From assembly GCA_025062295.1 (NCBI GenBank), contig JANXAJ010000010.1, positions 1-54,351 of the forward strand: a stretch of DNA of 54,351 bases, written 5' to 3'. The stretch comes from Bacteroidia bacterium (GTDB lineage: Bacteria; Bacteroidota; Bacteroidia; SpSt-205). A program made the position numbers and the translations under genes. Below, piece by piece: positions 1-54,351 of this stretch. Numbering within the stretch: position 1 is the stretch's first letter; each line of letters opens with the position of its first letter. A model generated the notes under the pieces. The model was not told the DNA's origin, searched no databases, and saw only the letters and a list, made by a program, of their open reading frames with translations.

Positions 1-52
1 TGCCGCCGCCACACCTAAGGGAAAAGTCCACCTACAATACCCCCCTATCGTC

Positions 53-1543
53 TCAGCTGCTCCTGCGATGAAAGACAACGAGCTTGTCTTTATCCCATAT
101 TTTTTCCCAAGAAGGTGACTTTTCTAAGGAGTCTATAAACTGAATAAGTTTTGCACTTCCTACAGGCCATGGGTTAGGGTCTTCTCGCAAAAGAGCGATG
201 TACTCTACCTTGCTCAAACCTGCAGGGAAGTGATAATACTCCCAGCGCGGGGGAATGTGAGAGATTAACCGAGATACAGCACTTACAGAGGCTTGAGGAG
301 GGATAAGCCTGAGGCCTTCATGAATTTTTGAGTAGTTGTAGGGAGAGTGGTAGTGCTGAGGGGCATACCATCGGTGGCGTTCAGCTTCATACCATTTGGA
401 GACACGCTTCTCCAGTAGGGAAAATCCCATAATGTGAGCCCCTAATGCTCCTGCTGCCAAGAGAGTCCAACATCTCCAATTGCCTTTCCAGCGTTGGGCT
501 GCCCATAGCACAGCAATCGGTAAAATAACCGCAAATTCTACGCTATAATGGTAAAGGGTTCCCCATATCATATAATCAGAAGCCAGCAGTTTGTACATAT
601 ATACGGGTAGGAGGAGAAGGAGGAAGAGAGGCTGGAAAACAAATGCCCATCCACCTGACCATAGTACGCTCCAGTGCAGTTCTGACTTGATACCGACCCC
701 GTCGGGGTAGGGAGATTCCCACAGAAGGGTCCATACAAGCTGTGGACGCAGAAGAAGGGTTCTTACAATGCGTTTGAAAGAGAAGGGGGGTACTTGACCA
801 GACTGAAGGGCAGCTATAGGGTCGTCTGCCCCCAGATAGCTATATAAATTCATTCGACTGTGAGCAGGGATATCTGGTTTGTACAGAAAGTAGGCTATGG
901 CGAACCATAGGGCTGCTATGCCCCCTGCCACTAAGAGAAATCTTCGCTCCTCGGGAGCTTTATATACAAATACAAGGATGAGAGCTATCCATACCCCCCA
1001 CAAAGCAGCTGATTCTTTTGAGCCAATGAAGAAAAGCCAAGTGAGAAAGGCTATCCACCATTTTCTCTGCTCTATGCCGTAAAGTACAAAGGGAATCCAA
1101 ATGAGGACCTCATGCCAATCAAAAGCTAATAAACTAACAAGGCCCCACATTCCGAAGTAATGTATCATACTCAGGAGCCCTGCTCGCCAGTCTTTTAGCC
1201 GATGCTTAGCGTAGAGAAATAAGCCTAGTCCGCCAAGCCCTACCAGCAACCATTGATAAACTAAAGCTCCCCATACCCCTCCTATCCAATAAAAAGGTAA
1301 AGCCAAGTGATAGGTCGGGGCTGCATGGGGTACAACTACCCATCCTTCCTCGCCGTAGAAGTTGCTTGAACTTAGATATTTCGGGACAAAATATCCCTTT
1401 GAATGGTTTTCTAAAACTTGCGAAATGTATGCGAGATCTCCAAAGGTTCTAAAGTTATAGTGGTTAGGAAAAGTTACGAGTCCCATGATTGACATGAAAA
1501 AGAGCCAGACTACGAGGACAAGGATGATAGCTCTGCGGGGCAT
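53..1543 (-). CDS. DUF2079-family polytopic membrane protein
   Basis: About 496 residues with roughly ten hydrophobic segments. The N-terminal motif around GDLAYISQVLENHSKG and the later FDWHEV motif fit the DUF2079 family, which resembles the membrane half of GT-C glycosyltransferases; the substrate is unknown. The reading frame stays open up to 1708, but I start at the ATG at 1543. That ATG is immediately followed by a hydrophobic segment (MPRRAIILVLVVWLFF) and is preceded by TACCTTTG-ccta, a perfect Bacteroidota promoter box. Longer starts would place that promoter inside the gene. It diverges from the prenyl synthase gene across only 47 bases. The family call is from recognition of motifs and topology, and function is unproven. 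Confidence 0.75.
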   Translation of the reverse strand: MPRRAIILVLVVWLFFMSIMGLVTFPNHYNFRTFGDLAYISQVLENHSKGYFVPKYLSSSNFYGEEGWVVVPHAAPTYHLALPFYWIGGVWGALVYQWLLVGLGGLGLFLYAKHRLKDWRAGLLSMIHYFGMWGLVSLLAFDWHEVLIWIPFVLYGIEQRKWWIAFLTWLFFIGSKESAALWGVWIALILVFVYKAPEERRFLLVAGGIAALWFAIAYFLYKPDIPAHSRMNLYSYLGADDPIAALQSGQVPPFSFKRIVRTLLLRPQLVWTLLWESPYPDGVGIKSELHWSVLWSGGWAFVFQPLFLLLLLPVYMYKLLASDYMIWGTLYHYSVEFAVILPIAVLWAAQRWKGNWRCWTLLAAGALGAHIMGFSLLEKRVSKWYEAERHRWYAPQHYHSPYNYSKIHEGLRLIPPQASVSAVSRLISHIPPRWEYYHFPAGLSKVEYIALLREDPNPWPVGSAKLIQFIDSLEKSPSWEKIWDKDKLVVFHRRSS

Positions 1544-1547
1544 TAGG

Positions 1548-1555
1548 CAAAGGTA
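1548..1555 (-). promoter_or_regulatory. TAnnTTTG promoter box of the DUF2079 gene
   Basis: TACCTTTG on the minus strand ends 4 bases before the ATG at 1543. With a Bacteroidota-type -7 box this close, transcription should begin at or next to the start codon. Confidence 0.65.
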
Positions 1556-1580
1556 GAGGAAAGAGCGGTGAAAGATTTTA

Positions 1581-1588
1581 CTTTCGTA
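1581..1588 (+). promoter_or_regulatory. Near-consensus -7 box of the prenyl synthase gene
   Basis: The near-match TACTTTCG (one mismatch to TAnnTTTG) lies a few bases before the GTG at 1591, mirroring the box of the divergent gene. Confidence 0.35.
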
Positions 1589-1590
1589 AA

Positions 1591-2535
1591 GTGTGGGATT
1601 TTGGCAGATATGAAAAGGAGCTCCTAAGTCTGCGTTGGACAGCCTTGGGTCAGTGGGAGCAGTGGATGTCTTATGCGCTCTCAGGTGGGGGAAAGCGACT
1701 GCGCCCATTTTTAGCCTGGCTTAGCTATACTTTCTATGCTGGTGGAAGAGCAAAGTGGGAAGAGGTGCTCCCACTTCTTCATGCTATAGAACTATTTCAC
1801 ACCTTTACGCTCATACATGATGATATAATGGATAAATCTCAGATCAGACGCGGACTTCCTACTCTTTATCGGCAAACAAATGAAAATGTAGCTATACTTA
1901 TTGGTGATGCCTTTCTAATCAGCGCCTACCAGCAATTAACTTCCCTGCCGCCTGAAGTGTGTAAGCAGATTGGAGAGGTGCTTTGTCATGCTGCCCTTCG
2001 AGTGTGTTATGGTCAGCTTTTGGATTTAGAGATGAGTGAGCGTCCAACGGCTGAGGCTTCCATGGAGATCTACCTAAAGATGATTACAGAGAAAACTGGA
2101 GCGCTTCTTGGAGCGGCTCTTGAAGCAGGGGGTATCTTAGCGGGAGTTCCCCTCTCAGAGGCTCAGAAACTCAGGGAAGTGGGTGAGGGACTGGGGCGAT
2201 TCTTCCAACTCCAAGATGATTATCTGGATGCTTTTGGAGAGGCAACCGGAAAGGTAAAGGGAGGGGACATTGCAGAAGGTAAAAAGACCTTTCTCTGGCT
2301 CTGGTTGTGGGAGAGAGCTTCACCCTCGGAGCGTCAAGTTCTTGATAATCTTTCTCTTTCTCCTGAGGAGAGACGGATGTTTGGTCTCAAGCTTTATGAA
2401 AAATATGAGCTCCGACCACGAGCTGAGGCTTACTTGAGTGAGGTTAGAGAGAGTTTGGAAGAGCGCATTCAAGCTGTGGCTTGTAAAGAGGCATTAGCTG
2501 AGGTTCTGAGACAGATAAGCGAGCGCTTGAGATGA
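1591..2535 (+). CDS. Polyprenyl (farnesyl/geranylgeranyl-type) diphosphate synthase
   Basis: A 314-residue trans-isoprenyl diphosphate synthase that condenses isopentenyl diphosphate with an allylic diphosphate to make quinone, carotenoid or undecaprenyl precursors. Visible motifs are GGGKRLRP (32-39), the first aspartate-rich motif DDIMD (77-81) followed by RRG (86-88), and the second motif DDYLD (209-213). There is no two-residue insertion in the first motif, and the fifth residue before it is Phe. By analogy with type I/III enzymes this favours a shorter C15-C20 product over octaprenyl; that is inference. The start is GTG, and no ATG lies nearby in frame before the conserved region. A near-consensus promoter box sits just upstream. 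Confidence 0.9.
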   Translation: MWDFGRYEKELLSLRWTALGQWEQWMSYALSGGGKRLRPFLAWLSYTFYAGGRAKWEEVLPLLHAIELFHTFTLIHDDIMDKSQIRRGLPTLYRQTNENVAILIGDAFLISAYQQLTSLPPEVCKQIGEVLCHAALRVCYGQLLDLEMSERPTAEASMEIYLKMITEKTGALLGAALEAGGILAGVPLSEAQKLREVGEGLGRFFQLQDDYLDAFGEATGKVKGGDIAEGKKTFLWLWLWERASPSERQVLDNLSLSPEERRMFGLKLYEKYELRPRAEAYLSEVRESLEERIQAVACKEALAEVLRQISERLR

Positions 2536-2851
2536 GAAGAGAAGTCGTCGGTTGCCTTGCCTTTAGCAGACAAACTTGTCTTGGGAGTATTACCAAAAGG
2601 CGGCAGAGCTATTGATTGCTCTTGCTATTTGAGAGATAAGCTTGCACCTTAGCTAAAACATCAGTCCATTCCACTGGCTCATAACATAACCCCTCTTAGT
2701 TTGGAAATTTTTCTACCTTTTCTCGGAGCTAATCTGACGCTATCTGGAAACAAAGGCCTCTCCAGAGTCGACCCATCATCTATGTTTTCCTGAAACTATG
2801 CGCGGGATAATAAGCAGTATATTATCCTTGAGTTCTGCTTTTCTTTCACAA
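2536..2851 (+). other. 316-base non-coding stretch, possibly a decayed gene
   Basis: No intact gene is seen. Minus-strand translation gives short stretches in shifting frames, including YEPVEWTDVLAKVQAYLS near 2640-2700 and WVDSGEAF near 2755-2775. These faintly resemble the C-terminus of a group 1 glycosyltransferase but are broken by stops and frameshifts. A short palindrome sits at 2805-2827, near the purE end. The stretch could equally be random spacer. Confidence 0.3.
2805..2827 (-). terminator. Hairpin downstream of purE
   Basis: GGATAATA and TATTATCC form an 8-base inverted repeat with a 7-base loop, 25-47 bases after the purE stop. It is AU-rich and not followed by a clear U-tract, so it is only a weak terminator candidate. 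Confidence 0.3.
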
Positions 2852-3361
2852 TTATAAAGCAATCACATCAAACCGTCCTGCGCTTTCCCTGAGGGGGTTT
2901 AGGGCTTCATGATAGAGTTTCTCCTGGTAGGCTATAAGGCGATCATGCCATTGGGGATGGTAGATAGACAGTATTCGCACAGCTAAGAGGGCTGCGTTGG
3001 CGGCGTTATTCACGGCTACAGTGGCAACTGGGATCCCTTTCGGCATCTGAACAATAGAGAGAAGCGAATCTAATCCACCCAGAGACTGGGTGGAGCGAAT
3101 CGGCACACCAATCACTGGTAAGGTTGTGAGAGCAGCAAGCATACCGGGCAAGTGAGCCGCTCCTCCTGCTCCAGCGATGATGACCTTGAGACCCCGATCT
3201 GCTGCCTTCTTGCCATAGGCCCAGAGCCTGTCAGGTGTTCGGTGAGCTGAGACAATGGTGTATTCATAGGGCACACTAAATTCCTCTAAGACTGCTTTAG
3301 CGGCATCCATCACCTCCGCATCGCTGGCACTACCCATGACAACCCCCACTAAAGGCTGCAT
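2852..3361 (-). CDS. purE: N5-carboxyaminoimidazole ribonucleotide mutase (PurE)
   Basis: A 169-residue class I PurE, which converts N5-CAIR to CAIR in de novo purine synthesis. Family motifs are clear: MGSASD near the N-terminus, the catalytic-site [20 protein letters not shown] and [10 protein letters not shown]. The start at 3361 ([14 protein letters not shown]) matches the usual family N-terminus. The frame continues upstream to 3448, but that extension is unlike PurE and would overlap the divergent DCC gene. A promoter-like TACTTTG lies 4 bases upstream. No purK neighbour is present, so its partner must be elsewhere. Confidence 0.95.
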
Positions 3362-3396
3362 ATCACAAAGTAGCCAGATTTTTGTTTTGTCTGCTA

Positions 3397-3792
3397 ATGG
3401 GACGGCTGTACTACGACAAAAATTGCTCTTTCTGCTGTCGCATAGCACAGCTAGGGCAGGAGGTTTTTTCTTCCGCCTCCGTAGAATGGGTGCCCGCTGA
3501 TTTCTCAGATTTGAAAGCCCTTCCCCTTCCTGTCAATGCTATTATCTATGAGGAAGGAGGCAAATGCTGGGTAAAAACAGAAGCCATTCGTCTATTTCTG
3601 CATAGGGCTGGGCACCCCTTTTTGGCCGCTCTTCTCTCAGCCATTCCCTTGAGGTGGCGAGATAGAATATATGACTGGATAGCTAAACATCGCTTTTGCT
3701 TTAGCGCACGCATAAATCCTTCTCAAACAGCGGATGGAGCGCTTTATTGCGCTGTACCAAGCTCTCGAGCAGACGCAAAGTCAGACCCATAA
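3397..3792 (+). CDS. DCC-family (DUF393) thiol-disulfide oxidoreductase-like protein
   Basis: A 131-residue protein beginning [13 protein letters not shown]. This is the DUF393/DCC signature, with the CxxC pair at residues 10 and 13 directly after the first strand. Members are thioredoxin-fold-like proteins of poorly known function. The ATG at 3397 is chosen over a TTG at 3382 because family members start close to the YDxxCxxC motif. TTGTTTTG, one mismatch from the -7 box, ends 7 bases before it. The 3' end overlaps the start of the DNA ligase gene by 59 bases, so the two are probably co-transcribed. Confidence 0.8.
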
Positions 3793-5353
3793 GCTACGGG
3801 CTCTTCAAGAATATTTTCAGACTGCGGACCCTCATGAAGCCGCTTGGGTTGTTGAGCTTCTTCGGGGCAAACACGCCAAACGCTTTGTTTCTCCTCAAAA
3901 GCTCCGACTCTGGCTCTCTGCCTACCTCAATCTACCCCTTGAGATCATAGAAGAATCTTACCGTCATGTAGGCGATCTGTCGGAGACCATTGCTCTCCTT
4001 CTCCCCAATCGTCAAAATCCAACGGGCAACTTACCACCTCTTCCTTGGCTTGCGGAAGTGGAGCTCCCGCAAGCGGCTCGTTTTCCGGAAGACAAGCAGA
4101 GAGAATGGCTTTACGGCTATTGGCAGAAGCTCAGCTTTTGGGAGGCCTTCCTCTTTCACAAGCTGCTTTTAGGTGCTATGCGCGTGGGGGTGGCTCAGGG
4201 TCTCGTTATTAGAGCTTTAGCAGAGGCCTTTTCCCTTCCCGAAGCCCATGTGGCTCAGCGCCTTACTGCAAACTGGACCCCCTCCCCCCACTTTTTTCTT
4301 CATCTTCAAGCTCACGCTCAGCAGGAAAGCTTAGAACCCTATCCTTTCTTTCTGGCGTATCCCATAGAGGAGCTTGGACCAGACTTTCAAATCAAAACTG
4401 CTGATCTATCAGAGTACTTGATAGAATGGAAGTGGGATGGGGTTCGTGTGCAGCTTGTGCGTCGGGGTAGTGGAGCAGCTCTCTGGTCGCGAGGAGGTGT
4501 TTGCCTCACCGAAAGTTTTCCTGAAGTTATCTCCTACTTTTCCTCACTGCCTTCTGGTACTGTGTTAGATGGAGAACTGCTAATTATGAAGGAAGATATT
4601 GTACAGCCTTTCTCTGCTCTTCAAACTCGTCTTATGCGAAAGAGGCTTTCTTCTTCGCTTCTCAAGAGACTTCCGGCTACCATTTTCGTTTATGACCTTT
4701 TAGAGTGGGAAGGGCGAGATCTCCGCTCTCTCCCGCTTACAGAACGGCGTCAGCTTCTTGAAGAAATTGCCAAAATGTATCCTTTCATACAAGTATCTCC
4801 TCTTCTTCCATGTTCTGACTGGACAGAGCTTGAAGTGCATCGCAATCATCCCCCGCAGGGAGCTGAGGGGCTTATGCTTAAGAAGAAAGACAGTCCTTAT
4901 TTAGTAGGGCGCCGTCGAGGCTATTGGTGGAAATACAAACGAAGACCCTTCACCGTGGATGCTGTCCTTGTATATGCCCAGCGAGGGCACGGTCGGCGTT
5001 CTGGCTGGTATACTGACTTGACTTTCGCTCTGTGGGATGAGAATGCTCAGCTTGTAACTTTTGCTAAAGCCTACTCTGGGCTTACGGATGCGGAGATGCA
5101 AGAGTTGACTCGTTGGATTCGTCTCCACAAGATAGAAACGATAGGACCTATTGTCCGAGTCCCCCCCTTCTGGGTGTTTGAGATAGGATTTGAGGGTATC
5201 CAAGCATCTAACCGCCATAAGTGTGGATATGCCGTCCGTTTCCCTCGTATCTTGCGCTGGCGACGGGACAAAAAACCTGAGGAAGCCGATACACTTCAAG
5301 CTCTACGACGATATGCACAGCTTCAATTTGTAGAGGAAGGGATGAACGAATAA
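3734..5353 (+). CDS. ATP-dependent DNA ligase, bacterial LHR-cluster type
   Basis: A 539-residue ligase that seals nicks using ATP. Nucleotidyltransferase motifs are visible: motif I KWDGVR with catalytic Lys at 233, motif III around LDGELLI (Glu 281), motif IV EGLMLK (378-383) and motif V WWKYK (398-402). The N-terminal domain contains HVGDLSETIALLLP, typical of the 520-540 residue bacterial ligase family usually encoded beside an LHR-like helicase, an exonuclease and a metallophosphoesterase. None of those partners is in this window; the upstream neighbour is a DCC protein whose gene it overlaps by 59 bases. It would act in DNA repair alongside the usual NAD-dependent LigA. Confidence 0.93.
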   Translation: MERFIALYQALEQTQSQTHKLRALQEYFQTADPHEAAWVVELLRGKHAKRFVSPQKLRLWLSAYLNLPLEIIEESYRHVGDLSETIALLLPNRQNPTGNLPPLPWLAEVELPQAARFPEDKQREWLYGYWQKLSFWEAFLFHKLLLGAMRVGVAQGLVIRALAEAFSLPEAHVAQRLTANWTPSPHFFLHLQAHAQQESLEPYPFFLAYPIEELGPDFQIKTADLSEYLIEWKWDGVRVQLVRRGSGAALWSRGGVCLTESFPEVISYFSSLPSGTVLDGELLIMKEDIVQPFSALQTRLMRKRLSSSLLKRLPATIFVYDLLEWEGRDLRSLPLTERRQLLEEIAKMYPFIQVSPLLPCSDWTELEVHRNHPPQGAEGLMLKKKDSPYLVGRRRGYWWKYKRRPFTVDAVLVYAQRGHGRRSGWYTDLTFALWDENAQLVTFAKAYSGLTDAEMQELTRWIRLHKIETIGPIVRVPPFWVFEIGFEGIQASNRHKCGYAVRFPRILRWRRDKKPEEADTLQALRRYAQLQFVEEGMNE

Positions 5354-5374
5354 ATTTGTAAAAACTTTGATGAG

Positions 5375-5408
5375 AGCTCTTAGGAGGTAAGGCAGCCTCC
5401 TCTAAGCT
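5375..5408 (+). terminator. Putative bidirectional terminator hairpin
   Basis: Between the convergent ligase and rplI genes. The GGAGG/CCTCC core with flanking AGCT/AGCT ends forms an imperfect stem of about 11 pairs around an 8-base loop, and a short T-run follows on the plus strand. Confidence 0.45.
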
Positions 5409-5422
5409 TTCAGGGCTACTTC

Positions 5423-5887
5423 TTACTCTTCAGCAGGCAGCACCTCTATAGGGAGACTCACGATTACTTCTCGGTGCAGACGAATCTGTACGATAAAGTC
5501 TCCAAGCGTACGAATAGGCACTGGAAAATGAACCTGTCGGCGCTCTATTCTATATCCATGCTCTGCTAATAGATTGACAATCTGCTGAGGAGTAACGGCT
5601 CCAAAGAGCTTGCCTTCTTTACCTGCTAACATTCTCAGCTGAAGGCGAAGCGTGCTAAGGGTTTGCGCCAGCTGCTCAGCTGCAGCTTTCTCCTGCGCCA
5701 GCCTTTGAGCAATTTGACGCAGGTGAGCGGCTAAATGCCGTTTCGCTCCATCTGTAGCTAATTCTGCTAATCCCTTTGGTAGCAGATAGTTCCATGCATA
5801 GCCTGGTCGGACCTTCACAATGTCGTACTTGTGTCCCAAACCATCAATGTCCGTCTTGAGGATCACCTCCACGCTACGAGCAGCCAT
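5423..5887 (-). CDS. rplI: Large ribosomal subunit protein bL9
   Basis: A 154-residue bL9. The N-terminal domain has EVILKTDIDGLGHKYDIVKV followed by the PGYAWNYLLPKGLA RNA-binding segment. A long charged helix then leads to the C-terminal domain with KLFGAVTPQQIV. The start at 5887 (MAARSVEVILK) is preceded by a purine-rich stretch and lies 7 bases after the rpsR stop. An upstream in-frame start would overlap rpsR. It is the last gene of the rpsF-rpsR-rplI operon. Confidence 0.95.
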   Translation of the reverse strand: MAARSVEVILKTDIDGLGHKYDIVKVRPGYAWNYLLPKGLAELATDGAKRHLAAHLRQIAQRLAQEKAAAEQLAQTLSTLRLQLRMLAGKEGKLFGAVTPQQIVNLLAEHGYRIERRQVHFPVPIRTLGDFIVQIRLHREVIVSLPIEVLPAEE

Positions 5888-5894
5888 ACGCTCT

Positions 5895-6179
5895 CTATTT
5901 GAGATTGTCAGCGACAAAAGGAAGTAGGGCTAAATGTCTAGCTCGCTTGATGGCTCGAGCCAGCTGCTTCTGGTATTTCCAGCTCGTGCCTGTAATGCGC
6001 CGAGGAAGAATCTTACCTTGCTCATTGATAAAGTTGAGGAGAAAATCCGGGTCTTTGTAGTCTATGTACTTGATGCCGCTTCTCTTGAAGAAGCAGAACT
6101 TTTTCCGCTGACGTGCGCCAGATAAAACCGCTAAGGCTGGATTAGACGGAGCCGGACCGATTCCTTTATCTATGCTCAT
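5895..6179 (-). CDS. rpsR: Small ribosomal subunit protein bS18
   Basis: A 94-residue bS18 with the conserved core [34 protein letters not shown] (split here as [14 protein letters not shown] and [10 protein letters not shown]) and the basic tail [17 protein letters not shown]. Its ATG overlaps the rpsF stop codon (ATGA), so it is translationally coupled. It binds the platform of the 30S subunit as a dimer with bS6, which matches the gene order. Confidence 0.97.
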
Positions 6180-6544
6180 GCTTCAGAGGAGATTTGCATC
6201 CGAAGTTTTTCCTGACGGCGACGATTGAATTCAATCGCATGCTTATTGAGCTTCACAATCAGCTCACGCATTACATACGGACGAAGCTGAAGGTATCGAC
6301 GAAGTGGTGGAATTATGGAGGTTTTTGCCCGAAACTCTGTATAAACATAATAGCCTGCTTCCTTTTTTCGGATGGGATAAGCTAAGCGCCGAAGCCCCCA
6401 TACCTCTTGATTGATGATTTCTGCTCCATTCTCGGAGAGAAAGCGATTGAATTCCTGAAGGTACTGCTCATATTCCTCCTTAGAGAGATCAGGGGGCCAG
6501 ATTTGGGTAATCTCGTATTGACATACGGGGTCAAGTCTCGGCAT
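6176..6544 (-). CDS. rpsF: Small ribosomal subunit protein bS6
   Basis: A 122-residue bS6. The ferredoxin-like fold signature is seen in [13 protein letters not shown] at the N-terminus and [23 protein letters not shown] in the middle. It starts the rpsF-rpsR-rplI unit. A perfect TAAATTTG box ends 8 bases before the ATG at 6544, so these three genes have their own promoter even though iscA-like and CHAT genes lie just upstream on the same strand. Confidence 0.96.
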
Positions 6545-6552
6545 AAGCAGGG

Positions 6553-6560
6553 CAAATTTA
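6553..6560 (-). promoter_or_regulatory. TAnnTTTG promoter box of rpsF-rpsR-rplI
   Basis: TAAATTTG on the minus strand, 8 bases before the rpsF ATG, in the 27-base gap after the iron-sulfur carrier gene. Confidence 0.6.
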
Positions 6561-6571
6561 GAAGAAAAGCT

Positions 6572-6901
6572 TCATACCGAGAAAGAAGTGCCACATCCGC
6601 ATGTAGTACGTGCTTGAGGATTACGAAAGACAAAACCGCGCGCTGCCAGTCCTGTAGGAAAATCAATCTCTAGTCCTTCCAGAAGGAACTGATGGTTTTT
6701 ACTTACGAAAAAGGGGATTCCTTCTACTTCTATTTGTGAGAGATCTGACAGAGGCTCATGTAGAAGCTCAAGCTTATAGGTGAGTCCAGCGCAACCACCA
6801 GCTTCTACAGCTAACCGAAATCCCTTTGCATTTTTTGATTCTAGCCAAATTCGCCGAAGCTCATTAGCGGCTGAGGGTGTCAGCTTGAGCATCATAGCCA
6901 T
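6572..6901 (-). CDS. A-type iron-sulfur carrier (IscA/SufA/ErpA family)
   Basis: A 109-residue HesB-family protein that carries iron-sulfur clusters to apo-enzymes. The three conserved cysteines are present: Cys37 in GGCAGLTY and Cys101/Cys103 in the C-terminal CGCG. Which subfamily (IscA, SufA or ErpA) cannot be settled from sequence alone. The start is MAMM at 6901; the ATGs at 6895 and 6892 are also possible, and an imperfect box (TATCTTAG) ends 7 bases before 6895. It follows the CHAT gene by 13 bases. Lipoyl synthase, a likely iron-sulfur client, is encoded elsewhere in this window. Confidence 0.92.
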   Translation of the reverse strand: MAMMLKLTPSAANELRRIWLESKNAKGFRLAVEAGGCAGLTYKLELLHEPLSDLSQIEVEGIPFFVSKNHQFLLEGLEIDFPTGLAARGFVFRNPQARTTCGCGTSFSV

Positions 6902-6914
6902 TCTAAGATAACAT

Positions 6915-9900
6915 TTAGGAACGCACTAAAACAAAAGCACCCCAAAAGTATGGAGAAGAACGAAGTCTTCGCATGGCTCGTTGGGTATTCCAAAAAGCCT
7001 CCTCTATGGAAAGTTTTTTACGCAGCCATTCGTCATAAAAATGTATCATGAAGTCTCGGGTAGCTTCATCATCAACTCGCCACAGGCTCACAATTAGATT
7101 CCGAGCGCCGGCCATCAGAAGAGCTCTCTGCAGCCCATATACGCCTTCCCCATTCTGAATCTCACCCAGTCCTGTCTCACAGGCTGAAAGAACCACCAAT
7201 TGGGTATTGTTGAGCTGAAGGGATAATAACTCATAGGCGTTTGCAATCCCATCCCCTTTGGCATTTGTAGAGCCAGCCATCATAGTCCGTCCTGCATCAG
7301 CTAAGAGAATAGCTGAACGAAACAGAGGGTTTGCCAGCGCTTCTCCACTTTGAATTCCCAAGACGCTTCCTATTCCCTCCGCATATGGAAGAAAGAGCCC
7401 ATGAGTTGCAATGTGCAGAATAAATGGCGAGATGGTTTCATAGAGAGACTCCTCATTCGCTTGCCGATGAGTCAGGAGGTAGGAGATAATTCCTTCGCTT
7501 TGTAGGATATCAGAGATAGCGCGCGCTTCCTGCAAAGTGCCAGGGAGAGGTGGAATATAAATGCTATCTGCTGGTAAGCCGCCAGTGTAGTCTGGGTCAG
7601 CGATAATGAACGCTTTGCGTCCTTCCCAGTATTTGAGGGGCTTCAGAGGCTGAAGGAGATTGGCTAAGCGTGTATGATAAAGAATCCGATAGTGGTCCCC
7701 CACATATCCTCCCTGAGGAAGCTGGATTGTAGCGAGGTTAATTTGATGAAAAACCCCGTCATTGGAGATAAAAAGCTTGGAAACAGAGGGTGGAAGAACC
7801 GCCGCAATCGGTTCCCAGTAAATCTTATAAGAGAGGGTATCCTTTTCAAAGTTGAGAATTGCCTGACTATACCGAAAGCCTCCGTTTGTCTCCATGAGAT
7901 GGCCCTGAGGGAAAAGGACAAAAAGCGGTTTCTTGGCAGTGGGCAGGGTAAGGACAGCATAATACACAATGGAGTCTCTCGTTTCGGGGACTCGGAGACG
8001 AATCCAGTCTATGGCTGTCCCTTCGGCTGGAAGAACCGCTCGGAGAGACCCCCACCGAATCTGACGCAGCCGAATATCCCCGATATGCTGCGTCAATTCT
8101 TTCTCAATCGAATTAAGTCGCTCTTCTTCTTCACTAAGATTGATTTTTAGCTCTCGCAATTCGGTGGGGGTATAAGCATATAGCCGTACTACATACTCTT
8201 TTTGATCCTGCCATTCCTGAAAAAGCCGGCGAATGGTGGTGTCGCGACTGGTAGAGAGGCGGGCTCGTAATTGAGCCGTCTCACTGAGCAAGAAAGCCTT
8301 AGTAGTCAAATAAACTTCATACGCTCTGAGCTTGTCTTTATCTGTTCCTTGAAGAAAGCTGAAAGAGTAATAATGTTCAAGCACTTTCCGAACGCGTAGC
8401 CAATAGCGCGCCTTTTCATTTTCTGTGAGCCCATTGAATAGGCGATCTACTTGGTTCAGAAGTAGAGAGACGGCTTTCTCGTAGGTGCGTTTAGCTCCTG
8501 AGAAGTCGCGAGCCAGCCAATGCATGTCTGCCATTTCACCAAGGTGAAAAGGGTATTCAGGATGCTTATCGCCGTAGATACTTTTCCAAGCATTGAGCCA
8601 GCGCCCATACTCTTGAAGAGCGGATAGATACTCTCCGCGAGCTTTCTTTAGACGAGCTTCATACAGAAGTACGCGTAAGCGATCAGGATGTTTGACCGGT
8701 ACTTGCATTTCCAATACAGCTTTTGCCGCTGCAATCTGGAGCTCTGCTTGGTTGAGGCTGTCTAAGGCAAGCCACCCCCCTCCAATGTCTAATGCCAAAG
8801 CTGCATACTCCAAGGGAGCGCTTTCCTGGGCTCGCTGAGCCTCTACCGCACTTTCCGTCAAGTAATATAGGCCAGTATCACGCTGATCTCGCAAGAATGC
8901 ATTTTCAGCTAAAAGGTAGAGCGTTCGAGCCAAAGGAATGGCTGCTTTACCCTGATAAAACTGCCTTTGGGCTTGTAAAACCTGTTGAAGATATAGCTTT
9001 TGCTTATCGTATCGTCCTAAAGCTCCCTCTATTCGGGCAGAAGCCAAAAGAGCTTCAATGTAACCCGGACTGATTTCTCCCAAAAGTTGCCGATTTAGTT
9101 CTCGGGCTTTCCGAGCACTTTCTTCGGCTTTGAGATAATCCCCTACCGCAACATAAAAGTCGGAGAGAGCTGTGTAGTAAGCAGCCACTTCTGGATCTTC
9201 GCGTCTGCTTGCTTCATACAGGGTTGTGATTCGCTGATATACCTCCCGTGCTCGGCTCACTCTTCCCGTCCTCTGATACAGGAGAGCGAGCCGAAGGAGA
9301 CTCCCGCTTTCTTCAAGCTGCCCTACTTGCCCTCGTTCATTCTTGTAGCGCTGGCGAAGTCTCAGAGATTGAATATAGTGCCGCTCAGCATCGCGAAACT
9401 GTCCCTTTAGTTGAGCTAAATCTCCCAAGCTCTGCTCCAGAGCGACCAATTCTGTAAAGGCAGCACCTGAAATGCTGCGAATCGGCTCATCCACCTCCTG
9501 GAGGAGACTTTCTGCAGGAGCTACTTGAGCAAGGCGGATTGAAAGGTCGGCTAAAAGCAGGGCATTTCGCAGGTAATCTAAATTTTTGGTGGGGTAAGCA
9601 AAGAGAGTCTGATAGATTTCTCTTTGACGGCGAAAGAGTTTCTCCGCTTCGGCGTAGCGTCCTGCGCTCAAGGCTCGCACGCCTAAGGCATTCCATGCGG
9701 TAAGGGTCATCGGACCTTCAGGGTCTCCCATTTCAGCCAGAAGGCGACGAGCTTGGGAGAAAGCAGAGTCAGCCACCTGATACTTATAAGCAGAGAGGGC
9801 GGCCATTCCTAATTCTACATACGATAGGACACCCTCTACAGAAGGGAATGGGACTTCCCCCCTGAGCCGCTGAACCGCCTGATTAGCATATCCGATGGCG

Positions 9901-10964
9901 ATCGTTCCTTTGTACTGGAGTCTAGCTGATTGTGCAGCAAGTCGATAAAACCTCACTGCTCGCAGTCCTTCTACATTAGAGAGACGGAGGCTAAGGAGAT
10001 TCTCGGTGAGAGCATTCCGATTTGCCATGCTTGTGATTTCTCCGACATGTCCCAGTGCTTCCAGTGTCGCATAAGTGGTAGGTAGCTCTGGCGAGCGCAG
10101 CTCCTCAATCAAAGAGGAGAGCTCTTGGAGCTTATAGCTTTGATGGGCTTTGAAGGTGCGCTGGTAGTAAGCACGCAGTCGCAAGGCTTCTGCTCGTACG
10201 ATAAGGTCTTTGCCTTTTGTAGAGGTCTTTTTTGCCCACTTCACACTCTGACGCAGAGCTTCTCGGGCTGATTTTTCTGCTCCCTGCATAAAAGAAGCAT
10301 AGGCGCGCAGGTAGTTATACTCCGCATAGTAAAGGGCTTGATGTTGAGAGGTAGTCTTAGCTGTAAGCAAATCTTCTAAGAGATTCCACTTGCCCTGCTG
10401 CCAGAGCACTACCTTGTCTAAATAAGCTTTTTTGGCTTTTAGATAGGAAGCGTAGGGCTCTTCTATAGGTTCAACTAAAGAAACCGAAGCCAGTGTGTCT
10501 GCAGCAAGTTGTACATTCCCAAGGAGGAGAAAATTCTCTGTGATTTCTAGAGTAGAAAGGGCTACCTGCCATGGTGTTTGAGCCTGAGCAGAAGCCCGTC
10601 GAAACGCTTCAAAAGAAGCTTTGATAAAACCTCGCATGCGAGCAACTCGTCCCTGAAGCCACCAGTAGATGAATCGCAATTCAGAGGGGATCCCTGCCCC
10701 TTCTTCCATGAGAGGAGCATAAGGTCGTAGAAGGGAGTCAGCTTCTCTGAGCCGATGAGTCTCACTCAGATAGAGGGCATATCCAAGCGTTGTGCCGAGA
10801 ACCTTTGGCTCTGATCCAGATGAGGCTCTGACCGCTTTTCTGTAAGCACTCGTTACCTTACGCCCAAAAAAATCTATTTTCCCTCTAAAATATAGCTCTT
10901 GGTAAGGAAAAATCTGGGCGTGAAGGGTGAGAAAGCCTCCTAAGAAGATGCCAAACCGATACAT
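6915..10964 (-). CDS. Exported TPR-repeat CHAT-domain protein
   Basis: A 1349-residue protein. An N-terminal signal peptide (MYRFGIFLGGFLTLHAQ, likely cut after HA) is followed by some 800 residues of helical TPR-like repeats and a C-terminal CHAT domain. CHAT is a caspase/separase-like protease fold: the expected catalytic His lies in ATHG (about residue 1188) and the Cys in SACETG (about residue 1262), followed by the conserved GEGVYGLQRALLMAGA segment. Both residues are present, so it may be an active cysteine protease outside the cytoplasm. It starts 8 bases after the rplS stop behind a strong AAAGGAG site, so it is translated from the rplS transcript. Substrate and role are unknown. Confidence 0.9.
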   Translation of the reverse strand: MYRFGIFLGGFLTLHAQIFPYQELYFRGKIDFFGRKVTSAYRKAVRASSGSEPKVLGTTLGYALYLSETHRLREADSLLRPYAPLMEEGAGIPSELRFIYWWLQGRVARMRGFIKASFEAFRRASAQAQTPWQVALSTLEITENFLLLGNVQLAADTLASVSLVEPIEEPYASYLKAKKAYLDKVVLWQQGKWNLLEDLLTAKTTSQHQALYYAEYNYLRAYASFMQGAEKSAREALRQSVKWAKKTSTKGKDLIVRAEALRLRAYYQRTFKAHQSYKLQELSSLIEELRSPELPTTYATLEALGHVGEITSMANRNALTENLLSLRLSNVEGLRAVRFYRLAAQSARLQYKGTIAIGYANQAVQRLRGEVPFPSVEGVLSYVELGMAALSAYKYQVADSAFSQARRLLAEMGDPEGPMTLTAWNALGVRALSAGRYAEAEKLFRRQREIYQTLFAYPTKNLDYLRNALLLADLSIRLAQVAPAESLLQEVDEPIRSISGAAFTELVALEQSLGDLAQLKGQFRDAERHYIQSLRLRQRYKNERGQVGQLEESGSLLRLALLYQRTGRVSRAREVYQRITTLYEASRREDPEVAAYYTALSDFYVAVGDYLKAEESARKARELNRQLLGEISPGYIEALLASARIEGALGRYDKQKLYLQQVLQAQRQFYQGKAAIPLARTLYLLAENAFLRDQRDTGLYYLTESAVEAQRAQESAPLEYAALALDIGGGWLALDSLNQAELQIAAAKAVLEMQVPVKHPDRLRVLLYEARLKKARGEYLSALQEYGRWLNAWKSIYGDKHPEYPFHLGEMADMHWLARDFSGAKRTYEKAVSLLLNQVDRLFNGLTENEKARYWLRVRKVLEHYYSFSFLQGTDKDKLRAYEVYLTTKAFLLSETAQLRARLSTSRDTTIRRLFQEWQDQKEYVVRLYAYTPTELRELKINLSEEEERLNSIEKELTQHIGDIRLRQIRWGSLRAVLPAEGTAIDWIRLRVPETRDSIVYYAVLTLPTAKKPLFVLFPQGHLMETNGGFRYSQAILNFEKDTLSYKIYWEPIAAVLPPSVSKLFISNDGVFHQINLATIQLPQGGYVGDHYRILYHTRLANLLQPLKPLKYWEGRKAFIIADPDYTGGLPADSIYIPPLPGTLQEARAISDILQSEGIISYLLTHRQANEESLYETISPFILHIATHGLFLPYAEGIGSVLGIQSGEALANPLFRSAILLADAGRTMMAGSTNAKGDGIANAYELLSLQLNNTQLVVLSACETGLGEIQNGEGVYGLQRALLMAGARNLIVSLWRVDDEATRDFMIHFYDEWLRKKLSIEEAFWNTQRAMRRLRSSPYFWGAFVLVRS

Positions 10965-10967
10965 AAT

Positions 10968-10974
10968 CTCCTTT
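10968..10974 (-). promoter_or_regulatory. Shine-Dalgarno site of the CHAT gene
   Basis: AAAGGAG overlaps the rplS stop codon and lies 3 bases before the ATG at 10964. Strong sites like this are rare in the window and support internal operon translation. Confidence 0.6.
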
Positions 10975-11332
10975 AGGTATCCCGACGCTTGAGCCTCAAA
11001 GCTTTCCCTACCCGTCCTCGCATATAGAAGAGGCGGGCGCGACGAGTCCGATTTCGTCGGACTACCTCTACCCGAAGAAGGAATGGCGAGTGCAGTGGCA
11101 CGATTCGTTCTACTCCTATGCCTCCTGACACCTTTCGCACAGTAACAGTCTCCCGGAGACCGCTGCCGCGCCTCTGAATCACCATCCCTTCATAGACTTG
11201 CACCCGCTCTTTCCCTCCTTCTACAATCTTCAAGTGAAGCCGAATGATGTCTCCTGCGCGAAAATCCGGAAGATCCGTCTTCACAGAAGGCCCATTGATG
11301 AGATACTCCACCTCTTTGAGTAATTCACTCAT
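10973..11332 (-). CDS. rplS: Large ribosomal subunit protein bL19
   Basis: A 119-residue bL19 with the typical FRAGDIIRLHLKIVEGGKER, QVYEGMVIQRRGSG and RVEVVRRNRTRRARLFYMRGRVGKA segments. The start at 11332 (MSELLKEVEYL) matches the family. The frame extends six codons further, but TACCTTTG-cagc immediately before 11332 indicates that those codons are promoter. trmD, rimM and rpsP, its usual companions, are absent. Instead it heads a unit with the CHAT protein. Confidence 0.95.
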   Translation of the reverse strand: MSELLKEVEYLINGPSVKTDLPDFRAGDIIRLHLKIVEGGKERVQVYEGMVIQRRGSGLRETVTVRKVSGGIGVERIVPLHSPFLLRVEVVRRNRTRRARLFYMRGRVGKALRLKRRDT

Positions 11333-11336
11333 GCTG

Positions 11337-11344
11337 CAAAGGTA
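11337..11344 (-). promoter_or_regulatory. TAnnTTTG promoter box of rplS
   Basis: TACCTTTG on the minus strand, 4 bases before the rplS ATG. It probably also drives the CHAT and iron-sulfur carrier genes. Confidence 0.65.
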
Positions 11345-11399
11345 CGGCATCAGAGGGGAGAGACGATACCAAAGTTTCTTTGGATTTTCCGCTTAGCTT

Positions 11400-11407
11400 T
11401 ATATTTG
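11400..11407 (+). promoter_or_regulatory. TAnnTTTG promoter box of the exbB-tonB operon
   Basis: TATATTTG, 7 bases before the exbB ATG. A TTTG at 11379-11382 (17-base spacer) is a candidate upstream -33 element. Confidence 0.65.
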
Positions 11408-11414
11408 TGGTGAT

Positions 11415-12266
11415 ATGAGCCAGACACAGACAATTACACAGACACCTGCTAAAGTCACTACTCCGCAAGTCCGTTCAGCGGGGGCAGCCTTGAGAGAATT
11501 CTTCGCTACCATCGTGATTGTTGCATGTATTACGGTGGGTATTCTTATCTATGTCTTCATTTTAGGGAATCCTGCCAACTTTGAGGGAGGAGACCCTAAA
11601 AACAATCCCCTTCAAGGCAATTACCTTGGCATTGCTTACAAAGGAGGAGTGCTTGTTCCCATTGCTATCGGGCTTCTTCTCATCACGATTACTATGTCTA
11701 TTGAACGGGCCATTACTCTCTCTCGGGCCTCAGGAAAGATGAGTATGGAAAGTTTTGTGCAGCAAATAGAGTACCTCTTAGAGCAGGACCGAATAGATGA
11801 AGCGATTGACCTGTGTGACAAGCAGCGAGGGACAGTGGGAAATGTCGTCCGAGAGACACTTGTGCGGCTTAAGATGGTCAAGGATGACTCAAAGCTGGAT
11901 AAAGACCAAAAGGTAGCTGCCCTCCAGAAAGCGCTGGAGGAATCCCTAGCTCTGGAACTGCCAATGCTGGAAAAGCATATGACGATTATTGCTACAATCG
12001 TTTCTATTGCTACCCTAATTGGGCTTATTGGAACTGTATTGGGGATGATTCGGGCTTTTGCTGCTTTAGCTACTTCTGGGGCTCCTGATGCGGTAGCTTT
12101 GGCAACTGGGATTTCTGAAGCGCTGGTCAATACCGCATTAGGGATTACTACCTCTACTATTGCTACCATTGTTTATAACTATTTTACCAGCCGCATAGAC
12201 GACATTACTTATCGGATAGATGAAGCGGGATATATTATCGTTCAGACTTTTCAGGCTAAAGCATAA
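11415..12266 (+). CDS. exbB: ExbB/MotA/TolQ-type proton channel protein
   Basis: A 283-residue inner-membrane protein with hydrophobic segments near residues 29-51, 75-95, 193-220 and 235-260. The conserved MotA/TolQ/ExbB region holds TIIATIVSIATLIGLIGTVLGM and ALVNTALGITTSTIATI. With two ExbD proteins and TonB encoded directly downstream, it should form the proton-driven motor that powers outer-membrane TonB-dependent transport. The N-terminal extra segment and first helix are usual for Bacteroidota members. It is the first gene of the operon. Confidence 0.94.
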   Translation: MSQTQTITQTPAKVTTPQVRSAGAALREFFATIVIVACITVGILIYVFILGNPANFEGGDPKNNPLQGNYLGIAYKGGVLVPIAIGLLLITITMSIERAITLSRASGKMSMESFVQQIEYLLEQDRIDEAIDLCDKQRGTVGNVVRETLVRLKMVKDDSKLDKDQKVAALQKALEESLALELPMLEKHMTIIATIVSIATLIGLIGTVLGMIRAFAALATSGAPDAVALATGISEALVNTALGITTSTIATIVYNYFTSRIDDITYRIDEAGYIIVQTFQAKA

Positions 12267-12278
12267 TTCATAAAAGGT

Positions 12279-12884
12279 ATGGCTAAGTTCAAGGCGAAAA
12301 AGCAGAATATCGCCATAGACATGACCCCTATGGTGGACTTGGCTTTTTTGCTTATTACCTTCTTTATGCTTACAGTCAAATTTCGGGCTCCTGAAGCGGT
12401 TGAGGTCAGTTTGCCTTCTTCTATAGCGGATACCCCCCTTCCCGCTCAAGACATTCTTCTTATCTCTATTTCGTCGGATGGGCGCATATTCTTCGGAGTA
12501 GACAGCAAGCACACGCGACTGGCTATTTTGGAGAAGATTAAGGATCGGTATGGTTACCAGTTTTCAGAGAAAGAAGCGCAGGTTTTCTCTGTGCTGCCAG
12601 AGATTGGGGTGCCATTTGAGCAGCTCAAGTCTTATCTCTCGCTCACAGAGGTGGAGCGCAAAGCGATGGATAAGAGGGTTTCTATTCCTGTAGATAGTGC
12701 AAACAATCAACTCAAGCAGTGGATTCTCTTTGCTCGCTATAGTAACCCCCGGATTCGTATTGCCATTCGTGCTGATGAGAAGGCACCGTATCCTGTAATT
12801 GCCCGAGTGATAGAGACGCTAAAGGAGCAGAAGGTTCATCGCTTTAATTTGATCACTACTTTAGAAGCTCAACCCAAAACATAG
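12279..12884 (+). CDS. exbD: ExbD/TolR-family protein 1
   Basis: A 201-residue protein with one N-terminal transmembrane helix (MVDLAFLLITFFML). Asp20 in the helix is the conserved protonatable residue of the ExbD family. The periplasmic part is longer than in enterobacterial ExbD (about 140 residues). It lies 12 bases after exbB and 6 bases before a second exbD. Paired, non-identical ExbD proteins are common in Bacteroidota TonB systems. Confidence 0.93.
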   Translation: MAKFKAKKQNIAIDMTPMVDLAFLLITFFMLTVKFRAPEAVEVSLPSSIADTPLPAQDILLISISSDGRIFFGVDSKHTRLAILEKIKDRYGYQFSEKEAQVFSVLPEIGVPFEQLKSYLSLTEVERKAMDKRVSIPVDSANNQLKQWILFARYSNPRIRIAIRADEKAPYPVIARVIETLKEQKVHRFNLITTLEAQPKT

Positions 12885-12890
12885 AAGAAC

Positions 12891-13457
12891 ATGGCCGCAG
12901 AAGTAGGAGGTGATAGCGGAGCACCTAAAAAGGGAAAAAAGAAGGGCAAGGCGCGCAAGCCCAAACGGCGACCTCGTATAGATATGACGCCTATGGTAGA
13001 TTTAGGTTTTCTCTTGCTTACCTTCTTTGTGCTGACAACCACTATGTCTACTCCTAATACCATGCCGGTGGTCGTACCTCCAAAAATCACGGAGAAAGAG
13101 GAGGTAGAGCCACCAAAAATTGCTGAGGGCAAGGTTATCACGCTTCTTGTAGGACGCAATAAGGTGTACTACTATACAGGCATAGAGCAACCTGAGCTTC
13201 ATCAGACAGACTTCTCCCCTCGGACGGGGATACGGAAAGTACTTTTAGAGCGACGAGCAGAGGTGGCATCCCGCTATGGGGATCCAAATGAGATGATTGT
13301 CATTATTAAGATGCTGGAGGAGGCTTACTACAAGGACTTTGTTGATATTTTAGATGAAATGGCGATCATCCAGCAAAAGAAATATGCTCTCGTTGATATT
13401 ACGCAAGAAGAGAAAGATATGGTAGAGGAGTATAAAAAATCCATATCTACATCTTGA
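12891..13457 (+). CDS. exbD: ExbD/TolR-family protein 2
   Basis: A 188-residue second ExbD. A strongly basic cytoplasmic leader (residues 12-29, KKGKKKGKARKPKRRPR region) precedes the transmembrane helix MVDLGFLLLTFFVLTTTM with the conserved Asp37. The periplasmic domain differs from that of the first ExbD, so the two are not recent duplicates. It overlaps or abuts tonB. Confidence 0.93.
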   Translation: MAAEVGGDSGAPKKGKKKGKARKPKRRPRIDMTPMVDLGFLLLTFFVLTTTMSTPNTMPVVVPPKITEKEEVEPPKIAEGKVITLLVGRNKVYYYTGIEQPELHQTDFSPRTGIRKVLLERRAEVASRYGDPNEMIVIIKMLEEAYYKDFVDILDEMAIIQQKKYALVDITQEEKDMVEEYKKSISTS

Positions 13458-13462
13458 AGGCT

Positions 13463-14275
13463 ATGGCTGCAGTGGCATTTGATTGGGATGAAAAGCTTTT
13501 TTCCAATCGGAATAGAGCCTACGGGGCGTATTTTCTTCGAAAAAACTATGTGCGTTATACTTTCCGGGCGCTTATTCTCTCTATTTCGGCGGTAGCTGTG
13601 GGGATAGCTGTGCCGTTTGTAAAAGCGTATATTGAAGCGAAATTGGAAGGGTTTCGGAAAAGGGAAAAGCGCCAAATCATTACTGAGCTGATGGAGCCGC
13701 CTCCGATTGACAAAAAGAACGAGCCGCCTCCGCCACCGATTGAACAGCCTCCCCCTCCCCCTCAACGGGCTCAGATTAAGTTTGTGCCGCCGCAGATTGT
13801 TAAGGAGGAAGAGGCGAAGAAAGAAGAGACAATTGCCAGCATTGACACCCTCATGAAGGTTGACCCAGGAACGCGCAATGTAGAAGGGGATCCCAATGCG
13901 CTGCCTGATCTAAGTGAGATAGAAGGTAAAGGAAACCAGCCTGCTGAGGTCGTTGAAAAAGAGGAGGAGCCGGATCCTAATGCGTTCATTGCGGTAGAGA
14001 AGGAGCCTCAGCCTGTCAATATGGATGAGATCAAGAAACGAATCGGCTATCCGCCTCTTGCGAAAGAAGCTGGCATTCAAGGAAAAGTGATTGTGCGAGT
14101 CCTTGTGGGGAAAACTGGCAAATACGAAAGGCACATAGTTCTCAAGAGTCCTCACAAGCTGCTGAGTGAAGCGGTTGAAAAAGAACTCCCTTTTTTAGAA
14201 TTCACTCCAGGCATTCAGGCTGGGAAGCCTATTAAGGTGTGGGTAACTATTCCTTTTGACTTTCAGCTTCGATAA
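13463..14275 (+). CDS. tonB: TonB-family energy transducer
   Basis: About 270 residues: a short cytoplasmic part with NRNRAYGAYFLRKNY (typical of Bacteroidota TonB), one transmembrane helix near residues 33-58, a proline-rich periplasmic spacer (PPPPPIEQPPPPPQ) and a C-terminal TonB domain (YPPLAKEAGIQGKVIVRVLV to PIKVWVTIPFDF). It connects the ExbB/ExbD motor to outer-membrane receptors. An in-frame TTG at 13454 overlaps the exbD stop (TTGA) and is an alternative start; I prefer the ATG at 13463, preceded by GAAGG. Confidence 0.92.
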   Translation: MAAVAFDWDEKLFSNRNRAYGAYFLRKNYVRYTFRALILSISAVAVGIAVPFVKAYIEAKLEGFRKREKRQIITELMEPPPIDKKNEPPPPPIEQPPPPPQRAQIKFVPPQIVKEEEAKKEETIASIDTLMKVDPGTRNVEGDPNALPDLSEIEGKGNQPAEVVEKEEEPDPNAFIAVEKEPQPVNMDEIKKRIGYPPLAKEAGIQGKVIVRVLVGKTGKYERHIVLKSPHKLLSEAVEKELPFLEFTPGIQAGKPIKVWVTIPFDFQLR

Positions 14276-14281
14276 GGAGGA
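14274..14281 (+). promoter_or_regulatory. Strong Shine-Dalgarno site setting the lipoprotein start
   Basis: AAGGAGGA, overlapping the tonB stop codon and 7 bases before the ATG at 14289. It argues against the earlier in-frame start at 14256. Confidence 0.65.
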
Positions 14282-14288
14282 TTTGAGA

Positions 14289-14864
14289 ATGAAGAATTGG
14301 GGGAGGTGGACAAAAGGTGCGCTGGTTTTTTCATGGATAAGTGGATGTGCCCCTCCACAGCCTTCATCGCCTGTCTCTGACACCACCTCTTCCCTTGTGC
14401 AGAAGGTAGAAGATAGCCTTAGAAATCAGTCGAAGGAGCTTATTGATTCTCTGCAGACTCTCAAAAAGGATATCTCCTCCCCATCTTCTTCTTCACCTTC
14501 TACTGCTCCTCTGCCGAAAAGAGAACCTTGGATGGATACCCTAACAGACCTCGCTGGCGTCCCTCCACCGAATAGTGCCATTCTTTTAGAAGAAGATCCA
14601 ATGCCCAAAAACCTTAGGAGTATTGAGATTCTTATTGCTCAGAGATACCGACCCACTCAACCAGTCCAGCTGGTTCTCCGAACCTATGTCTCTGAGAAAG
14701 GAACGGTGAGCCGCTACCAGCTTTTGCGTACCTCTGACCCTAAGCTCACGCCAGAGTACTTTGTTCCTCCCCTTCTGGAGTTGCGATTTAGCCCTGCCCT
14801 TTACGGTGGGAAGCCGGTGTCAGCGTGGACAACATTGACTCTGAAAATTCCTTCCAATTTATGA
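14289..14864 (+). CDS. Lipoprotein with TonB-like C-terminal domain
   Basis: About 191 residues. MKNWGRWTKGALVFSWISGC is a lipoprotein signal peptide with the acylated Cys at position 20. A Ser/Pro-rich linker follows, then a C-terminal domain (VQLVLRTYVSEKGTVSRYQL, LRFSPALYGGKPVSAW) resembling the TonB C-terminal fold. A lipid-anchored TonB-like domain without its own transmembrane motor helix is unusual; it might sit on the outer membrane and bind receptors or envelope partners. That role is inference. It lies in the exb-tonB operon, and its stop overlaps the ferritin start (ATGA). Confidence 0.7.
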   Translation: MKNWGRWTKGALVFSWISGCAPPQPSSPVSDTTSSLVQKVEDSLRNQSKELIDSLQTLKKDISSPSSSSPSTAPLPKREPWMDTLTDLAGVPPPNSAILLEEDPMPKNLRSIEILIAQRYRPTQPVQLVLRTYVSEKGTVSRYQLLRTSDPKLTPEYFVPPLLELRFSPALYGGKPVSAWTTLTLKIPSNL

Positions 14865-15376
14865 AAATACCGTCTGAAATTGTGCAGAGCCTAAATGAAC
14901 AGCTCAATCGCGAGCTTTTTGCACAGTACATGTACCTTACCATTGCTGCTTACTTCTTGGAAAGAGATTTTGAGGGATTTGGCGCCTTTTTCCTCAAGCA
15001 ATCTCGTGAGGAGGGAGAACATGCTATGCGTCTCTTCAAATACCTCATGGAAAAGGGTGTGCCTTTTCAGCCGCTCCCTATAGAGATTCCTCCCAAAAAT
15101 TATGAGTCTCCTCTGGCATGTTTTCAAGCTTCTTACGAGTATGAACAGAAGGTAACGCTCAGCTATTACAACCTTTTCAAGAAAGTGAGGGATATGGGAG
15201 AATATGATGTAGAAGAGTTTCTTCAGTGGTACTTGCGGGAGCAGCGGGAAGAGGAAGCCCTTATGCGACTATGGATGGAGAAGGTAGCGATGGTGAAAGG
15301 AGAACCCACGGGGCTCCTCTTTTTAGACAGAGAAGCCCGAAAAGCTGCCGAAAAAGAGGAAAGCGAGGAGGACTAA
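14861..15376 (+). CDS. Ferritin (non-haem, FtnA-like)
   Basis: A 171-residue four-helix ferritin that oxidises and stores iron. Ferroxidase-centre residues are recognisable: Glu in LNRELFAQYMY, Glu and His in SREEGEHAMRLF, and Glu in the central and later helices (ASYEYEQKV, LREQREEEALM). No haem-binding Met pattern of bacterioferritin is evident. The start at 14861 (MKIPSEIVQSLNEQLNREL) is the normal ferritin N-terminus and overlaps the preceding stop; the open frame to 14825 is not needed. Coupling to the TonB system suggests joint iron import and storage. Confidence 0.93.
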   Translation: MKIPSEIVQSLNEQLNRELFAQYMYLTIAAYFLERDFEGFGAFFLKQSREEGEHAMRLFKYLMEKGVPFQPLPIEIPPKNYESPLACFQASYEYEQKVTLSYYNLFKKVRDMGEYDVEEFLQWYLREQREEEALMRLWMEKVAMVKGEPTGLLFLDREARKAAEKEESEED

Positions 15377-15380
15377 TGGC

Positions 15381-16238
15381 ATGCAGCGGGCCCGCTTGCT
15401 TCATACTCCCGAGCAGGTAGAGATTCTATCTATAGATGTAGAGGCGGGAATCGCAAAAATTCGCCGACAAGGATTTGAGCAGCAGGTGCCTATTACTCAG
15501 CTCGTATGGGAGGAGGATAAAGTCAATCTTGAAGAGCTCTCCTCTTTTTCTCTTAGTGGTACAGAAAGAGTGATTTTAGAATTGCTTCCTCGTCTTTCAG
15601 AAGGCCGAGCTGAGCTGCAGGTAAGGCTCAGCAAGAGGGAGTATCAGGCTCTCTGTGCGCTTTATATCCAGAATCAGGAGAAAGGCTGGGATTCGCTTTT
15701 GGCTACTTTCCTCACTGGAGAGAAGGGATTCTCTCTTCAGGTCTCCTTAGAGAGGTATCCACCTCCTTGGCGGCTAATCCTACAGTATGTGGAGGTGCCC
15801 GCTCAGTCTGTTAGAGTCGTTCCTTCCCCTTCCACAGCCCAATTTTTTGTGAAACTGTCTGCTTTCTTGCGGGATGAGATTCAGCGACTCGCTGAAGATT
15901 CTCCCTCTCCTCAGTCCCTTCCTTCCTCTTCTTCTCTCTTATCCTTGCCCAATAGGATTGAGGCTGGTTCTCATATAGATCTGCATGTGGAAGTGCTTGC
16001 CCCTGAGTTGCGAAGCAGCTCGCCAGAGATTATATTTGAGCATCAGATTCATTCAATGAAGCGTTACCTTTTTGCTTGTGAAGCAGCAGGGCAGCGAGAA
16101 GCAATTGTAATTCATGGGGTAGGAAAGAAACGCCTTCAAGCAGCTCTAATGAAGTTTTGTCAAGAGCAGGGATGGCGAGTAGAACCTCTGCTGCTGCCCC
16201 CTTATCTCGGGGGGGCGAGCCGAGTCTTTTTAGAGTGA
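15381..16238 (+). CDS. DUF2027-like protein with C-terminal Smr domain
   Basis: A 285-residue cytoplasmic protein. The N-terminal part (VEILSIDVEAGIAKIRRQGFEQQVP) looks like the small beta domain of DUF2027/MutS2-like proteins. The C-terminal 80 residues form an Smr domain with the two signature motifs: IDLHVEVL (the D-x-H motif) and IHGVGKKRLQ (H-G-x-G). Smr domains nick or bind nucleic acids, and in MutS2-type proteins act on branched DNA or stalled ribosomes. There is no MutS ATPase here. The gene follows the ferritin by 4 bases and ends the operon. Confidence 0.8.
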   Translation: MQRARLLHTPEQVEILSIDVEAGIAKIRRQGFEQQVPITQLVWEEDKVNLEELSSFSLSGTERVILELLPRLSEGRAELQVRLSKREYQALCALYIQNQEKGWDSLLATFLTGEKGFSLQVSLERYPPPWRLILQYVEVPAQSVRVVPSPSTAQFFVKLSAFLRDEIQRLAEDSPSPQSLPSSSSLLSLPNRIEAGSHIDLHVEVLAPELRSSSPEIIFEHQIHSMKRYLFACEAAGQREAIVIHGVGKKRLQAALMKFCQEQGWRVEPLLLPPYLGGASRVFLE

Positions 16239-16265
16239 GCGCATAGGACTATTTCCTTATTTGCT

Positions 16266-16273
16266 TATCTTTG
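16266..16273 (+). promoter_or_regulatory. Orphan TAnnTTTG box in a convergent gap
   Basis: TATCTTTG in the 157-base gap between the convergent Smr gene and the gene at 16396. No start codon with a useful frame follows. It may be a chance match or may drive a small RNA antisense to the 3' end of the neighbour. Confidence 0.25.
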
Positions 16274-16395
16274 AAGGGGAGTGTGTGCTGACTACAGGCT
16301 CGGTAAGGCGGGTTGGTAGTGTTCTCTGATAATGAGGGCATGGCGTCTGTGCAGCGGCTACTGAGCTGTCCAGCAAGGAGCTTTGAAGTTATTAT

Positions 16396-17232
16396 TTACT
16401 GGGGAAGTGGGGCTCTTCCTTCATCGTGCTCTAATATAAGCTGGGCTGGCAGGGGAAACTCCTTTCGTTCTCGCAGCAGCTTCATCCAAGTGCGTGCTTC
16501 TTCCACAAAAGAAGGATAATAGTCCTGGATTCGGATCACATAAGCATAGGCTGGAAGTGTAGTCAGAGCTCTCAAAAAATATGAACGGAAGTTCGCTCCC
16601 ATTTGAGAAATTCTTAATTGATAAACCTTCTCATCAAAAGGAAGATCTTCGTTGGCCTGGATATATAGGCTGATTCGTTCATATTGAATTTTTCCAGAGC
16701 GAAAATACCGCAACTCCATTCCTACAGCGGTGATTTTGCCCGGTGTAAGTCTTAGCGTTTTCACCCATGGTAAGACAAAGCCCTCAAGCCATGGGTTATT
16801 TAGCTTCCAGAGGGTATCTTCAGGTGTCTGTGGGCGGGGGGCTATGGGCAGAAGTATCTCTATATTCTTGTAAGGAGAAGTTCCAGGATTCCAAGTGCGA
16901 ACGCCGAGGAGGATTTGGAGATTTTTCTTCATCCAATGAGGAGAGAACAAAGGGCTATGCCACTCAAGGGTATCTGTCCCGAATAAGACGCTCCAGCGTA
17001 AGTGATCCTTCTCATAACACACTCTGAGAAGGGAAGGAAGATTATTTTTCTTCAGAAGCGATGAGAGCGGGACAGGCAAGCCGCTATGGGCTTCGCGAAG
17101 CCCTCGGGACTTAGCCAAACTATGCCATGTGCGCTTCGTTTCCTGCCAGAGGGTGTCTTGATAATGAAGGTTATAGGGTAGGGCACATGTTTGTCCCCAT
17201 AGGAGTACCCCTATTAGACTGAATGATGTCAG
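16396..17232 (-). CDS. Exported protein of unknown function behind secA
   Basis: Not recognised. The first standard start codon in frame is a TTG at 17118, but the frame is open for 38 more codons up to a CTG at 17232 that overlaps the secA stop (CTGA). Translated, this extension reads M/L-TSFSLIGVLLWGQTCA, a convincing signal peptide with an A-x-A-like cut region, followed by LPYNLHYQDTLWQE. I therefore call a 278-residue exported protein starting at CTG (an ATA at 17214 is the other option). The mature part is rich in Trp, Tyr and basic residues, with alternating beta-like segments. Linkage to secA may be positional only. Confidence 0.6.
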   Translation of the reverse strand: MTSFSLIGVLLWGQTCALPYNLHYQDTLWQETKRTWHSLAKSRGLREAHSGLPVPLSSLLKKNNLPSLLRVCYEKDHLRWSVLFGTDTLEWHSPLFSPHWMKKNLQILLGVRTWNPGTSPYKNIEILLPIAPRPQTPEDTLWKLNNPWLEGFVLPWVKTLRLTPGKITAVGMELRYFRSGKIQYERISLYIQANEDLPFDEKVYQLRISQMGANFRSYFLRALTTLPAYAYVIRIQDYYPSFVEEARTWMKLLRERKEFPLPAQLILEHDEGRAPLPQ

Positions 17233-20200
17233 CGTGCCTTCTTCTTCTTTTGTTGGCGTTCCAGTGCCCGCCGCTCTCGCCTAGAGAGTGGCAAGGTAGC
17301 TTCATCTTTTTTCTGGATCGTTGCTGAAGCAGAGGAGCTTACGGCTTCATACTGGGGAGGCGGAGGTGCGCTTGTAGAGAAGTAATAATCTTCTTGGCGA
17401 GCTCTCAGGCGAGAAAGGTCCCGCTGCTGGGTTCTTCGCTGTGTCGTCTGTCTCTCCTCATGGATTTCTAAACGGAAAAGGAGCGAAAGCACCTGTTGAT
17501 TGAGGCGATCAATCATAGCTTGGAAAAGCTTAAATGCTTCAAACTTATATACAAGGAGGGGGTCTTTCTGCTCATACACAGCTGTTTGTACGCTATGTCG
17601 TAAATCGTCCAATTGCCGGAGATGTTCTACCCATAAGCTGTCTATCTGGCTCAGCGTGAGCGCTTTCTCTACCTCAGAGAAGATAGCATGTTCGCCTATA
17701 CTTAGGATGGAAGGAATAGAGAATACGACAGGGAATCGGGATGTACCGTCACTAAAATCTACTTGGAGCCACTGAGCCTCTGGGAACTGCTTGGTAAGAA
17801 GGACCATGTGATCGTATATCAGGCGATTGATGCGCTCGCGTCTAGCGCGGTAGAAGCTCATTGCTTGTTCATAGAGGAGAGTGGCAACTTTTTCAGGATG
17901 GAAAGGTTCTAAATCGGCTGGGGTGATCTGAGGCATGAAGGCGAGGGTTCGCACGCATTCATAGGCGATAGCTTCGGCTTCTTCTGGTTTAGAGTAGCGG
18001 CTCACAATGCCCAGCAAGAGGTCTTGGAGCATATTGGAGAGGTCTATTTGAAGCCGATCCCCAAAAAGAGCATTGCGTCGTCGGGCATAGATCGCCTGCC
18101 GTTGATGGTTCATGACTTCATCATATTCCAGGAGCCGCTTCCGAATACCGAAGTGATTCCGCTCAACTTGCATTTGAGCATTAGTGATGGTGCGGGTTAC
18201 CATTCGCCCTTGGATAAACTCATCTTCCTTGAACTTGAGGATGTCCATCCATTTACTCATGCGTTCGTAATTGAAAAGTCGGAGGAGGTCATCCTCCAAG
18301 GAAGCGTAAAACTGAGAAGAGCCAGGATCCCCTTGACGTCCGGCTCGCCCTCGAAGCTGGTTGTCTATACGACGGGCTTGGTGATGTTCTGTCCCTATCA
18401 CAGCTAATCCGCCCAATTCAGCTACCCCCGGTCCGAGTTTGATGTCAGTGCCGCGTCCTGCCATGTTTGTTGCAATTGTTACTGCCCCTTTCAGTCCAGC
18501 TTGAGCTACAATTTCCGCTTCTCTTTCGTGATGTTTAGCATTGAGGACATTATGAGAAATTCCAGCCATCTTCAGCATGCGGCTGAGCAGCTCGGAGGTC
18601 TCCACGGAGGTGGTGCCCACGAGGACAGGACGCCCTTCCGCATGAAGCCGCTTGATTTCCTCAATAATGGCATTGTATTTTGCTCGCTGACTTCGGAAGA
18701 GAATCGTCTCATGGTCTTTCCGAATACATGGCTTATTGGTCGGAATTACTACCACATCTAATTTGTAGATGTCATAGAATTCTTTTGCCTCAGTTTCAGC
18801 GGTTCCTGTCATTCCTGCCAGCTTGTGATACATGCGGAAGTAGTTCTGGAGGGTAATGGTAGCCCAGGTCTGAGTAGCTCCTTCTATGATAACTCCTTCT
18901 TTGGCTTCTATAGCTTGATGAAGTCCCTCCGAGTAGCGCCTTCCGGGTAGAATGCGCCCCGTGTGTTCATCCACAATGAGAACTTGTCCATTCATGACCA
19001 CATAATCCACATCTCGCTCATAAAGGACATAAGCTCGCAAAAGCTGCTGGATGGCATGGAGCTTCTCCGCCTTCTCAGCATAAGAGCGATAGAGGGCTTC
19101 TTTCCTCTGAACTTTGTCAGAAAAAGACAGGTTAGGATCACCGTCTATCTCTGAGAGAATGCTAGCAAGGTCTGGTAGAGTAAAGAGCGCCGGGTCTTCT
19201 CCATAGTGGGCGATTCGTTCTATGCCTTTGTCTGTAAGCTCTACAGAATGATTTTTTTCATCTACAACGAAAAGCAGCTCCTCATCTACCTCTGGCATTC
19301 GACGGGCATTATCTTGGAGGTAAAAGGCTTCAGCCTTTTCTAAGATTGGCATGATCCCTGGCTCTGCCAGATACTTCATAAATGGACGATACTTTGGGGT
19401 GGTACGGTGGATTCGGAGGAGGAGTTTTCCGCCCTCCTCAGGTTTTGTCTTCCCTTCTGAAATGAGCTTTTTAGCTTTGTGGAGGTTTTCTTGACTGAGG
19501 CGCCGCTGTTCATTGACGAGCCGCTCAATCAGGGGCTTGAATTGCTGATAGAGGTGATTATCGCTGTGTTGGACTGGACCAGAAATGATAAGTGGGGTGC
19601 GAGCCTCGTCAATAAGGACAGAATCCACCTCATCTACAATTGCATAATGATGCTCCCGCTGAACTATCTGTTCGGGAGCAGTTACCATATTATCCCGTAA
19701 ATAGTCAAATCCAAACTCGTTATTTGTACCATAGGTGATGTCTGCCTGGTAAGCTCTTTTGCGTCCTTCGGAATGAGGCTCATAGTAATCTATGCAGTCT
19801 ACTCGCAGCCCATGGAAAGCCAGAAGGGGGCCATTCCATTCAGCGTCTCGCTTGGAGAGATAGTCATTCACTGTAACGATATGCATACCAAGTCCGGTCA
19901 GCCCATTCAGGTAGGCAGGTAAGGTGGCAACGAGCGTTTTCCCTTCGCCAGTTGCCATTTCGGCGATCTTCCCTTCATGCAAGACAATCCCCCCCATGAG
20001 CTGCACATCATAATGAATCATATTCCACTCTAGTTCATGCCCTCGGACCTTCCAGACATTGGGCCAGTGTGCCATGCCATCCTCTATCCGAATGTGTCCA
20101 TATTTCCGAGCCATCTCGTAGTCCCAATCGGTGGCTGGGACGACGAGCTGCTTATGTTCAGTAAGGCGGCGAGCGGTCTCCCGAACGATTGCAAAAGCCT

Positions 20201-20531
20201 CAGGGAGTAGCCGTCTGAGAGTGGCTTCTAAGGTCCGATTTCGTTCTTGCTTGAGGGTGTCCAGCTCTTGAAAAAGCCTTGTCTGTGCGGGGATATCCCC
20301 TGCTTGGAGGGCGGCCTGGATGGCGAGTTCTAAATCACTGCGTCGGCGCTGAAGCGGTTCTATCTCTTTCTGGATTTCGGCTCGCAGAGCGAAGGTGCGT
20401 TCCCGAAGCTGCTGATCGGTCAAATCCCGCAGGCTTGCCCCCACCCGATTGATCTCCTCTACAATCGGACGCAATCGTGCAATATCCCGCTCCCTCTTGC
20501 TTCCAAAGAGACGGGCGATCCACTGCCACAT
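17229..20531 (-). CDS. secA: Preprotein translocase ATPase SecA
   Basis: About 1100 residues, the enlarged SecA size of Bacteroidota. It drives protein export through SecYEG. Visible are the Walker A motif GEGKT (about 195-199) in MATGEGKTLVATLPAYLNGL, the DEAD-like motif in IVDEVDSVLIDEARTPLIISG, and the helicase motif AGRGTDIKLG. The start at 20531 (MWQWIARLFGSKRERD) is chosen because TACCTTTG ends 8 bases upstream; an earlier in-frame start would contain this promoter. The C-terminus ends in a basic stretch (ERRALERQQKKKKAR) and lacks the usual zinc-binding CxCxSG...CH tail. Confidence 0.96.
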   Translation of the reverse strand: MWQWIARLFGSKRERDIARLRPIVEEINRVGASLRDLTDQQLRERTFALRAEIQKEIEPLQRRRSDLELAIQAALQAGDIPAQTRLFQELDTLKQERNRTLEATLRRLLPEAFAIVRETARRLTEHKQLVVPATDWDYEMARKYGHIRIEDGMAHWPNVWKVRGHELEWNMIHYDVQLMGGIVLHEGKIAEMATGEGKTLVATLPAYLNGLTGLGMHIVTVNDYLSKRDAEWNGPLLAFHGLRVDCIDYYEPHSEGRKRAYQADITYGTNNEFGFDYLRDNMVTAPEQIVQREHHYAIVDEVDSVLIDEARTPLIISGPVQHSDNHLYQQFKPLIERLVNEQRRLSQENLHKAKKLISEGKTKPEEGGKLLLRIHRTTPKYRPFMKYLAEPGIMPILEKAEAFYLQDNARRMPEVDEELLFVVDEKNHSVELTDKGIERIAHYGEDPALFTLPDLASILSEIDGDPNLSFSDKVQRKEALYRSYAEKAEKLHAIQQLLRAYVLYERDVDYVVMNGQVLIVDEHTGRILPGRRYSEGLHQAIEAKEGVIIEGATQTWATITLQNYFRMYHKLAGMTGTAETEAKEFYDIYKLDVVVIPTNKPCIRKDHETILFRSQRAKYNAIIEEIKRLHAEGRPVLVGTTSVETSELLSRMLKMAGISHNVLNAKHHEREAEIVAQAGLKGAVTIATNMAGRGTDIKLGPGVAELGGLAVIGTEHHQARRIDNQLRGRAGRQGDPGSSQFYASLEDDLLRLFNYERMSKWMDILKFKEDEFIQGRMVTRTITNAQMQVERNHFGIRKRLLEYDEVMNHQRQAIYARRRNALFGDRLQIDLSNMLQDLLLGIVSRYSKPEEAEAIAYECVRTLAFMPQITPADLEPFHPEKVATLLYEQAMSFYRARRERINRLIYDHMVLLTKQFPEAQWLQVDFSDGTSRFPVVFSIPSILSIGEHAIFSEVEKALTLSQIDSLWVEHLRQLDDLRHSVQTAVYEQKDPLLVYKFEAFKLFQAMIDRLNQQVLSLLFRLEIHEERQTTQRRTQQRDLSRLRARQEDYYFSTSAPPPPQYEAVSSSASATIQKKDEATLPLSRRERRALERQQKKKKAR

Positions 20532-20539
20532 AAGGTAAG

Positions 20540-20547
20540 CAAAGGTA
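20540..20547 (-). promoter_or_regulatory. TAnnTTTG promoter box of secA
   Basis: TACCTTTG on the minus strand, 8 bases before the secA ATG at 20531. Confidence 0.6.
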
Positions 20548-20665
20548 TGGATTTCCTGCAAGGGCATGATAGCCTTCTGACGTACAAGCCCAAGCTCTTC
20601 GGAATTTGGAGACCCATGCTTGTAGATATCCTCTGATTGTCCTCATTCATTGCCTCAGAATGTTG

Positions 20666-20673
20666 TACTTTTG
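20666..20673 (+). promoter_or_regulatory. TAnnTTTG promoter box of the M23-pth unit
   Basis: TACTTTTG ends 3 bases before a GTG at 20677 that starts a good signal peptide. It argues against the earlier in-frame TTG at 20650. Confidence 0.55.
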
Positions 20674-20676
20674 AGC

Positions 20677-21495
20677 GTGCAGAGTGCTTTATTTCTCTGG
20701 GTTTTGAGTTATGGCATAGGGATGAGTGATAGCGCACGTCTTGAACGCTTCTCGTATAAAGCCTTTTACGCAGAGTTAGAGCAGCTTTCCGAGCACCTTC
20801 TTAGAGTGTGGTGGGATCGACAGTGGATTAGTGCCTGTCGTCCAAAAGACATTCGTTCTTTGATCGTTCCTCTTCGGATACCTCTCATAGATGAGGCTAA
20901 AGGGCTTCATTTTGTAGTGCCGATTAAGGGCTATGTAAATTCCGGGTTTGGTTTTCGAAGGGGATGGCAATTTCATTTTGGCTTAGACATAGACTTGAAA
21001 ATAGGGGACACAGTGGTGGCGGCGATGGATGGAGAGGTCCGTTTGGCAGGGTATGATCCCGGCGGCTACGGCTATTTTTGCGTTATAGCCCATCCTAACG
21101 GGTTAGAAACTGTATATGGACATTTTTCTCGTCTCTTGGTAGGGCCTGAGCAGCTTGTAAGGGCAGGGGAGCCGATTGGTCTGGGAGGGAGTACAGGGCG
21201 TAGTACTGGTCCTCATCTTCATTTTGAGGTACGATTCATGGGAGAGCCGATAGACGTGAGCAGTTTGATAGACTTTCAAAGTGGCGAGCTTTTAGAGCGG
21301 GAAATTCATATCTCAGCGGAAACCTTTGGTCATTTGGAGACTCTTGCTAAGGCTTTCTATCATATAGTCCGGCGAGGAGAGACGCTTTCCTCTATTGGGA
21401 AGCGGTATGGGGTATCGGTTCGGTATTTAGCAGCCCTGAATGGGCTCTCTCCGAGGAGCATCTTACGTGTGGGGCAGCGGCTGCGAGTTAGATGA
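20677..21495 (+). CDS. Exported M23 metallopeptidase with LysM domain
   Basis: About 272 residues. The hydrophobic leader (QSALFLWVLSYGIGMSDSA) suggests export to the periplasm. The LytM/M23 domain carries zinc ligands and active-site residues in FHFGLDID (His100, Asp104), VYGHF (His149) and HLHFE (His180/His182). A C-terminal LysM domain (YHIVRRGETLSSIGKRYGV to LRVGQRLRV) binds peptidoglycan. It likely cuts peptide cross-links during growth. The GTG start at 20677 is set by the adjacent promoter box. The stop overlaps the pth start (ATGA). Confidence 0.9.
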   Translation: MQSALFLWVLSYGIGMSDSARLERFSYKAFYAELEQLSEHLLRVWWDRQWISACRPKDIRSLIVPLRIPLIDEAKGLHFVVPIKGYVNSGFGFRRGWQFHFGLDIDLKIGDTVVAAMDGEVRLAGYDPGGYGYFCVIAHPNGLETVYGHFSRLLVGPEQLVRAGEPIGLGGSTGRSTGPHLHFEVRFMGEPIDVSSLIDFQSGELLEREIHISAETFGHLETLAKAFYHIVRRGETLSSIGKRYGVSVRYLAALNGLSPRSILRVGQRLRVR

Positions 21496-22103
21496 AGAAG
21501 CGAGCATTTTTTGGATTAGGTAATCCAGGGAGGGAGTACGCCCTGACTCGCCATAATGTAGGCTATCGGATTGTGGAAGCGCTGGCCTTGGCTTTGGAGG
21601 CGCCTCCCTTCCGCTCTCATCGGTATGTTGAGATGACGGAGCTTGACTTTCGTGGGATCCGATGGTATCTTTTTCGTCCTACGACTTATATGAATCGGTC
21701 TGGCGATGCAGTTGCTTACTGGCAAGCTAAACTTGCCTTAGATTACTCCGAGCTGATAGTCATTCTGGATGAGATTCAGTTGCCCTTAGGAAGGATGCGG
21801 CTAACTCCTCAAGGGGCTGCAGGTGGGCATAATGGACTGGCTCATGTGATTGAGCGGCTTGGACGGATAGATTTTCCTCGCCTACGCATCGGTATTGGAC
21901 GACACTTTCCGCGGGGCAAACAGGTTGAGTATGTATTGTCTCCTTTTTCGCCAAATGAAGAAGCTGTTTTCCAAAGTTTGATTCCCCGAGCTATAGACTG
22001 TCTCATGACATGGGCAATCCACGGCATAGATCAGGCAATGAATACGTGTAATCAGCGCCTCTCCACACTTTCTCCGATTTCCTCTTCTCCAGATTTTGCA
22101 TAA
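21492..22103 (+). CDS. pth: Peptidyl-tRNA hydrolase
   Basis: A 203-residue Pth that frees stalled peptidyl-tRNAs. Key features: GLGNPGREYALTRHNVG with the catalytic His, the substrate-binding PTTYMNRSG segment, ILDEIQLPLGRMRL with the catalytic Asp, and GGHNGLAHVIERLG. It is translationally coupled to the M23 peptidase gene, an association without obvious functional meaning. Its stop codon forms part of the hairpin at 22101-22125. Confidence 0.96.
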   Translation: MKKRAFFGLGNPGREYALTRHNVGYRIVEALALALEAPPFRSHRYVEMTELDFRGIRWYLFRPTTYMNRSGDAVAYWQAKLALDYSELIVILDEIQLPLGRMRLTPQGAAGGHNGLAHVIERLGRIDFPRLRIGIGRHFPRGKQVEYVLSPFSPNEEAVFQSLIPRAIDCLMTWAIHGIDQAMNTCNQRLSTLSPISSSPDFA

Positions 22104-22133
22104 GGCTCTTTCCCCAGGAGCCTTAGGAAAGAG
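22101..22133 (+). terminator. Hairpin with competing stem after pth
   Basis: TAAGGCTC (22101-22108) pairs with GAGCCTTA (22118-22125). CTCTTTCC (22106-22113) can instead pair with GGAAAGAG (22126-22133). The two stems exclude each other. No U-tract follows; it could be a weak terminator or an RNA-end stabiliser. Confidence 0.45.
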
Positions 22134-22144
22134 GGGGCAAGGTA

Positions 22145-22152
22145 TAAGTTTG
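22145..22152 (+). promoter_or_regulatory. TAnnTTTG promoter box of the NlpC/P60 gene
   Basis: TAAGTTTG, 4 bases before the ATG at 22157. Confidence 0.55.
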
Positions 22153-22156
22153 TAGG

Positions 22157-22801
22157 ATGAGTCGGTTACCCCCAGTTAGAGGCATGCTGCGCATTCCTAA
22201 GCAGGGAAGGGGATTTAGGTGTAAAAGGAGTCTGCTTGGGAGGGAGAGAGGCATTTCCTTGATTCATAAGGTGGGTCAAGGAATAGGAATAGGACTGCTA
22301 TGGGTAGTTTTTTGGGGGTGCTCTTCCCAGCGAGCTGCTGTGGATAGTCGGAAAGGGGAAAAACCGCTGGCTGAGGCGGTAGCAGCTGTAGCTCGGAGTT
22401 ACTTAGGGACGCCTTATCGGTATGGGGGCATGGATCGGAAGGGGATGGACTGCTCAGGACTTGCCTATCGGGTCTATCAAGAAGCCGTGGGGATTGAATT
22501 GCCTCGCACAGCAGATGGACAAGCGCTCATAGGCAAGCCTGTAAAGCAAGATCAGCTTCGTCCCGGAGACCTTGTTTTTTTCCGAGAGCCTCAGAGTCGT
22601 AAAATCACTCACGTGGGGATTGTTTCACGCGTACAGAAAGGAGAAGTCAAATTTATTCATGCTTCTACGGGGAGACGGCAGGTGGTGGAAGATAGTCTGA
22701 TGGAGCCCCACTGGCAGAGCCGCTTCGTAGGGGCGCGTCGCCTGCTTCCGCCATCAAAAGGCGTCGCACATACCGGTCCACGGGGAAGGTCAAAGTCATG
22801 A
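22157..22801 (+). CDS. NlpC/P60 family lipoprotein (peptidoglycan endopeptidase)
   Basis: A 214-residue protein with a lipobox (VVFWGC, Cys55) and a C-terminal NlpC/P60 domain. The catalytic residues are visible: Cys99 in GMDCSG, His152 in THVGIV and His168 in FIHAS. It should cleave D-Glu-diaminopimelate bonds in murein. Two starts compete. The ATG at 22157 is directly behind a promoter box but gives a 36-residue basic leader before the hydrophobic core. A TTG at 22259, behind a purine-rich GGGAGGGAGAGAGG, gives a textbook-length lipoprotein signal. The 3' 137 bases overlap the Nudix gene on the other strand. Confidence 0.88.
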   Translation: MSRLPPVRGMLRIPKQGRGFRCKRSLLGRERGISLIHKVGQGIGIGLLWVVFWGCSSQRAAVDSRKGEKPLAEAVAAVARSYLGTPYRYGGMDRKGMDCSGLAYRVYQEAVGIELPRTADGQALIGKPVKQDQLRPGDLVFFREPQSRKITHVGIVSRVQKGEVKFIHASTGRRQVVEDSLMEPHWQSRFVGARRLLPPSKGVAHTGPRGRSKS

Positions 22802-23135
22802 AGGCAGGCGGAAGCCAAAGCCCCTTGAGCCGAAGGCCACAGAGCCGAGGAGCCTCCTCTGTTTTGACTCGGTAATAAACTGAAAGAAGTCGGGCTGCAT
22901 CATGGTAATAAGAGCGCTGAAAGAAGTGGGTCGTATAGAAGTGTTCCACTTGAGAGACTCTGACTCGCAGCTCTTCCCACAATTCTCGCTCTAAGGCTTC
23001 TATGAGCCCTTCAGAGAATTCTACCCCTCCTCCTGGAAACTTTAGAATCCATCCGCCGCGAAAGTACTCTTCTAAAACAAGGTAGCGGCCCCATTCATCG
23101 GGGAGAAGCGCATACACGCGCACAATCCATCGCAT
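22665..23135 (-). CDS. Nudix hydrolase
   Basis: A 156-residue protein with a complete Nudix box, GX5EX7REUXEEXXU, at residues 36-58 (GGVEFSE...RELWEEL). It hydrolyses a nucleoside diphosphate linked to another moiety; the substrate is unknown. The start codon shares its A with the stop of the upstream M1 peptidase (TGATG), so it is coupled. The core fold should end near residue 128 (PVDRYVRRLL). The last 29 residues (Pro/Ser/Gly-rich) are encoded antisense to the NlpC/P60 gene and may be a non-functional tail. Confidence 0.88.
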   Translation of the reverse strand: MRWIVRVYALLPDEWGRYLVLEEYFRGGWILKFPGGGVEFSEGLIEALERELWEELRVRVSQVEHFYTTHFFQRSYYHDAARLLSVYYRVKTEEAPRLCGLRLKGLWLPPAFMTLTFPVDRYVRRLLMAEAGDAPLRSGSASGAPSDYLPPPAVSP

Positions 23136-25525
23136 CAGGAGGTACGCTGATAGAAGGTAGGGGGTTTGTGCTCAAAGAGCGGAGCTAAGATGCTTTTTTC
23201 GGTAGAAGTCCAACTCTGGCGCTGGTAATACTCTATCAGAGTCTGACGGAGGCGAGTCTGCTGCATCCAATACTCTGTTACCTCTCGTGCCACCCCTGCA
23301 AGGCGCAGATTAGGTGAGAGGAGAGCATCAAAGAGATGGGGAAGAAGCGTCACTGGCATAGCATTCAAAGCCTTGAGGGCGCGCAGAGCATTTTGGCGAG
23401 TGCGGAATTCAAAGGCAGGGCCTGCATACTCCACTAGTTTATTCACAGCCGTCTGATCGCCATAGAGGGCAGCTACTTCTAAGTGTTTGATGCGTACATT
23501 ATGCCCAACTAGTCCTAATATAGGAGCGGTTAGACGAAGGTATTCGGGTACTCGCTTCGGAAAGGCTTCACTCAGGCGCTCCAAGGCATACGCTTGAACC
23601 GCATAAGAGGAATCTAAAAGGAGCTTCTCTAAGTCTGGGCGTAGAGTAGCAGGAATCGGCGACAGATGAGCTAAAACCGCAAAACGCACCTGTGGATGAG
23701 GGTCCTTGAGGATTTCTTTGAGAAACTCTAAGCTACCAGGGTCTGCAGCCAGCTGAGCAGCGATCTCAGCCCGGATCCCCCAGAATTTTTCCCGCCGATA
23801 AGCAGCTCTAAGGGCTTCCCGTTTGGCACTCATGGGAGCCTTCCGTAGCGCAACTAAGGCATCGTATCTATCCAGGAGAGCAGGCGCCCGCTCCAATTGG
23901 GCTAAAAGCTCTGACACCTCTTTCTCAAAGGTAACTTCCTTCAAAATCCATCCCCCTGGGTCAAAAAGCGTGAATAGAACTGGCTTACGATTGGGATTGG
24001 GTATTTCTACAATTTCGCGACGCTCCGCTATCCATGTTCGTACGGTATCATAGCTTCCGTCCTGATAATAGACGGCAAAAGTGATAGGCATCTTGAAAAG
24101 ACCGATACTTGTGTCTTGTACTTGCTCTACGATAAACTGGGTGTAAGCCTTGCCCTCTTTTTCAATGCGCTGGTAGCGTACGACGTAATGGGGTTCGCCC
24201 CCACGATATAACCACTGCTGGAAAAACCAGTCTGGACTCAAGCCGGCTGCATCTTGGAAAGCTTGATAGAGGTCATTCGTTTCAACTAAGTCATATGCGT
24301 GCCGTTTGAGGTAGTGAGTAATGACCCGCCGATAAACTTCTGAACCAAAAGTGTATCGCATCATATCCAAGATTGCTGAGCCTTTCTGATAGATGCGAGC
24401 ATAGCCGGGATTTGGATGAACGACAGGGAGGTTATCTTTCTGGGCAGCGTTTAGGGCAATGTTGTGTTCGGTGCGACGACCCCACGCATATGCCTCCTCG
24501 CCAAAAAGATACTTTATGATAAAGCGAGCATAATGAGTAGCGAAACTTTCCTGAAGCCACAAATGAGCAAAGCTCCGAGCCGTTACATAGTCTCCAAACC
24601 ACTGATGGGCAAGCTCATGGGCATTTGTCTCTACGTAGCTGCGATCCAGGGCCGCTCTTTCATCTACATGATAGAAATCTCCAAATACTGTCGCCGTCGT
24701 ATTTTCCATCGCTCCATAGATATAGTCAGCGACGGGCACCTGGGCATATTTCTCCCACGGGAAAGGCACCCCCAATTCCTCCTCTAACTTTTCTATCATC
24801 TCTACTGAATAGCGATAGGTCGGCTCTAAGCAGCACTCTCGGCGGTCGGGATAGTAGTAAAGGAGGAGAGGGAGCCCCCGCTCAGTGAAGCGACGCTCAA
24901 TCCCATACTTCCCAATCGCTATCATGAGGAGATACAGGCTATGGGGTTTCTGCATACGGTAATGCCAGGTGAGCGTCCCATCTAAGTTGCGGATTGTATC
25001 TATGAGTGTCCCATTCGAGAGTACTTGATATTGAGCGTCAAAGGTGATAATAGTTTCAGTGATCAGCTTATCGTTTGGATCATCGTAGCAGGGAATCCAG
25101 TGCCGATGGTCGGTAGCCTGACCTTGAGTCCAAATTTGCTTGCGAGCACGACCAGTTGGGTCTTTCCAACCGACAAAGTAAATTCCCTTGCGAGGGGTCG
25201 CCATATACCGGATAGTGATAGAATCGCGCTCATTGGCAGGAAGGGGCTGAGCAAACCGAAGGATAAGTTTCTCACCCGTATTCTGAAAACGGATTGGTTG
25301 AGTTCTATGCCGCACCTCCTCCACCTCTATCTTAGTAGCATCTAGCACGAGGCTATCTATACCGGCTCGAAGGGCTGAAAATATATGAGTTACTACTCCA
25401 TAGACCCGTCCTTGCTCAGGAGTAAAGCGAACTTGAAGGCGCATGTGCTGCATATCTACTAGTCTCTCTCGGGGGACAAGCTGTTGGGCCCAAAGGATAC
25501 CTATCCCCATGCTCACTCTCAGCAT
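23135..25525 (-). CDS. Exported M1-family aminopeptidase
   Basis: A 796-residue gluzincin. A signal peptide (MLRVSMGIGILWAQ) directs it out of the cytoplasm. The exopeptidase motif GAMEN is at 271-275, the zinc motif HELAH at 303-307, and the third ligand Glu326 lies 18 residues further. The C-terminal 250 residues are helical with HEAT-like units (SLEFLKEILKDPHPQVRFAVLAHL). It removes N-terminal residues from peptides in the periplasm or outside. TACCTTTG-ctac precedes the ATG. Downstream, the Nudix gene is coupled. Confidence 0.94.
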   Translation of the reverse strand: MLRVSMGIGILWAQQLVPRERLVDMQHMRLQVRFTPEQGRVYGVVTHIFSALRAGIDSLVLDATKIEVEEVRHRTQPIRFQNTGEKLILRFAQPLPANERDSITIRYMATPRKGIYFVGWKDPTGRARKQIWTQGQATDHRHWIPCYDDPNDKLITETIITFDAQYQVLSNGTLIDTIRNLDGTLTWHYRMQKPHSLYLLMIAIGKYGIERRFTERGLPLLLYYYPDRRECCLEPTYRYSVEMIEKLEEELGVPFPWEKYAQVPVADYIYGAMENTTATVFGDFYHVDERAALDRSYVETNAHELAHQWFGDYVTARSFAHLWLQESFATHYARFIIKYLFGEEAYAWGRRTEHNIALNAAQKDNLPVVHPNPGYARIYQKGSAILDMMRYTFGSEVYRRVITHYLKRHAYDLVETNDLYQAFQDAAGLSPDWFFQQWLYRGGEPHYVVRYQRIEKEGKAYTQFIVEQVQDTSIGLFKMPITFAVYYQDGSYDTVRTWIAERREIVEIPNPNRKPVLFTLFDPGGWILKEVTFEKEVSELLAQLERAPALLDRYDALVALRKAPMSAKREALRAAYRREKFWGIRAEIAAQLAADPGSLEFLKEILKDPHPQVRFAVLAHLSPIPATLRPDLEKLLLDSSYAVQAYALERLSEAFPKRVPEYLRLTAPILGLVGHNVRIKHLEVAALYGDQTAVNKLVEYAGPAFEFRTRQNALRALKALNAMPVTLLPHLFDALLSPNLRLAGVAREVTEYWMQQTRLRQTLIEYYQRQSWTSTEKSILAPLFEHKPPTFYQRTS

Positions 25526-25529
25526 GTAG

Positions 25530-25537
25530 CAAAGGTA
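25530..25537 (-). promoter_or_regulatory. TAnnTTTG promoter box of the M1 peptidase gene
   Basis: TACCTTTG on the minus strand, 4 bases (ctac) before the ATG at 25525. The M3 peptidase gene has the same 4-base spacer. Confidence 0.65.
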
Positions 25538-25605
25538 GATTATGAGTCCCCTTGAAAGGGAAGATTCATCTCCCCCAACTGAAGAGGAGGCATGGAGCGA
25601 TTGAA

Positions 25606-27339
25606 TTAGGATTTGGCTTCGTTTGCCTGGAGGATGCTTCTCAGCTTTTTGAGATGATGAATGATGAATCTAAAGAGTTCATCTAATTCAGCTGGCTCAA
25701 AGAAGAATTTGACCCCTGCTGCTTCATAAATCTCTGGTACGGTTTTCAGGTAGCCTAAGGAGAGAGCGTAGAGATATTTTTCTACTGTAGCTTTGGGATT
25801 TTGGTCATAGTGATGCCATAATTGAAGGGCGCCCAGTTGAGCAAGACCATATTCAATATAGTAGAGGGGCACTTCAAAAATATGAAGCTGACGATGCCAT
25901 AGGACCTCTAAAGTGCCTTCTGGCCAGCGGACTCGCTCTCCATGAAAGCGTCGATAAAGCTCTACCCATGTTCGATGGCGTTGAGCGCGGTCATGGGAGG
26001 GATGTCTATACATCCACTCTTGGAAGGCATCCACTGTAGCGACCCAGGGCAGGAGGGTGATGATGCGACTAATCTGCTGGAACCAGGCCTGGGCTTGCTC
26101 TTTCGGAGAGGGATAAAACACACGGGGATAAAGCGCCATAAGTTCCATGCTCATAGAAGCTAACTCTGCCACTTCTGAGGGATAATCTCTTTGAAGCATG
26201 AAGGGAATATGACGGCTCTGGAAGGTGTGAACAGCGTGTCCTACTTCATGGACAAATGTTACAAGATCACCATGAGAGCCCGCTGCATTCATAAAAATGA
26301 AAGGAAGTCCTGATTCTTGAAGGGTGTAGTTATAGCCTCCTGGGGCTTTCCCCGGGCGGGAGAAAAGGTCTAAATGACCAATAGAGCGCATGTAGCTTAC
26401 CATCTCAGCGATACGTGGGTGAATTTGACGAAATACCTCTATGCCTTTGCTAATAAGTTCATCCTCAGTCTGAAATGGACGGAGAGGCTGGTGAGCATCA
26501 CACGGATCCACTTGGAGGTCCCAAGGCATAAGCTGATCAAGCCCTAAAGACCGCTGACGAAAGATGAGGAGGCGATTGTAAAGTCTTTTGACAGAGCGCT
26601 CTATCAGAGAATGAAAGTTGTGGCACAATTCCACTGTCCAATCAAAGCGTCCTAATTGCCTGAATCGGAAATCATAGTAGTTTTCAAACCCTGCATTATG
26701 AGCAATTTGGGTGCGCACTGCGATTAGCTCTTCCATGATGGCTTCTAACCGTTCAGCATGGGCTAAGCGAGCCTCATGGATTTTCCACCACACCTCCTCT
26801 CGGCGGCTTCGGTCAGGGGATTCTAAGAAAAGGGCGGCTTGAGGAAGGGTAAAATGCTTCCCTTCTACTTCCACCGTGAGTTGTCCAATAATCTCATTAT
26901 ACTCCTTAGCTAAGAGTTCTGCCTTTGTTTCAAGAGGCACATTCTCTGGACGATAAAGAGCTAAGTAGTTCTGGACAGTACGGTTGAAGTTGAGAAAGTC
27001 TTCTTCTGGCAAAAGGACGCGCCAGGGCGATTCCCAGTAGCGCTTATAGAGGTGGTAGCGGACTTCGCTGAGGCGGGGCTGAACTTCTTGAATGTAGGCT
27101 TCATATGCTTGACGGCTCTTCTCATCTTGAGTGTTTTGAGTGAAATGGATGAAGCTCCAAGCAGCTGCCTCACTGATGGCTGATTCTAGCTCATTCAAGC
27201 GCCGTATCCACTGATAGAAGTCAGAGAAGCTTTTCCACTGGCTGCTTTTGAGCTCCTCTACATAGGGGAGGATAGAGTCCCACTGCGTGAGGGGAAGCTG
27301 GGGAGGCAGCCATTCGCGGACTGGTCGGACGACCTGCAT
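25606..27339 (-). CDS. M3-family oligoendopeptidase
   Basis: A 577-residue cytoplasmic zinc peptidase of the PepF/M3 type, degrading short peptides. The zinc motif HEVGH is at about 364-368 in TFVHEVGHAVHTF, preceded by the family segment FIFMNAAGSHGDL. There is no signal peptide. The frame is open to a TTG at 27354, but those codons overlap the promoter-like TTTATTTG that ends 4 bases before the ATG at 27339, so I start there. It precedes the exported M1 peptidase on the same strand, with a separate promoter between them. Confidence 0.93.
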   Translation of the reverse strand: MQVVRPVREWLPPQLPLTQWDSILPYVEELKSSQWKSFSDFYQWIRRLNELESAISEAAAWSFIHFTQNTQDEKSRQAYEAYIQEVQPRLSEVRYHLYKRYWESPWRVLLPEEDFLNFNRTVQNYLALYRPENVPLETKAELLAKEYNEIIGQLTVEVEGKHFTLPQAALFLESPDRSRREEVWWKIHEARLAHAERLEAIMEELIAVRTQIAHNAGFENYYDFRFRQLGRFDWTVELCHNFHSLIERSVKRLYNRLLIFRQRSLGLDQLMPWDLQVDPCDAHQPLRPFQTEDELISKGIEVFRQIHPRIAEMVSYMRSIGHLDLFSRPGKAPGGYNYTLQESGLPFIFMNAAGSHGDLVTFVHEVGHAVHTFQSRHIPFMLQRDYPSEVAELASMSMELMALYPRVFYPSPKEQAQAWFQQISRIITLLPWVATVDAFQEWMYRHPSHDRAQRHRTWVELYRRFHGERVRWPEGTLEVLWHRQLHIFEVPLYYIEYGLAQLGALQLWHHYDQNPKATVEKYLYALSLGYLKTVPEIYEAAGVKFFFEPAELDELFRFIIHHLKKLRSILQANEAKS

Positions 27340-27343
27340 GTAG

Positions 27344-27351
27344 CAAATAAA
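27344..27351 (-). promoter_or_regulatory. Near-consensus box of the M3 peptidase gene
   Basis: TTTATTTG (one mismatch), 4 bases before the ATG at 27339. Confidence 0.45.
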
Positions 27352-27396
27352 CAAAAACTTTAAGGCATGGGGTAGCGAGCATGGGAAAGTTCGCTA

Positions 27397-27404
27397 TATC
27401 TTTG
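27397..27404 (+). promoter_or_regulatory. TAnnTTTG promoter box of lipA
   Basis: TATCTTTG, 5 bases (agggg) before the lipA ATG at 27410. The G-run could also help ribosome binding. Confidence 0.6.
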
Positions 27405-27409
27405 AGGGG

Positions 27410-28273
27410 ATGAATGGGGCGATAGCACCGCGGCCAGCTTGGCTTCGGGTCAAGCTCCCCTCTGGTGACACCTACCGGTTTGTTCGGCGGGTTATTGACG
27501 AGCATCAGCTTCATACAGTGTGTGAGAGCGCTCATTGTCCGAATATGGGTGAGTGCTGGGGAGCGGGGACGGCGACTCTCATGATTTTAGGCAATATCTG
27601 CACGCGCTCTTGCGGGTTTTGTGCGGTGAAAACAGGCAGACCGACAGAATTGGATTGGGAGGAACCAATGCGGGTCGCTCGGGCGGTTGAGCTTCTTCAG
27701 CTTAAGCACTGCGTCATTACCTCTGTCAACCGAGATGAACTCAAAGATGGAGGAGCTGAAATTTGGGCTCGTACCGTGCGGGCTATTAAAGAGCGAATGC
27801 CTCACACTACTATTGAAGTGCTGCTTCCAGATTTCAAAGGAAACTGGGAGGCTCTTTATCGGGTGCTGTCAGAGAAGCCTGATGTCGTTTCTCACAATAT
27901 GGAGACGGTGCGGCGTCTGTATCGCCAGGTGCGTCCTCAGGCTAAGTATGATCGCAGTTTGGAGCAGATCCGCCGAACAAAGGAAGCTGGCTTTCGGACT
28001 AAATCAGGCGCTATGCTGGGCTTAGGCGAAACCCATGAGGAGGTCTTAGAGCTGATGGAGGACCTTTTAGCAAATGGGTGTGATGTGCTCACGCTTGGGC
28101 AATACCTTCAGCCTACCCCTGCCCATCTTCCTGTGGCGCGCTTCGTTCCTCCCGAGGAATTTGCAGAATATGCTCGGATCGGACTGAAGATGGGCTTTGA
28201 TTATGTAGAAAGCGGTCCTCTTGTTCGCTCTTCATACCACTCTGAGCGGCATGTAAGACCACGGCAGAAATGA
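27410..28273 (+). CDS. lipA: Lipoyl synthase
   Basis: A 287-residue radical SAM enzyme that inserts two sulfurs into protein-bound octanoyl groups. The auxiliary cluster ligands Cys38, Cys43 and Cys49 ([13 protein letters not shown]) and the radical SAM cysteines 64, 68 and 71 (CTRSCGFC) are all present. The C-terminal RSSYHSE supplies the serine ligand of the auxiliary cluster. The start is fixed by the adjacent promoter box. The stop overlaps the next start (ATGA). lipB is not nearby. Confidence 0.97.
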
Positions 28274-30189
28274 ACTTTCTCTATCCGACTTTCCTATGGG
28301 GGCTTACCGCTCTGGTTATCCCCCTCATAGTTCATTTTTTTTATCTGAGGCGAGCGAAAAAATATGAGTTTTCTCAGGCGGCGCTTGTTGAGCGTCTGCG
28401 ACAAGCGAGTCGTCCCTACCTTCGTTTTCGGCACTGGCTTTTGCTCCTTCTTCGGATGGCTCTGATTACAGCGATTGTGTTTCTTTTTGCGCGTCCGACC
28501 GCTGCTGAGGCGCTTTCGGTGGGAGAAGGAGCCTCGGTGGTGGTGGTATGGGATGTCTCTCCCTCCATGACTCCTGTCCATGAACAGGCAAAAGCCCTTC
28601 TCCTGGAGGTGTTGCGTCGTTCCCCTCCTTCTCATGAATACCGCCTTCTAACGACGGAGAGCTTCCTTCCGAAAGGGGACTTCGTCAGCGCACGACTCCT
28701 GATGGACAAAGTGTCAAAGATAATACCCGCTTCTTTAGGGTATCCCATCACTCAGCTTTTGGAGAAAGCAGAATTTCTTTTCAGTGGAGCCCGCTACCCT
28801 GTTCGAAAGGTCTATATTCTTTCTGATTTTCAGAGTTCTTCTGTAGGTGAGCTTTCTCGCCTTCAAGCTGGGGCAATTGATGAGATTGTACTTTTACCAG
28901 TTCCATTCTCTCTCAAGGGCAATGCCTATATAGATTCGCTGACGGCGATTCAAGTGGGCGGAGGCTGGCGCCTTGGCTATCGTCTGATTGGGGAAGCTGG
29001 CAGACTTTATACGCTTCGGATAGGTGAGAAAAGCTATTCTGTCTTGCCAGGGGCTTATGAGGAGATTCTCCCTTCTTCTTCTTTTGTGGAGCTGCACATA
29101 GAAGGGGATGGGCTTCCTTTTGATAATCAAGTATCAGCGGGTCTGTGGGAGAGTCAAGCAGGGGGCATTGGATGGTTAGCGCCTCTTTGGCAGCCTTTCC
29201 AGCGACTTCATGCCCTTCTCGGGCTGGAGCCTTGGCAAGGCACTGGTTCCCCCCCATGGGACAAGCTTTCAGTATCTGTAGCTACTTTTTCAACCCTTCC
29301 AGAAGGAGTAGAGGCGTGGGTCGCTGCTGGGGGAACCTTGATTCTCTTTCCTTCCGCTCCGCTCTCTCCTGCAGCATGGTCTAAACTGTTTCTTTCTTCA
29401 GAAGTTACTTTCCTCGGCGAGGCAATCCCTGCTTCTCCCTTAGCTTTGGAGCCGCAAGGAGGAGCTTTTTGGCAAGAGGTTTTCCTACCAGCGCCCGATC
29501 GTCCATCTTTTTTAGCAGAGCCTATGGCAGTCCGCCTCTTATATCAATTCCAGCCTAAAACTGGACAAGTGCTTCTGAGAGATGAGCAGGGAAGGCCTCT
29601 TCTGTGGGAGATGCCATGGGGGAAGGGACGCATTTACCTATTTGCCTTCCCTTGGGAGCACAGCACCCTTGGAGCTCATAGCTTATTCGTTCCTCTTTTT
29701 GCGCGTCTGTATCGGTGGGGACAGGAAGCTCATCACGTGTGGGCAACCAGTGCTGGGCGAAAATCTACCTTTTCAGTGGCTGCAGAAGGACGGCCGCACC
29801 TTCGTCATCGTACCACAGGAACAGAATATATCCCCCCTGTTGAAAAAAAAGGCACCCTATGGCAGATGAGTTTTGGGGAACAGCCCTTGCCTCTCGGTCT
29901 ATATGAAGTTTATAGTGGGAATCAAGTGTATGGCTACCTCGGATTAAATGTATCAATCCAAGAATCTGCTGATCCGCCTCTTTCTTTAGAGGCATGGAAG
30001 CAGGTGGGTATCCCTGTCCGTATCGTGGAATGGAAGGACAATACCTTTCAAGAGAAGGCGGATACTTTCTCTTGGAGAAGCTGGCATATATGGTTGATTA
30101 TAGTCCTTTTACTTATTGTGGCTGAGACCTATTGGGCTCGTCGCTTGCTGCAGCTAGCTACCGTACCTTCACCGAGAAGCGTCGCCTGA
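28270..30189 (+). CDS. BatA-like N-terminal double-transmembrane protein
   Basis: A 639-residue protein. It opens with the Bacteroidota BatA-type domain: two helices (about 5-27 and 58-78) around [20 protein letters not shown] and ending in [11 protein letters not shown]-like region follows with WDVSPSMT, whose DxSxS matches a metal-ion-dependent adhesion site. A large periplasmic part and a last helix ([21 protein letters not shown]) complete it. Relatives sit in aerotolerance or MoxR-VWA clusters, but no MoxR ATPase is here; instead it is coupled to lipA. The 3' end overlaps a convergent gene by 32 bases. Confidence 0.82.
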
Positions 30190-30580
30190 TCTCCTTTCCA
30201 TTTGAGGGGTAGTAAATGACTTCAGCGACTCCTTGAAACCGACTCTTATCTAAGGTTGTTTCTAACTCTACTTCTCCGAGCTCATTTGCATCAAAATGTG
30301 CAGCTCCTGCCTTTTGTCCGGCTTTGAATAGGCGGATAATCAACTTAGAATGGGGCCTAAGTCCCATAATATGGATGTTATATGTTTTACCTCCTTCAAC
30401 GATAAGGGGGTCTTGCCATGTGAAAGGCTCTCCATTCACTCGGATGAGGACTTCACTTCTGGGTATAACAGATGTAGGGGGAGACTCTCCTTCGTCCTCT
30501 CCGATAACTTCATTCGGATCGTAAGTTTGAGCCTGAGCCCAGAGAAGGAGGAGGGCAAAACTGCTTCGCCATACTATCAT
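30158..30580 (-). CDS. Small exported protein, unknown function
   Basis: Not recognised. A 140-residue protein with a clear signal peptide (MIVWRSSFALLLLWAQAQ), an acidic linker and a predicted beta-rich domain (VLIRVNGEPFTW, GKTYNIHIMGLRPHSKLIIRL, GVAEVIYYPSNG) that could be Ig-like. It is convergent with the BatA-like gene (32-base overlap) and divergent from the PpiD gene. A near-consensus box TATTTTTA ends 5 bases before the ATG. Confidence 0.7.
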   Translation of the reverse strand: MIVWRSSFALLLLWAQAQTYDPNEVIGEDEGESPPTSVIPRSEVLIRVNGEPFTWQDPLIVEGGKTYNIHIMGLRPHSKLIIRLFKAGQKAGAAHFDANELGEVELETTLDKSRFQGVAEVIYYPSNGKEIRRRFSVKVR

Positions 30581-30585
30581 CCGAG

Positions 30586-30593
30586 TAAAAATA
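30586..30593 (-). promoter_or_regulatory. Near-consensus box of the small exported protein gene
   Basis: TATTTTTA, last base mismatched, 5 bases before the ATG at 30580. Confidence 0.4.
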
Positions 30594-30653
30594 AGAAGGT
30601 TGAGAGAATTCTCTGAGTATTATGGGCGAGGACGGGAAGCCCCAGATTTATCC

Positions 30654-30661
30654 TAAGTTTG
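30654..30661 (+). promoter_or_regulatory. TAnnTTTG promoter box of the PpiD-type gene
   Basis: TAAGTTTG, 6 bases before the GTG at 30668. A TTG at 30659 lies inside the box and is therefore unlikely to be the start. Confidence 0.55.
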
Positions 30662-30667
30662 CTGATT

Positions 30668-32749
30668 GTGGCAGGTGTCATCCAGAAGATTCGGGACAAA
30701 GCTGGACTTGCAGTCCTACTGATAGGGATTTCACTACTTGTATTTATTCTGACAGATCTTCTCCAGAGCAATGCATTCATTCAAGAGCTTCTATGGGGCC
30801 GCAGTGATGTAGTAGCTCGGATTGGAGGAGAGGAGATACGGTATAGCGAGTACAGCCGAATGTATGAGCGAGCCCGTCGTAATCAAGGGGCAGCAGATGA
30901 TCCTTTCTTAGAGGAGCAGCTTCATAATGCTGTCTGGCAGCAGCTCCTCTCTGACCATCTCTATCAGAAAGAAACTTCCCTCATAGGTCTCAGTGTCTCC
31001 AGTGCGGAGGTATATGAGATGTTTGTGTCTGATAATCCTCATCCCTTAGTTCTTCAGGCTTTTTCTCAAGGGGAGGAGAAATATGAAAAAGAGCGAGTCA
31101 AGAAAATCCTCTCTCAAGCCGAAAGCAATCCGCAGCTGGCCCAGCAAATCCGAGAGTTTGAAGATTATCTTGTTCAAGTGCGTCTGCGGGAGAAGTACGA
31201 TGCCCTGCTTAAGGCTGCAGCATATGTGCCTGCTCCTATAGCTGCTTATCAGAATAGCTTGGATAATACTACACTTAGCTTTGCTTATTTGAGTATAAGT
31301 TATAGCGCTGTGGCTGACTCTCTGGTTCCGCTATCTGAGAAGGACATCAAACGCTATTATGAGCAGCATAAAGAGGAATACCGACTCAAAGAGCCTGAGC
31401 GGACTTTGCGGTATGTAGTGATTTATAAGGAGCCTTCTGCTGAGGATTCTGCGGCTACTTATGAGCGGCTTTTAGCTCTGAAGGAGGGATTTGCAAAAGC
31501 GGAGGAAGATTCGGCATTTGCGGCTGCTAGCAGCGATAAGTCGGTTGATTTCTCTTTCAAGCGCTGGTCTGATCTGCCGGCTTCTATACGAGATTCGGTT
31601 CGGGCTGTGGGACAAGTGATAGGCCCATATATGAGTGAAGAAGGTTATGTTCTGGCAAAGGTGGATACGATTGTGAAGGATAGCCAACCTGTGTATCGTC
31701 TGCGTCATATTATGATAGGGAAGGGGTTAGATAGTGCAGCGGCTCGGCGACGGGCAGATAGCCTTTATCGTCGGCTGCGCCCGGAGCAATTTGCGGAGGC
31801 AGCCAATCGATTTTCCGATGATTGGCAGAGTAAGTATTCAAGCGGTGAGCTGGGATGGTACTCTTCGTCAGGACGCTTTGGGAAGGCTTTCTACGAGGCA
31901 TTAGCTAAGGCTCCTATTGGGCGCTTATATGGAGTTATTGCCTCGGAGCAGGGGTATCACATCGTAGAGGTTCAGGAGAAAGAGGATCGTGCTGTGCGTC
32001 TGGCAATGATTGTGAAAGAGATAGTACCCAGCAGTCGGACGATAGCTCAGCTTCGGCAGCGTGCTCAGCAGGTGGCTCGAGAAGCTCAGAAGAGCTTAGA
32101 TGATGCTGCTCAGAAGGTAGGATTGAGCCCGCGTGTGAGTCCGACCCTTCGGCCCTCTGTTCCGACTCTGCCAGCCGTTGTCGGTGCTCGGGAGATCTTT
32201 CAGTGGGCTTTTGAGCACAAGGCTAACGAAGTATCAGGGGTGTTAGAAGCTCAGAATGCCTTCGTGGTGGCTCAAATTTTGACTGCGGCTGAACCCCCTT
32301 ACAAGCGATGGGAAGAAGTCAGAGAGCAACTTGAACCCAAGGTGCGCAGCTGGAAAAAAGCTTCCTACATTCGCCAAAGAATAGAAGGGAAAGGCTCCTC
32401 CTTAGAAGCACTCAAGGAGGCTTATGGGGCAGGTGCATATATCAGTCGGGCTGAGAAAGTCCTGTATGGAGGCGTAGCTGTGCCTGGCATGGGTATGGAG
32501 CCCAAAGTTTTAGGTCTTGCTGCCGCTCTTCAGCTCAATCAATTGAGCCCTCCGATAGAGGGGACGAATGGGGTCTATGTGCTCCAGCTTTTGGAGAAAA
32601 AAGAGCCAGAGGCTGTTTCAGAAGAGACGGCTCGCAGCTATGCCGCAGGACAGACCAGCACCCAAGCCAATCTCTTGACTGGACGCTTTATAGAGGCACA
32701 AAAAGAGCGGCTCGGCTTGCAAGATTATCGCTACAGGTTTAGCTTTTGA
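30668..32749 (+). CDS. ppiD: PpiD/SurA-type periplasmic peptidyl-prolyl isomerase
   Basis: A 693-residue membrane-anchored chaperone. The N-terminus MAGVIQKIRDKAG and one transmembrane helix (LAVLLIGISLLVFILTDLL) match Bacteroidota PpiD homologues. A SurA-N-like region and a central parvulin rotamase domain follow (RLRHIMIGKGLD to GELGWYSSSGRFGKAF and SEQGYHIVEVQEK). It would help fold exported proteins at the Sec translocon exit. The GTG start is chosen from family comparison and promoter spacing. The downstream gene starts at a TTG overlapping this stop. Confidence 0.92.
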   Translation: MAGVIQKIRDKAGLAVLLIGISLLVFILTDLLQSNAFIQELLWGRSDVVARIGGEEIRYSEYSRMYERARRNQGAADDPFLEEQLHNAVWQQLLSDHLYQKETSLIGLSVSSAEVYEMFVSDNPHPLVLQAFSQGEEKYEKERVKKILSQAESNPQLAQQIREFEDYLVQVRLREKYDALLKAAAYVPAPIAAYQNSLDNTTLSFAYLSISYSAVADSLVPLSEKDIKRYYEQHKEEYRLKEPERTLRYVVIYKEPSAEDSAATYERLLALKEGFAKAEEDSAFAAASSDKSVDFSFKRWSDLPASIRDSVRAVGQVIGPYMSEEGYVLAKVDTIVKDSQPVYRLRHIMIGKGLDSAAARRRADSLYRRLRPEQFAEAANRFSDDWQSKYSSGELGWYSSSGRFGKAFYEALAKAPIGRLYGVIASEQGYHIVEVQEKEDRAVRLAMIVKEIVPSSRTIAQLRQRAQQVAREAQKSLDDAAQKVGLSPRVSPTLRPSVPTLPAVVGAREIFQWAFEHKANEVSGVLEAQNAFVVAQILTAAEPPYKRWEEVREQLEPKVRSWKKASYIRQRIEGKGSSLEALKEAYGAGAYISRAEKVLYGGVAVPGMGMEPKVLGLAAALQLNQLSPPIEGTNGVYVLQLLEKKEPEAVSEETARSYAAGQTSTQANLLTGRFIEAQKERLGLQDYRYRFSF

Positions 32750-33954
32750 AGGGATTTGTCGCTGCTTTCTTTGCGATCGGGAGTCTCGGTATTGCCTTAT
32801 TACTGCCAGCAGGTACGCCTTCACTAGAGGCTGCTTACCTTCTCACGGCAGATCGGAGCCTTCAAGGCCACCATCCTTATACCACTCTACAGGCACCTTT
32901 GGATTCATGGTTCATTTTTCTTTATCAACTCTTTGGGGAAAAGGCAGCGTATGGACTTCGCTTGTGGAAAGCTATGGGGGGTATATTTCTGGGGTGGTTT
33001 TACTGGGTGAGTCGTCCGCTTCCTTCTCCCCTTCTAGTACATGATGTGATAGGAATTGGATTGATTGGATTGTACTTATACAAGCCATGGCAGTCTATTT
33101 TAGAAGTGGGGGTTCCGCTTCTTTGGGTGCTTCTGCTTCTTAATCGGGACCATAGCTCTTCGTTTCTCCGAGGGATTCTCTCGGGTATAGGCATAGGCTT
33201 CTTTCCCATAGCTATCCTTAGCGTAGGATGGATTGTCTATCGCCGTATAGAAGAGCGTGCTTTTCATCGGCTTTTACTTTGGTTTGGTGGGCTCCTGTGG
33301 AGTGCATGTGGTTGGGCTGCAGGGCTTCGCTTACTAAGGCTTTTCCCAGAGTACCTCTCATATTACTGGTTGGCGGTTTGGAACGAAGCGGCTTGGGGGG
33401 GGATCCTCCTATGGCTTCTTCAGGCTACAGCCGTGCTGCTTCTTTTGACTCAGGGGAGCCGATATGTTCATCAGCCTTATGCCCAACGGCGCGCCTATCG
33501 GGATCGTTTCTGGGCTGCGATTTTGAGCATATTTATGCCGTCTGCTCCTGCCCTCTGGCTAAGCTTAGTAACCGAATTGTCTGATAAACATCCTCGCCGA
33601 TACCTTAGCCTCTTGCTGGTGGGGGTGTATGGATATACCCTTTTCAAAGCAGGGTCTGATCGCCCAGACTGCATAATCACTCTACCCTCTCGGAGCTGCT
33701 TTTGGGGGGAGCCGCCTTGTTACGTTCGCCTTATACCTCCTTATGCCTGCAACTGGACTGTTCCTCTTCTTTGGAAAAAGCAGCTCTGCCGAGATAATTG
33801 GGCAGACTTTTATGACCGATGGGGGCAGCCTACTCTGATCATAGATGCGGAGGGAGTTTGGGCTGAAGTCTCTTACTACCTTCCATACCAGAGTCTGCTG
33901 TATGCTCCTAAGGATACTACCCTTTTCCCTCTCAGACTCTATCAGCGCCGATAA
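32746..33954 (+). CDS. Polytopic membrane protein, unknown function
   Basis: A 402-residue protein with about eight to nine hydrophobic segments and a C-terminal soluble part with several Cys residues (CIITLPSRSCFWGEPPCYV). The N-terminal loop (LQGHHPYTTLQAPLDSWFIFLYQLFGEKAAYGLRLW, positions 40-75) resembles the first extracytoplasmic loop of GT-C glycosyltransferase-like proteins, but this is tentative. The only usable start is the TTG overlapping the PpiD stop (TTGA); the next Met is at about residue 78. It overlaps the convergent gene by 13 bases. Confidence 0.7.
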   Translation: MKGFVAAFFAIGSLGIALLLPAGTPSLEAAYLLTADRSLQGHHPYTTLQAPLDSWFIFLYQLFGEKAAYGLRLWKAMGGIFLGWFYWVSRPLPSPLLVHDVIGIGLIGLYLYKPWQSILEVGVPLLWVLLLLNRDHSSSFLRGILSGIGIGFFPIAILSVGWIVYRRIEERAFHRLLLWFGGLLWSACGWAAGLRLLRLFPEYLSYYWLAVWNEAAWGGILLWLLQATAVLLLLTQGSRYVHQPYAQRRAYRDRFWAAILSIFMPSAPALWLSLVTELSDKHPRRYLSLLLVGVYGYTLFKAGSDRPDCIITLPSRSCFWGEPPCYVRLIPPYACNWTVPLLWKKQLCRDNWADFYDRWGQPTLIIDAEGVWAEVSYYLPYQSLLYAPKDTTLFPLRLYQRR

Positions 33955-34595
33955 TCATATCCCCATATCTCATAATCTCGTGGTATCTTCATGCTTTCTG
34001 GCTCTATGCGCATGGGCTGAATTTTCACGGCTGTAACCTCCACTGTCAAGCCTTCCCGCTTTCGGATCATTCGGAGCGGGATCGCTCCATAAAGCCCTTC
34101 ATTCAAGAAAAATGCCTGTGCGTTCTTTTTCCCAGAAAAAAGGGATGTCTCTACCCGATAGCGAGGACTTACATAGTAGGTAATCTCTTCATCTGGCTTT
34201 TTCACGATGAAAGCATAGCACCATTGACCTAAAATTTGAATACTATCTCCTGCATATTCAGCAGGATAGTTTTTAGCTCGCTTTCGGTACTTCTCATACT
34301 TGAATGCTCTTTTCAAATGGGGATCTAAGACGTATACCCAATCCGAGTCGGGGTCATATAAGCGGCTGATGGGAAAAGCCCCTCCTGCTTCATTGATGAG
34401 GAAGCGATTTTTGTGGATATAAAGGTGCATTTCGGTAGGTGGTTCATTTTCTTTGAGGGTTTCAGCTTGAGGTCCCCGCATTTTGACCTTGTAGATAATT
34501 AGCCCTTCAAATGGAGGGGCGGGAGCTCGGAAAGCTTCACTCTGGGCAAAAACAATGCTACTCCACAATCCGAATGCCCACCAGCGTCGCATCAT
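33942..34595 (-). CDS. Exported protein, DUF4412/LolA-like (tentative)
   Basis: A 217-residue protein with a signal peptide (MMRRWWAFGLWSSIVFAQ) and a beta-rich body: FEGLIIYKVKMRG, EMHLYIHKNRFLINEAG, DWVYVLDPHLKRAFKY, EEITYYVSPRYRVET. The pattern of 'produces a salt-sensitive stain of short strands ending in a shift from protein to lipid-like pocket' cannot be verified by eye; by general pattern it recalls DUF4412 and LolA-like folds of Bacteroidota. Function is unknown. It starts 38 bases inside the end of the phosphatase gene, so it is co-transcribed with pheS and the phosphatase. Confidence 0.6.
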   Translation of the reverse strand: MMRRWWAFGLWSSIVFAQSEAFRAPAPPFEGLIIYKVKMRGPQAETLKENEPPTEMHLYIHKNRFLINEAGGAFPISRLYDPDSDWVYVLDPHLKRAFKYEKYRKRAKNYPAEYAGDSIQILGQWCYAFIVKKPDEEITYYVSPRYRVETSLFSGKKNAQAFFLNEGLYGAIPLRMIRKREGLTVEVTAVKIQPMRIEPESMKIPRDYEIWGYDYRR

Positions 34596-35865
34596 CAGTC
34601 GGTGGATTGTCGCCCATCCACTCGCGTTTCCAGATATTATTGAATAGAGCTCGCTGCTTTGTCATGCTGGCTTCACTCCAAATGCTCAGAATGGCTTGAC
34701 GCAATCGTGGCGTTCCGAATTTTTTGCCTTCTGGCCCCCCAAACTGATCCGTAATCCCGTCAGTAAAGAGGTATATTCTATCTTCTGGCTCAAGTTCCAG
34801 AGTGAAAATGCGAAATTCAACATCTTCCATAAGGTTTTCGCCGCCAATAGGCTGTTTATCTGTTTTATACTCTTGAAGTTCATTTCGGCGCACTAGCCAT
34901 AGAGGGCGATTGGCGCCTGCAAACTGAACCTCTGTCATCGCATAGTCAAAGCTACACAGAATCATATCCATTCCATCCTTTACGATACGAGCTTCCTCAG
35001 CCTCTTCTTGTAGGAAGTACTCCCGCAATCCTTTATGCATCTCGGCTAAAATCTGATGAGGTACTGTAATCCCTCGGTAAAGGACGATTTGGTTGAGAAG
35101 ATTATATCCAATCACGGTAAGAAGTCCCCCAGGGATTCCATGCCCTGTACAATCAGCTACAGCGAGGAAGGTGCGGTTACCCATAGGGGAGCGGGCAACC
35201 CAACAAAAGTCTCCACTGACTTTATCCCGTCCATTTGTGAGGAGAAAACTTTCAGGAAAATATTTTTGAAGAGCATTGACTTTTGTTGGGAAAATAGCTC
35301 GCTGAATGCGTCGAGCATAGCGGAGGCTTTCTTCAAAATCATTCTGGAGTTGAATAAGCTGTCTCTCTGTCTCTAAACGAACAGTTGTATCATAAGCAAA
35401 GCCAATGTATCGGTGGGGTTCTCCATTCGCTGCAGGAATCGGAAGAATCAGCATATCTATTTCATACAGCTCATAATCTTTTGTCCGATTCTTGATATAT
35501 CCTCGCCATGGGTTGCCAGCGGTAATGGTATTCCAAAGGTGTCGGAAGTAGCCAGCTTCATTTGCATCGCTTTTAAGGATATTGATATTTTGTCCCAAGA
35601 TCTCTGAGGGCTCATAGCCTGCTGCTTTTGCAAAGGCTTCATTGACGTAGGTTATGATTCCTCGTGTGTCCGTTTCTACAATAAGGAGGTCTGGATGATA
35701 ATCTCTATAGAACTTATCTAAGGCCTCTATGAGGGGGAGGTAAGTAGGGGCTGGGGTGATATGAGGGTAGAACCGTTGGAGATGTTCCCACAGGGGGGTA
35801 GGAAGGGTAGTACTAGGTGAGGAGACAGCCATACCCACGGAAGGATTGAAGGAATCGGAGGTCAT
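34558..35865 (-). CDS. PAS domain plus SpoIIE-type PP2C serine phosphatase
   Basis: A 435-residue cytoplasmic signalling protein. A PAS sensor domain spans about 59-160 (IITYVNEAFAKAAGYEPSEILGQ), a short coiled linker is near 162-195, and a SpoIIE/PP2C phosphatase domain occupies the rest. Metal-binding aspartates are visible in VSGDFCWV (Asp219), VADCTGHGIPGG (Asp238) and FTDGITDQ. Such proteins usually dephosphorylate anti-anti-sigma factors or act in second-messenger-linked stress responses; no partner kinase is encoded here. The start is uncertain: ATG at 35865 overlaps pheS by 53 bases, ATG at 35832 by 20. Confidence 0.9.
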   Translation of the reverse strand: MTSDSFNPSVGMAVSSPSTTLPTPLWEHLQRFYPHITPAPTYLPLIEALDKFYRDYHPDLLIVETDTRGIITYVNEAFAKAAGYEPSEILGQNINILKSDANEAGYFRHLWNTITAGNPWRGYIKNRTKDYELYEIDMLILPIPAANGEPHRYIGFAYDTTVRLETERQLIQLQNDFEESLRYARRIQRAIFPTKVNALQKYFPESFLLTNGRDKVSGDFCWVARSPMGNRTFLAVADCTGHGIPGGLLTVIGYNLLNQIVLYRGITVPHQILAEMHKGLREYFLQEEAEEARIVKDGMDMILCSFDYAMTEVQFAGANRPLWLVRRNELQEYKTDKQPIGGENLMEDVEFRIFTLELEPEDRIYLFTDGITDQFGGPEGKKFGTPRLRQAILSIWSEASMTKQRALFNNIWKREWMGDNPPTDDATLVGIRIVE

Positions 35866-36841
35866 TTTGTCCGAAGAGGCGCAGGTCAGGTATCTGGAAA
35901 ATTAGCTGAGTCACTCGTTCCACGCCCAAACCGAAGGCAAAACCTGAGTAGCGGTTAGGGTCAATCTCGCAAGCCTTGAGTACATTCGGGTCAACCATAC
36001 CGCATCCTAATATTTCCACCCATCCCGTCTGCTTGCAGACGGGGCAGCCCACTCCGTGGCAAATCAAACATTCAATATCTACTTCTGCGCTCATTTCGGT
36101 AAAGGGAAAGTAAGAGGCACGCCAACGGCTCCTGATCTTTTCACCGAAAAATACACGGATGAAATACTCTAACTCAGACTTGAGGTGAGCGCAGCTCACC
36201 CCTTCATTCACATACAAGCCTTCTACTTGGTGAAAATAGACATGGGAACGAGCAGAGATGGTCTCGTGCCGATACACGCGCCCAGGAGCGAGAATACGAA
36301 TAGGGGGCTTTTGTCTTTCCATCACTCGGATTTGGACGGTGGAAGTGTGAGTGCGCAAGAGAATCCCTTGCTCCGGATCTATGAAGAAAGTATCCTGCAT
36401 GTCTCGTGCAGGATGGTCTGGCTCAAAGTTGAGGGCAGTAAAATTATGCCAGTCATCTTCTATTTCTGGACCATCAGCGAGAGTATATCCGATGCGTTGA
36501 AAAATCTGGATGATGCGCTCTTCTACAAGAGAAAGAGGATGGCGCCCCCCCACTGCTATGGTAGAAAAAGGAAAGGTCAGATCTACTGAGTAGGCAGGTG
36601 AAGGGGTCGGTTGAGGTGAGGCGGCTTCCGCTTCTGTCAAACGAGCCTGCGCTACGTCTTTGAGACGATTCAGAATAGCCCCTCGCTGACGGCGCTCCTC
36701 TAGTGGTAAGGTTCGCAACTGCGATAAATAAGCATCTAATATGCCCCCCCGCTTCAGAAAGCGCTGGCGAAATTGAAGGCGCGCTTCCGGGGTACTAAGA
36801 TCAGCTTCCAAGATCTCTTTTTCAAGGACTTGTAGTTCCAT
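35813..36841 (-). CDS. pheS: Phenylalanyl-tRNA synthetase alpha subunit
   Basis: A 342-residue class II synthetase subunit. An N-terminal coiled-coil region (to about residue 90) is followed by the catalytic core with LLRTHTSTVQIRVM (motif 2 region), GRVYRHE, FHQVEGLYV and motif 3 YSGFAFGLGVERV. A C-x2-C-x4-C-x2-C cluster followed by GWVEILGCGMV is the usual zinc-like insertion of many bacterial PheS proteins. pheT is not next to it. TATTTTTG ends 5 bases before the ATG. The PAS-SpoIIE gene overlaps its end. Confidence 0.96.
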   Translation of the reverse strand: MELQVLEKEILEADLSTPEARLQFRQRFLKRGGILDAYLSQLRTLPLEERRQRGAILNRLKDVAQARLTEAEAASPQPTPSPAYSVDLTFPFSTIAVGGRHPLSLVEERIIQIFQRIGYTLADGPEIEDDWHNFTALNFEPDHPARDMQDTFFIDPEQGILLRTHTSTVQIRVMERQKPPIRILAPGRVYRHETISARSHVYFHQVEGLYVNEGVSCAHLKSELEYFIRVFFGEKIRSRWRASYFPFTEMSAEVDIECLICHGVGCPVCKQTGWVEILGCGMVDPNVLKACEIDPNRYSGFAFGLGVERVTQLIFQIPDLRLFGQNDLRFLQSFRGYGCLLT

Positions 36842-36846
36842 TTAGG

Positions 36847-36854
36847 CAAAAATA
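36847..36854 (-). promoter_or_regulatory. TAnnTTTG promoter box of pheS
   Basis: TATTTTTG on the minus strand, 5 bases before the pheS ATG, in the 26-base divergent gap to the oxidoreductase gene. Confidence 0.6.
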
Positions 36855-36867
36855 CCAACTTGCATGT

Positions 36868-37902
36868 ATGAATGCTTGGCGACTGCATGGTTCAATTCCG
36901 CATACGCTCCTCCCAGGCGAGGAAAATGTGTGGGAAACTGTGCTAAAGTGGGAGAGTGTGGAGCTTCCTCCTCTCCCCCTTGGCTATGCTCGGATACGCT
37001 TGCATGCCTCTGCTCTCAATCGGCGGGACCTTTGGATAGGGCTGGGGTTATATCCAAACATCAAGTATCCCGCTATACTGGGATCAGATGGATGTGGAAC
37101 TGTGGTAGAGGTTCAAGGGAGATGGGAAGGAAAGATGGGAGAGCGGGTGCTCATCAATCCTAGCCTGAATTGGGGCTCTGATGAGCGGGTACAGTCCGCC
37201 AATTATGAAATCTTGGGGATGCCGACGCCGGGCACCTTTGCCGAGTATGTAGATGTACCAATCCAGAATCTTCATCCCGTACCGAGTCACCTTTCTGATG
37301 AGGAAGCGGCAGCGATTCCTTTGGCAGGACTGACGGCATATCGGGCGACATTTGTTCAAGGGCGGCTTGAGGCAAGCCAGCGAGTCTTAGTTCCTGGGAT
37401 TGGAGGTGGTGTAGCGGTATGGGTGCTTCAGCTGGCAGTAGCGGCTGGAGCGGAGGTCTGGGTAACTTCCAGCAGCTTGAACAAGATAGAGAAAGCTCAG
37501 CAGCTTGGTGCCAAAGGTGGCGTCCTCTATACCCAACCAGATTGGGCAGAAGCCTTAGCTCGTCTGGCGGGTTCATTTGACCTGATTGTGGATGGGGTAG
37601 GGGGGCAGTTCTTTCCCGTCTATCAAAACCTCATTGCCCCAGGAGGACGCATCGTCGTCTATGGGGCTACTCAAGGGAATCCACCTAGCATAGACCTGCG
37701 TCGCCTTTTCTGGAAGCAAATTCACCTTATTGGTTCTACTATGGGCAGTCCAGCTAACTTTTCCGCTCTCCTCCAATTTATAGAAGAGAAGCAGATTCGT
37801 CCCTTCGTAGAAACAGTGCTGCCTCTCTCTGCCCTACCAGCTGCTCTCACCCTACTCTGGAGCGGGAATCAAATGGGCAAAGTCGTCTTGCAGCATTTCT
37901 AA
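36868..37902 (+). CDS. MDR-superfamily NAD(P)-dependent oxidoreductase
   Basis: A 344-residue medium-chain dehydrogenase/reductase. GroES-like N-terminal domain: VKWESVELPPLPLGYARIRLHASALNRRDLWIGLG and a GSDGCGTVVEVQ segment. The Rossmann domain starts at VLVPGIGGGVAVWVLQLA. It lacks the Cys/His set of the catalytic zinc site, so quinone- or enoyl-reductase activity is more likely than alcohol oxidation. The start at 36868 (MNAWRL) is chosen; the ATG at 36864 is in another frame. The promoter is unclear, with only a CAACTTG upstream. Confidence 0.88.
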   Translation: MNAWRLHGSIPHTLLPGEENVWETVLKWESVELPPLPLGYARIRLHASALNRRDLWIGLGLYPNIKYPAILGSDGCGTVVEVQGRWEGKMGERVLINPSLNWGSDERVQSANYEILGMPTPGTFAEYVDVPIQNLHPVPSHLSDEEAAAIPLAGLTAYRATFVQGRLEASQRVLVPGIGGGVAVWVLQLAVAAGAEVWVTSSSLNKIEKAQQLGAKGGVLYTQPDWAEALARLAGSFDLIVDGVGGQFFPVYQNLIAPGGRIVVYGATQGNPPSIDLRRLFWKQIHLIGSTMGSPANFSALLQFIEEKQIRPFVETVLPLSALPAALTLLWSGNQMGKVVLQHF

Positions 37903-37913
37903 GGGACTTTTTT

Positions 37914-37921
37914 TACCTTTG
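37914..37921 (+). promoter_or_regulatory. TAnnTTTG promoter box of the T9SS cargo gene
   Basis: TACCTTTG, 7 bases before the ATG at 37929. A TTG at 37888-37890 (23-base spacer) may be its -33 element. Confidence 0.6.
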
Positions 37922-37928
37922 TCAAGAT

Positions 37929-38900
37929 ATGAGAAACTGGATTTTCGTTTGTCTGGGGATGGTAGGAGCTCTACTCAGAGCTCAATCTGGATGCACTCCT
38001 TGCACTGTTTCAAACTCTCTCGCACCAGGTACATTTGACCCTCCTTTTCTCACCCTTCAAGTAGGGCAAGATACAGAAGTTGTTATTCAATTTGCCCTGC
38101 CAGAAGACATTCGCGTGGATGTGGCTGGTTTCGCTATTTCTATTTACCCAAACTTTGCGGTCTTTGTGGATAGTCTGCGCATGGATGGGGGTAACTCTTA
38201 TGTCTCTTTGCGCGGCAATCCCTCAGTTGCCCCTAGCTACAATTCTGCGAATCCAGCGGCTGGTGCTCTTCGTTTTGATCAGCCGCATCGGTATAAGCAA
38301 GTGAGGGATGCCACCCCTCAGTACGAGAATGTAGTTGTGTATCAGAATCCTGGTGGAGGCACTTCTACCAATCCGACTCCTCCGCGTGGTTGCGTTCGTG
38401 CTTGTGTCCGGGGGGTATCGCCTACTCCCACTGCAGATACCCTACGCATTCTTCTTAGGGCTTTCGTTGATACGAGTAGCATTTCCCTCGGCTTTCCTCC
38501 CAGTGGGCGCGACATTAACAATAAGGATACGACAAATCTTATGCCTCGGATTAACTCTCCTATTGGTGGTTCTGTGCCAGCTTGGGTAGATACGAGTACG
38601 AAATATGCGGTGAGAGTCGTGGATCAAACAAGCGTAATCGTTCAGGGCTGCATTCGTGAAGTCAAGATCATGCCAAATCCAGCGATGGGAGTAGCATACC
38701 TGCGGTATGCTCTAAATCAGCAGGCACAAGTGGAGCTTCGCGTGGTGACACCTGCTGGACAGGAGGTGCTACGGGAAAATCTTGGGGAGCGCCCTGCTGG
38801 GGAGTCAGACTACTTCTTCTATCTACCTACAGGTCTTTATGTAGTAGAACTCAAAGCCCAGGGAAGTGTCTTTCGGCAGCGTTTGGTTGTAGTTGAGTGA
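37929..38900 (+). CDS. Secreted protein with T9SS-like C-terminal sorting domain
   Basis: A 323-residue protein with signal peptide (MRNWIFVCLGMVGALLRAQ), a beta-rich unknown body and an 80-residue C-terminal domain with the type A sorting pattern: VKIMPNPAMGVAYLRYAL, VELRVVTPAGQEVL, and LPTGLYVVELKAQG ending in FRQRLVVVE. Such domains route proteins through the type IX secretion system and are removed on export. No T9SS machinery gene lies in the window. The mature part has four or more cysteines (GCTPC; CVRACVRG) and Asn/Thr/Pro-rich loops. Its job at the cell surface is unknown. Confidence 0.85.
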   Translation: MRNWIFVCLGMVGALLRAQSGCTPCTVSNSLAPGTFDPPFLTLQVGQDTEVVIQFALPEDIRVDVAGFAISIYPNFAVFVDSLRMDGGNSYVSLRGNPSVAPSYNSANPAAGALRFDQPHRYKQVRDATPQYENVVVYQNPGGGTSTNPTPPRGCVRACVRGVSPTPTADTLRILLRAFVDTSSISLGFPPSGRDINNKDTTNLMPRINSPIGGSVPAWVDTSTKYAVRVVDQTSVIVQGCIREVKIMPNPAMGVAYLRYALNQQAQVELRVVTPAGQEVLRENLGERPAGESDYFFYLPTGLYVVELKAQGSVFRQRLVVVE

Positions 38901-38906
38901 AAGAGC

Positions 38907-39075
38907 CTCCCTAAAGTTGAGAGAAACATCATGAGGGAATAACAAACCTCTCTCAGGGAGCGGTAAAGCTTAGAAGCAAACTAAATAGGCAGGGGCGTGA
39001 AGCTGTAAAGCAGCCCCTGCCTATTTAGTGTGAAGCTCCCTTTAGGATAAGGGCTACCTTTTTTTCCCTTATCCT
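38907..39075 (+). other. Strongly structured intergenic region (terminator or non-coding RNA)
   Basis: A perfect 16-base inverted repeat (38981-38996 with 39013-39028, 16-base loop) is flanked by AGGGAGC/GCTCCCT (38955-38961 with 39035-39041). AGGATAAGGG/CCCTTATCCT (39044-39053 with 39066-39075) contains the atpG stop codon. Upstream, CTCCCT...GAGAG (38907-38923) can pair with CTCTCAGGGAG (38950-38960), which competes with the flanking stem; CCTAAAG (38910-38916) can pair with CTTTAGG (39040-39046). It sits between convergent genes. A bidirectional terminator is the simple reading. Confidence 0.7.
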
Positions 39076-39917
39076 TTTAGAGCTTCTGCTCCAGCGACGA
39101 TTTCCAGAAGTTCTTTTGTAATAGAGGCCTGACGGGCTTTATTGTATTGAAGGCGAAGATTCTGTAGCAGTTCTTCTGCATTATCAGTGGCAGCTTGCAT
39201 AGCAACCATACGGGCGGCATGTTCAGCAGTTACCGACTCCTGCATGGCAGCAAGAAGGGCTATCTCCACATATTCAGGTGTGAATCGTTCAATCAGTTCG
39301 TCAAGGGAAGGCTCTGTAAGCCAGGGGCGACTCTCTCTTTCTGCTGGCTGAGGGAGGGGAAGCAGCTGCTCAGAGGTGGGAATGAACTTGCCTACACCAC
39401 CAAAACGATTATAGATAAGGACTACTTCTCGAACCTGGCCTATCCGGAATCTTTCAAAAATGGAAGCAGCTACGGATTTGACCGCTTCTTCGTCAATGTT
39501 TCTTCCGCCCAAGAGGTCCTGATAGTCTATCTTGTAGGGGGTGCGGCGGAGGGCCTCATACGCTTTTTTCCCTAAAATGAGAAGTTCCACAGTAGAAGGA
39601 GCAGGGAGCTGAGGAAGAAGCCATCGGATGAGGGTGCTATTGAAGGCACCACATAGACCCCGACTAGAAGAGAGGATAACAAAGAGTGAAGGAGAGGTTG
39701 GAGAAGCGAGTTGGTAGGGATGGATCTCATCGGTTTGAGTCAGCAGCAGATGAAGGAGGGTTTTGGAGTGATCCCGAAAAGGACGCAGTCGCTGGAGGCG
39801 GTCCTGAGCTTTTCGGAGCTTGACGGCGGCTATCATCCGCATGGCTCGCGTGGTCTGCTGGATAGCGATGATACTGCGAATCCGTCCTCGCAGTTCACGG
39901 AGTTTGCCTGAAGACAT
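39069..39917 (-). CDS. atpG: ATP synthase F1 gamma subunit
   Basis: A 282-residue central-stalk subunit. The N-terminal helix has RGRIRSIIAIQQTTRAMRMIAAVKLRKAQ and the C-terminal helix RMVAMQAATDNAEELLQNLRLQYNKARQASITKELLEIV, both typical. The Rossmann-like middle contains SSRGLCGAFNSTL. It is the last gene of the atpF-H-A-G series, 5 bases after atpA. Its stop codon lies in a hairpin stem. Confidence 0.96.
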   Translation of the reverse strand: MSSGKLRELRGRIRSIIAIQQTTRAMRMIAAVKLRKAQDRLQRLRPFRDHSKTLLHLLLTQTDEIHPYQLASPTSPSLFVILSSSRGLCGAFNSTLIRWLLPQLPAPSTVELLILGKKAYEALRRTPYKIDYQDLLGGRNIDEEAVKSVAASIFERFRIGQVREVVLIYNRFGGVGKFIPTSEQLLPLPQPAERESRPWLTEPSLDELIERFTPEYVEIALLAAMQESVTAEHAARMVAMQAATDNAEELLQNLRLQYNKARQASITKELLEIVAGAEALKG

Positions 39918-39922
39918 GCTGG

Positions 39923-41518
39923 TTACGCTTTGATGCCCATGCTCGCAAGCACTTCCCGAGCCGCCTTTTCAAGCTCAGCTTCCATTGCTTCGTCTAACAG
40001 ACCTTGACGAATTTTTTCTAAGAGAGGTTTGTGAGCAGCTTCTAATAGCCGAATATACTGAGCCTCAAACTCTCGGACTTTCTCCACAGGCAGCTTGTCC
40101 AAATATCCTCGTGTGCCAGCAAAGATAGCGGCTACTTGATGCTCTACTTTGACAGTTTGGTATTGGGGCTGTTTGAGAAGCTCAACAAGTCGGCGTCCTC
40201 GCTCTATTTGACGGAGGGTAGCAGGATCCAGGTCTGAACCAAACTTTGCAAAAGCTTCCAGCTCTCGATACTGGGCAAGTTCCAACTTGAGTCGTCCTGC
40301 GACTCGTTTCATGGGCTTGATTTGAGCGGCGCCCCCCACTCGGGACACGGAGATGCCTACGTTGATGGCGGGTCGTACGCCTGCATTGAAAAGACCTGGT
40401 TCAAGATATATCTGCCCATCCGTGATAGAGATAACATTTGTGGGGATGTAGGCAGCTACATCCCCTGCTTGTGTCTCAATGATAGGAAGTGCAGTGAGCG
40501 ATCCCCCTCCCTTGACGATTGGTTTGAAGCTCTCGGGGAGATTATTCATCTGACGAGCCACTTCATCAGAGTCTATGATTTTAGCTGCACGTTCCAGCAG
40601 CCGAGAGTGAAGGTAGAAAATATCACCGGGGTAGGCTTCACGACCTGGTGGGCGTCGTAGAAGGAGGGATACCTCTCGATAGGCGGCTGCCTGCTTGGAA
40701 AGATCGTCATAGATAACGAGGGCATGCCGCCCACTGTCCCTAAAATACTCTCCAATTGCTGCCCCTGCATAAGGTGCAAGGAAGATCAGAGGAGCAGGGT
40801 CTGAGGCAGAGGCGGATACCACTATAGTATAAGGCATCGCTCCATACTTTTCCAATGTAGCCACCGTCTGAGCTATGGTAGAAGCTTTCTGCCCACATGC
40901 TACGTAAATACAATACACCGGATCTCCCTTTTCATAATTTTCACGCTGATTGATGATAGTATCTATGGCGATAGCGGTTTTACCCGTGGAGCGATCGCCG
41001 ATGATCAACTCTCTCTGACCTCGTCCAATCGGTATCATGGCATCTATAGCCTTGATACCCGTCTGCAGAGGCTGATGGACAGGGCGGCGAAAAATCACGC
41101 CAGGTGCTTTTCGCTCATAAGGCGACTCAAAGAATGGACCTTCAATGGGACCCTTACCATCTAAGGGCTCACCTAATGGATTGATCACTCGCCCGAGCAT
41201 TTTCTCACTTACGAGAATAGAAGCGGTACGATAGAGACGCTTGACGCGATCGCCTTCATGAACGCTATGCGAGCTGCCCATGATTACGGCACCGACATTG
41301 TCTTCTTCCAGATTCAGGACGATGCCTTTTGTGCCACTCGCAAATTCTATCATTTCACCTGCCTCCACCTCTGTAAGCCCATAAATGCGAGCAATACCAT
41401 CACCCACCTGCAGTACGACCCCTACTTCTTCTAACTCTTTCGCAGAAAGCTCTCCTGCAAGCTGCTGCTCTAAAAGGGCTGTTACTTCATCAGGTCTTAA
41501 CTCAGTTATACTTTTCAT
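39923..41518 (-). CDS. atpA: ATP synthase F1 alpha subunit
   Basis: A 531-residue non-catalytic nucleotide-binding subunit. The P-loop is GDRSTGKT (Ser in place of the more common Gln), followed by AIDTIINQ. Other family segments are [44 protein letters not shown] and [10 protein letters not shown]. It sits in the standard order after atpH, overlapping its stop by 4 bases. Confidence 0.97.
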
Positions 41519-42066
41519 ATGGATTGGGTTTGAAGAAGTTTCTTCCGAATTTCTTGAAGGCGAGTCCGAACGCTGAGGTCTGCCGCTCTCATGCCAACCT
41601 CTAAAATAAATCCACCGATTAAGCTTGGATCCACCTCCTCAGTGAGAACAATTTCTTCAGCAGCGAAGGCAGATTGGAGTCGTTGGACGAGGTCGGCTTT
41701 GGCTTTTGAAGAAAGGGGGTAGGCTGACCGCACTTGGGCTCGTACGCGTCTCTGATACTCATCACAGAGTTCCAAGAAAGCCTCACAGGTTTGGTAGAGA
41801 AGGGGTTCGCGGCCTCGCCGTACTAAAAGCTGGATAAAAGTCCAGAGCAGAGGCTTGAGTCTCGACTCTAAGAGGGGACGAATCCACTGCATCTTCTGTT
41901 GTGCCCGGTAAATGGGGCTCTCTAAAAGAAGCCGAAAAAGCGACGAGCTTCTATACAGAGTGAGGAGCGCCTCTACTTCGCTTTGAATGGCTTCCAGCTC
42001 GTTTTGACGGCGGGCAAGGTCAAAAAGGGCTTTGGCATACCTGTGGGCAATCGTGCGTGGACTCAT
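41515..42066 (-). CDS. atpH: ATP synthase F1 delta subunit
   Basis: A 183-residue OSCP/delta protein with the N-terminal helical bundle ([20 protein letters not shown]) and the C-terminal conserved [27 protein letters not shown]. It joins F1 to the peripheral stalk b subunit. The start codon shares one base with the atpF stop. Confidence 0.95.
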
Positions 42067-42560
42067 CAGTTGAGGCGGATTTCTGTAGCCAACTTCTCCG
42101 CATAGGCACGAGCTTTCTCTTCATCTCTAAAGTGCTCTTCCAGAATGTGGCGAGCGATTTGGAGAGAAAGATTCACTGCATACTGTCGCATCTCCATCAT
42201 GAGACGATCTCGTTGCTGCTGAATCTGTTGGTGTGCCATTTGAAGGATAGTTGCAGCCTGTTTCTGAGCCTCCTGTCGGGCACTTTCTATTATTTCGTCT
42301 CGCACCTTCTGCGCCTTCGCTAAGAGCTCTTCCCGTTCCCGGGCAGCCTCCATCTGGAGTTTTTCTTGTTGGATTCGGAGAGCCTCCATCTCTGCCCGAG
42401 CCTGTTCAGCCGCAGAAAGAGCCTCAGCGATTCGCCTTTCACGAGCATCCAGGGCTGATAGTAAGGGTTTCCATGCATATTTGCTCAGAAGCCATAAGAA
42501 GATGAGAAATATGATTGCGCTCCAGAAAAAAAGCCCGAATTGAGGCAAAACGAGTTCCAT
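42066..42560 (-). CDS. atpF: ATP synthase F0 subunit b
   Basis: A 164-residue peripheral-stalk subunit: one N-terminal transmembrane helix (FGLFFWSAIIFLIFLWLLSKY), then a long charged coiled coil rich in Ala, Glu and Gln. The frame extends to a TTG at 42572, but the ATG at 42560 (MELVLPQFG) is the usual start and lies 9 bases after a TAAGTTTG box. atpB and atpE, normally just upstream, are absent; an acyl-CoA dehydrogenase gene is there instead. Confidence 0.95.
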   Translation of the reverse strand: MELVLPQFGLFFWSAIIFLIFLWLLSKYAWKPLLSALDARERRIAEALSAAEQARAEMEALRIQQEKLQMEAAREREELLAKAQKVRDEIIESARQEAQKQAATILQMAHQQIQQQRDRLMMEMRQYAVNLSLQIARHILEEHFRDEEKARAYAEKLATEIRLN

Positions 42561-42569
42561 ATCCCAGTG

Positions 42570-42577
42570 CAAACTTA
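42570..42577 (-). promoter_or_regulatory. TAnnTTTG promoter box of atpF-H-A-G
   Basis: TAAGTTTG on the minus strand, 9 bases before the atpF ATG, in the gap after the acyl-CoA dehydrogenase gene. Confidence 0.55.
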
Positions 42578-42630
42578 TGGCAAACCTCGCATACAGAGAT
42601 AGAGGCTACTATAGGCGTTTGCTCTTACTC

Positions 42631-44121
42631 TTAGGCTAAAAGATTCTGAAGCTTCATTGCCATGCTCATATCGCCTTGGACCTTGATTTTTCCTGCCATA
42701 AATGCACTCATCGGGTTGAGTTCCCCACTCAAGAGGGCTTTCATATCTTCTGGACTGATGTAGATGATGCAGGGAGCTTCGGCATCTTCTTCTTTTACGA
42801 TAGTGGTTTCTCCTGTACCATCCAGCAGGAGCTTTCGGCTACCGAAATCAAACTTGAGGCGCCCCCCTAAACTTCCTTTTGCTGCTCGAGCCTTGATTTG
42901 AGCCACGACCTCATCTATGAGGGGAGAAGCTCCATTCCCTTGGACGGAAGAGGGCACTTTAGGGGGCTCATACACCTTATCATCAATAAGCATTTTAGCA
43001 ATAATCTCTCGCATGATCTCGGAAGTGCCAGCACCAATGGTGAGGATGCGCACATCTCTATAAACGCGGGCTACTTTGTAGTCCTCTATGTATCCGTAGC
43101 CCCCAAACATTTGAAGACACTCATATGCAGCTTTATTAGCAAACTCAGTGGTAAGAAGTTTAGCAATAGAGCATTCTCGGACAGCATATTTTCCGTCATT
43201 CTGGAGTCGGCTGCAGTAATACACATACTCTTTGAGGACTTCGCACTCAGCATGAAGCTGGGCCATGCGATGTCTAAGCACTTGAAACTTATTGATTGGT
43301 CGTCCGAAAGCCTGCCGTTGAGCCATGTACTCAAGGGTGTATTGAATCAGATGTTCTGCTCCAGCTATAGCTCCAATCGCTCCCACGAGCCGTTCCAGTT
43401 GAAGTCCTTCCATCAGGTAGAAAAAGCCCTGGCCTTCCTCTCCAATCAAGTTTTCTGCTGGTACCTTCACATTCTCAAAGAAGAGCTCGGCTGTGTCAGA
43501 GGCATGCCAGCCTAACTTTTTTAGCTTGTTTTTGGTGATGCCTGGTGTGTCTAAATCTACCACGATGAGGGAGATGCCTTGAATGCCAGCTTCTGGATTA
43601 GTTTTCACTACAAGTACTACATAATCTCCATAGTACCCATTCGAGATGAAGGTCTTCTGCCCGTTGATAATGTAATAGTCGCCCTGTCGGGTAGCCCGAG
43701 TCTGGATATTTGCCACGTCTGAACCAGCACCGGGCTCACTAATGCCGATAGCAGAGATCATTTCTCCCCGAATCACAGGGACAAGGTATTTTTGCTTAAG
43801 AGCTTCAGAGCCATACTTATAGATATAGGGAGAAGACATATACTGCGTTACTACTGGCGCCACTCCAAATCCACCTGAAAAGACTTTGGCGATCTCCTCG
43901 CAAAAGACAACCGTATAGAAAAAGTCTAGGCCGGCACCTCCATATTTTGGAGGATAATGGAGGCCGAAAAACCCTTGCTCTCCAAACTTTTTCCAGATGG
44001 ATTTAGGAACCTGCTCTTGGGCTTCCCATTCATCAATATAGGGAATGACTTCTTTCTCAAGAAATTTTCGCAGAGCTTCTCTGAAAAGCTCGTGATCCTC
44101 TGTAAAGTAGTAGGACTTCAT
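42631..44121 (-). CDS. Acyl-CoA dehydrogenase fused to a C-terminal SCP2 domain
   Basis: A 496-residue fusion. Residues 1-385 form a flavin acyl-CoA dehydrogenase (AIGISEPGAGSDVANIQ; MFGGYGYIEDYKVARVYRD). The catalytic Glu used by medium-chain enzymes is replaced (IGAGTS, Ala364), but Glu243 in LQLERLVGAIG is the alternative base of isovaleryl- and long-chain-type enzymes. Residues 402-496 form an SCP2 lipid-carrier domain (KFDFGSRKLLLDGTGE; ISPEDMKALLSGELNP; KIKVQGDMSMAMKLQNLL). The fusion suggests lipid acyl-CoA is presented directly to the active site, which is inference. It is coupled to the upstream acyl-CoA synthetase (ATGA). Confidence 0.92.
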   Translation of the reverse strand: MKSYYFTEDHELFREALRKFLEKEVIPYIDEWEAQEQVPKSIWKKFGEQGFFGLHYPPKYGGAGLDFFYTVVFCEEIAKVFSGGFGVAPVVTQYMSSPYIYKYGSEALKQKYLVPVIRGEMISAIGISEPGAGSDVANIQTRATRQGDYYIINGQKTFISNGYYGDYVVLVVKTNPEAGIQGISLIVVDLDTPGITKNKLKKLGWHASDTAELFFENVKVPAENLIGEEGQGFFYLMEGLQLERLVGAIGAIAGAEHLIQYTLEYMAQRQAFGRPINKFQVLRHRMAQLHAECEVLKEYVYYCSRLQNDGKYAVRECSIAKLLTTEFANKAAYECLQMFGGYGYIEDYKVARVYRDVRILTIGAGTSEIMREIIAKMLIDDKVYEPPKVPSSVQGNGASPLIDEVVAQIKARAAKGSLGGRLKFDFGSRKLLLDGTGETTIVKEEDAEAPCIIYISPEDMKALLSGELNPMSAFMAGKIKVQGDMSMAMKLQNLLA

Positions 44122-45854
44122 GGCTGTATGACTTTTTCTTTGAGAGGTTCTGTAATCCAGATTACCTTTTCAGGGCGAGTGAGCCATTCTTCGTAGTAAG
44201 GCCCATAACGCTTATCAATCTCACGCCGTCGCACTTTGAGGGTGGGGGTGAGGAGACTATTTTCTACGCTCCATATTTCACTCAGCAAAACAGCCTTCGC
44301 CAGCTTTTGATAAGTGGGCAAGGGAGCATTCACTTCATCTAAGAGCTTTGTTATTGCTTGTTCTACTGTGGTTTTGTCTGTCTTGCGTCCGATTTCAGAG
44401 AGCGTGAGTAGGACCAGGGGCTGTACTTGTCCGAGTCCGACGACACACACTTGTTCAGCATAGGGCAAGCGCGCAAAAGGCTCTTCTAAAGGGGCAGGTA
44501 CGACGAAGAGTCCTTTGGCTGTTTTGAAGGCATCGCTTAGACGCCCTGTAATGCGCAAGAAGCCTTCTTCATCCAGCTCGCCTGTGTCGCCTGTATGAAG
44601 CCAGCCATCTCGGAAGACCTCGGCGGTTTTTTCGGGGTCTTTGTAATACCCTTTCATGACCCAATCCGCCCACATCAGGACCTCTCCCGTTTCTTCATCT
44701 ATCTTAAGTCTGACTTCTTTCAAGGGTTTTCCTACCGTGCCAAGCTTATTTCTATCCTTGGGCATGACGGTGCAGCCCGCACAATTTTCTGTCATAGCGT
44801 ATATGTCCCGAACAAAAATCCCTAATTCTTGAAACCATAACTTGACTGCGTCGGGCGTTTGGGCTGCGCCTGTAACAGCCAATTCTACTTTTGCTAGTCC
44901 GAGCCGCCGGCGAATCACTCGCTTGAGCAAAGACCCAAGGATCGGAAGCCGAATCAAGCGATGATATCGTTCTTCGCCTCCAAAGCGCTCCATCACAGCC
45001 AGACGAAAGCGCTGCCATATCCGAGGTACGCCAAAAAAGAAAGTGGGCTGAGTCTCCTGAAGGTTTTTAGGAAAGGTCTCAATAGATTCAGCAAACGAAA
45101 TGGTGCCTCCCAGTACAAGGCAGCTCAGTTCAATGGCGAGCCGCTCGGCAATATGATTGAGGGGAAGGTAGGAGAAAAAGCGTCCTTCACTCAGATCAAA
45201 AACCCCTATCTCTCGGTAACGGCTCTCATGCTCTAAGAAAAGAGCGGGGGAGCGATATTCCAACATAACGCCTTTGGGAGTGCCTGTGGTGCCTGAAGTG
45301 TATAAGATGGTCCAGAGGTCGCTTCTCTTTGGGCTATAAGCCTCCTTAAGAGGCTGGTATTGCTTGAGGAGCTCGTCCCATGCCTCGCCGTCACGAACGA
45401 GAGAGCTGGCTGGATAATCCGGAAATCTTATTATCCGAATGGAGGGGGGAACAACATGTCGGACGCTCTCCCAGTAGTGAGGGTCTAACTTTCCAACAAA
45501 AAGATGAGTAACCTCGCTTTTCTCTAAGACAATAGAGAGGTCATTTGCAGCTAAATTCGGATAGAAAGGCACGCAGACTGCACCGCACATTAGGATGGAG
45601 AGGTCTGCTAATATCCAGTGCGCACAATTTTTAGAGAGAAGCCCTACGAGGGAGCCTTTCTGGACTCCCATCGCTTGGAGAGCAGAGGCAATTCGACGCG
45701 CTTCGTCGCCTGCCTCACGCCACGTGATTTCTCTCCATTTGGATCCGTAAGGCTGTCGGAGAAAAACTCCATTCGGCTTCTCTTGCTCCCACTTGTAGAA
45801 GTAATGAAGATGAGTCTCTAGAAAAGGTATCTCGGGAGACTTTTTCGCCTTCAT
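44118..45854 (-). CDS. Long-chain fatty acid--CoA ligase
   Basis: A 578-residue AMP-forming enzyme activating fatty acids. Motifs are LYTSGTTGTPKGVML (AMP binding), YLPLNHIAERLAIEL, DIYAMTENCAG and WLHTGDTGELDEEGFLRITGRLSDAFKT. The last is the form seen in eukaryotic-like long-chain (FAA/ACSL) bacterial ligases. The frame is open to 45968, but the ATG at 45854 (MKAKKSPEIPF) directly follows TACATTTG-ccct and leaves room for the divergent gene. With the dehydrogenase-SCP2 fusion it makes the first two steps of fatty acid degradation. Confidence 0.93.
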   Translation of the reverse strand: MKAKKSPEIPFLETHLHYFYKWEQEKPNGVFLRQPYGSKWREITWREAGDEARRIASALQAMGVQKGSLVGLLSKNCAHWILADLSILMCGAVCVPFYPNLAANDLSIVLEKSEVTHLFVGKLDPHYWESVRHVVPPSIRIIRFPDYPASSLVRDGEAWDELLKQYQPLKEAYSPKRSDLWTILYTSGTTGTPKGVMLEYRSPALFLEHESRYREIGVFDLSEGRFFSYLPLNHIAERLAIELSCLVLGGTISFAESIETFPKNLQETQPTFFFGVPRIWQRFRLAVMERFGGEERYHRLIRLPILGSLLKRVIRRRLGLAKVELAVTGAAQTPDAVKLWFQELGIFVRDIYAMTENCAGCTVMPKDRNKLGTVGKPLKEVRLKIDEETGEVLMWADWVMKGYYKDPEKTAEVFRDGWLHTGDTGELDEEGFLRITGRLSDAFKTAKGLFVVPAPLEEPFARLPYAEQVCVVGLGQVQPLVLLTLSEIGRKTDKTTVEQAITKLLDEVNAPLPTYQKLAKAVLLSEIWSVENSLLTPTLKVRRREIDKRYGPYYEEWLTRPEKVIWITEPLKEKVIQP

Positions 45855-45858
45855 AGGG

Positions 45859-45866
45859 CAAATGTA
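45859..45866 (-). promoter_or_regulatory. TAnnTTTG promoter box of the acyl-CoA synthetase gene
   Basis: TACATTTG on the minus strand, 4 bases before the ATG at 45854. Confidence 0.65.
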
Positions 45867-45954
45867 AAAAGATATGTCCGTACTCACAAGAGTGTTCTCT
45901 CTGCAGAGGGAAGGGAAGGTATGAAATGGAGACTTCTTAGGCCTTGGAATTCTG

Positions 45955-45962
45955 TATCTTTG
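45955..45962 (+). promoter_or_regulatory. TAnnTTTG promoter box at 45955
   Basis: TATCTTTG, 4 bases (ccac) before the ATG at 45967. Confidence 0.65.
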
Positions 45963-45966
45963 CCAC

Positions 45967-46521
45967 ATGAGAAGGCTAGTAGTTTGGACTCTCTGGCTTG
46001 CGATTCTCGGAGGAAAGCTGTATGCTCAAAAGGGCATCGGCGGATTTGGTCGCGTAGGGCTCGGTGGAACTTATGGTCCCCATCTCATTGGCGCCTCCTT
46101 TCGCTTGCCTCTGGGATACAGTGAATATACCTTTGTAGAATTGGCTGGTGGCTGGGGCCAATCCAAAGCTCCCCACTTAGAGACTCTCCAAAAGGGGTAC
46201 GTGGTCGGGATGGGAATGAACCAAGGGATTTTAGGGGGATGGCTCGCTAATGATTGTGGTATCTATTGGTTTCTTCCTTACATAGACTTGGGTGCAAGAG
46301 CTTATATCTATAGTTCGCTTCCCCAGCCAGATGGCAATGGAGGAACGACGCAAAAAAGCGTAATCGTACCTGATCTATATGCAGGGATTGGAACTCTTTT
46401 TAACGTGGTTCGACACTTTGAACTATTTGGTTCTATCCGCTTGAGGAATGAAGTGATAGATAAATTCTCACCGACCTTCAGTTGGCAGGTAGGAGCTCGA
46501 GTGAGCTTTGGATATGATTGA
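45967..46521 (+). CDS. Small outer-membrane beta-barrel-type protein
   Basis: A 184-residue protein with a signal peptide (MRRLVVWTLWLAILGGKLYAQ) and alternating short beta strands with aromatic ends (YTFVELAGGWGQS, IYWFLPYIDLGARAYIY, FSWQVGARVSFGYD), ending in an aromatic-containing strand as in small outer-membrane barrels. Function is unknown. It lies three bases before the amidohydrolase gene, so the three genes up to 49142 form one unit. Confidence 0.7.
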   Translation: MRRLVVWTLWLAILGGKLYAQKGIGGFGRVGLGGTYGPHLIGASFRLPLGYSEYTFVELAGGWGQSKAPHLETLQKGYVVGMGMNQGILGGWLANDCGIYWFLPYIDLGARAYIYSSLPQPDGNGGTTQKSVIVPDLYAGIGTLFNVVRHFELFGSIRLRNEVIDKFSPTFSWQVGARVSFGYD

Positions 46522-46524
46522 GAG

Positions 46525-47715
46525 GTGAGCTGGGGGCTGTGGTTTCAGGTTCTCCTGCGAGGAGTTTGGATTCATGTGGGAGACGGGAGCCCGCCCATTA
46601 GGGGGGATGTGCTTTTGCAGGGTGATAGTATTGCTGCGATAGGACTCGCCCTACCTGCCCCCCCATCTTGCCTCATTATAGAGGCGAGTGGAAAGCATCT
46701 GTATCCCGGGCTCATCGGATTAGGGACGCCTGTGGGGCTCATAGAGATAGAGGCTATTCGGGCTACGCATGATGAGGATGAAGTCGGTGATTTTACGCCA
46801 GAGGTGGCTGCCTATACGGCTTTTGATGTAGATTCTCGTGTGCTCCCTACCCTGCGAGCAAATGGGATTCTCTATGTAGAATCTGTTCCTAAGGGGGGTG
46901 TTATTGCGGGTCGGGCGGCAATCTTTCGGTTAGAAGGGCGCACCCGAGAAATAGCTGTGGTAGAACCATGGGGAGCTCTTCATCTGTATCCACCTTCCCT
47001 TCGTTCTTCTCTTTATGCTCCGCCAGAAGAGCAGGATAAGATGCGGCGCTTAGCCCGGGAGAAGTGGGAGCAGCTGCAGAGCTATTTAGAGAAGGCCCGT
47101 CGTTGGTGCAGGGGGGACTCAAGTGAGCTTAACATCGGTTTTGCGGCGATGTGTCCCTACTTAGAGGGGAAAAAGCCAGTGGTGTGGCATGTAGAGGCTG
47201 CTGAAGATATAGAGCAGGCTCTTCGTCTATCCCTTCAGTATAATCTCCGAAGTGGGATTGCAGGAGGAAGTGAAGCCTTGAAGGTTGCTGCTCTCCTTCG
47301 CACTACTGGGACGCCAGTCATTCTCAAGCGAACGCATCGTCTCCCTCCTCACGAGGATGCGCCCTTAGATTATGCTTATACTTTGCCGCGGATGCTTTTG
47401 GATAGTGGGGTTACGGTTATGCTGGCTCATGAAAGCTTTTGGAATCAACGTAATCTTTCCTATCAAGCAGGTACAGCGGTAGCATACGGGACTCCGCCTG
47501 AACAGGCTCTAGCCATGCTGACGAGCCTCCCTGCTCAGTGGCTCGGTCTCCATCGGATAGGGAAGATTGCGATTGGCTATAAGGCCTCCTTGCTTCTGTG
47601 TGAGGGGGATCTTCTGGATATTCCTTCCTCTCGGATTCTGCGCGCTTGGATAGAGGGGAAGGAAATAGATTTACTTGACAATCCTCAGGAACGACTTTAC
47701 CGCAAATACCGATGA
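46525..47715 (+). CDS. Amidohydrolase-superfamily protein lacking the first metal motif
   Basis: A 396-residue protein of the imidazolonepropionase-like amidohydrolase group: LLRGVWIHVGDGSPPIRGDVLLQGDSIAAIG, then GKHLYPGLIGLGTPVGLIE. The usual HxH zinc ligands after YPGLID are missing (GLGTPVG). A related loop (RATHDEDEVGDFTPEV) is common in Bacteroidota members of this type, and the C-terminal IGKIAIGYKASLLLCEGD is intact. Catalysis may need few metals or be lost. The start is GTG at 46525, and no signal peptide is obvious. The stop overlaps the dipeptidase start (ATGA). Confidence 0.8.
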   Translation: MSWGLWFQVLLRGVWIHVGDGSPPIRGDVLLQGDSIAAIGLALPAPPSCLIIEASGKHLYPGLIGLGTPVGLIEIEAIRATHDEDEVGDFTPEVAAYTAFDVDSRVLPTLRANGILYVESVPKGGVIAGRAAIFRLEGRTREIAVVEPWGALHLYPPSLRSSLYAPPEEQDKMRRLAREKWEQLQSYLEKARRWCRGDSSELNIGFAAMCPYLEGKKPVVWHVEAAEDIEQALRLSLQYNLRSGIAGGSEALKVAALLRTTGTPVILKRTHRLPPHEDAPLDYAYTLPRMLLDSGVTVMLAHESFWNQRNLSYQAGTAVAYGTPPEQALAMLTSLPAQWLGLHRIGKIAIGYKASLLLCEGDLLDIPSSRILRAWIEGKEIDLLDNPQERLYRKYR

Positions 47716-49142
47716 ATGCCCCTCTATTTTTTGACTTTCACACTCACTCCACGCTCAAGCCCTATATGCTGAGTGCTGTGGATTCTCCGTGGGAGGACTA
47801 TGATCAGGCTCTTCCCCATGAACGGGTTCGCCGAACTCCTCGCCTTACGCAAAGTGATTTTACCAAGCTGCTGCGTTCTGGCACTCGGGTCATCATGCTT
47901 GCTCTTCATCCGATTGAGCGGTATCTGATTGCCGCTCTCACGACCCGTCCGGTCATGTATGCTCTTGTATTTCGCATGCGATTAGAGCGCGTTCGTCAGG
48001 TGCTTCAGCGCAATCCTTTTACTATTCTTCAGCAAGAGTATAATCTTCTTCTGGCCTATCTGCGTCAGCCTGATGGACCAGGCGAGGTGGTAATCGTGCG
48101 CCGTGCAGCAGATATAGATAAAGCTTTGAGTTCTCCTCATAGAATCGCTGTGCTCCTCTCTATTGAAGGAGCCCATGGATTAGGTTTTGAATTTCGGGAC
48201 TACAGATTCCCTAAGATCAAAGGGTTTTCCTATGAAGGTTTTGTACCATTAGAGCGGGAAGTGATTCGCCAGCGATTGGACTGGGCTGCTGAGCGAGGGG
48301 TTCATATGATTACGCTGGTTCATATGGTCTATAACCATTTGGGGACCCCAGCAAAAGCCGTAGAGCAGCGCGGTGCCCTCAAGTTGATTCCTAATCCAAT
48401 ACGCAGTTTGCGGGGATTAGGTCGCTTCCGTGGTCTGACTCCTTATGGGGTGCATTTTGTGGAGGAGGCCTTCCGACGCTATATTCTCATAGATGTCAAA
48501 CATTGTGATTATCTCACTCGGACTCAGATATATGAAATTGCACGCGATTTTAATATGCCTGTAGTAGCTTCTCATGTAGCAGCTTCTGGACATTCTTTTC
48601 AACGTCGGGTACGCCATATAGATCGTCCTCGCCATCGCCTAAATAGCGACACCTTTAATCCATGGGATATTAACCTTCACGATGAGGATATTATTGCGAT
48701 TGCTCGCAGTAGAGGCTTGATAGGTCTGATTATGGACGAACGAGTTTTAGCTGGCGAAAAGCTCCTTCAAGCAGCCCGAATAGGGGAGGTCCATCCCTTA
48801 GAGCCTCTCTTTCAACAGATTCGGTATATTTACTTGACTTTGCTTCGTGCGGATTTTTCACCTGAAGAGGCTTTTAGGGTACTTTGTATTGGAAGCGATT
48901 TTGATGGGTTTATCGACCCGATTGACCCAGTGCCTACTGTCTTGGAGTATCCTTTGATTCTTTTGCCAGAGTTAGAGCGTTTTTTTGAGCGAGAATATGA
49001 GGTTTTCGCTGCCACGGGTTATTCTCCACAGGAGCTAGCTCAGCGTTTTTGCTTCCTGAATGGAGTGAATTTTTGGAAGGAATTCCTAACGCGAAAAGAG
49101 CAGGCTTTCGCCCTCCAGCCTTCTCAAGCCCCCTCCCTTTAG
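47712..49142 (+). CDS. M19 membrane dipeptidase-like protein
   Basis: A 476-residue zinc dipeptidase-type protein. Metal-binding motifs are FDFHTHST at the N-terminus, LLSIEGAHGLGFE, VASHVAASGHSF and IGSDFDGFIDP, the last the conserved DFDG of M19 renal-dipeptidase homologues. No signal peptide. Longer than classic M19 enzymes (about 400 residues). Coupled to the amidohydrolase, suggesting joint peptide or amino-acid derivative catabolism. It ends 4 bases inside the convergent PgpH gene. Confidence 0.88.
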   Translation: MNAPLFFDFHTHSTLKPYMLSAVDSPWEDYDQALPHERVRRTPRLTQSDFTKLLRSGTRVIMLALHPIERYLIAALTTRPVMYALVFRMRLERVRQVLQRNPFTILQQEYNLLLAYLRQPDGPGEVVIVRRAADIDKALSSPHRIAVLLSIEGAHGLGFEFRDYRFPKIKGFSYEGFVPLEREVIRQRLDWAAERGVHMITLVHMVYNHLGTPAKAVEQRGALKLIPNPIRSLRGLGRFRGLTPYGVHFVEEAFRRYILIDVKHCDYLTRTQIYEIARDFNMPVVASHVAASGHSFQRRVRHIDRPRHRLNSDTFNPWDINLHDEDIIAIARSRGLIGLIMDERVLAGEKLLQAARIGEVHPLEPLFQQIRYIYLTLLRADFSPEEAFRVLCIGSDFDGFIDPIDPVPTVLEYPLILLPELERFFEREYEVFAATGYSPQELAQRFCFLNGVNFWKEFLTRKEQAFALQPSQAPSL

Positions 49143-51202
49143 GCGTAAGCTGGTGCAGTAGGCTCAGGATAACGGATTCGGGCATGATGAATGGAGAGAA
49201 GCTGCTCATAAAAGAGGTCCTCCAACTCTCGAAGCTGAGCAAAGGTCAGTGGGGCTTCGTTTAGCTGCCCCTCAGCAATACGCTGCTGGAGAATCGTACG
49301 AATGTGCTGGCGCAAAAGCTCAGGGGTCAGGTCGGGGAGTGCTCGAGTGCTAGCTTCTAAGGAGTCTGCTAACATAAGAATCGCTTCCTCCTTAGTTTGA
49401 GGAAGAGGTCCTGAATAGCGGAACTCTTTCTCAAATCCTGCTGCCTCCTGAGGGGAGGCTCTCTTTTGCTTCTCCCAGAAATACTGAATATACATAGTAC
49501 CGTGGTGACTTCGAATCCCATCAATCACCTCCTGAGGCAGACGAGCACTCCGTGCCAGCCGAACTCCCGCCTCCACGTGATGGCGAATAATAGAGGCACT
49601 TTCCCTGGGGCTGAGACTGTGATGGGGGTTATTGACATGACCTTGAGAAATAACGGATAGATTCTCTATGAAAAACTGAGGGTTTTCCATTTTCCCAATA
49701 TCGTGGAAAAGCCCCATGACATGGGCTTTCAGGGGGTGAGCCCCGATTCTCTCCGCAGCAGCTTCTGCGAGGGCAGCGACCACTAAGCTATGCTGGAATG
49801 TTCCTGGGGCTTTGCGCTTGAGCTCCTGAAGAAGGAAATGATGAGTATCCAGCAGCTCAAGAAAAGTAATATCGGAACTCAGACGGAAGAGTCGTTCAAT
49901 CCCATAGATAAGGGGATAAGCCACGAGACATAAAGCCGTATTCGCTATAAGCAGAGGAATGCCTTCCCAAGGGACCAGAATGAAATGTCCTTGTCGGAAT
50001 AGGTGATAGCCCGTGTAGGAGATGAGATAGCTGCCTAAGAGCATGGCTAAGGCATAATACAGGTGAGAGCGGCGCTGCATCACCCTCAAGCGGAAAACCG
50101 CTATCATACTGCTAAAACCATGAACGAAGAAGTATTCAACAGGCTCCTCCATTATGAGACTAACCTGAGCCCCTAATGTCATGGCTGCGATGAATCCAAC
50201 TCTATCGTCAAAAAAGATAGCCAAGATAATTGGACCGATAGCGAAAGGAATAAGATGGTGGAGAGGCAGTTCTAAGCCCTGTGCCCACTGGACTTGCAGT
50301 TGCGTCAAAAATGCTAATAGGACCGTGATGAAAATATAGATGCTAAAAAGAAGGGCAACGGGGCGCAGGTTATGGAGAGATATCTTTTTTGCCAGCAGGA
50401 GATACCAAAGGGTGATAAAGCTGATGAGCCATATAAGAAGAAAAAGCCCAAAAAAGCTTAGGAGCCGACTCTGGAAAGGGTGGATGCTTTCATAGGCAGT
50501 ACGGAGAGACTGAAGCTTTTGCTGGGCGGCTGCAGTGATGATTTCACCTTTCCGAATGATGAGTTCGCCTTTCCGAATGGTGCCTGCATAAGGTGAGAGG
50601 CGCTGAGAAGCTTGGAGGAACTTCTCCCCTGCAGCTTGAGGATCAAGTTCTAAATCGGGCCTCAGTAAGGGAGCTAAGTAGGAGCGGAGGCTTTCTTGAA
50701 CGGCTAAGCCGTATTGGCTTTGAACCCATTGCCACAATTCAGTGCTATCTACGAGAGCCTGTGCTGCTACTTGCCGCTCCTCTTGGGGAGAAAGCTGGAG
50801 AATTGCCGTACCTTCATGTTGTCCCAGGGGTAGTGTAGTATAACCGTAGCGATAGGCATATCGTAAAGCTTCCTGCAAAGGTGCTCGTAGAGAAGGAGGG
50901 AGAAAAGGCAGAAGAGAATCTGCTCGTCGCCATACCTGAAGAGCCACTTGAGTGTCCTTTCGGAAAACAAGGCTATAACGCTGCATCAGCGCTTCAAGCT
51001 CTTCTGCCTTTGTTTCAGCACTCTTATATATGCGAAATTCAAAGGGTGCAAATAGGTCTTGATGCTTCCATACTTCACCCTCTTTGTGAAGGGTTAGAAA
51101 GATGGGGCGTGTCCACCATCCCAAGAAGAGGCTCATACCAGCGGCATAGATCAGTGCCAGTAAGCCTATAAATAAGAAGGGGCGCTCACGGAGTGAGACC
51201 AT
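49139..51202 (-). CDS. 7TM receptor-type HD phosphodiesterase (PgpH-like)
   Basis: A 687-residue membrane protein: an N-terminal helix, a large extracytoplasmic sensor domain, seven transmembrane helices (about 270-470) and a C-terminal HD domain with HVMGLFHDIGKMENP and NPHHSLSPRESA. PgpH proteins of this type hydrolyse cyclic di-AMP to pApA, an inference from architecture. The frame is open to 51259, but I start at the ATG at 51202 (MVSLRERPFLFIGLL), which follows a GAGG and reduces the overlap with the upstream gene to 17 bases. Confidence 0.9.
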   Translation of the reverse strand: MVSLRERPFLFIGLLALIYAAGMSLFLGWWTRPIFLTLHKEGEVWKHQDLFAPFEFRIYKSAETKAEELEALMQRYSLVFRKDTQVALQVWRRADSLLPFLPPSLRAPLQEALRYAYRYGYTTLPLGQHEGTAILQLSPQEERQVAAQALVDSTELWQWVQSQYGLAVQESLRSYLAPLLRPDLELDPQAAGEKFLQASQRLSPYAGTIRKGELIIRKGEIITAAAQQKLQSLRTAYESIHPFQSRLLSFFGLFLLIWLISFITLWYLLLAKKISLHNLRPVALLFSIYIFITVLLAFLTQLQVQWAQGLELPLHHLIPFAIGPIILAIFFDDRVGFIAAMTLGAQVSLIMEEPVEYFFVHGFSSMIAVFRLRVMQRRSHLYYALAMLLGSYLISYTGYHLFRQGHFILVPWEGIPLLIANTALCLVAYPLIYGIERLFRLSSDITFLELLDTHHFLLQELKRKAPGTFQHSLVVAALAEAAAERIGAHPLKAHVMGLFHDIGKMENPQFFIENLSVISQGHVNNPHHSLSPRESASIIRHHVEAGVRLARSARLPQEVIDGIRSHHGTMYIQYFWEKQKRASPQEAAGFEKEFRYSGPLPQTKEEAILMLADSLEASTRALPDLTPELLRQHIRTILQQRIAEGQLNEAPLTFAQLRELEDLFYEQLLSIHHARIRYPEPTAPAYA

Positions 51203-52217
51203 ACCGTAAAAGCCTCTTCGTCGCCTCCTCCCGTTGTCGCCAAATGACCCTTGGGTCATATCCCTCTATCTCTGGTGCATATGGAATAACATTTCTTTTG
51301 TAGACGAGAACTCCTTTTCGTCCTTCTAATCGCTTTTTCCTTTGGAATTCAAGGGCATCATAGGTGCCATCTGCCCCAAAGAAGGGGCGAGGATCCTCCC
51401 ACACACGCCCTCCCCGCCGGCTCGTACTGACATGATCAAAGATGATAGCCTCATGTCGTTTCTTAGCGCCTATCTTTCTGACATACCATCCTTTATTGAG
51501 AGAGAGGGCGGTCGTCTCCGCATAAGGCAAAATGATTCGCATCTTCGGCACTACACCTACATATAAGACTGGCGCTCCAAAGAAGACCTTATCAGGCTCT
51601 TTCGGATTGAAAAAAAGGGTCTCTATGATTTTGAAGTTGCGCTTCCGATCGTAGCCATTCCACCCTAAGAGAACATAATAGGTGAGTCTCTCCTTTTGAA
51701 TTCGGCTGCCGCGGGGAACCAAGGCCTGACCTTTATACATCAAAACGCCATGTGTAGTATATCGGGGATGGTAGTACAAAGCACCGACCCATTCGTCTTG
51801 GGTCAGGGTGCGTCGCTCTATGTCTTCTTCTTCTAAAACCTCACTTTTTTCTTTAAGCTCAAGTACTTTTACTTTCCAGGAGGACTTTTTGGACTCTCTC
51901 CACCGCCTCACTAAAATTCCATAATACCGATGCGTACCTGAGGGAAAGTCTATAAGCTGCCATGTAAATATTCGGAAAGCACTATCAGGTGGGCATATAT
52001 TGGAAACCGTCTCCACAGAGTCAAATGGGTAACTAAATGCCTCAGGACGCGAAAGAGTTTCCTTCCATAAGTACAGAAACACCTGATTGGCAGAATCTTT
52101 TGCCCTTGTTTCCTCATGATGAAGGACGAAGCGTCCAATCGTAGCGAGCTCCTTTTCTATTTCAGGCAGAGAAAGAATCTGACTCCACCAAAGGACAACT
52201 CCCCATACGGGACACAT
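51186..52217 (-). CDS. Exported protein of unknown function
   Basis: A 343-residue protein with an N-terminal hydrophobic signal (MCPVWGVVLWWSQILS) and a mature part rich in beta strands and aromatic residues (GVLMYKGQALVPRGSRI, YYVLLGWNGYDRKRNFKIIETLFF, KMRIILPYAETTALSLN). Family not recognised with certainty, though similar proteins recur in Bacteroidota. The ATG at 52217 is preferred over the TTG at 52229, which lies in the promoter box TACCTTTG. That box ends 9 bases upstream, and its G starts a GGAGG site. Confidence 0.75.
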   Translation of the reverse strand: MCPVWGVVLWWSQILSLPEIEKELATIGRFVLHHEETRAKDSANQVFLYLWKETLSRPEAFSYPFDSVETVSNICPPDSAFRIFTWQLIDFPSGTHRYYGILVRRWRESKKSSWKVKVLELKEKSEVLEEEDIERRTLTQDEWVGALYYHPRYTTHGVLMYKGQALVPRGSRIQKERLTYYVLLGWNGYDRKRNFKIIETLFFNPKEPDKVFFGAPVLYVGVVPKMRIILPYAETTALSLNKGWYVRKIGAKKRHEAIIFDHVSTSRRGGRVWEDPRPFFGADGTYDALEFQRKKRLEGRKGVLVYKRNVIPYAPEIEGYDPRVIWRQREEATKRLLRYGLTP

Positions 52218-52226
52218 CGCAGCCTC

Positions 52227-52234
52227 CAAAGGTA
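52227..52234 (-). promoter_or_regulatory. TAnnTTTG promoter box of the exported-protein and pgpH unit
   Basis: TACCTTTG on the minus strand, 9 bases before the ATG at 52217. The spacer holds a GGAGG ribosome-binding sequence. Confidence 0.6.
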
Positions 52235-52241
52235 AAGATTT

Positions 52242-53096
52242 CTAAACGAAAGCAAGGGGAAGGAGCGTTTGAGCTTCCATTAAGGCGTCCCAGTTGAGGG
52301 AAAGCTTTATACCCTTTTCCTCAAGAAATCCTAAAAGAACCTCGGTTCGGATATTAGAAACGAGGGGGACGCCAGCAAATGGACAGCCCCCATATCCTCC
52401 TAAAGCACTATCAAATCGCCGACAACCCGCTTCCCATGCAGCCTCTATTTTAGGCTGATTCTCTTGCGGAGCAGCATGTAGGTGAACCCCCCAAGTAACT
52501 GTAGGAAGACACCGTATCACTTCAGAGAGGGTTTTATAGATATTGTCAGGATTAGCAACTCCCACCGTGTCTGCCAGCGAAAGAATAGAGACTCCCTGCT
52601 GAGATAGCCGAAAGCCGAGTTCTATCACCATTTCTGGATGATAGGGTTCGTTATAGGGATTTCCAAAGCCCATGGAAAGATAGACCACAGGAATTTTTCC
52701 AAAGCGTAGGGCTTCTTCCACTAACTCTTTGACAAAACTCTCGGCATCAGCCCGACTCTGGCGGGTATTCTGCTGCTGAAAAGTCTCGGATAAAGATAAA
52801 GGATAACCGATGTAGCGTACAGCTGGATGAGCAGTGGCTGCCTCTAATCCGCGTCTGTTTGCCACTATCACTAGCAAGCCTGTCTCTGGGTAGGAGTTCC
52901 ATGGTAGGTTTGATAGTACCTCTGCTGTATCCTGCATCTGGGGGACAGCCTTTGGAGAAACGAAGGAACCCGCATCTATCGTATGAAAGCCTACCTTGAG
53001 AAGAGCTGTCAGATATCTCACTTTTATTTCGGTCGGAATAAAGGTGGGAATCCCCTGCCACGCATCGCGAGGACATTCTACCAGATGAACTTCCAT
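52242..53096 (-). CDS. Hydroxymethylglutaryl-CoA lyase
   Basis: A 284-residue TIM-barrel lyase that splits HMG-CoA into acetoacetate and acetyl-CoA in leucine breakdown. Motifs: VECPRDAWQG at the N-terminus (the RDG-like acid/metal site), GFHTIDAGSFVSPKAVPQM, VHLHAAP (metal-binding His residues) and GGYGGCPFAG with the catalytic Cys. The ATG at 53096 (MEVHLVECPRD) is used rather than the TTG at 53108. A TACTTTTG box ends 9 bases upstream. An isovaleryl-type dehydrogenase is encoded 8.5 kb away. Confidence 0.92.
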   Translation of the reverse strand: MEVHLVECPRDAWQGIPTFIPTEIKVRYLTALLKVGFHTIDAGSFVSPKAVPQMQDTAEVLSNLPWNSYPETGLLVIVANRRGLEAATAHPAVRYIGYPLSLSETFQQQNTRQSRADAESFVKELVEEALRFGKIPVVYLSMGFGNPYNEPYHPEMVIELGFRLSQQGVSILSLADTVGVANPDNIYKTLSEVIRCLPTVTWGVHLHAAPQENQPKIEAAWEAGCRRFDSALGGYGGCPFAGVPLVSNIRTEVLLGFLEEKGIKLSLNWDALMEAQTLLPLAFV

Positions 53097-53105
53097 CCAA
53101 GAGTA

Positions 53106-53113
53106 CAAAAGTA
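53106..53113 (-). promoter_or_regulatory. TAnnTTTG promoter box of HMG-CoA lyase
   Basis: TACTTTTG on the minus strand, 9 bases before the ATG at 53096. Confidence 0.55.
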
Positions 53114-53150
53114 CTTCCTTCTTGAGAGAGTAGCTGAACCTTGAGTGAGG

Positions 53151-53158
53151 TAATTTTG
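53151..53158 (+). promoter_or_regulatory. TAnnTTTG promoter box of the bacilliredoxin gene
   Basis: TAATTTTG, 15 bases before the ATG at 53174. This is the longest spacing in the window, so a short leader is expected here. Confidence 0.5.
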
Positions 53159-53173
53159 TTTTAGTGCAATAGT

Positions 53174-53596
53174 ATGTATCCCTCCTACATTGTAGAGCCG
53201 ATTCGGGAAGAGACGATACAAATAGGCCTTACGGAGCTGCGCACGCCTGAAGAGGTAGATACAGTTCTTGCGGATCTCAAGCGAACGGGTGAAACAGCTC
53301 TCTTTCTGATTAATTCAGTCTGTGGGTGCTCAGCTGCTTCAGCTAGGCCTGCTGTGGCAATAGCCTTGCGGCACCATAAGCATCCTCATCGGTTTTACAG
53401 CGTTTTCGCTGGGGTGGATAAAGAGGCGACAGCCCGACTGCGTCAATACTTGGCTCCGCATCCTCCCTCCTCTCCTAGCATGGCACTCTGGAAAGGGGAG
53501 AGACTCTTGCACTTCATCCCTCGTCATGAGATAGAAGGATATACGCCGCAGCATATTGCTGCTACCCTTATCTCGCTTTTTGACGAATACTGCTAA
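53174..53596 (+). CDS. Bacilliredoxin (BrxA/BrxB family)
   Basis: A 140-residue thioredoxin-fold protein with the CGC active site (Cys50, Cys52) in INSVCGCSAASARPAV. The family member removes bacillithiol from proteins in Firmicutes and is also found in Bacteroidota. The sequence length and the C-terminal EIEGYTPQHIAATLISLFDEYC match. A second gene starts immediately after its stop. Redox repair is likely. Confidence 0.93.
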   Translation: MYPSYIVEPIREETIQIGLTELRTPEEVDTVLADLKRTGETALFLINSVCGCSAASARPAVAIALRHHKHPHRFYSVFAGVDKEATARLRQYLAPHPPSSPSMALWKGERLLHFIPRHEIEGYTPQHIAATLISLFDEYC

Positions 53597-54232
53597 GTGC
53601 GGCTTTTCCTCTGGTTTGTTCCCTTCCTTCTCTTTGGACAGCGCCCTACGCTCCCTCAAGAATTCTGGTCTAAGCTCAACCCATTTGTAGGAGGGGAACT
53701 GTGCTTTATTGATGTCCGATTTTTGAATACTCCTATCTTCTCCTACGCCCCTGACTTCTGGGGACTGACGATAGGAGGAAACTATACCTACTTTTATACG
53801 CAGAGCGAAATGCTCTCGGCTGGACCAGGAGCTCAGATCACTGGTGCTTTTCAATTCTTAGGACGGGCTGGCACGAACTGGATGATTCAACTTCCACTGT
53901 ACGGATACGTACGAGTCGGAGCTGCGGCCACTGCCTATAACGTACAGCGATTGGGTGTGGGAGCAGGCGCAGGCGTTCGTTTCACTACTTTCCAATTTAC
54001 TTACACCTCCCTTTCTGGAAACTATATTGGGAAACTCCGTCAGAGTTTTATTAATCCCGTAGCTTTTCTTGAATTCACTTTCAATTTCAGACGAACAAAC
54101 CCAACTACGATTAGGCTGGCGGTCGACCTCCTCTCAAGTCGCCGCAACACGGAGATCATGGGTGTTATAGACCCTGTTCCTTTAGAGTTTCGCACACTCA
54201 GTATTGGCATTCTGTATCGCATTGGGCTGTAG
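53597..54232 (+). CDS. Outer-membrane-type exported protein
   Basis: A 211-residue protein with a signal peptide (MRLFLWFVPFLLFGQ) and barrel-like alternating strands (PFVGGELCFIDVRFLN, VGAGAGVRFTTFQFTYTS, VAFLEFTFNFRRTNP), ending in LSIGILYRIGL. Function is unknown. GTG at 53597 follows the bacilliredoxin stop with no gap, so it is co-transcribed. Confidence 0.72.
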   Translation: MRLFLWFVPFLLFGQRPTLPQEFWSKLNPFVGGELCFIDVRFLNTPIFSYAPDFWGLTIGGNYTYFYTQSEMLSAGPGAQITGAFQFLGRAGTNWMIQLPLYGYVRVGAAATAYNVQRLGVGAGAGVRFTTFQFTYTSLSGNYIGKLRQSFINPVAFLEFTFNFRRTNPTTIRLAVDLLSSRRNTEIMGVIDPVPLEFRTLSIGILYRIGL

Positions 54233-54351
54233 TGTGCCCATTAGCAGGAGATACTTTTTCGGAGTTTGAGGTTTTCGTAGCTTGTTTTCATATTTCATGT
54301 AGGGCTAGTTTGTAGCTTAGTTTCTTTGAGCGGCGGCAGCCACCTACGGTG

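Follow-up and report, generated by a model that had tools for sequence, protein, structure and literature searches.

Promoter boxes set against start codons point to widespread leaderless transcription in a Bacteroidia lineage

Background

Where does a message begin when its promoter box all but touches the start codon? Within 54,351 nt from a Bacteroidia bacterium [GenBank: JANXAJ010000010.1], the whole of which we call the window, a first-pass annotation listed 17 start codons that closely follow the box TAnnTTTG and proposed widespread leaderless transcription. Bacteroidota are a model for translation without Shine-Dalgarno (SD) pairing, and those that have been studied have mostly leadered mRNAs that favour upstream adenines. 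Promoters of σABfr with TAnnTTTG as the -7 element are known from Bacteroides fragilis, Flavobacterium johnsoniae, Flavobacterium psychrophilum, and Bacteroides thetaiotaomicron.

Published reports are cited here from their available excerpts. Transcription in F. johnsoniae starts 4–5 bases after the box, and the leader is longer than 10 nt in 87% of transcripts with a probable promoter (PMC6847099). Leaderless transcripts make up 5.5% in F. psychrophilum (PMC9723704), and about 3.7% of the 5' UTRs of B. thetaiotaomicron are under 10 nt (PMC7366714). Among 37 Bacteroidetes/Chlorobi genomes, a survey found one with leaderless genes (2.4%) and thought it unlikely that high percentages had gone undetected, but it sought only Pribnow-like boxes (PMC3160421). 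The Bacteroidia have ribosomes with a sequestered anti-SD, and in many of them rpsU is autoregulated through an SD (PMC9976891).

Is the closeness of box and codon more than chance? Is the box a promoter and, if so, where would its transcripts start? Here we investigate the window, 1.53 Mb of the same genome (G000), and relatives in its genus, its family and other Bacteroidota.

Boxes at start codons in the window

All 17 listed starts, on both strands, have an exact TAnnTTTG 3–9 bases upstream. The commonest spacing is 4 bases, as first proposed (six starts), followed by 9 (three), 5, 7 and 8 (two each) and 3 and 6 (one each). The start codon is ATG in 15 genes and GTG in two (20677 and 30668).

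The form TACCTTTG recurs most. On the minus strand it lies at 1543..1555, 4 nt before the ATG of a DUF2079 membrane protein gene (53-1543); at 11332..11344, 4 nt before the ATG of rplS (bL19); at 20531..20547, 8 nt before the ATG of secA; at 25525..25537, 4 nt before the ATG of an M1 peptidase gene; and at 52217..52234, 9 nt before the ATG of a gene without Pfam match that is downstream of the gene at 53096. On the plus strand it lies at 37914..37931, 7 nt before the ATG of another gene without Pfam match. The secA start aligns from residue 1 with 16 of 80 homologous loci, the rest aligning from residue 3–21. The form TAAGTTTG is found at 22145..22159 (plus, 4 nt before the ATG of an NlpC/P60 gene), 30654..30670 (plus, 6 nt before the GTG of a SurA-like/PPIC gene) and 42560..42577 (minus, 9 nt before the ATG of atpF, ATP synthase b, with the genes of the delta, alpha and gamma subunits after it). 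Two genes each have TACTTTTG, at 20666..20679 (plus, 3 nt before the GTG of an M23/LysM gene) and 53096..53113 (minus, 9 nt before the ATG of an HMGL-like gene), and TATCTTTG, at 27397..27412 (plus, 5 nt before the ATG of a radical-SAM, lipoyl-synthase-like gene) and 45955..45969 (plus, 4 nt before the ATG of a gene without Pfam match). The latter is divergent from an AMP-binding enzyme gene with TACATTTG at 45854..45866 (minus, 4 nt before ATG). The remaining boxes are TAAATTTG at 6544..6560 (minus, 8 nt before the ATG of rpsF, bS6), TATATTTG at 11400..11417 (plus, 7 nt before the ATG of a MotA/ExbB-family gene divergent from rplS) and TATTTTTG at 36841..36854 (minus, 5 nt before the ATG of pheS). 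The range first given for the pattern, 1543..53174, holds for the 17 starts, but its last start, 53174 on the plus strand, falls outside the 3–9 class: TAATTTTG at 53151..53176 places the box 15 nt before the ATG of a PF06491 (Disulph_isomer) gene, possibly a short-leader case.

The listed starts had been described as those of transcription units. This fits the ten genes with a divergent upstream neighbour; in five others (6544, 25525, 37929, 42560 and 52217) the upstream gene is co-directional, at gaps of 27, 95, 56, 70 and 24 nt from called starts, and not all are clear unit starts.

The claim that such proximity is far above chance is borne out. The window has 44 boxes against 26.1 ± 4.9 in 100 shuffles, none of which reached 44. 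Seventeen of the 44 are 3–9 bases before one of 52 starts (those of the earlier reader plus called starts), and 20,000 random placements gave at most three. With a start caller blind to upstream sequence, the box was found at 15 of 45 window genes and each of ten control motifs, made by rearranging or altering TAnnTTTG, at none or one; the gene at 22157 was missed by the caller and that at 27410 was outside its search range. An Rfam scan of the window gave no match.

The box across the genome

In the 1.53 Mb of G000 we called 1185 genes with a home-made start caller that searched 150 nt up and 60 nt down for starts, treating controls alike; the counts exclude genes that had no neighbour within the stretch or ran off a contig end. 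A scan of the whole genome for the box relative to starts, suggested as a check by the first-pass annotation, gave the same pattern. Of 378 divergently placed genes, 166 (43.9%) have the exact box 3–9 nt before the start, where control motifs reach 1.0%; the spacing is 4 in 75, 5 in 32, 3 in nine and 6–9 in 50. It is also found at 55 of 215 co-directional genes with a gap above 50 nt (control 1.2%). Genome-wide, spacing 4 outnumbers spacing 23 by 161:21. Could this be chance, or an artefact of start choice? Reader and caller were both free in choosing starts, but control motifs given the same freedom reach about 1%, and a profile built without gene calls has the same spacing peak. These controls already refute this explanation, and its probability is negligible.

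The pattern does not cover every gene. With one mismatch allowed, permuted motifs occur at 14% of 194 divergent genes and the box at 69%. Since 56% of divergent genes are without an exact box at 3–9 nt, and 31% of the 194 without even a one-mismatch box, other promoters or real leaders must exist. No exact box was found within 60 nt of rpoD. Among co-directional genes with gaps of 50 nt or less the box is at 80 of 592 (13.5%; control 0.8%), and internal promoters or miscalled operons are therefore needed.

The box as a promoter element

Transfer RNA genes provide a view of the box apart from translation. In G000, 22 of 26 first tRNA or tmRNA genes have the exact box within 60 nt (control 0.9), and its distance to the mature 5' end is 4–14 bases; the count excludes any tRNA that lay close to the end of a stretch or followed another tRNA within 80 nt. 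All seven tRNAs of a relative, G006, have it as well. Because these RNAs are untranslated, TAnnTTTG is very likely a promoter, the -7 element of this genome. The short tRNA leaders are not explained by loss of RNase P, as RNase P RNA was found.

It might instead be supposed that the box acts in the RNA, as a standby or S1 site for translation initiation within a longer leader, since it is positioned relative to start codons and is also present at those 13.5% of closely spaced internal genes. We consider this very unlikely, given that tRNA and tmRNA genes carry the same box, that the phylum is known to use it as its -7 element, and that it is commoner at divergent (87/194) than at internal genes (39/303; p=2.6e-15).

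Other features also match a σABfr promoter. G is avoided at -9/-10 and -18 is A-rich, as in F. johnsoniae. A pyrimidine immediately precedes the codon in 66% (G000) and 75% (G006) of cases with spacing 4; at spacing 5 it is not favoured (54–55%). Position -33 held no information for a TTTG/TTG element in 99 G000 and 59 G006 promoters of spacing 4–5. This is not decisive because -33 is little evident in F. johnsoniae too (excerpt of PMC6847099), whose promoters are described with the same box, likewise poor in G at both free positions and A-rich at -18. The primary sigma factor, the sole region-1.2 protein in the genome, has 292 aa and matches solved primary sigma factors over residues 21–291; judged from this length and match range it is too short for an N-terminal region 1.1.

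Where transcription would start

A tRNA gene at spacing 4 implies that transcription starts no later than the fifth base after the box. For the mRNAs we took over the offset of 4–5 nt from F. johnsoniae, bounded here by the tRNA genes. Together with the modal spacing of 4, this offset means that transcription would begin on the start codon itself. We therefore predict, with high confidence, that the divergent genes with TAnnTTTG 3–9 bases upstream (166/378) are leaderless or near-leaderless, their 5' ends at the start codon or within about 5 bases of it.

Three other readings have to be weighed. In the first, which overlaps with our own, most mRNAs keep a leader of 1–9 nt owing to a start point that drifts between genes, and initiation would be of the short-leader kind. 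This is a possibility, though clearly the weaker one: 50 of the 166 divergent box genes have spacings of 6–9, 10 of 18 orthologue pairs are unequal in spacing, and the predicted tRNA leaders are also short and mostly not zero, but the mode of 4–5 (107/166) equals the offset measured in F. johnsoniae, and TTG starts, which a leader would permit, are nearly absent. In the second, the boxes next to the start codons do work, but in growing cells the bulk of the message is leadered and comes from conditional promoters farther upstream that belong to other sigma factors. More than half of the divergent genes have no exact near box, and alternative sigma factors are present in F. psychrophilum (excerpt of PMC9723704); short divergent gaps (median 82 nt) leave little room for such promoters, however, and second boxes farther upstream of near-box genes are few (8 against 4.1 in controls), making this reading improbable. 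The median gap in named Bacteroidota loci is 204–368 nt, with genes called less completely there; gene calls in these loci and in genomes G012 and G051 are less complete than those of G000, and this makes the gaps there wider. In the third, the true start codons are downstream and the box-adjacent ATGs are untranslated, for a start point at least 7 nt after the box would cut off ATGs at spacing 4. There is hardly any chance of this, as tRNA genes at spacing 4–5 require initiation by the fifth to sixth base after the box, and the rplS and rpsU proteins are conserved from the box-adjacent ATG across the genus.

Conservation of the pattern

The box-at-start pattern is also present in the genus and family. 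The ratio of spacing 4 to spacing 23 was 5.3–11.7 in the eight genus genomes drawn for this comparison; ratios over 247 genomes of the class were judged by eye, the genus fully and the rest by scanning. The rplS box has spacing 4 in all eight genus genomes in which rplS was found (nine searched). For rpsU (bS21), an exact box is 4–7 nt before the ATG in 10 of 11 genus-plus-family genomes read. No SD before rpsU was seen by eye in these 11, and the class outgroup G016 has one; G010 was without an rpsU match. Among 18 orthologue pairs with a box in both members, 13 align from residue 1 in both, and spacing is equal in eight.

In 79 named Bacteroidota loci, by comparison, upstream boxes peak at 20–40 bases (977 genes called in 1.50 Mb; the named sets comprise 79 of 80 loci, without L001, and one analysis took all 80). 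Because the boxes of relatives are this far upstream, this lineage most likely lost its leaders.

Start codons and the ribosome

Start codon choice agrees with a bare 5' end. TTG starts one of 221 box genes (divergent or with a gap above 50 nt) against 19 of 180 genes at 4-nt overlaps (p=1.7e-6; 1.53 Mb). Overlaps of exactly 4 nt with the preceding stop are made by 27.5% of 512 internal genes without a box, against 0–9% in the named loci. An SD-like motif precedes 3% of 109 box genes in G000 (control 5%) and 0% of 64 in G006 (control 2%). Clear SD sites had first been noted mainly inside operons. Those at 10968 and 14274 are present, but the general rule was not supported: operon-internal genes had no enrichment (13%, as for control motifs; 115 genes), nor did those of G006 (0% against 14%, 44 genes). 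A at -3 is found in 24% and 14% of box genes in G000 and G006, and its scarcity does not single them out because internal genes without a box have 30% and 27%.

Is the ribosome altered? The first-pass annotation had raised the 16S tail, S1 and S21, and none is obviously changed, the tail being seen in G006 only. There, the only visible tail has an intact CCUCC anti-SD. A search of the genus with RF00177 gave 0 of 11 matches, the control being found in only 9 of 14 known genomes; in G006 at least, the match is missing because the 16S body is masked. S1 was found in all 11 genus genomes and IF3 in nine; the two genomes without a match are 81 and 83% complete. An altered tail (from the G006 sequence), lost S1 and lost IF3 are thus rejected as causes. 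The bS21 protein aligns best to 7jil, which we take to be the F. johnsoniae ribosome, and keeps the tyrosine at 54.

Discussion

The first proposal of widespread leaderless transcription is supported by genome-wide enrichment, conservation in the genus, the tRNA boxes, the start offset of a relative, the near absence of TTG and the scarcity of second boxes. How might such genes be expressed? The 292-aa sigma factor would read the box as σABfr does in other Bacteroidota, and RNA polymerase would start 4–5 nt downstream, on the A or G of ATG or GTG. The ribosome would then begin on the 5'-terminal codon without an SD, and downstream operon genes would be reached largely by termination-reinitiation.

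We lean, somewhat cautiously, towards a wider reading for the whole Bacteroidia family. Leaders would be all but abolished, with housekeeping promoters of mRNAs and tRNAs abutting the first base of the product; translation would start at a bare 5' AUG or GUG with the anti-SD still tucked away, 4-nt overlaps would serve reinitiation downstream, and the bS21 loop based on the rpsU SD would have been lost with the leader.

Known systems resemble this one in part. The σABfr species share the promoter, but the excerpts describe mostly leadered transcripts there, whereas here the box abuts the start codon. The TA-led leaderless genes of Actinobacteria and Deinococcus-Thermus (PMC3160421, in part) likewise have a -10-like element about 10 bp before the start at many genes, but the element differs. 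Sequestration of the anti-SD as described for Bacteroidia (excerpt of PMC9976891) is matched by the intact CCUCC of G006, the conserved Tyr54 of bS21 and the lack of general SD use. Unlike rpsU in many Bacteroidia (same excerpt), rpsU here is without an SD and has the box 4–7 nt before its ATG.

Conclusions

Leaderless transcription and the TAnnTTTG box are each already known; what is new is that a Bacteroidia lineage fuses the two so pervasively. It runs counter to the expectation of few leaderless genes in the phylum (PMC3160421, as excerpted). For annotation, TAnnTTTG at 3–9 nt is a strong start-codon marker in these genomes, and gene finders that model the starts of the group with AT-rich ribosome sites (PMC9581028, as excerpted) may misplace starts here. 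A lineage of the same class that is seemingly without leaders would be nature's second solution on a ribosome of the same kind, and allows one to test whether sequestering the anti-SD paves the way for leaderless initiation.

Boxes in the window and across its genome

The first-pass annotation had listed 17 start codons preceded by an exact TAnnTTTG box, and all 17 boxes were recovered, each 3–9 bases upstream of the named codon. The box occurs 44 times in the window, compared with 26.1 ± 4.9 times in shuffles. The supposed excess over random positions was borne out, as 17 boxes lie near 52 starts, and 20,000 random placements of 44 boxes gave at most three. A crude gene caller, using only codon usage and start-codon type, placed a near box (3–9 nt before the start codon) at 15 of 45 genes; ten control motifs, which are rearranged or altered versions of the box, were each found at 0 or 1.

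The window is contig C1 of a draft genome (G000; 2.05 Mb, 74 contigs, 99% complete). A SecA search retained 80 loci at 48–55% identity, all with titles of Bacteroidota groups. In the midpoint-rooted SecA tree the window pairs with the MAG Bacteroidetes bacterium J049, away from the other 79 rows, on a long branch (1.94) that leaves this placement unsure. The M1 peptidase has a close relative under the label Bacteroidia bacterium KatS3mg026, which we take to denote a hot-spring metagenome. The window also encodes an ATP-dependent DNA ligase (3734–5353, forward strand) in which N-terminal, catalytic, and C-terminal domains are all present, and a 1349-aa TPR-CHAT protein (6915–10964, reverse strand), the gene for which follows the co-directional rplS after 8 nt. 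Its CHAT portion presumably has a caspase-like fold.

The near-start enrichment extends across 1.53 Mb of G000. Without gene calling, the 308 boxes in 434 kb were profiled for a following ATG that opens a frame of 100 codons or more: 30 have one at 4 bases, 18 at 5 bases, and none at 0–2; control motifs gave 0–4 ATGs per position. A 791-kb profile with the frame minimum lowered to 80 codons gave 58 at 4 and 32 at 5, with 2, 0, and 3 at 0, 1, and 2. Among the 1185 genes called on the 1.53 Mb, an exact near box precedes 166 of 378 divergent genes, which face away from their upstream neighbour, 55 of 215 co-directional genes whose gap exceeds 50, and 80 of 592 (13.5%) whose gap is at most 50; the mean over ten control motifs is 1.0, 1.2, and 0.8%, respectively. 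The closely spaced co-directional genes with a box would need internal promoters. With one mismatch allowed, 69% of 194 divergent genes qualify, against 14% with permuted motifs. Over half of the divergent genes lack an exact near box, and no exact box was found within 60 nt upstream of rpoD. Genes having a near box carry 8 further boxes 10–150 nt upstream (controls 4.1); those without carry 50 (controls 9.9), which indicates that a minority with leaders exists.

The box as a probable promoter

The box is very likely a promoter. It is found in exact form within 60 nt of 22 of the 26 first tRNA or tmRNA genes of G000 (control 0.9), 4–14 bases from the mature 5' end, before all seven tRNAs of a genome of the same genus (G006), at 4–15 bases, and before 8 of 10 first tRNA or tmRNA genes in 79 named Bacteroidota loci, at 11–37 bases. 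As these RNAs, tmRNA aside, are untranslated, a role of the box in translation is excluded at their genes. Where it stands 4–5 bases away, transcription must start by the fifth or sixth base past it at the latest, and box distances predict tRNA and tmRNA 5' leaders of about 0–10 nt in G000. RNase P RNA is present (L239, 7936–8237). The free box positions avoid G, the -18 region is A-rich, and a -33 element is absent, all of which resembles the promoters of F. johnsoniae in the available text of their description (PMC6847099). The single region-1.2 sigma factor, of 292 residues, matches solved primary sigma factors across residues 21–291.

Predicted leaderless mRNAs

Neither leaderless transcription nor the TAnnTTTG promoter is new in itself. 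In the portions of the reports available, the transcriptomes of F. johnsoniae, F. psychrophilum, and B. thetaiotaomicron are mostly of leadered mRNAs. A 2011 survey, by its accessible text, found leaderless genes in one of 37 Bacteroidetes/Chlorobi genomes (2.4%) and considered it unlikely that large shares had gone undetected (PMC3160421). From base composition and earlier work, a 2017 study proposed, in the part available, that leaderless mRNAs may be numerous in Bacteroidetes (PMC5397173). Among open-licence titles and abstracts, none was found that describes leaderless transcription as pervasive in any lineage of Bacteroidota, a weak negative.

How far from the box would transcription begin? 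In probable F. johnsoniae promoters, according to the text available, the box is 4 or 5 nt from the start site (PMC6847099), and box-to-codon spacing is 4 or 5 bases in 107 of the 166 divergent box genes. Taken with that offset, this spacing would put the transcription start on the A or G of the ATG or GTG. For box genes at spacing 6–9 the leader would reach about 5 nt at most, and the nine divergent genes at spacing 3 would require a start one base earlier. A TTG codon would place a pyrimidine at the predicted start site; 1 of 221 box genes begins with TTG, compared with 19 of 180 genes whose start shares 4 nt with the end of the preceding gene (p = 1.7e-6). At spacing 4 the codon is directly preceded by a pyrimidine in 66% of genes in G000 and 75% in G006; at spacing 5 the figure is only 54–55%. 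A is found at -3 in 24% and 14% of box genes versus 46% in the named loci, which are of lower GC; internal no-box genes of G000 and G006 are also low (30% and 27%), so this is a property of the genome rather than of box genes. In rplS and rpsU sequence conservation begins at the ATG, which argues that the box-adjacent codons are real starts.

Translation machinery and operons

The first-pass annotation had proposed a check for changes in the 16S rRNA tail and in S1/S21; none of them is obviously altered. No 16S was found in G000; in G006, the one genome in which the tail was read, it is GGATTACCTCCTTTCTGG, with an intact anti-Shine-Dalgarno (SD). The bS21 protein, aligned to its best solved match, retains tyrosine at position 54. 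All 11 genus genomes have S1, and IF3 was found in nine of them.

In many Bacteroidia, as far as the source's available text goes, a strong SD of rpsU, the bS21 gene, serves autoregulation (PMC9976891). In the genus and family of G000 rpsU differs in being without such an SD-bearing leader: an exact box lies 4–7 nt before the ATG in 10 of the 11 genomes read (L153, near 12589, and L208–L218), the eleventh (G004) has a one-mismatch box, and no SD was seen in any of the 11. In G012, which belongs to the same order, rpsU lacks an exact box within 60 nt. Four of the five outgroups from the class carry the box 23–32 nt away, and in G016 an SD stands in between.

No SD was seen for rpsR in the window. 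The impression that SD sites lie mainly inside operons did not hold as a general rule, as operon-internal genes show no SD enrichment. An overlap of exactly 4 nt with the preceding stop is seen in 27.5% of the internal no-box genes (n = 512) and in 0–9% in the named loci, which fits reinitiation. This share in G000 and G006 is about three or more times that of the named loci.

Conservation and distribution

Forty genomes including G000 were drawn as relatives, 10 of the same genus, one of the same family, and one of the same order but a different family. TAnnTTTG-N4-ATG occurs 161 times in G000, versus 8 for the backwards-read pattern and 21 for the box with 23 bases to ATG. This 4:23 ratio is 5.3–11.7 in the eight genus genomes of the class draw; in the other 239, scanned by eye, it seems mostly 1–3, the highest noticed being G141 (87:17) and G157 (80:18). 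In the phylum draw of 198 genomes, also judged by eye, none outside the class was equally dense. A near box precedes 48 of 90 divergent genes in G006 (400 kb) and 12 of 26 in G011 of the same family (115 kb). The named loci, by GC class, gave 6/56, 1/64, 4/62, and 5/58; a small start-adjacent class is present there too, and their further upstream boxes peak at 20–40 nt. Median divergent gaps are 82 (G000), 75 (G006), and 45 nt (G011) versus 204–368 nt in the named loci, whose gene calls were less complete.

For rplS the box is at exactly 4 bases in all eight genus genomes where the search found the gene (there was no match in G008, and the draw did not include G009 or G010), and the remaining intergenic sequence diverges. 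G013 is the only one of five outgroups with an exact box within 160 nt, at 24. G000 and G006 form 84 reciprocal best pairs, in which the box is in both members of 18, with equal spacing in 8 of these, in one member of 12, and in neither of 54. In G012 (L164–L173, GC 0.39) a start-adjacent box precedes 7 of 33 genes called with borrowed training, sequence too scant to place the origin of the trait.

The start-adjacent box is a lineage trait. Raised counts were also seen elsewhere in Bacteroidia, in G051, G090, and G123 (family f41), G028 and G223 (f18), G141 (f61), G157 (f65), and G276 (Crocinitomicaceae, L025), with a near box at 15 of 46 divergent genes in G051 and 7 of 26 in G028. Leaders may have been lost on more than one occasion.
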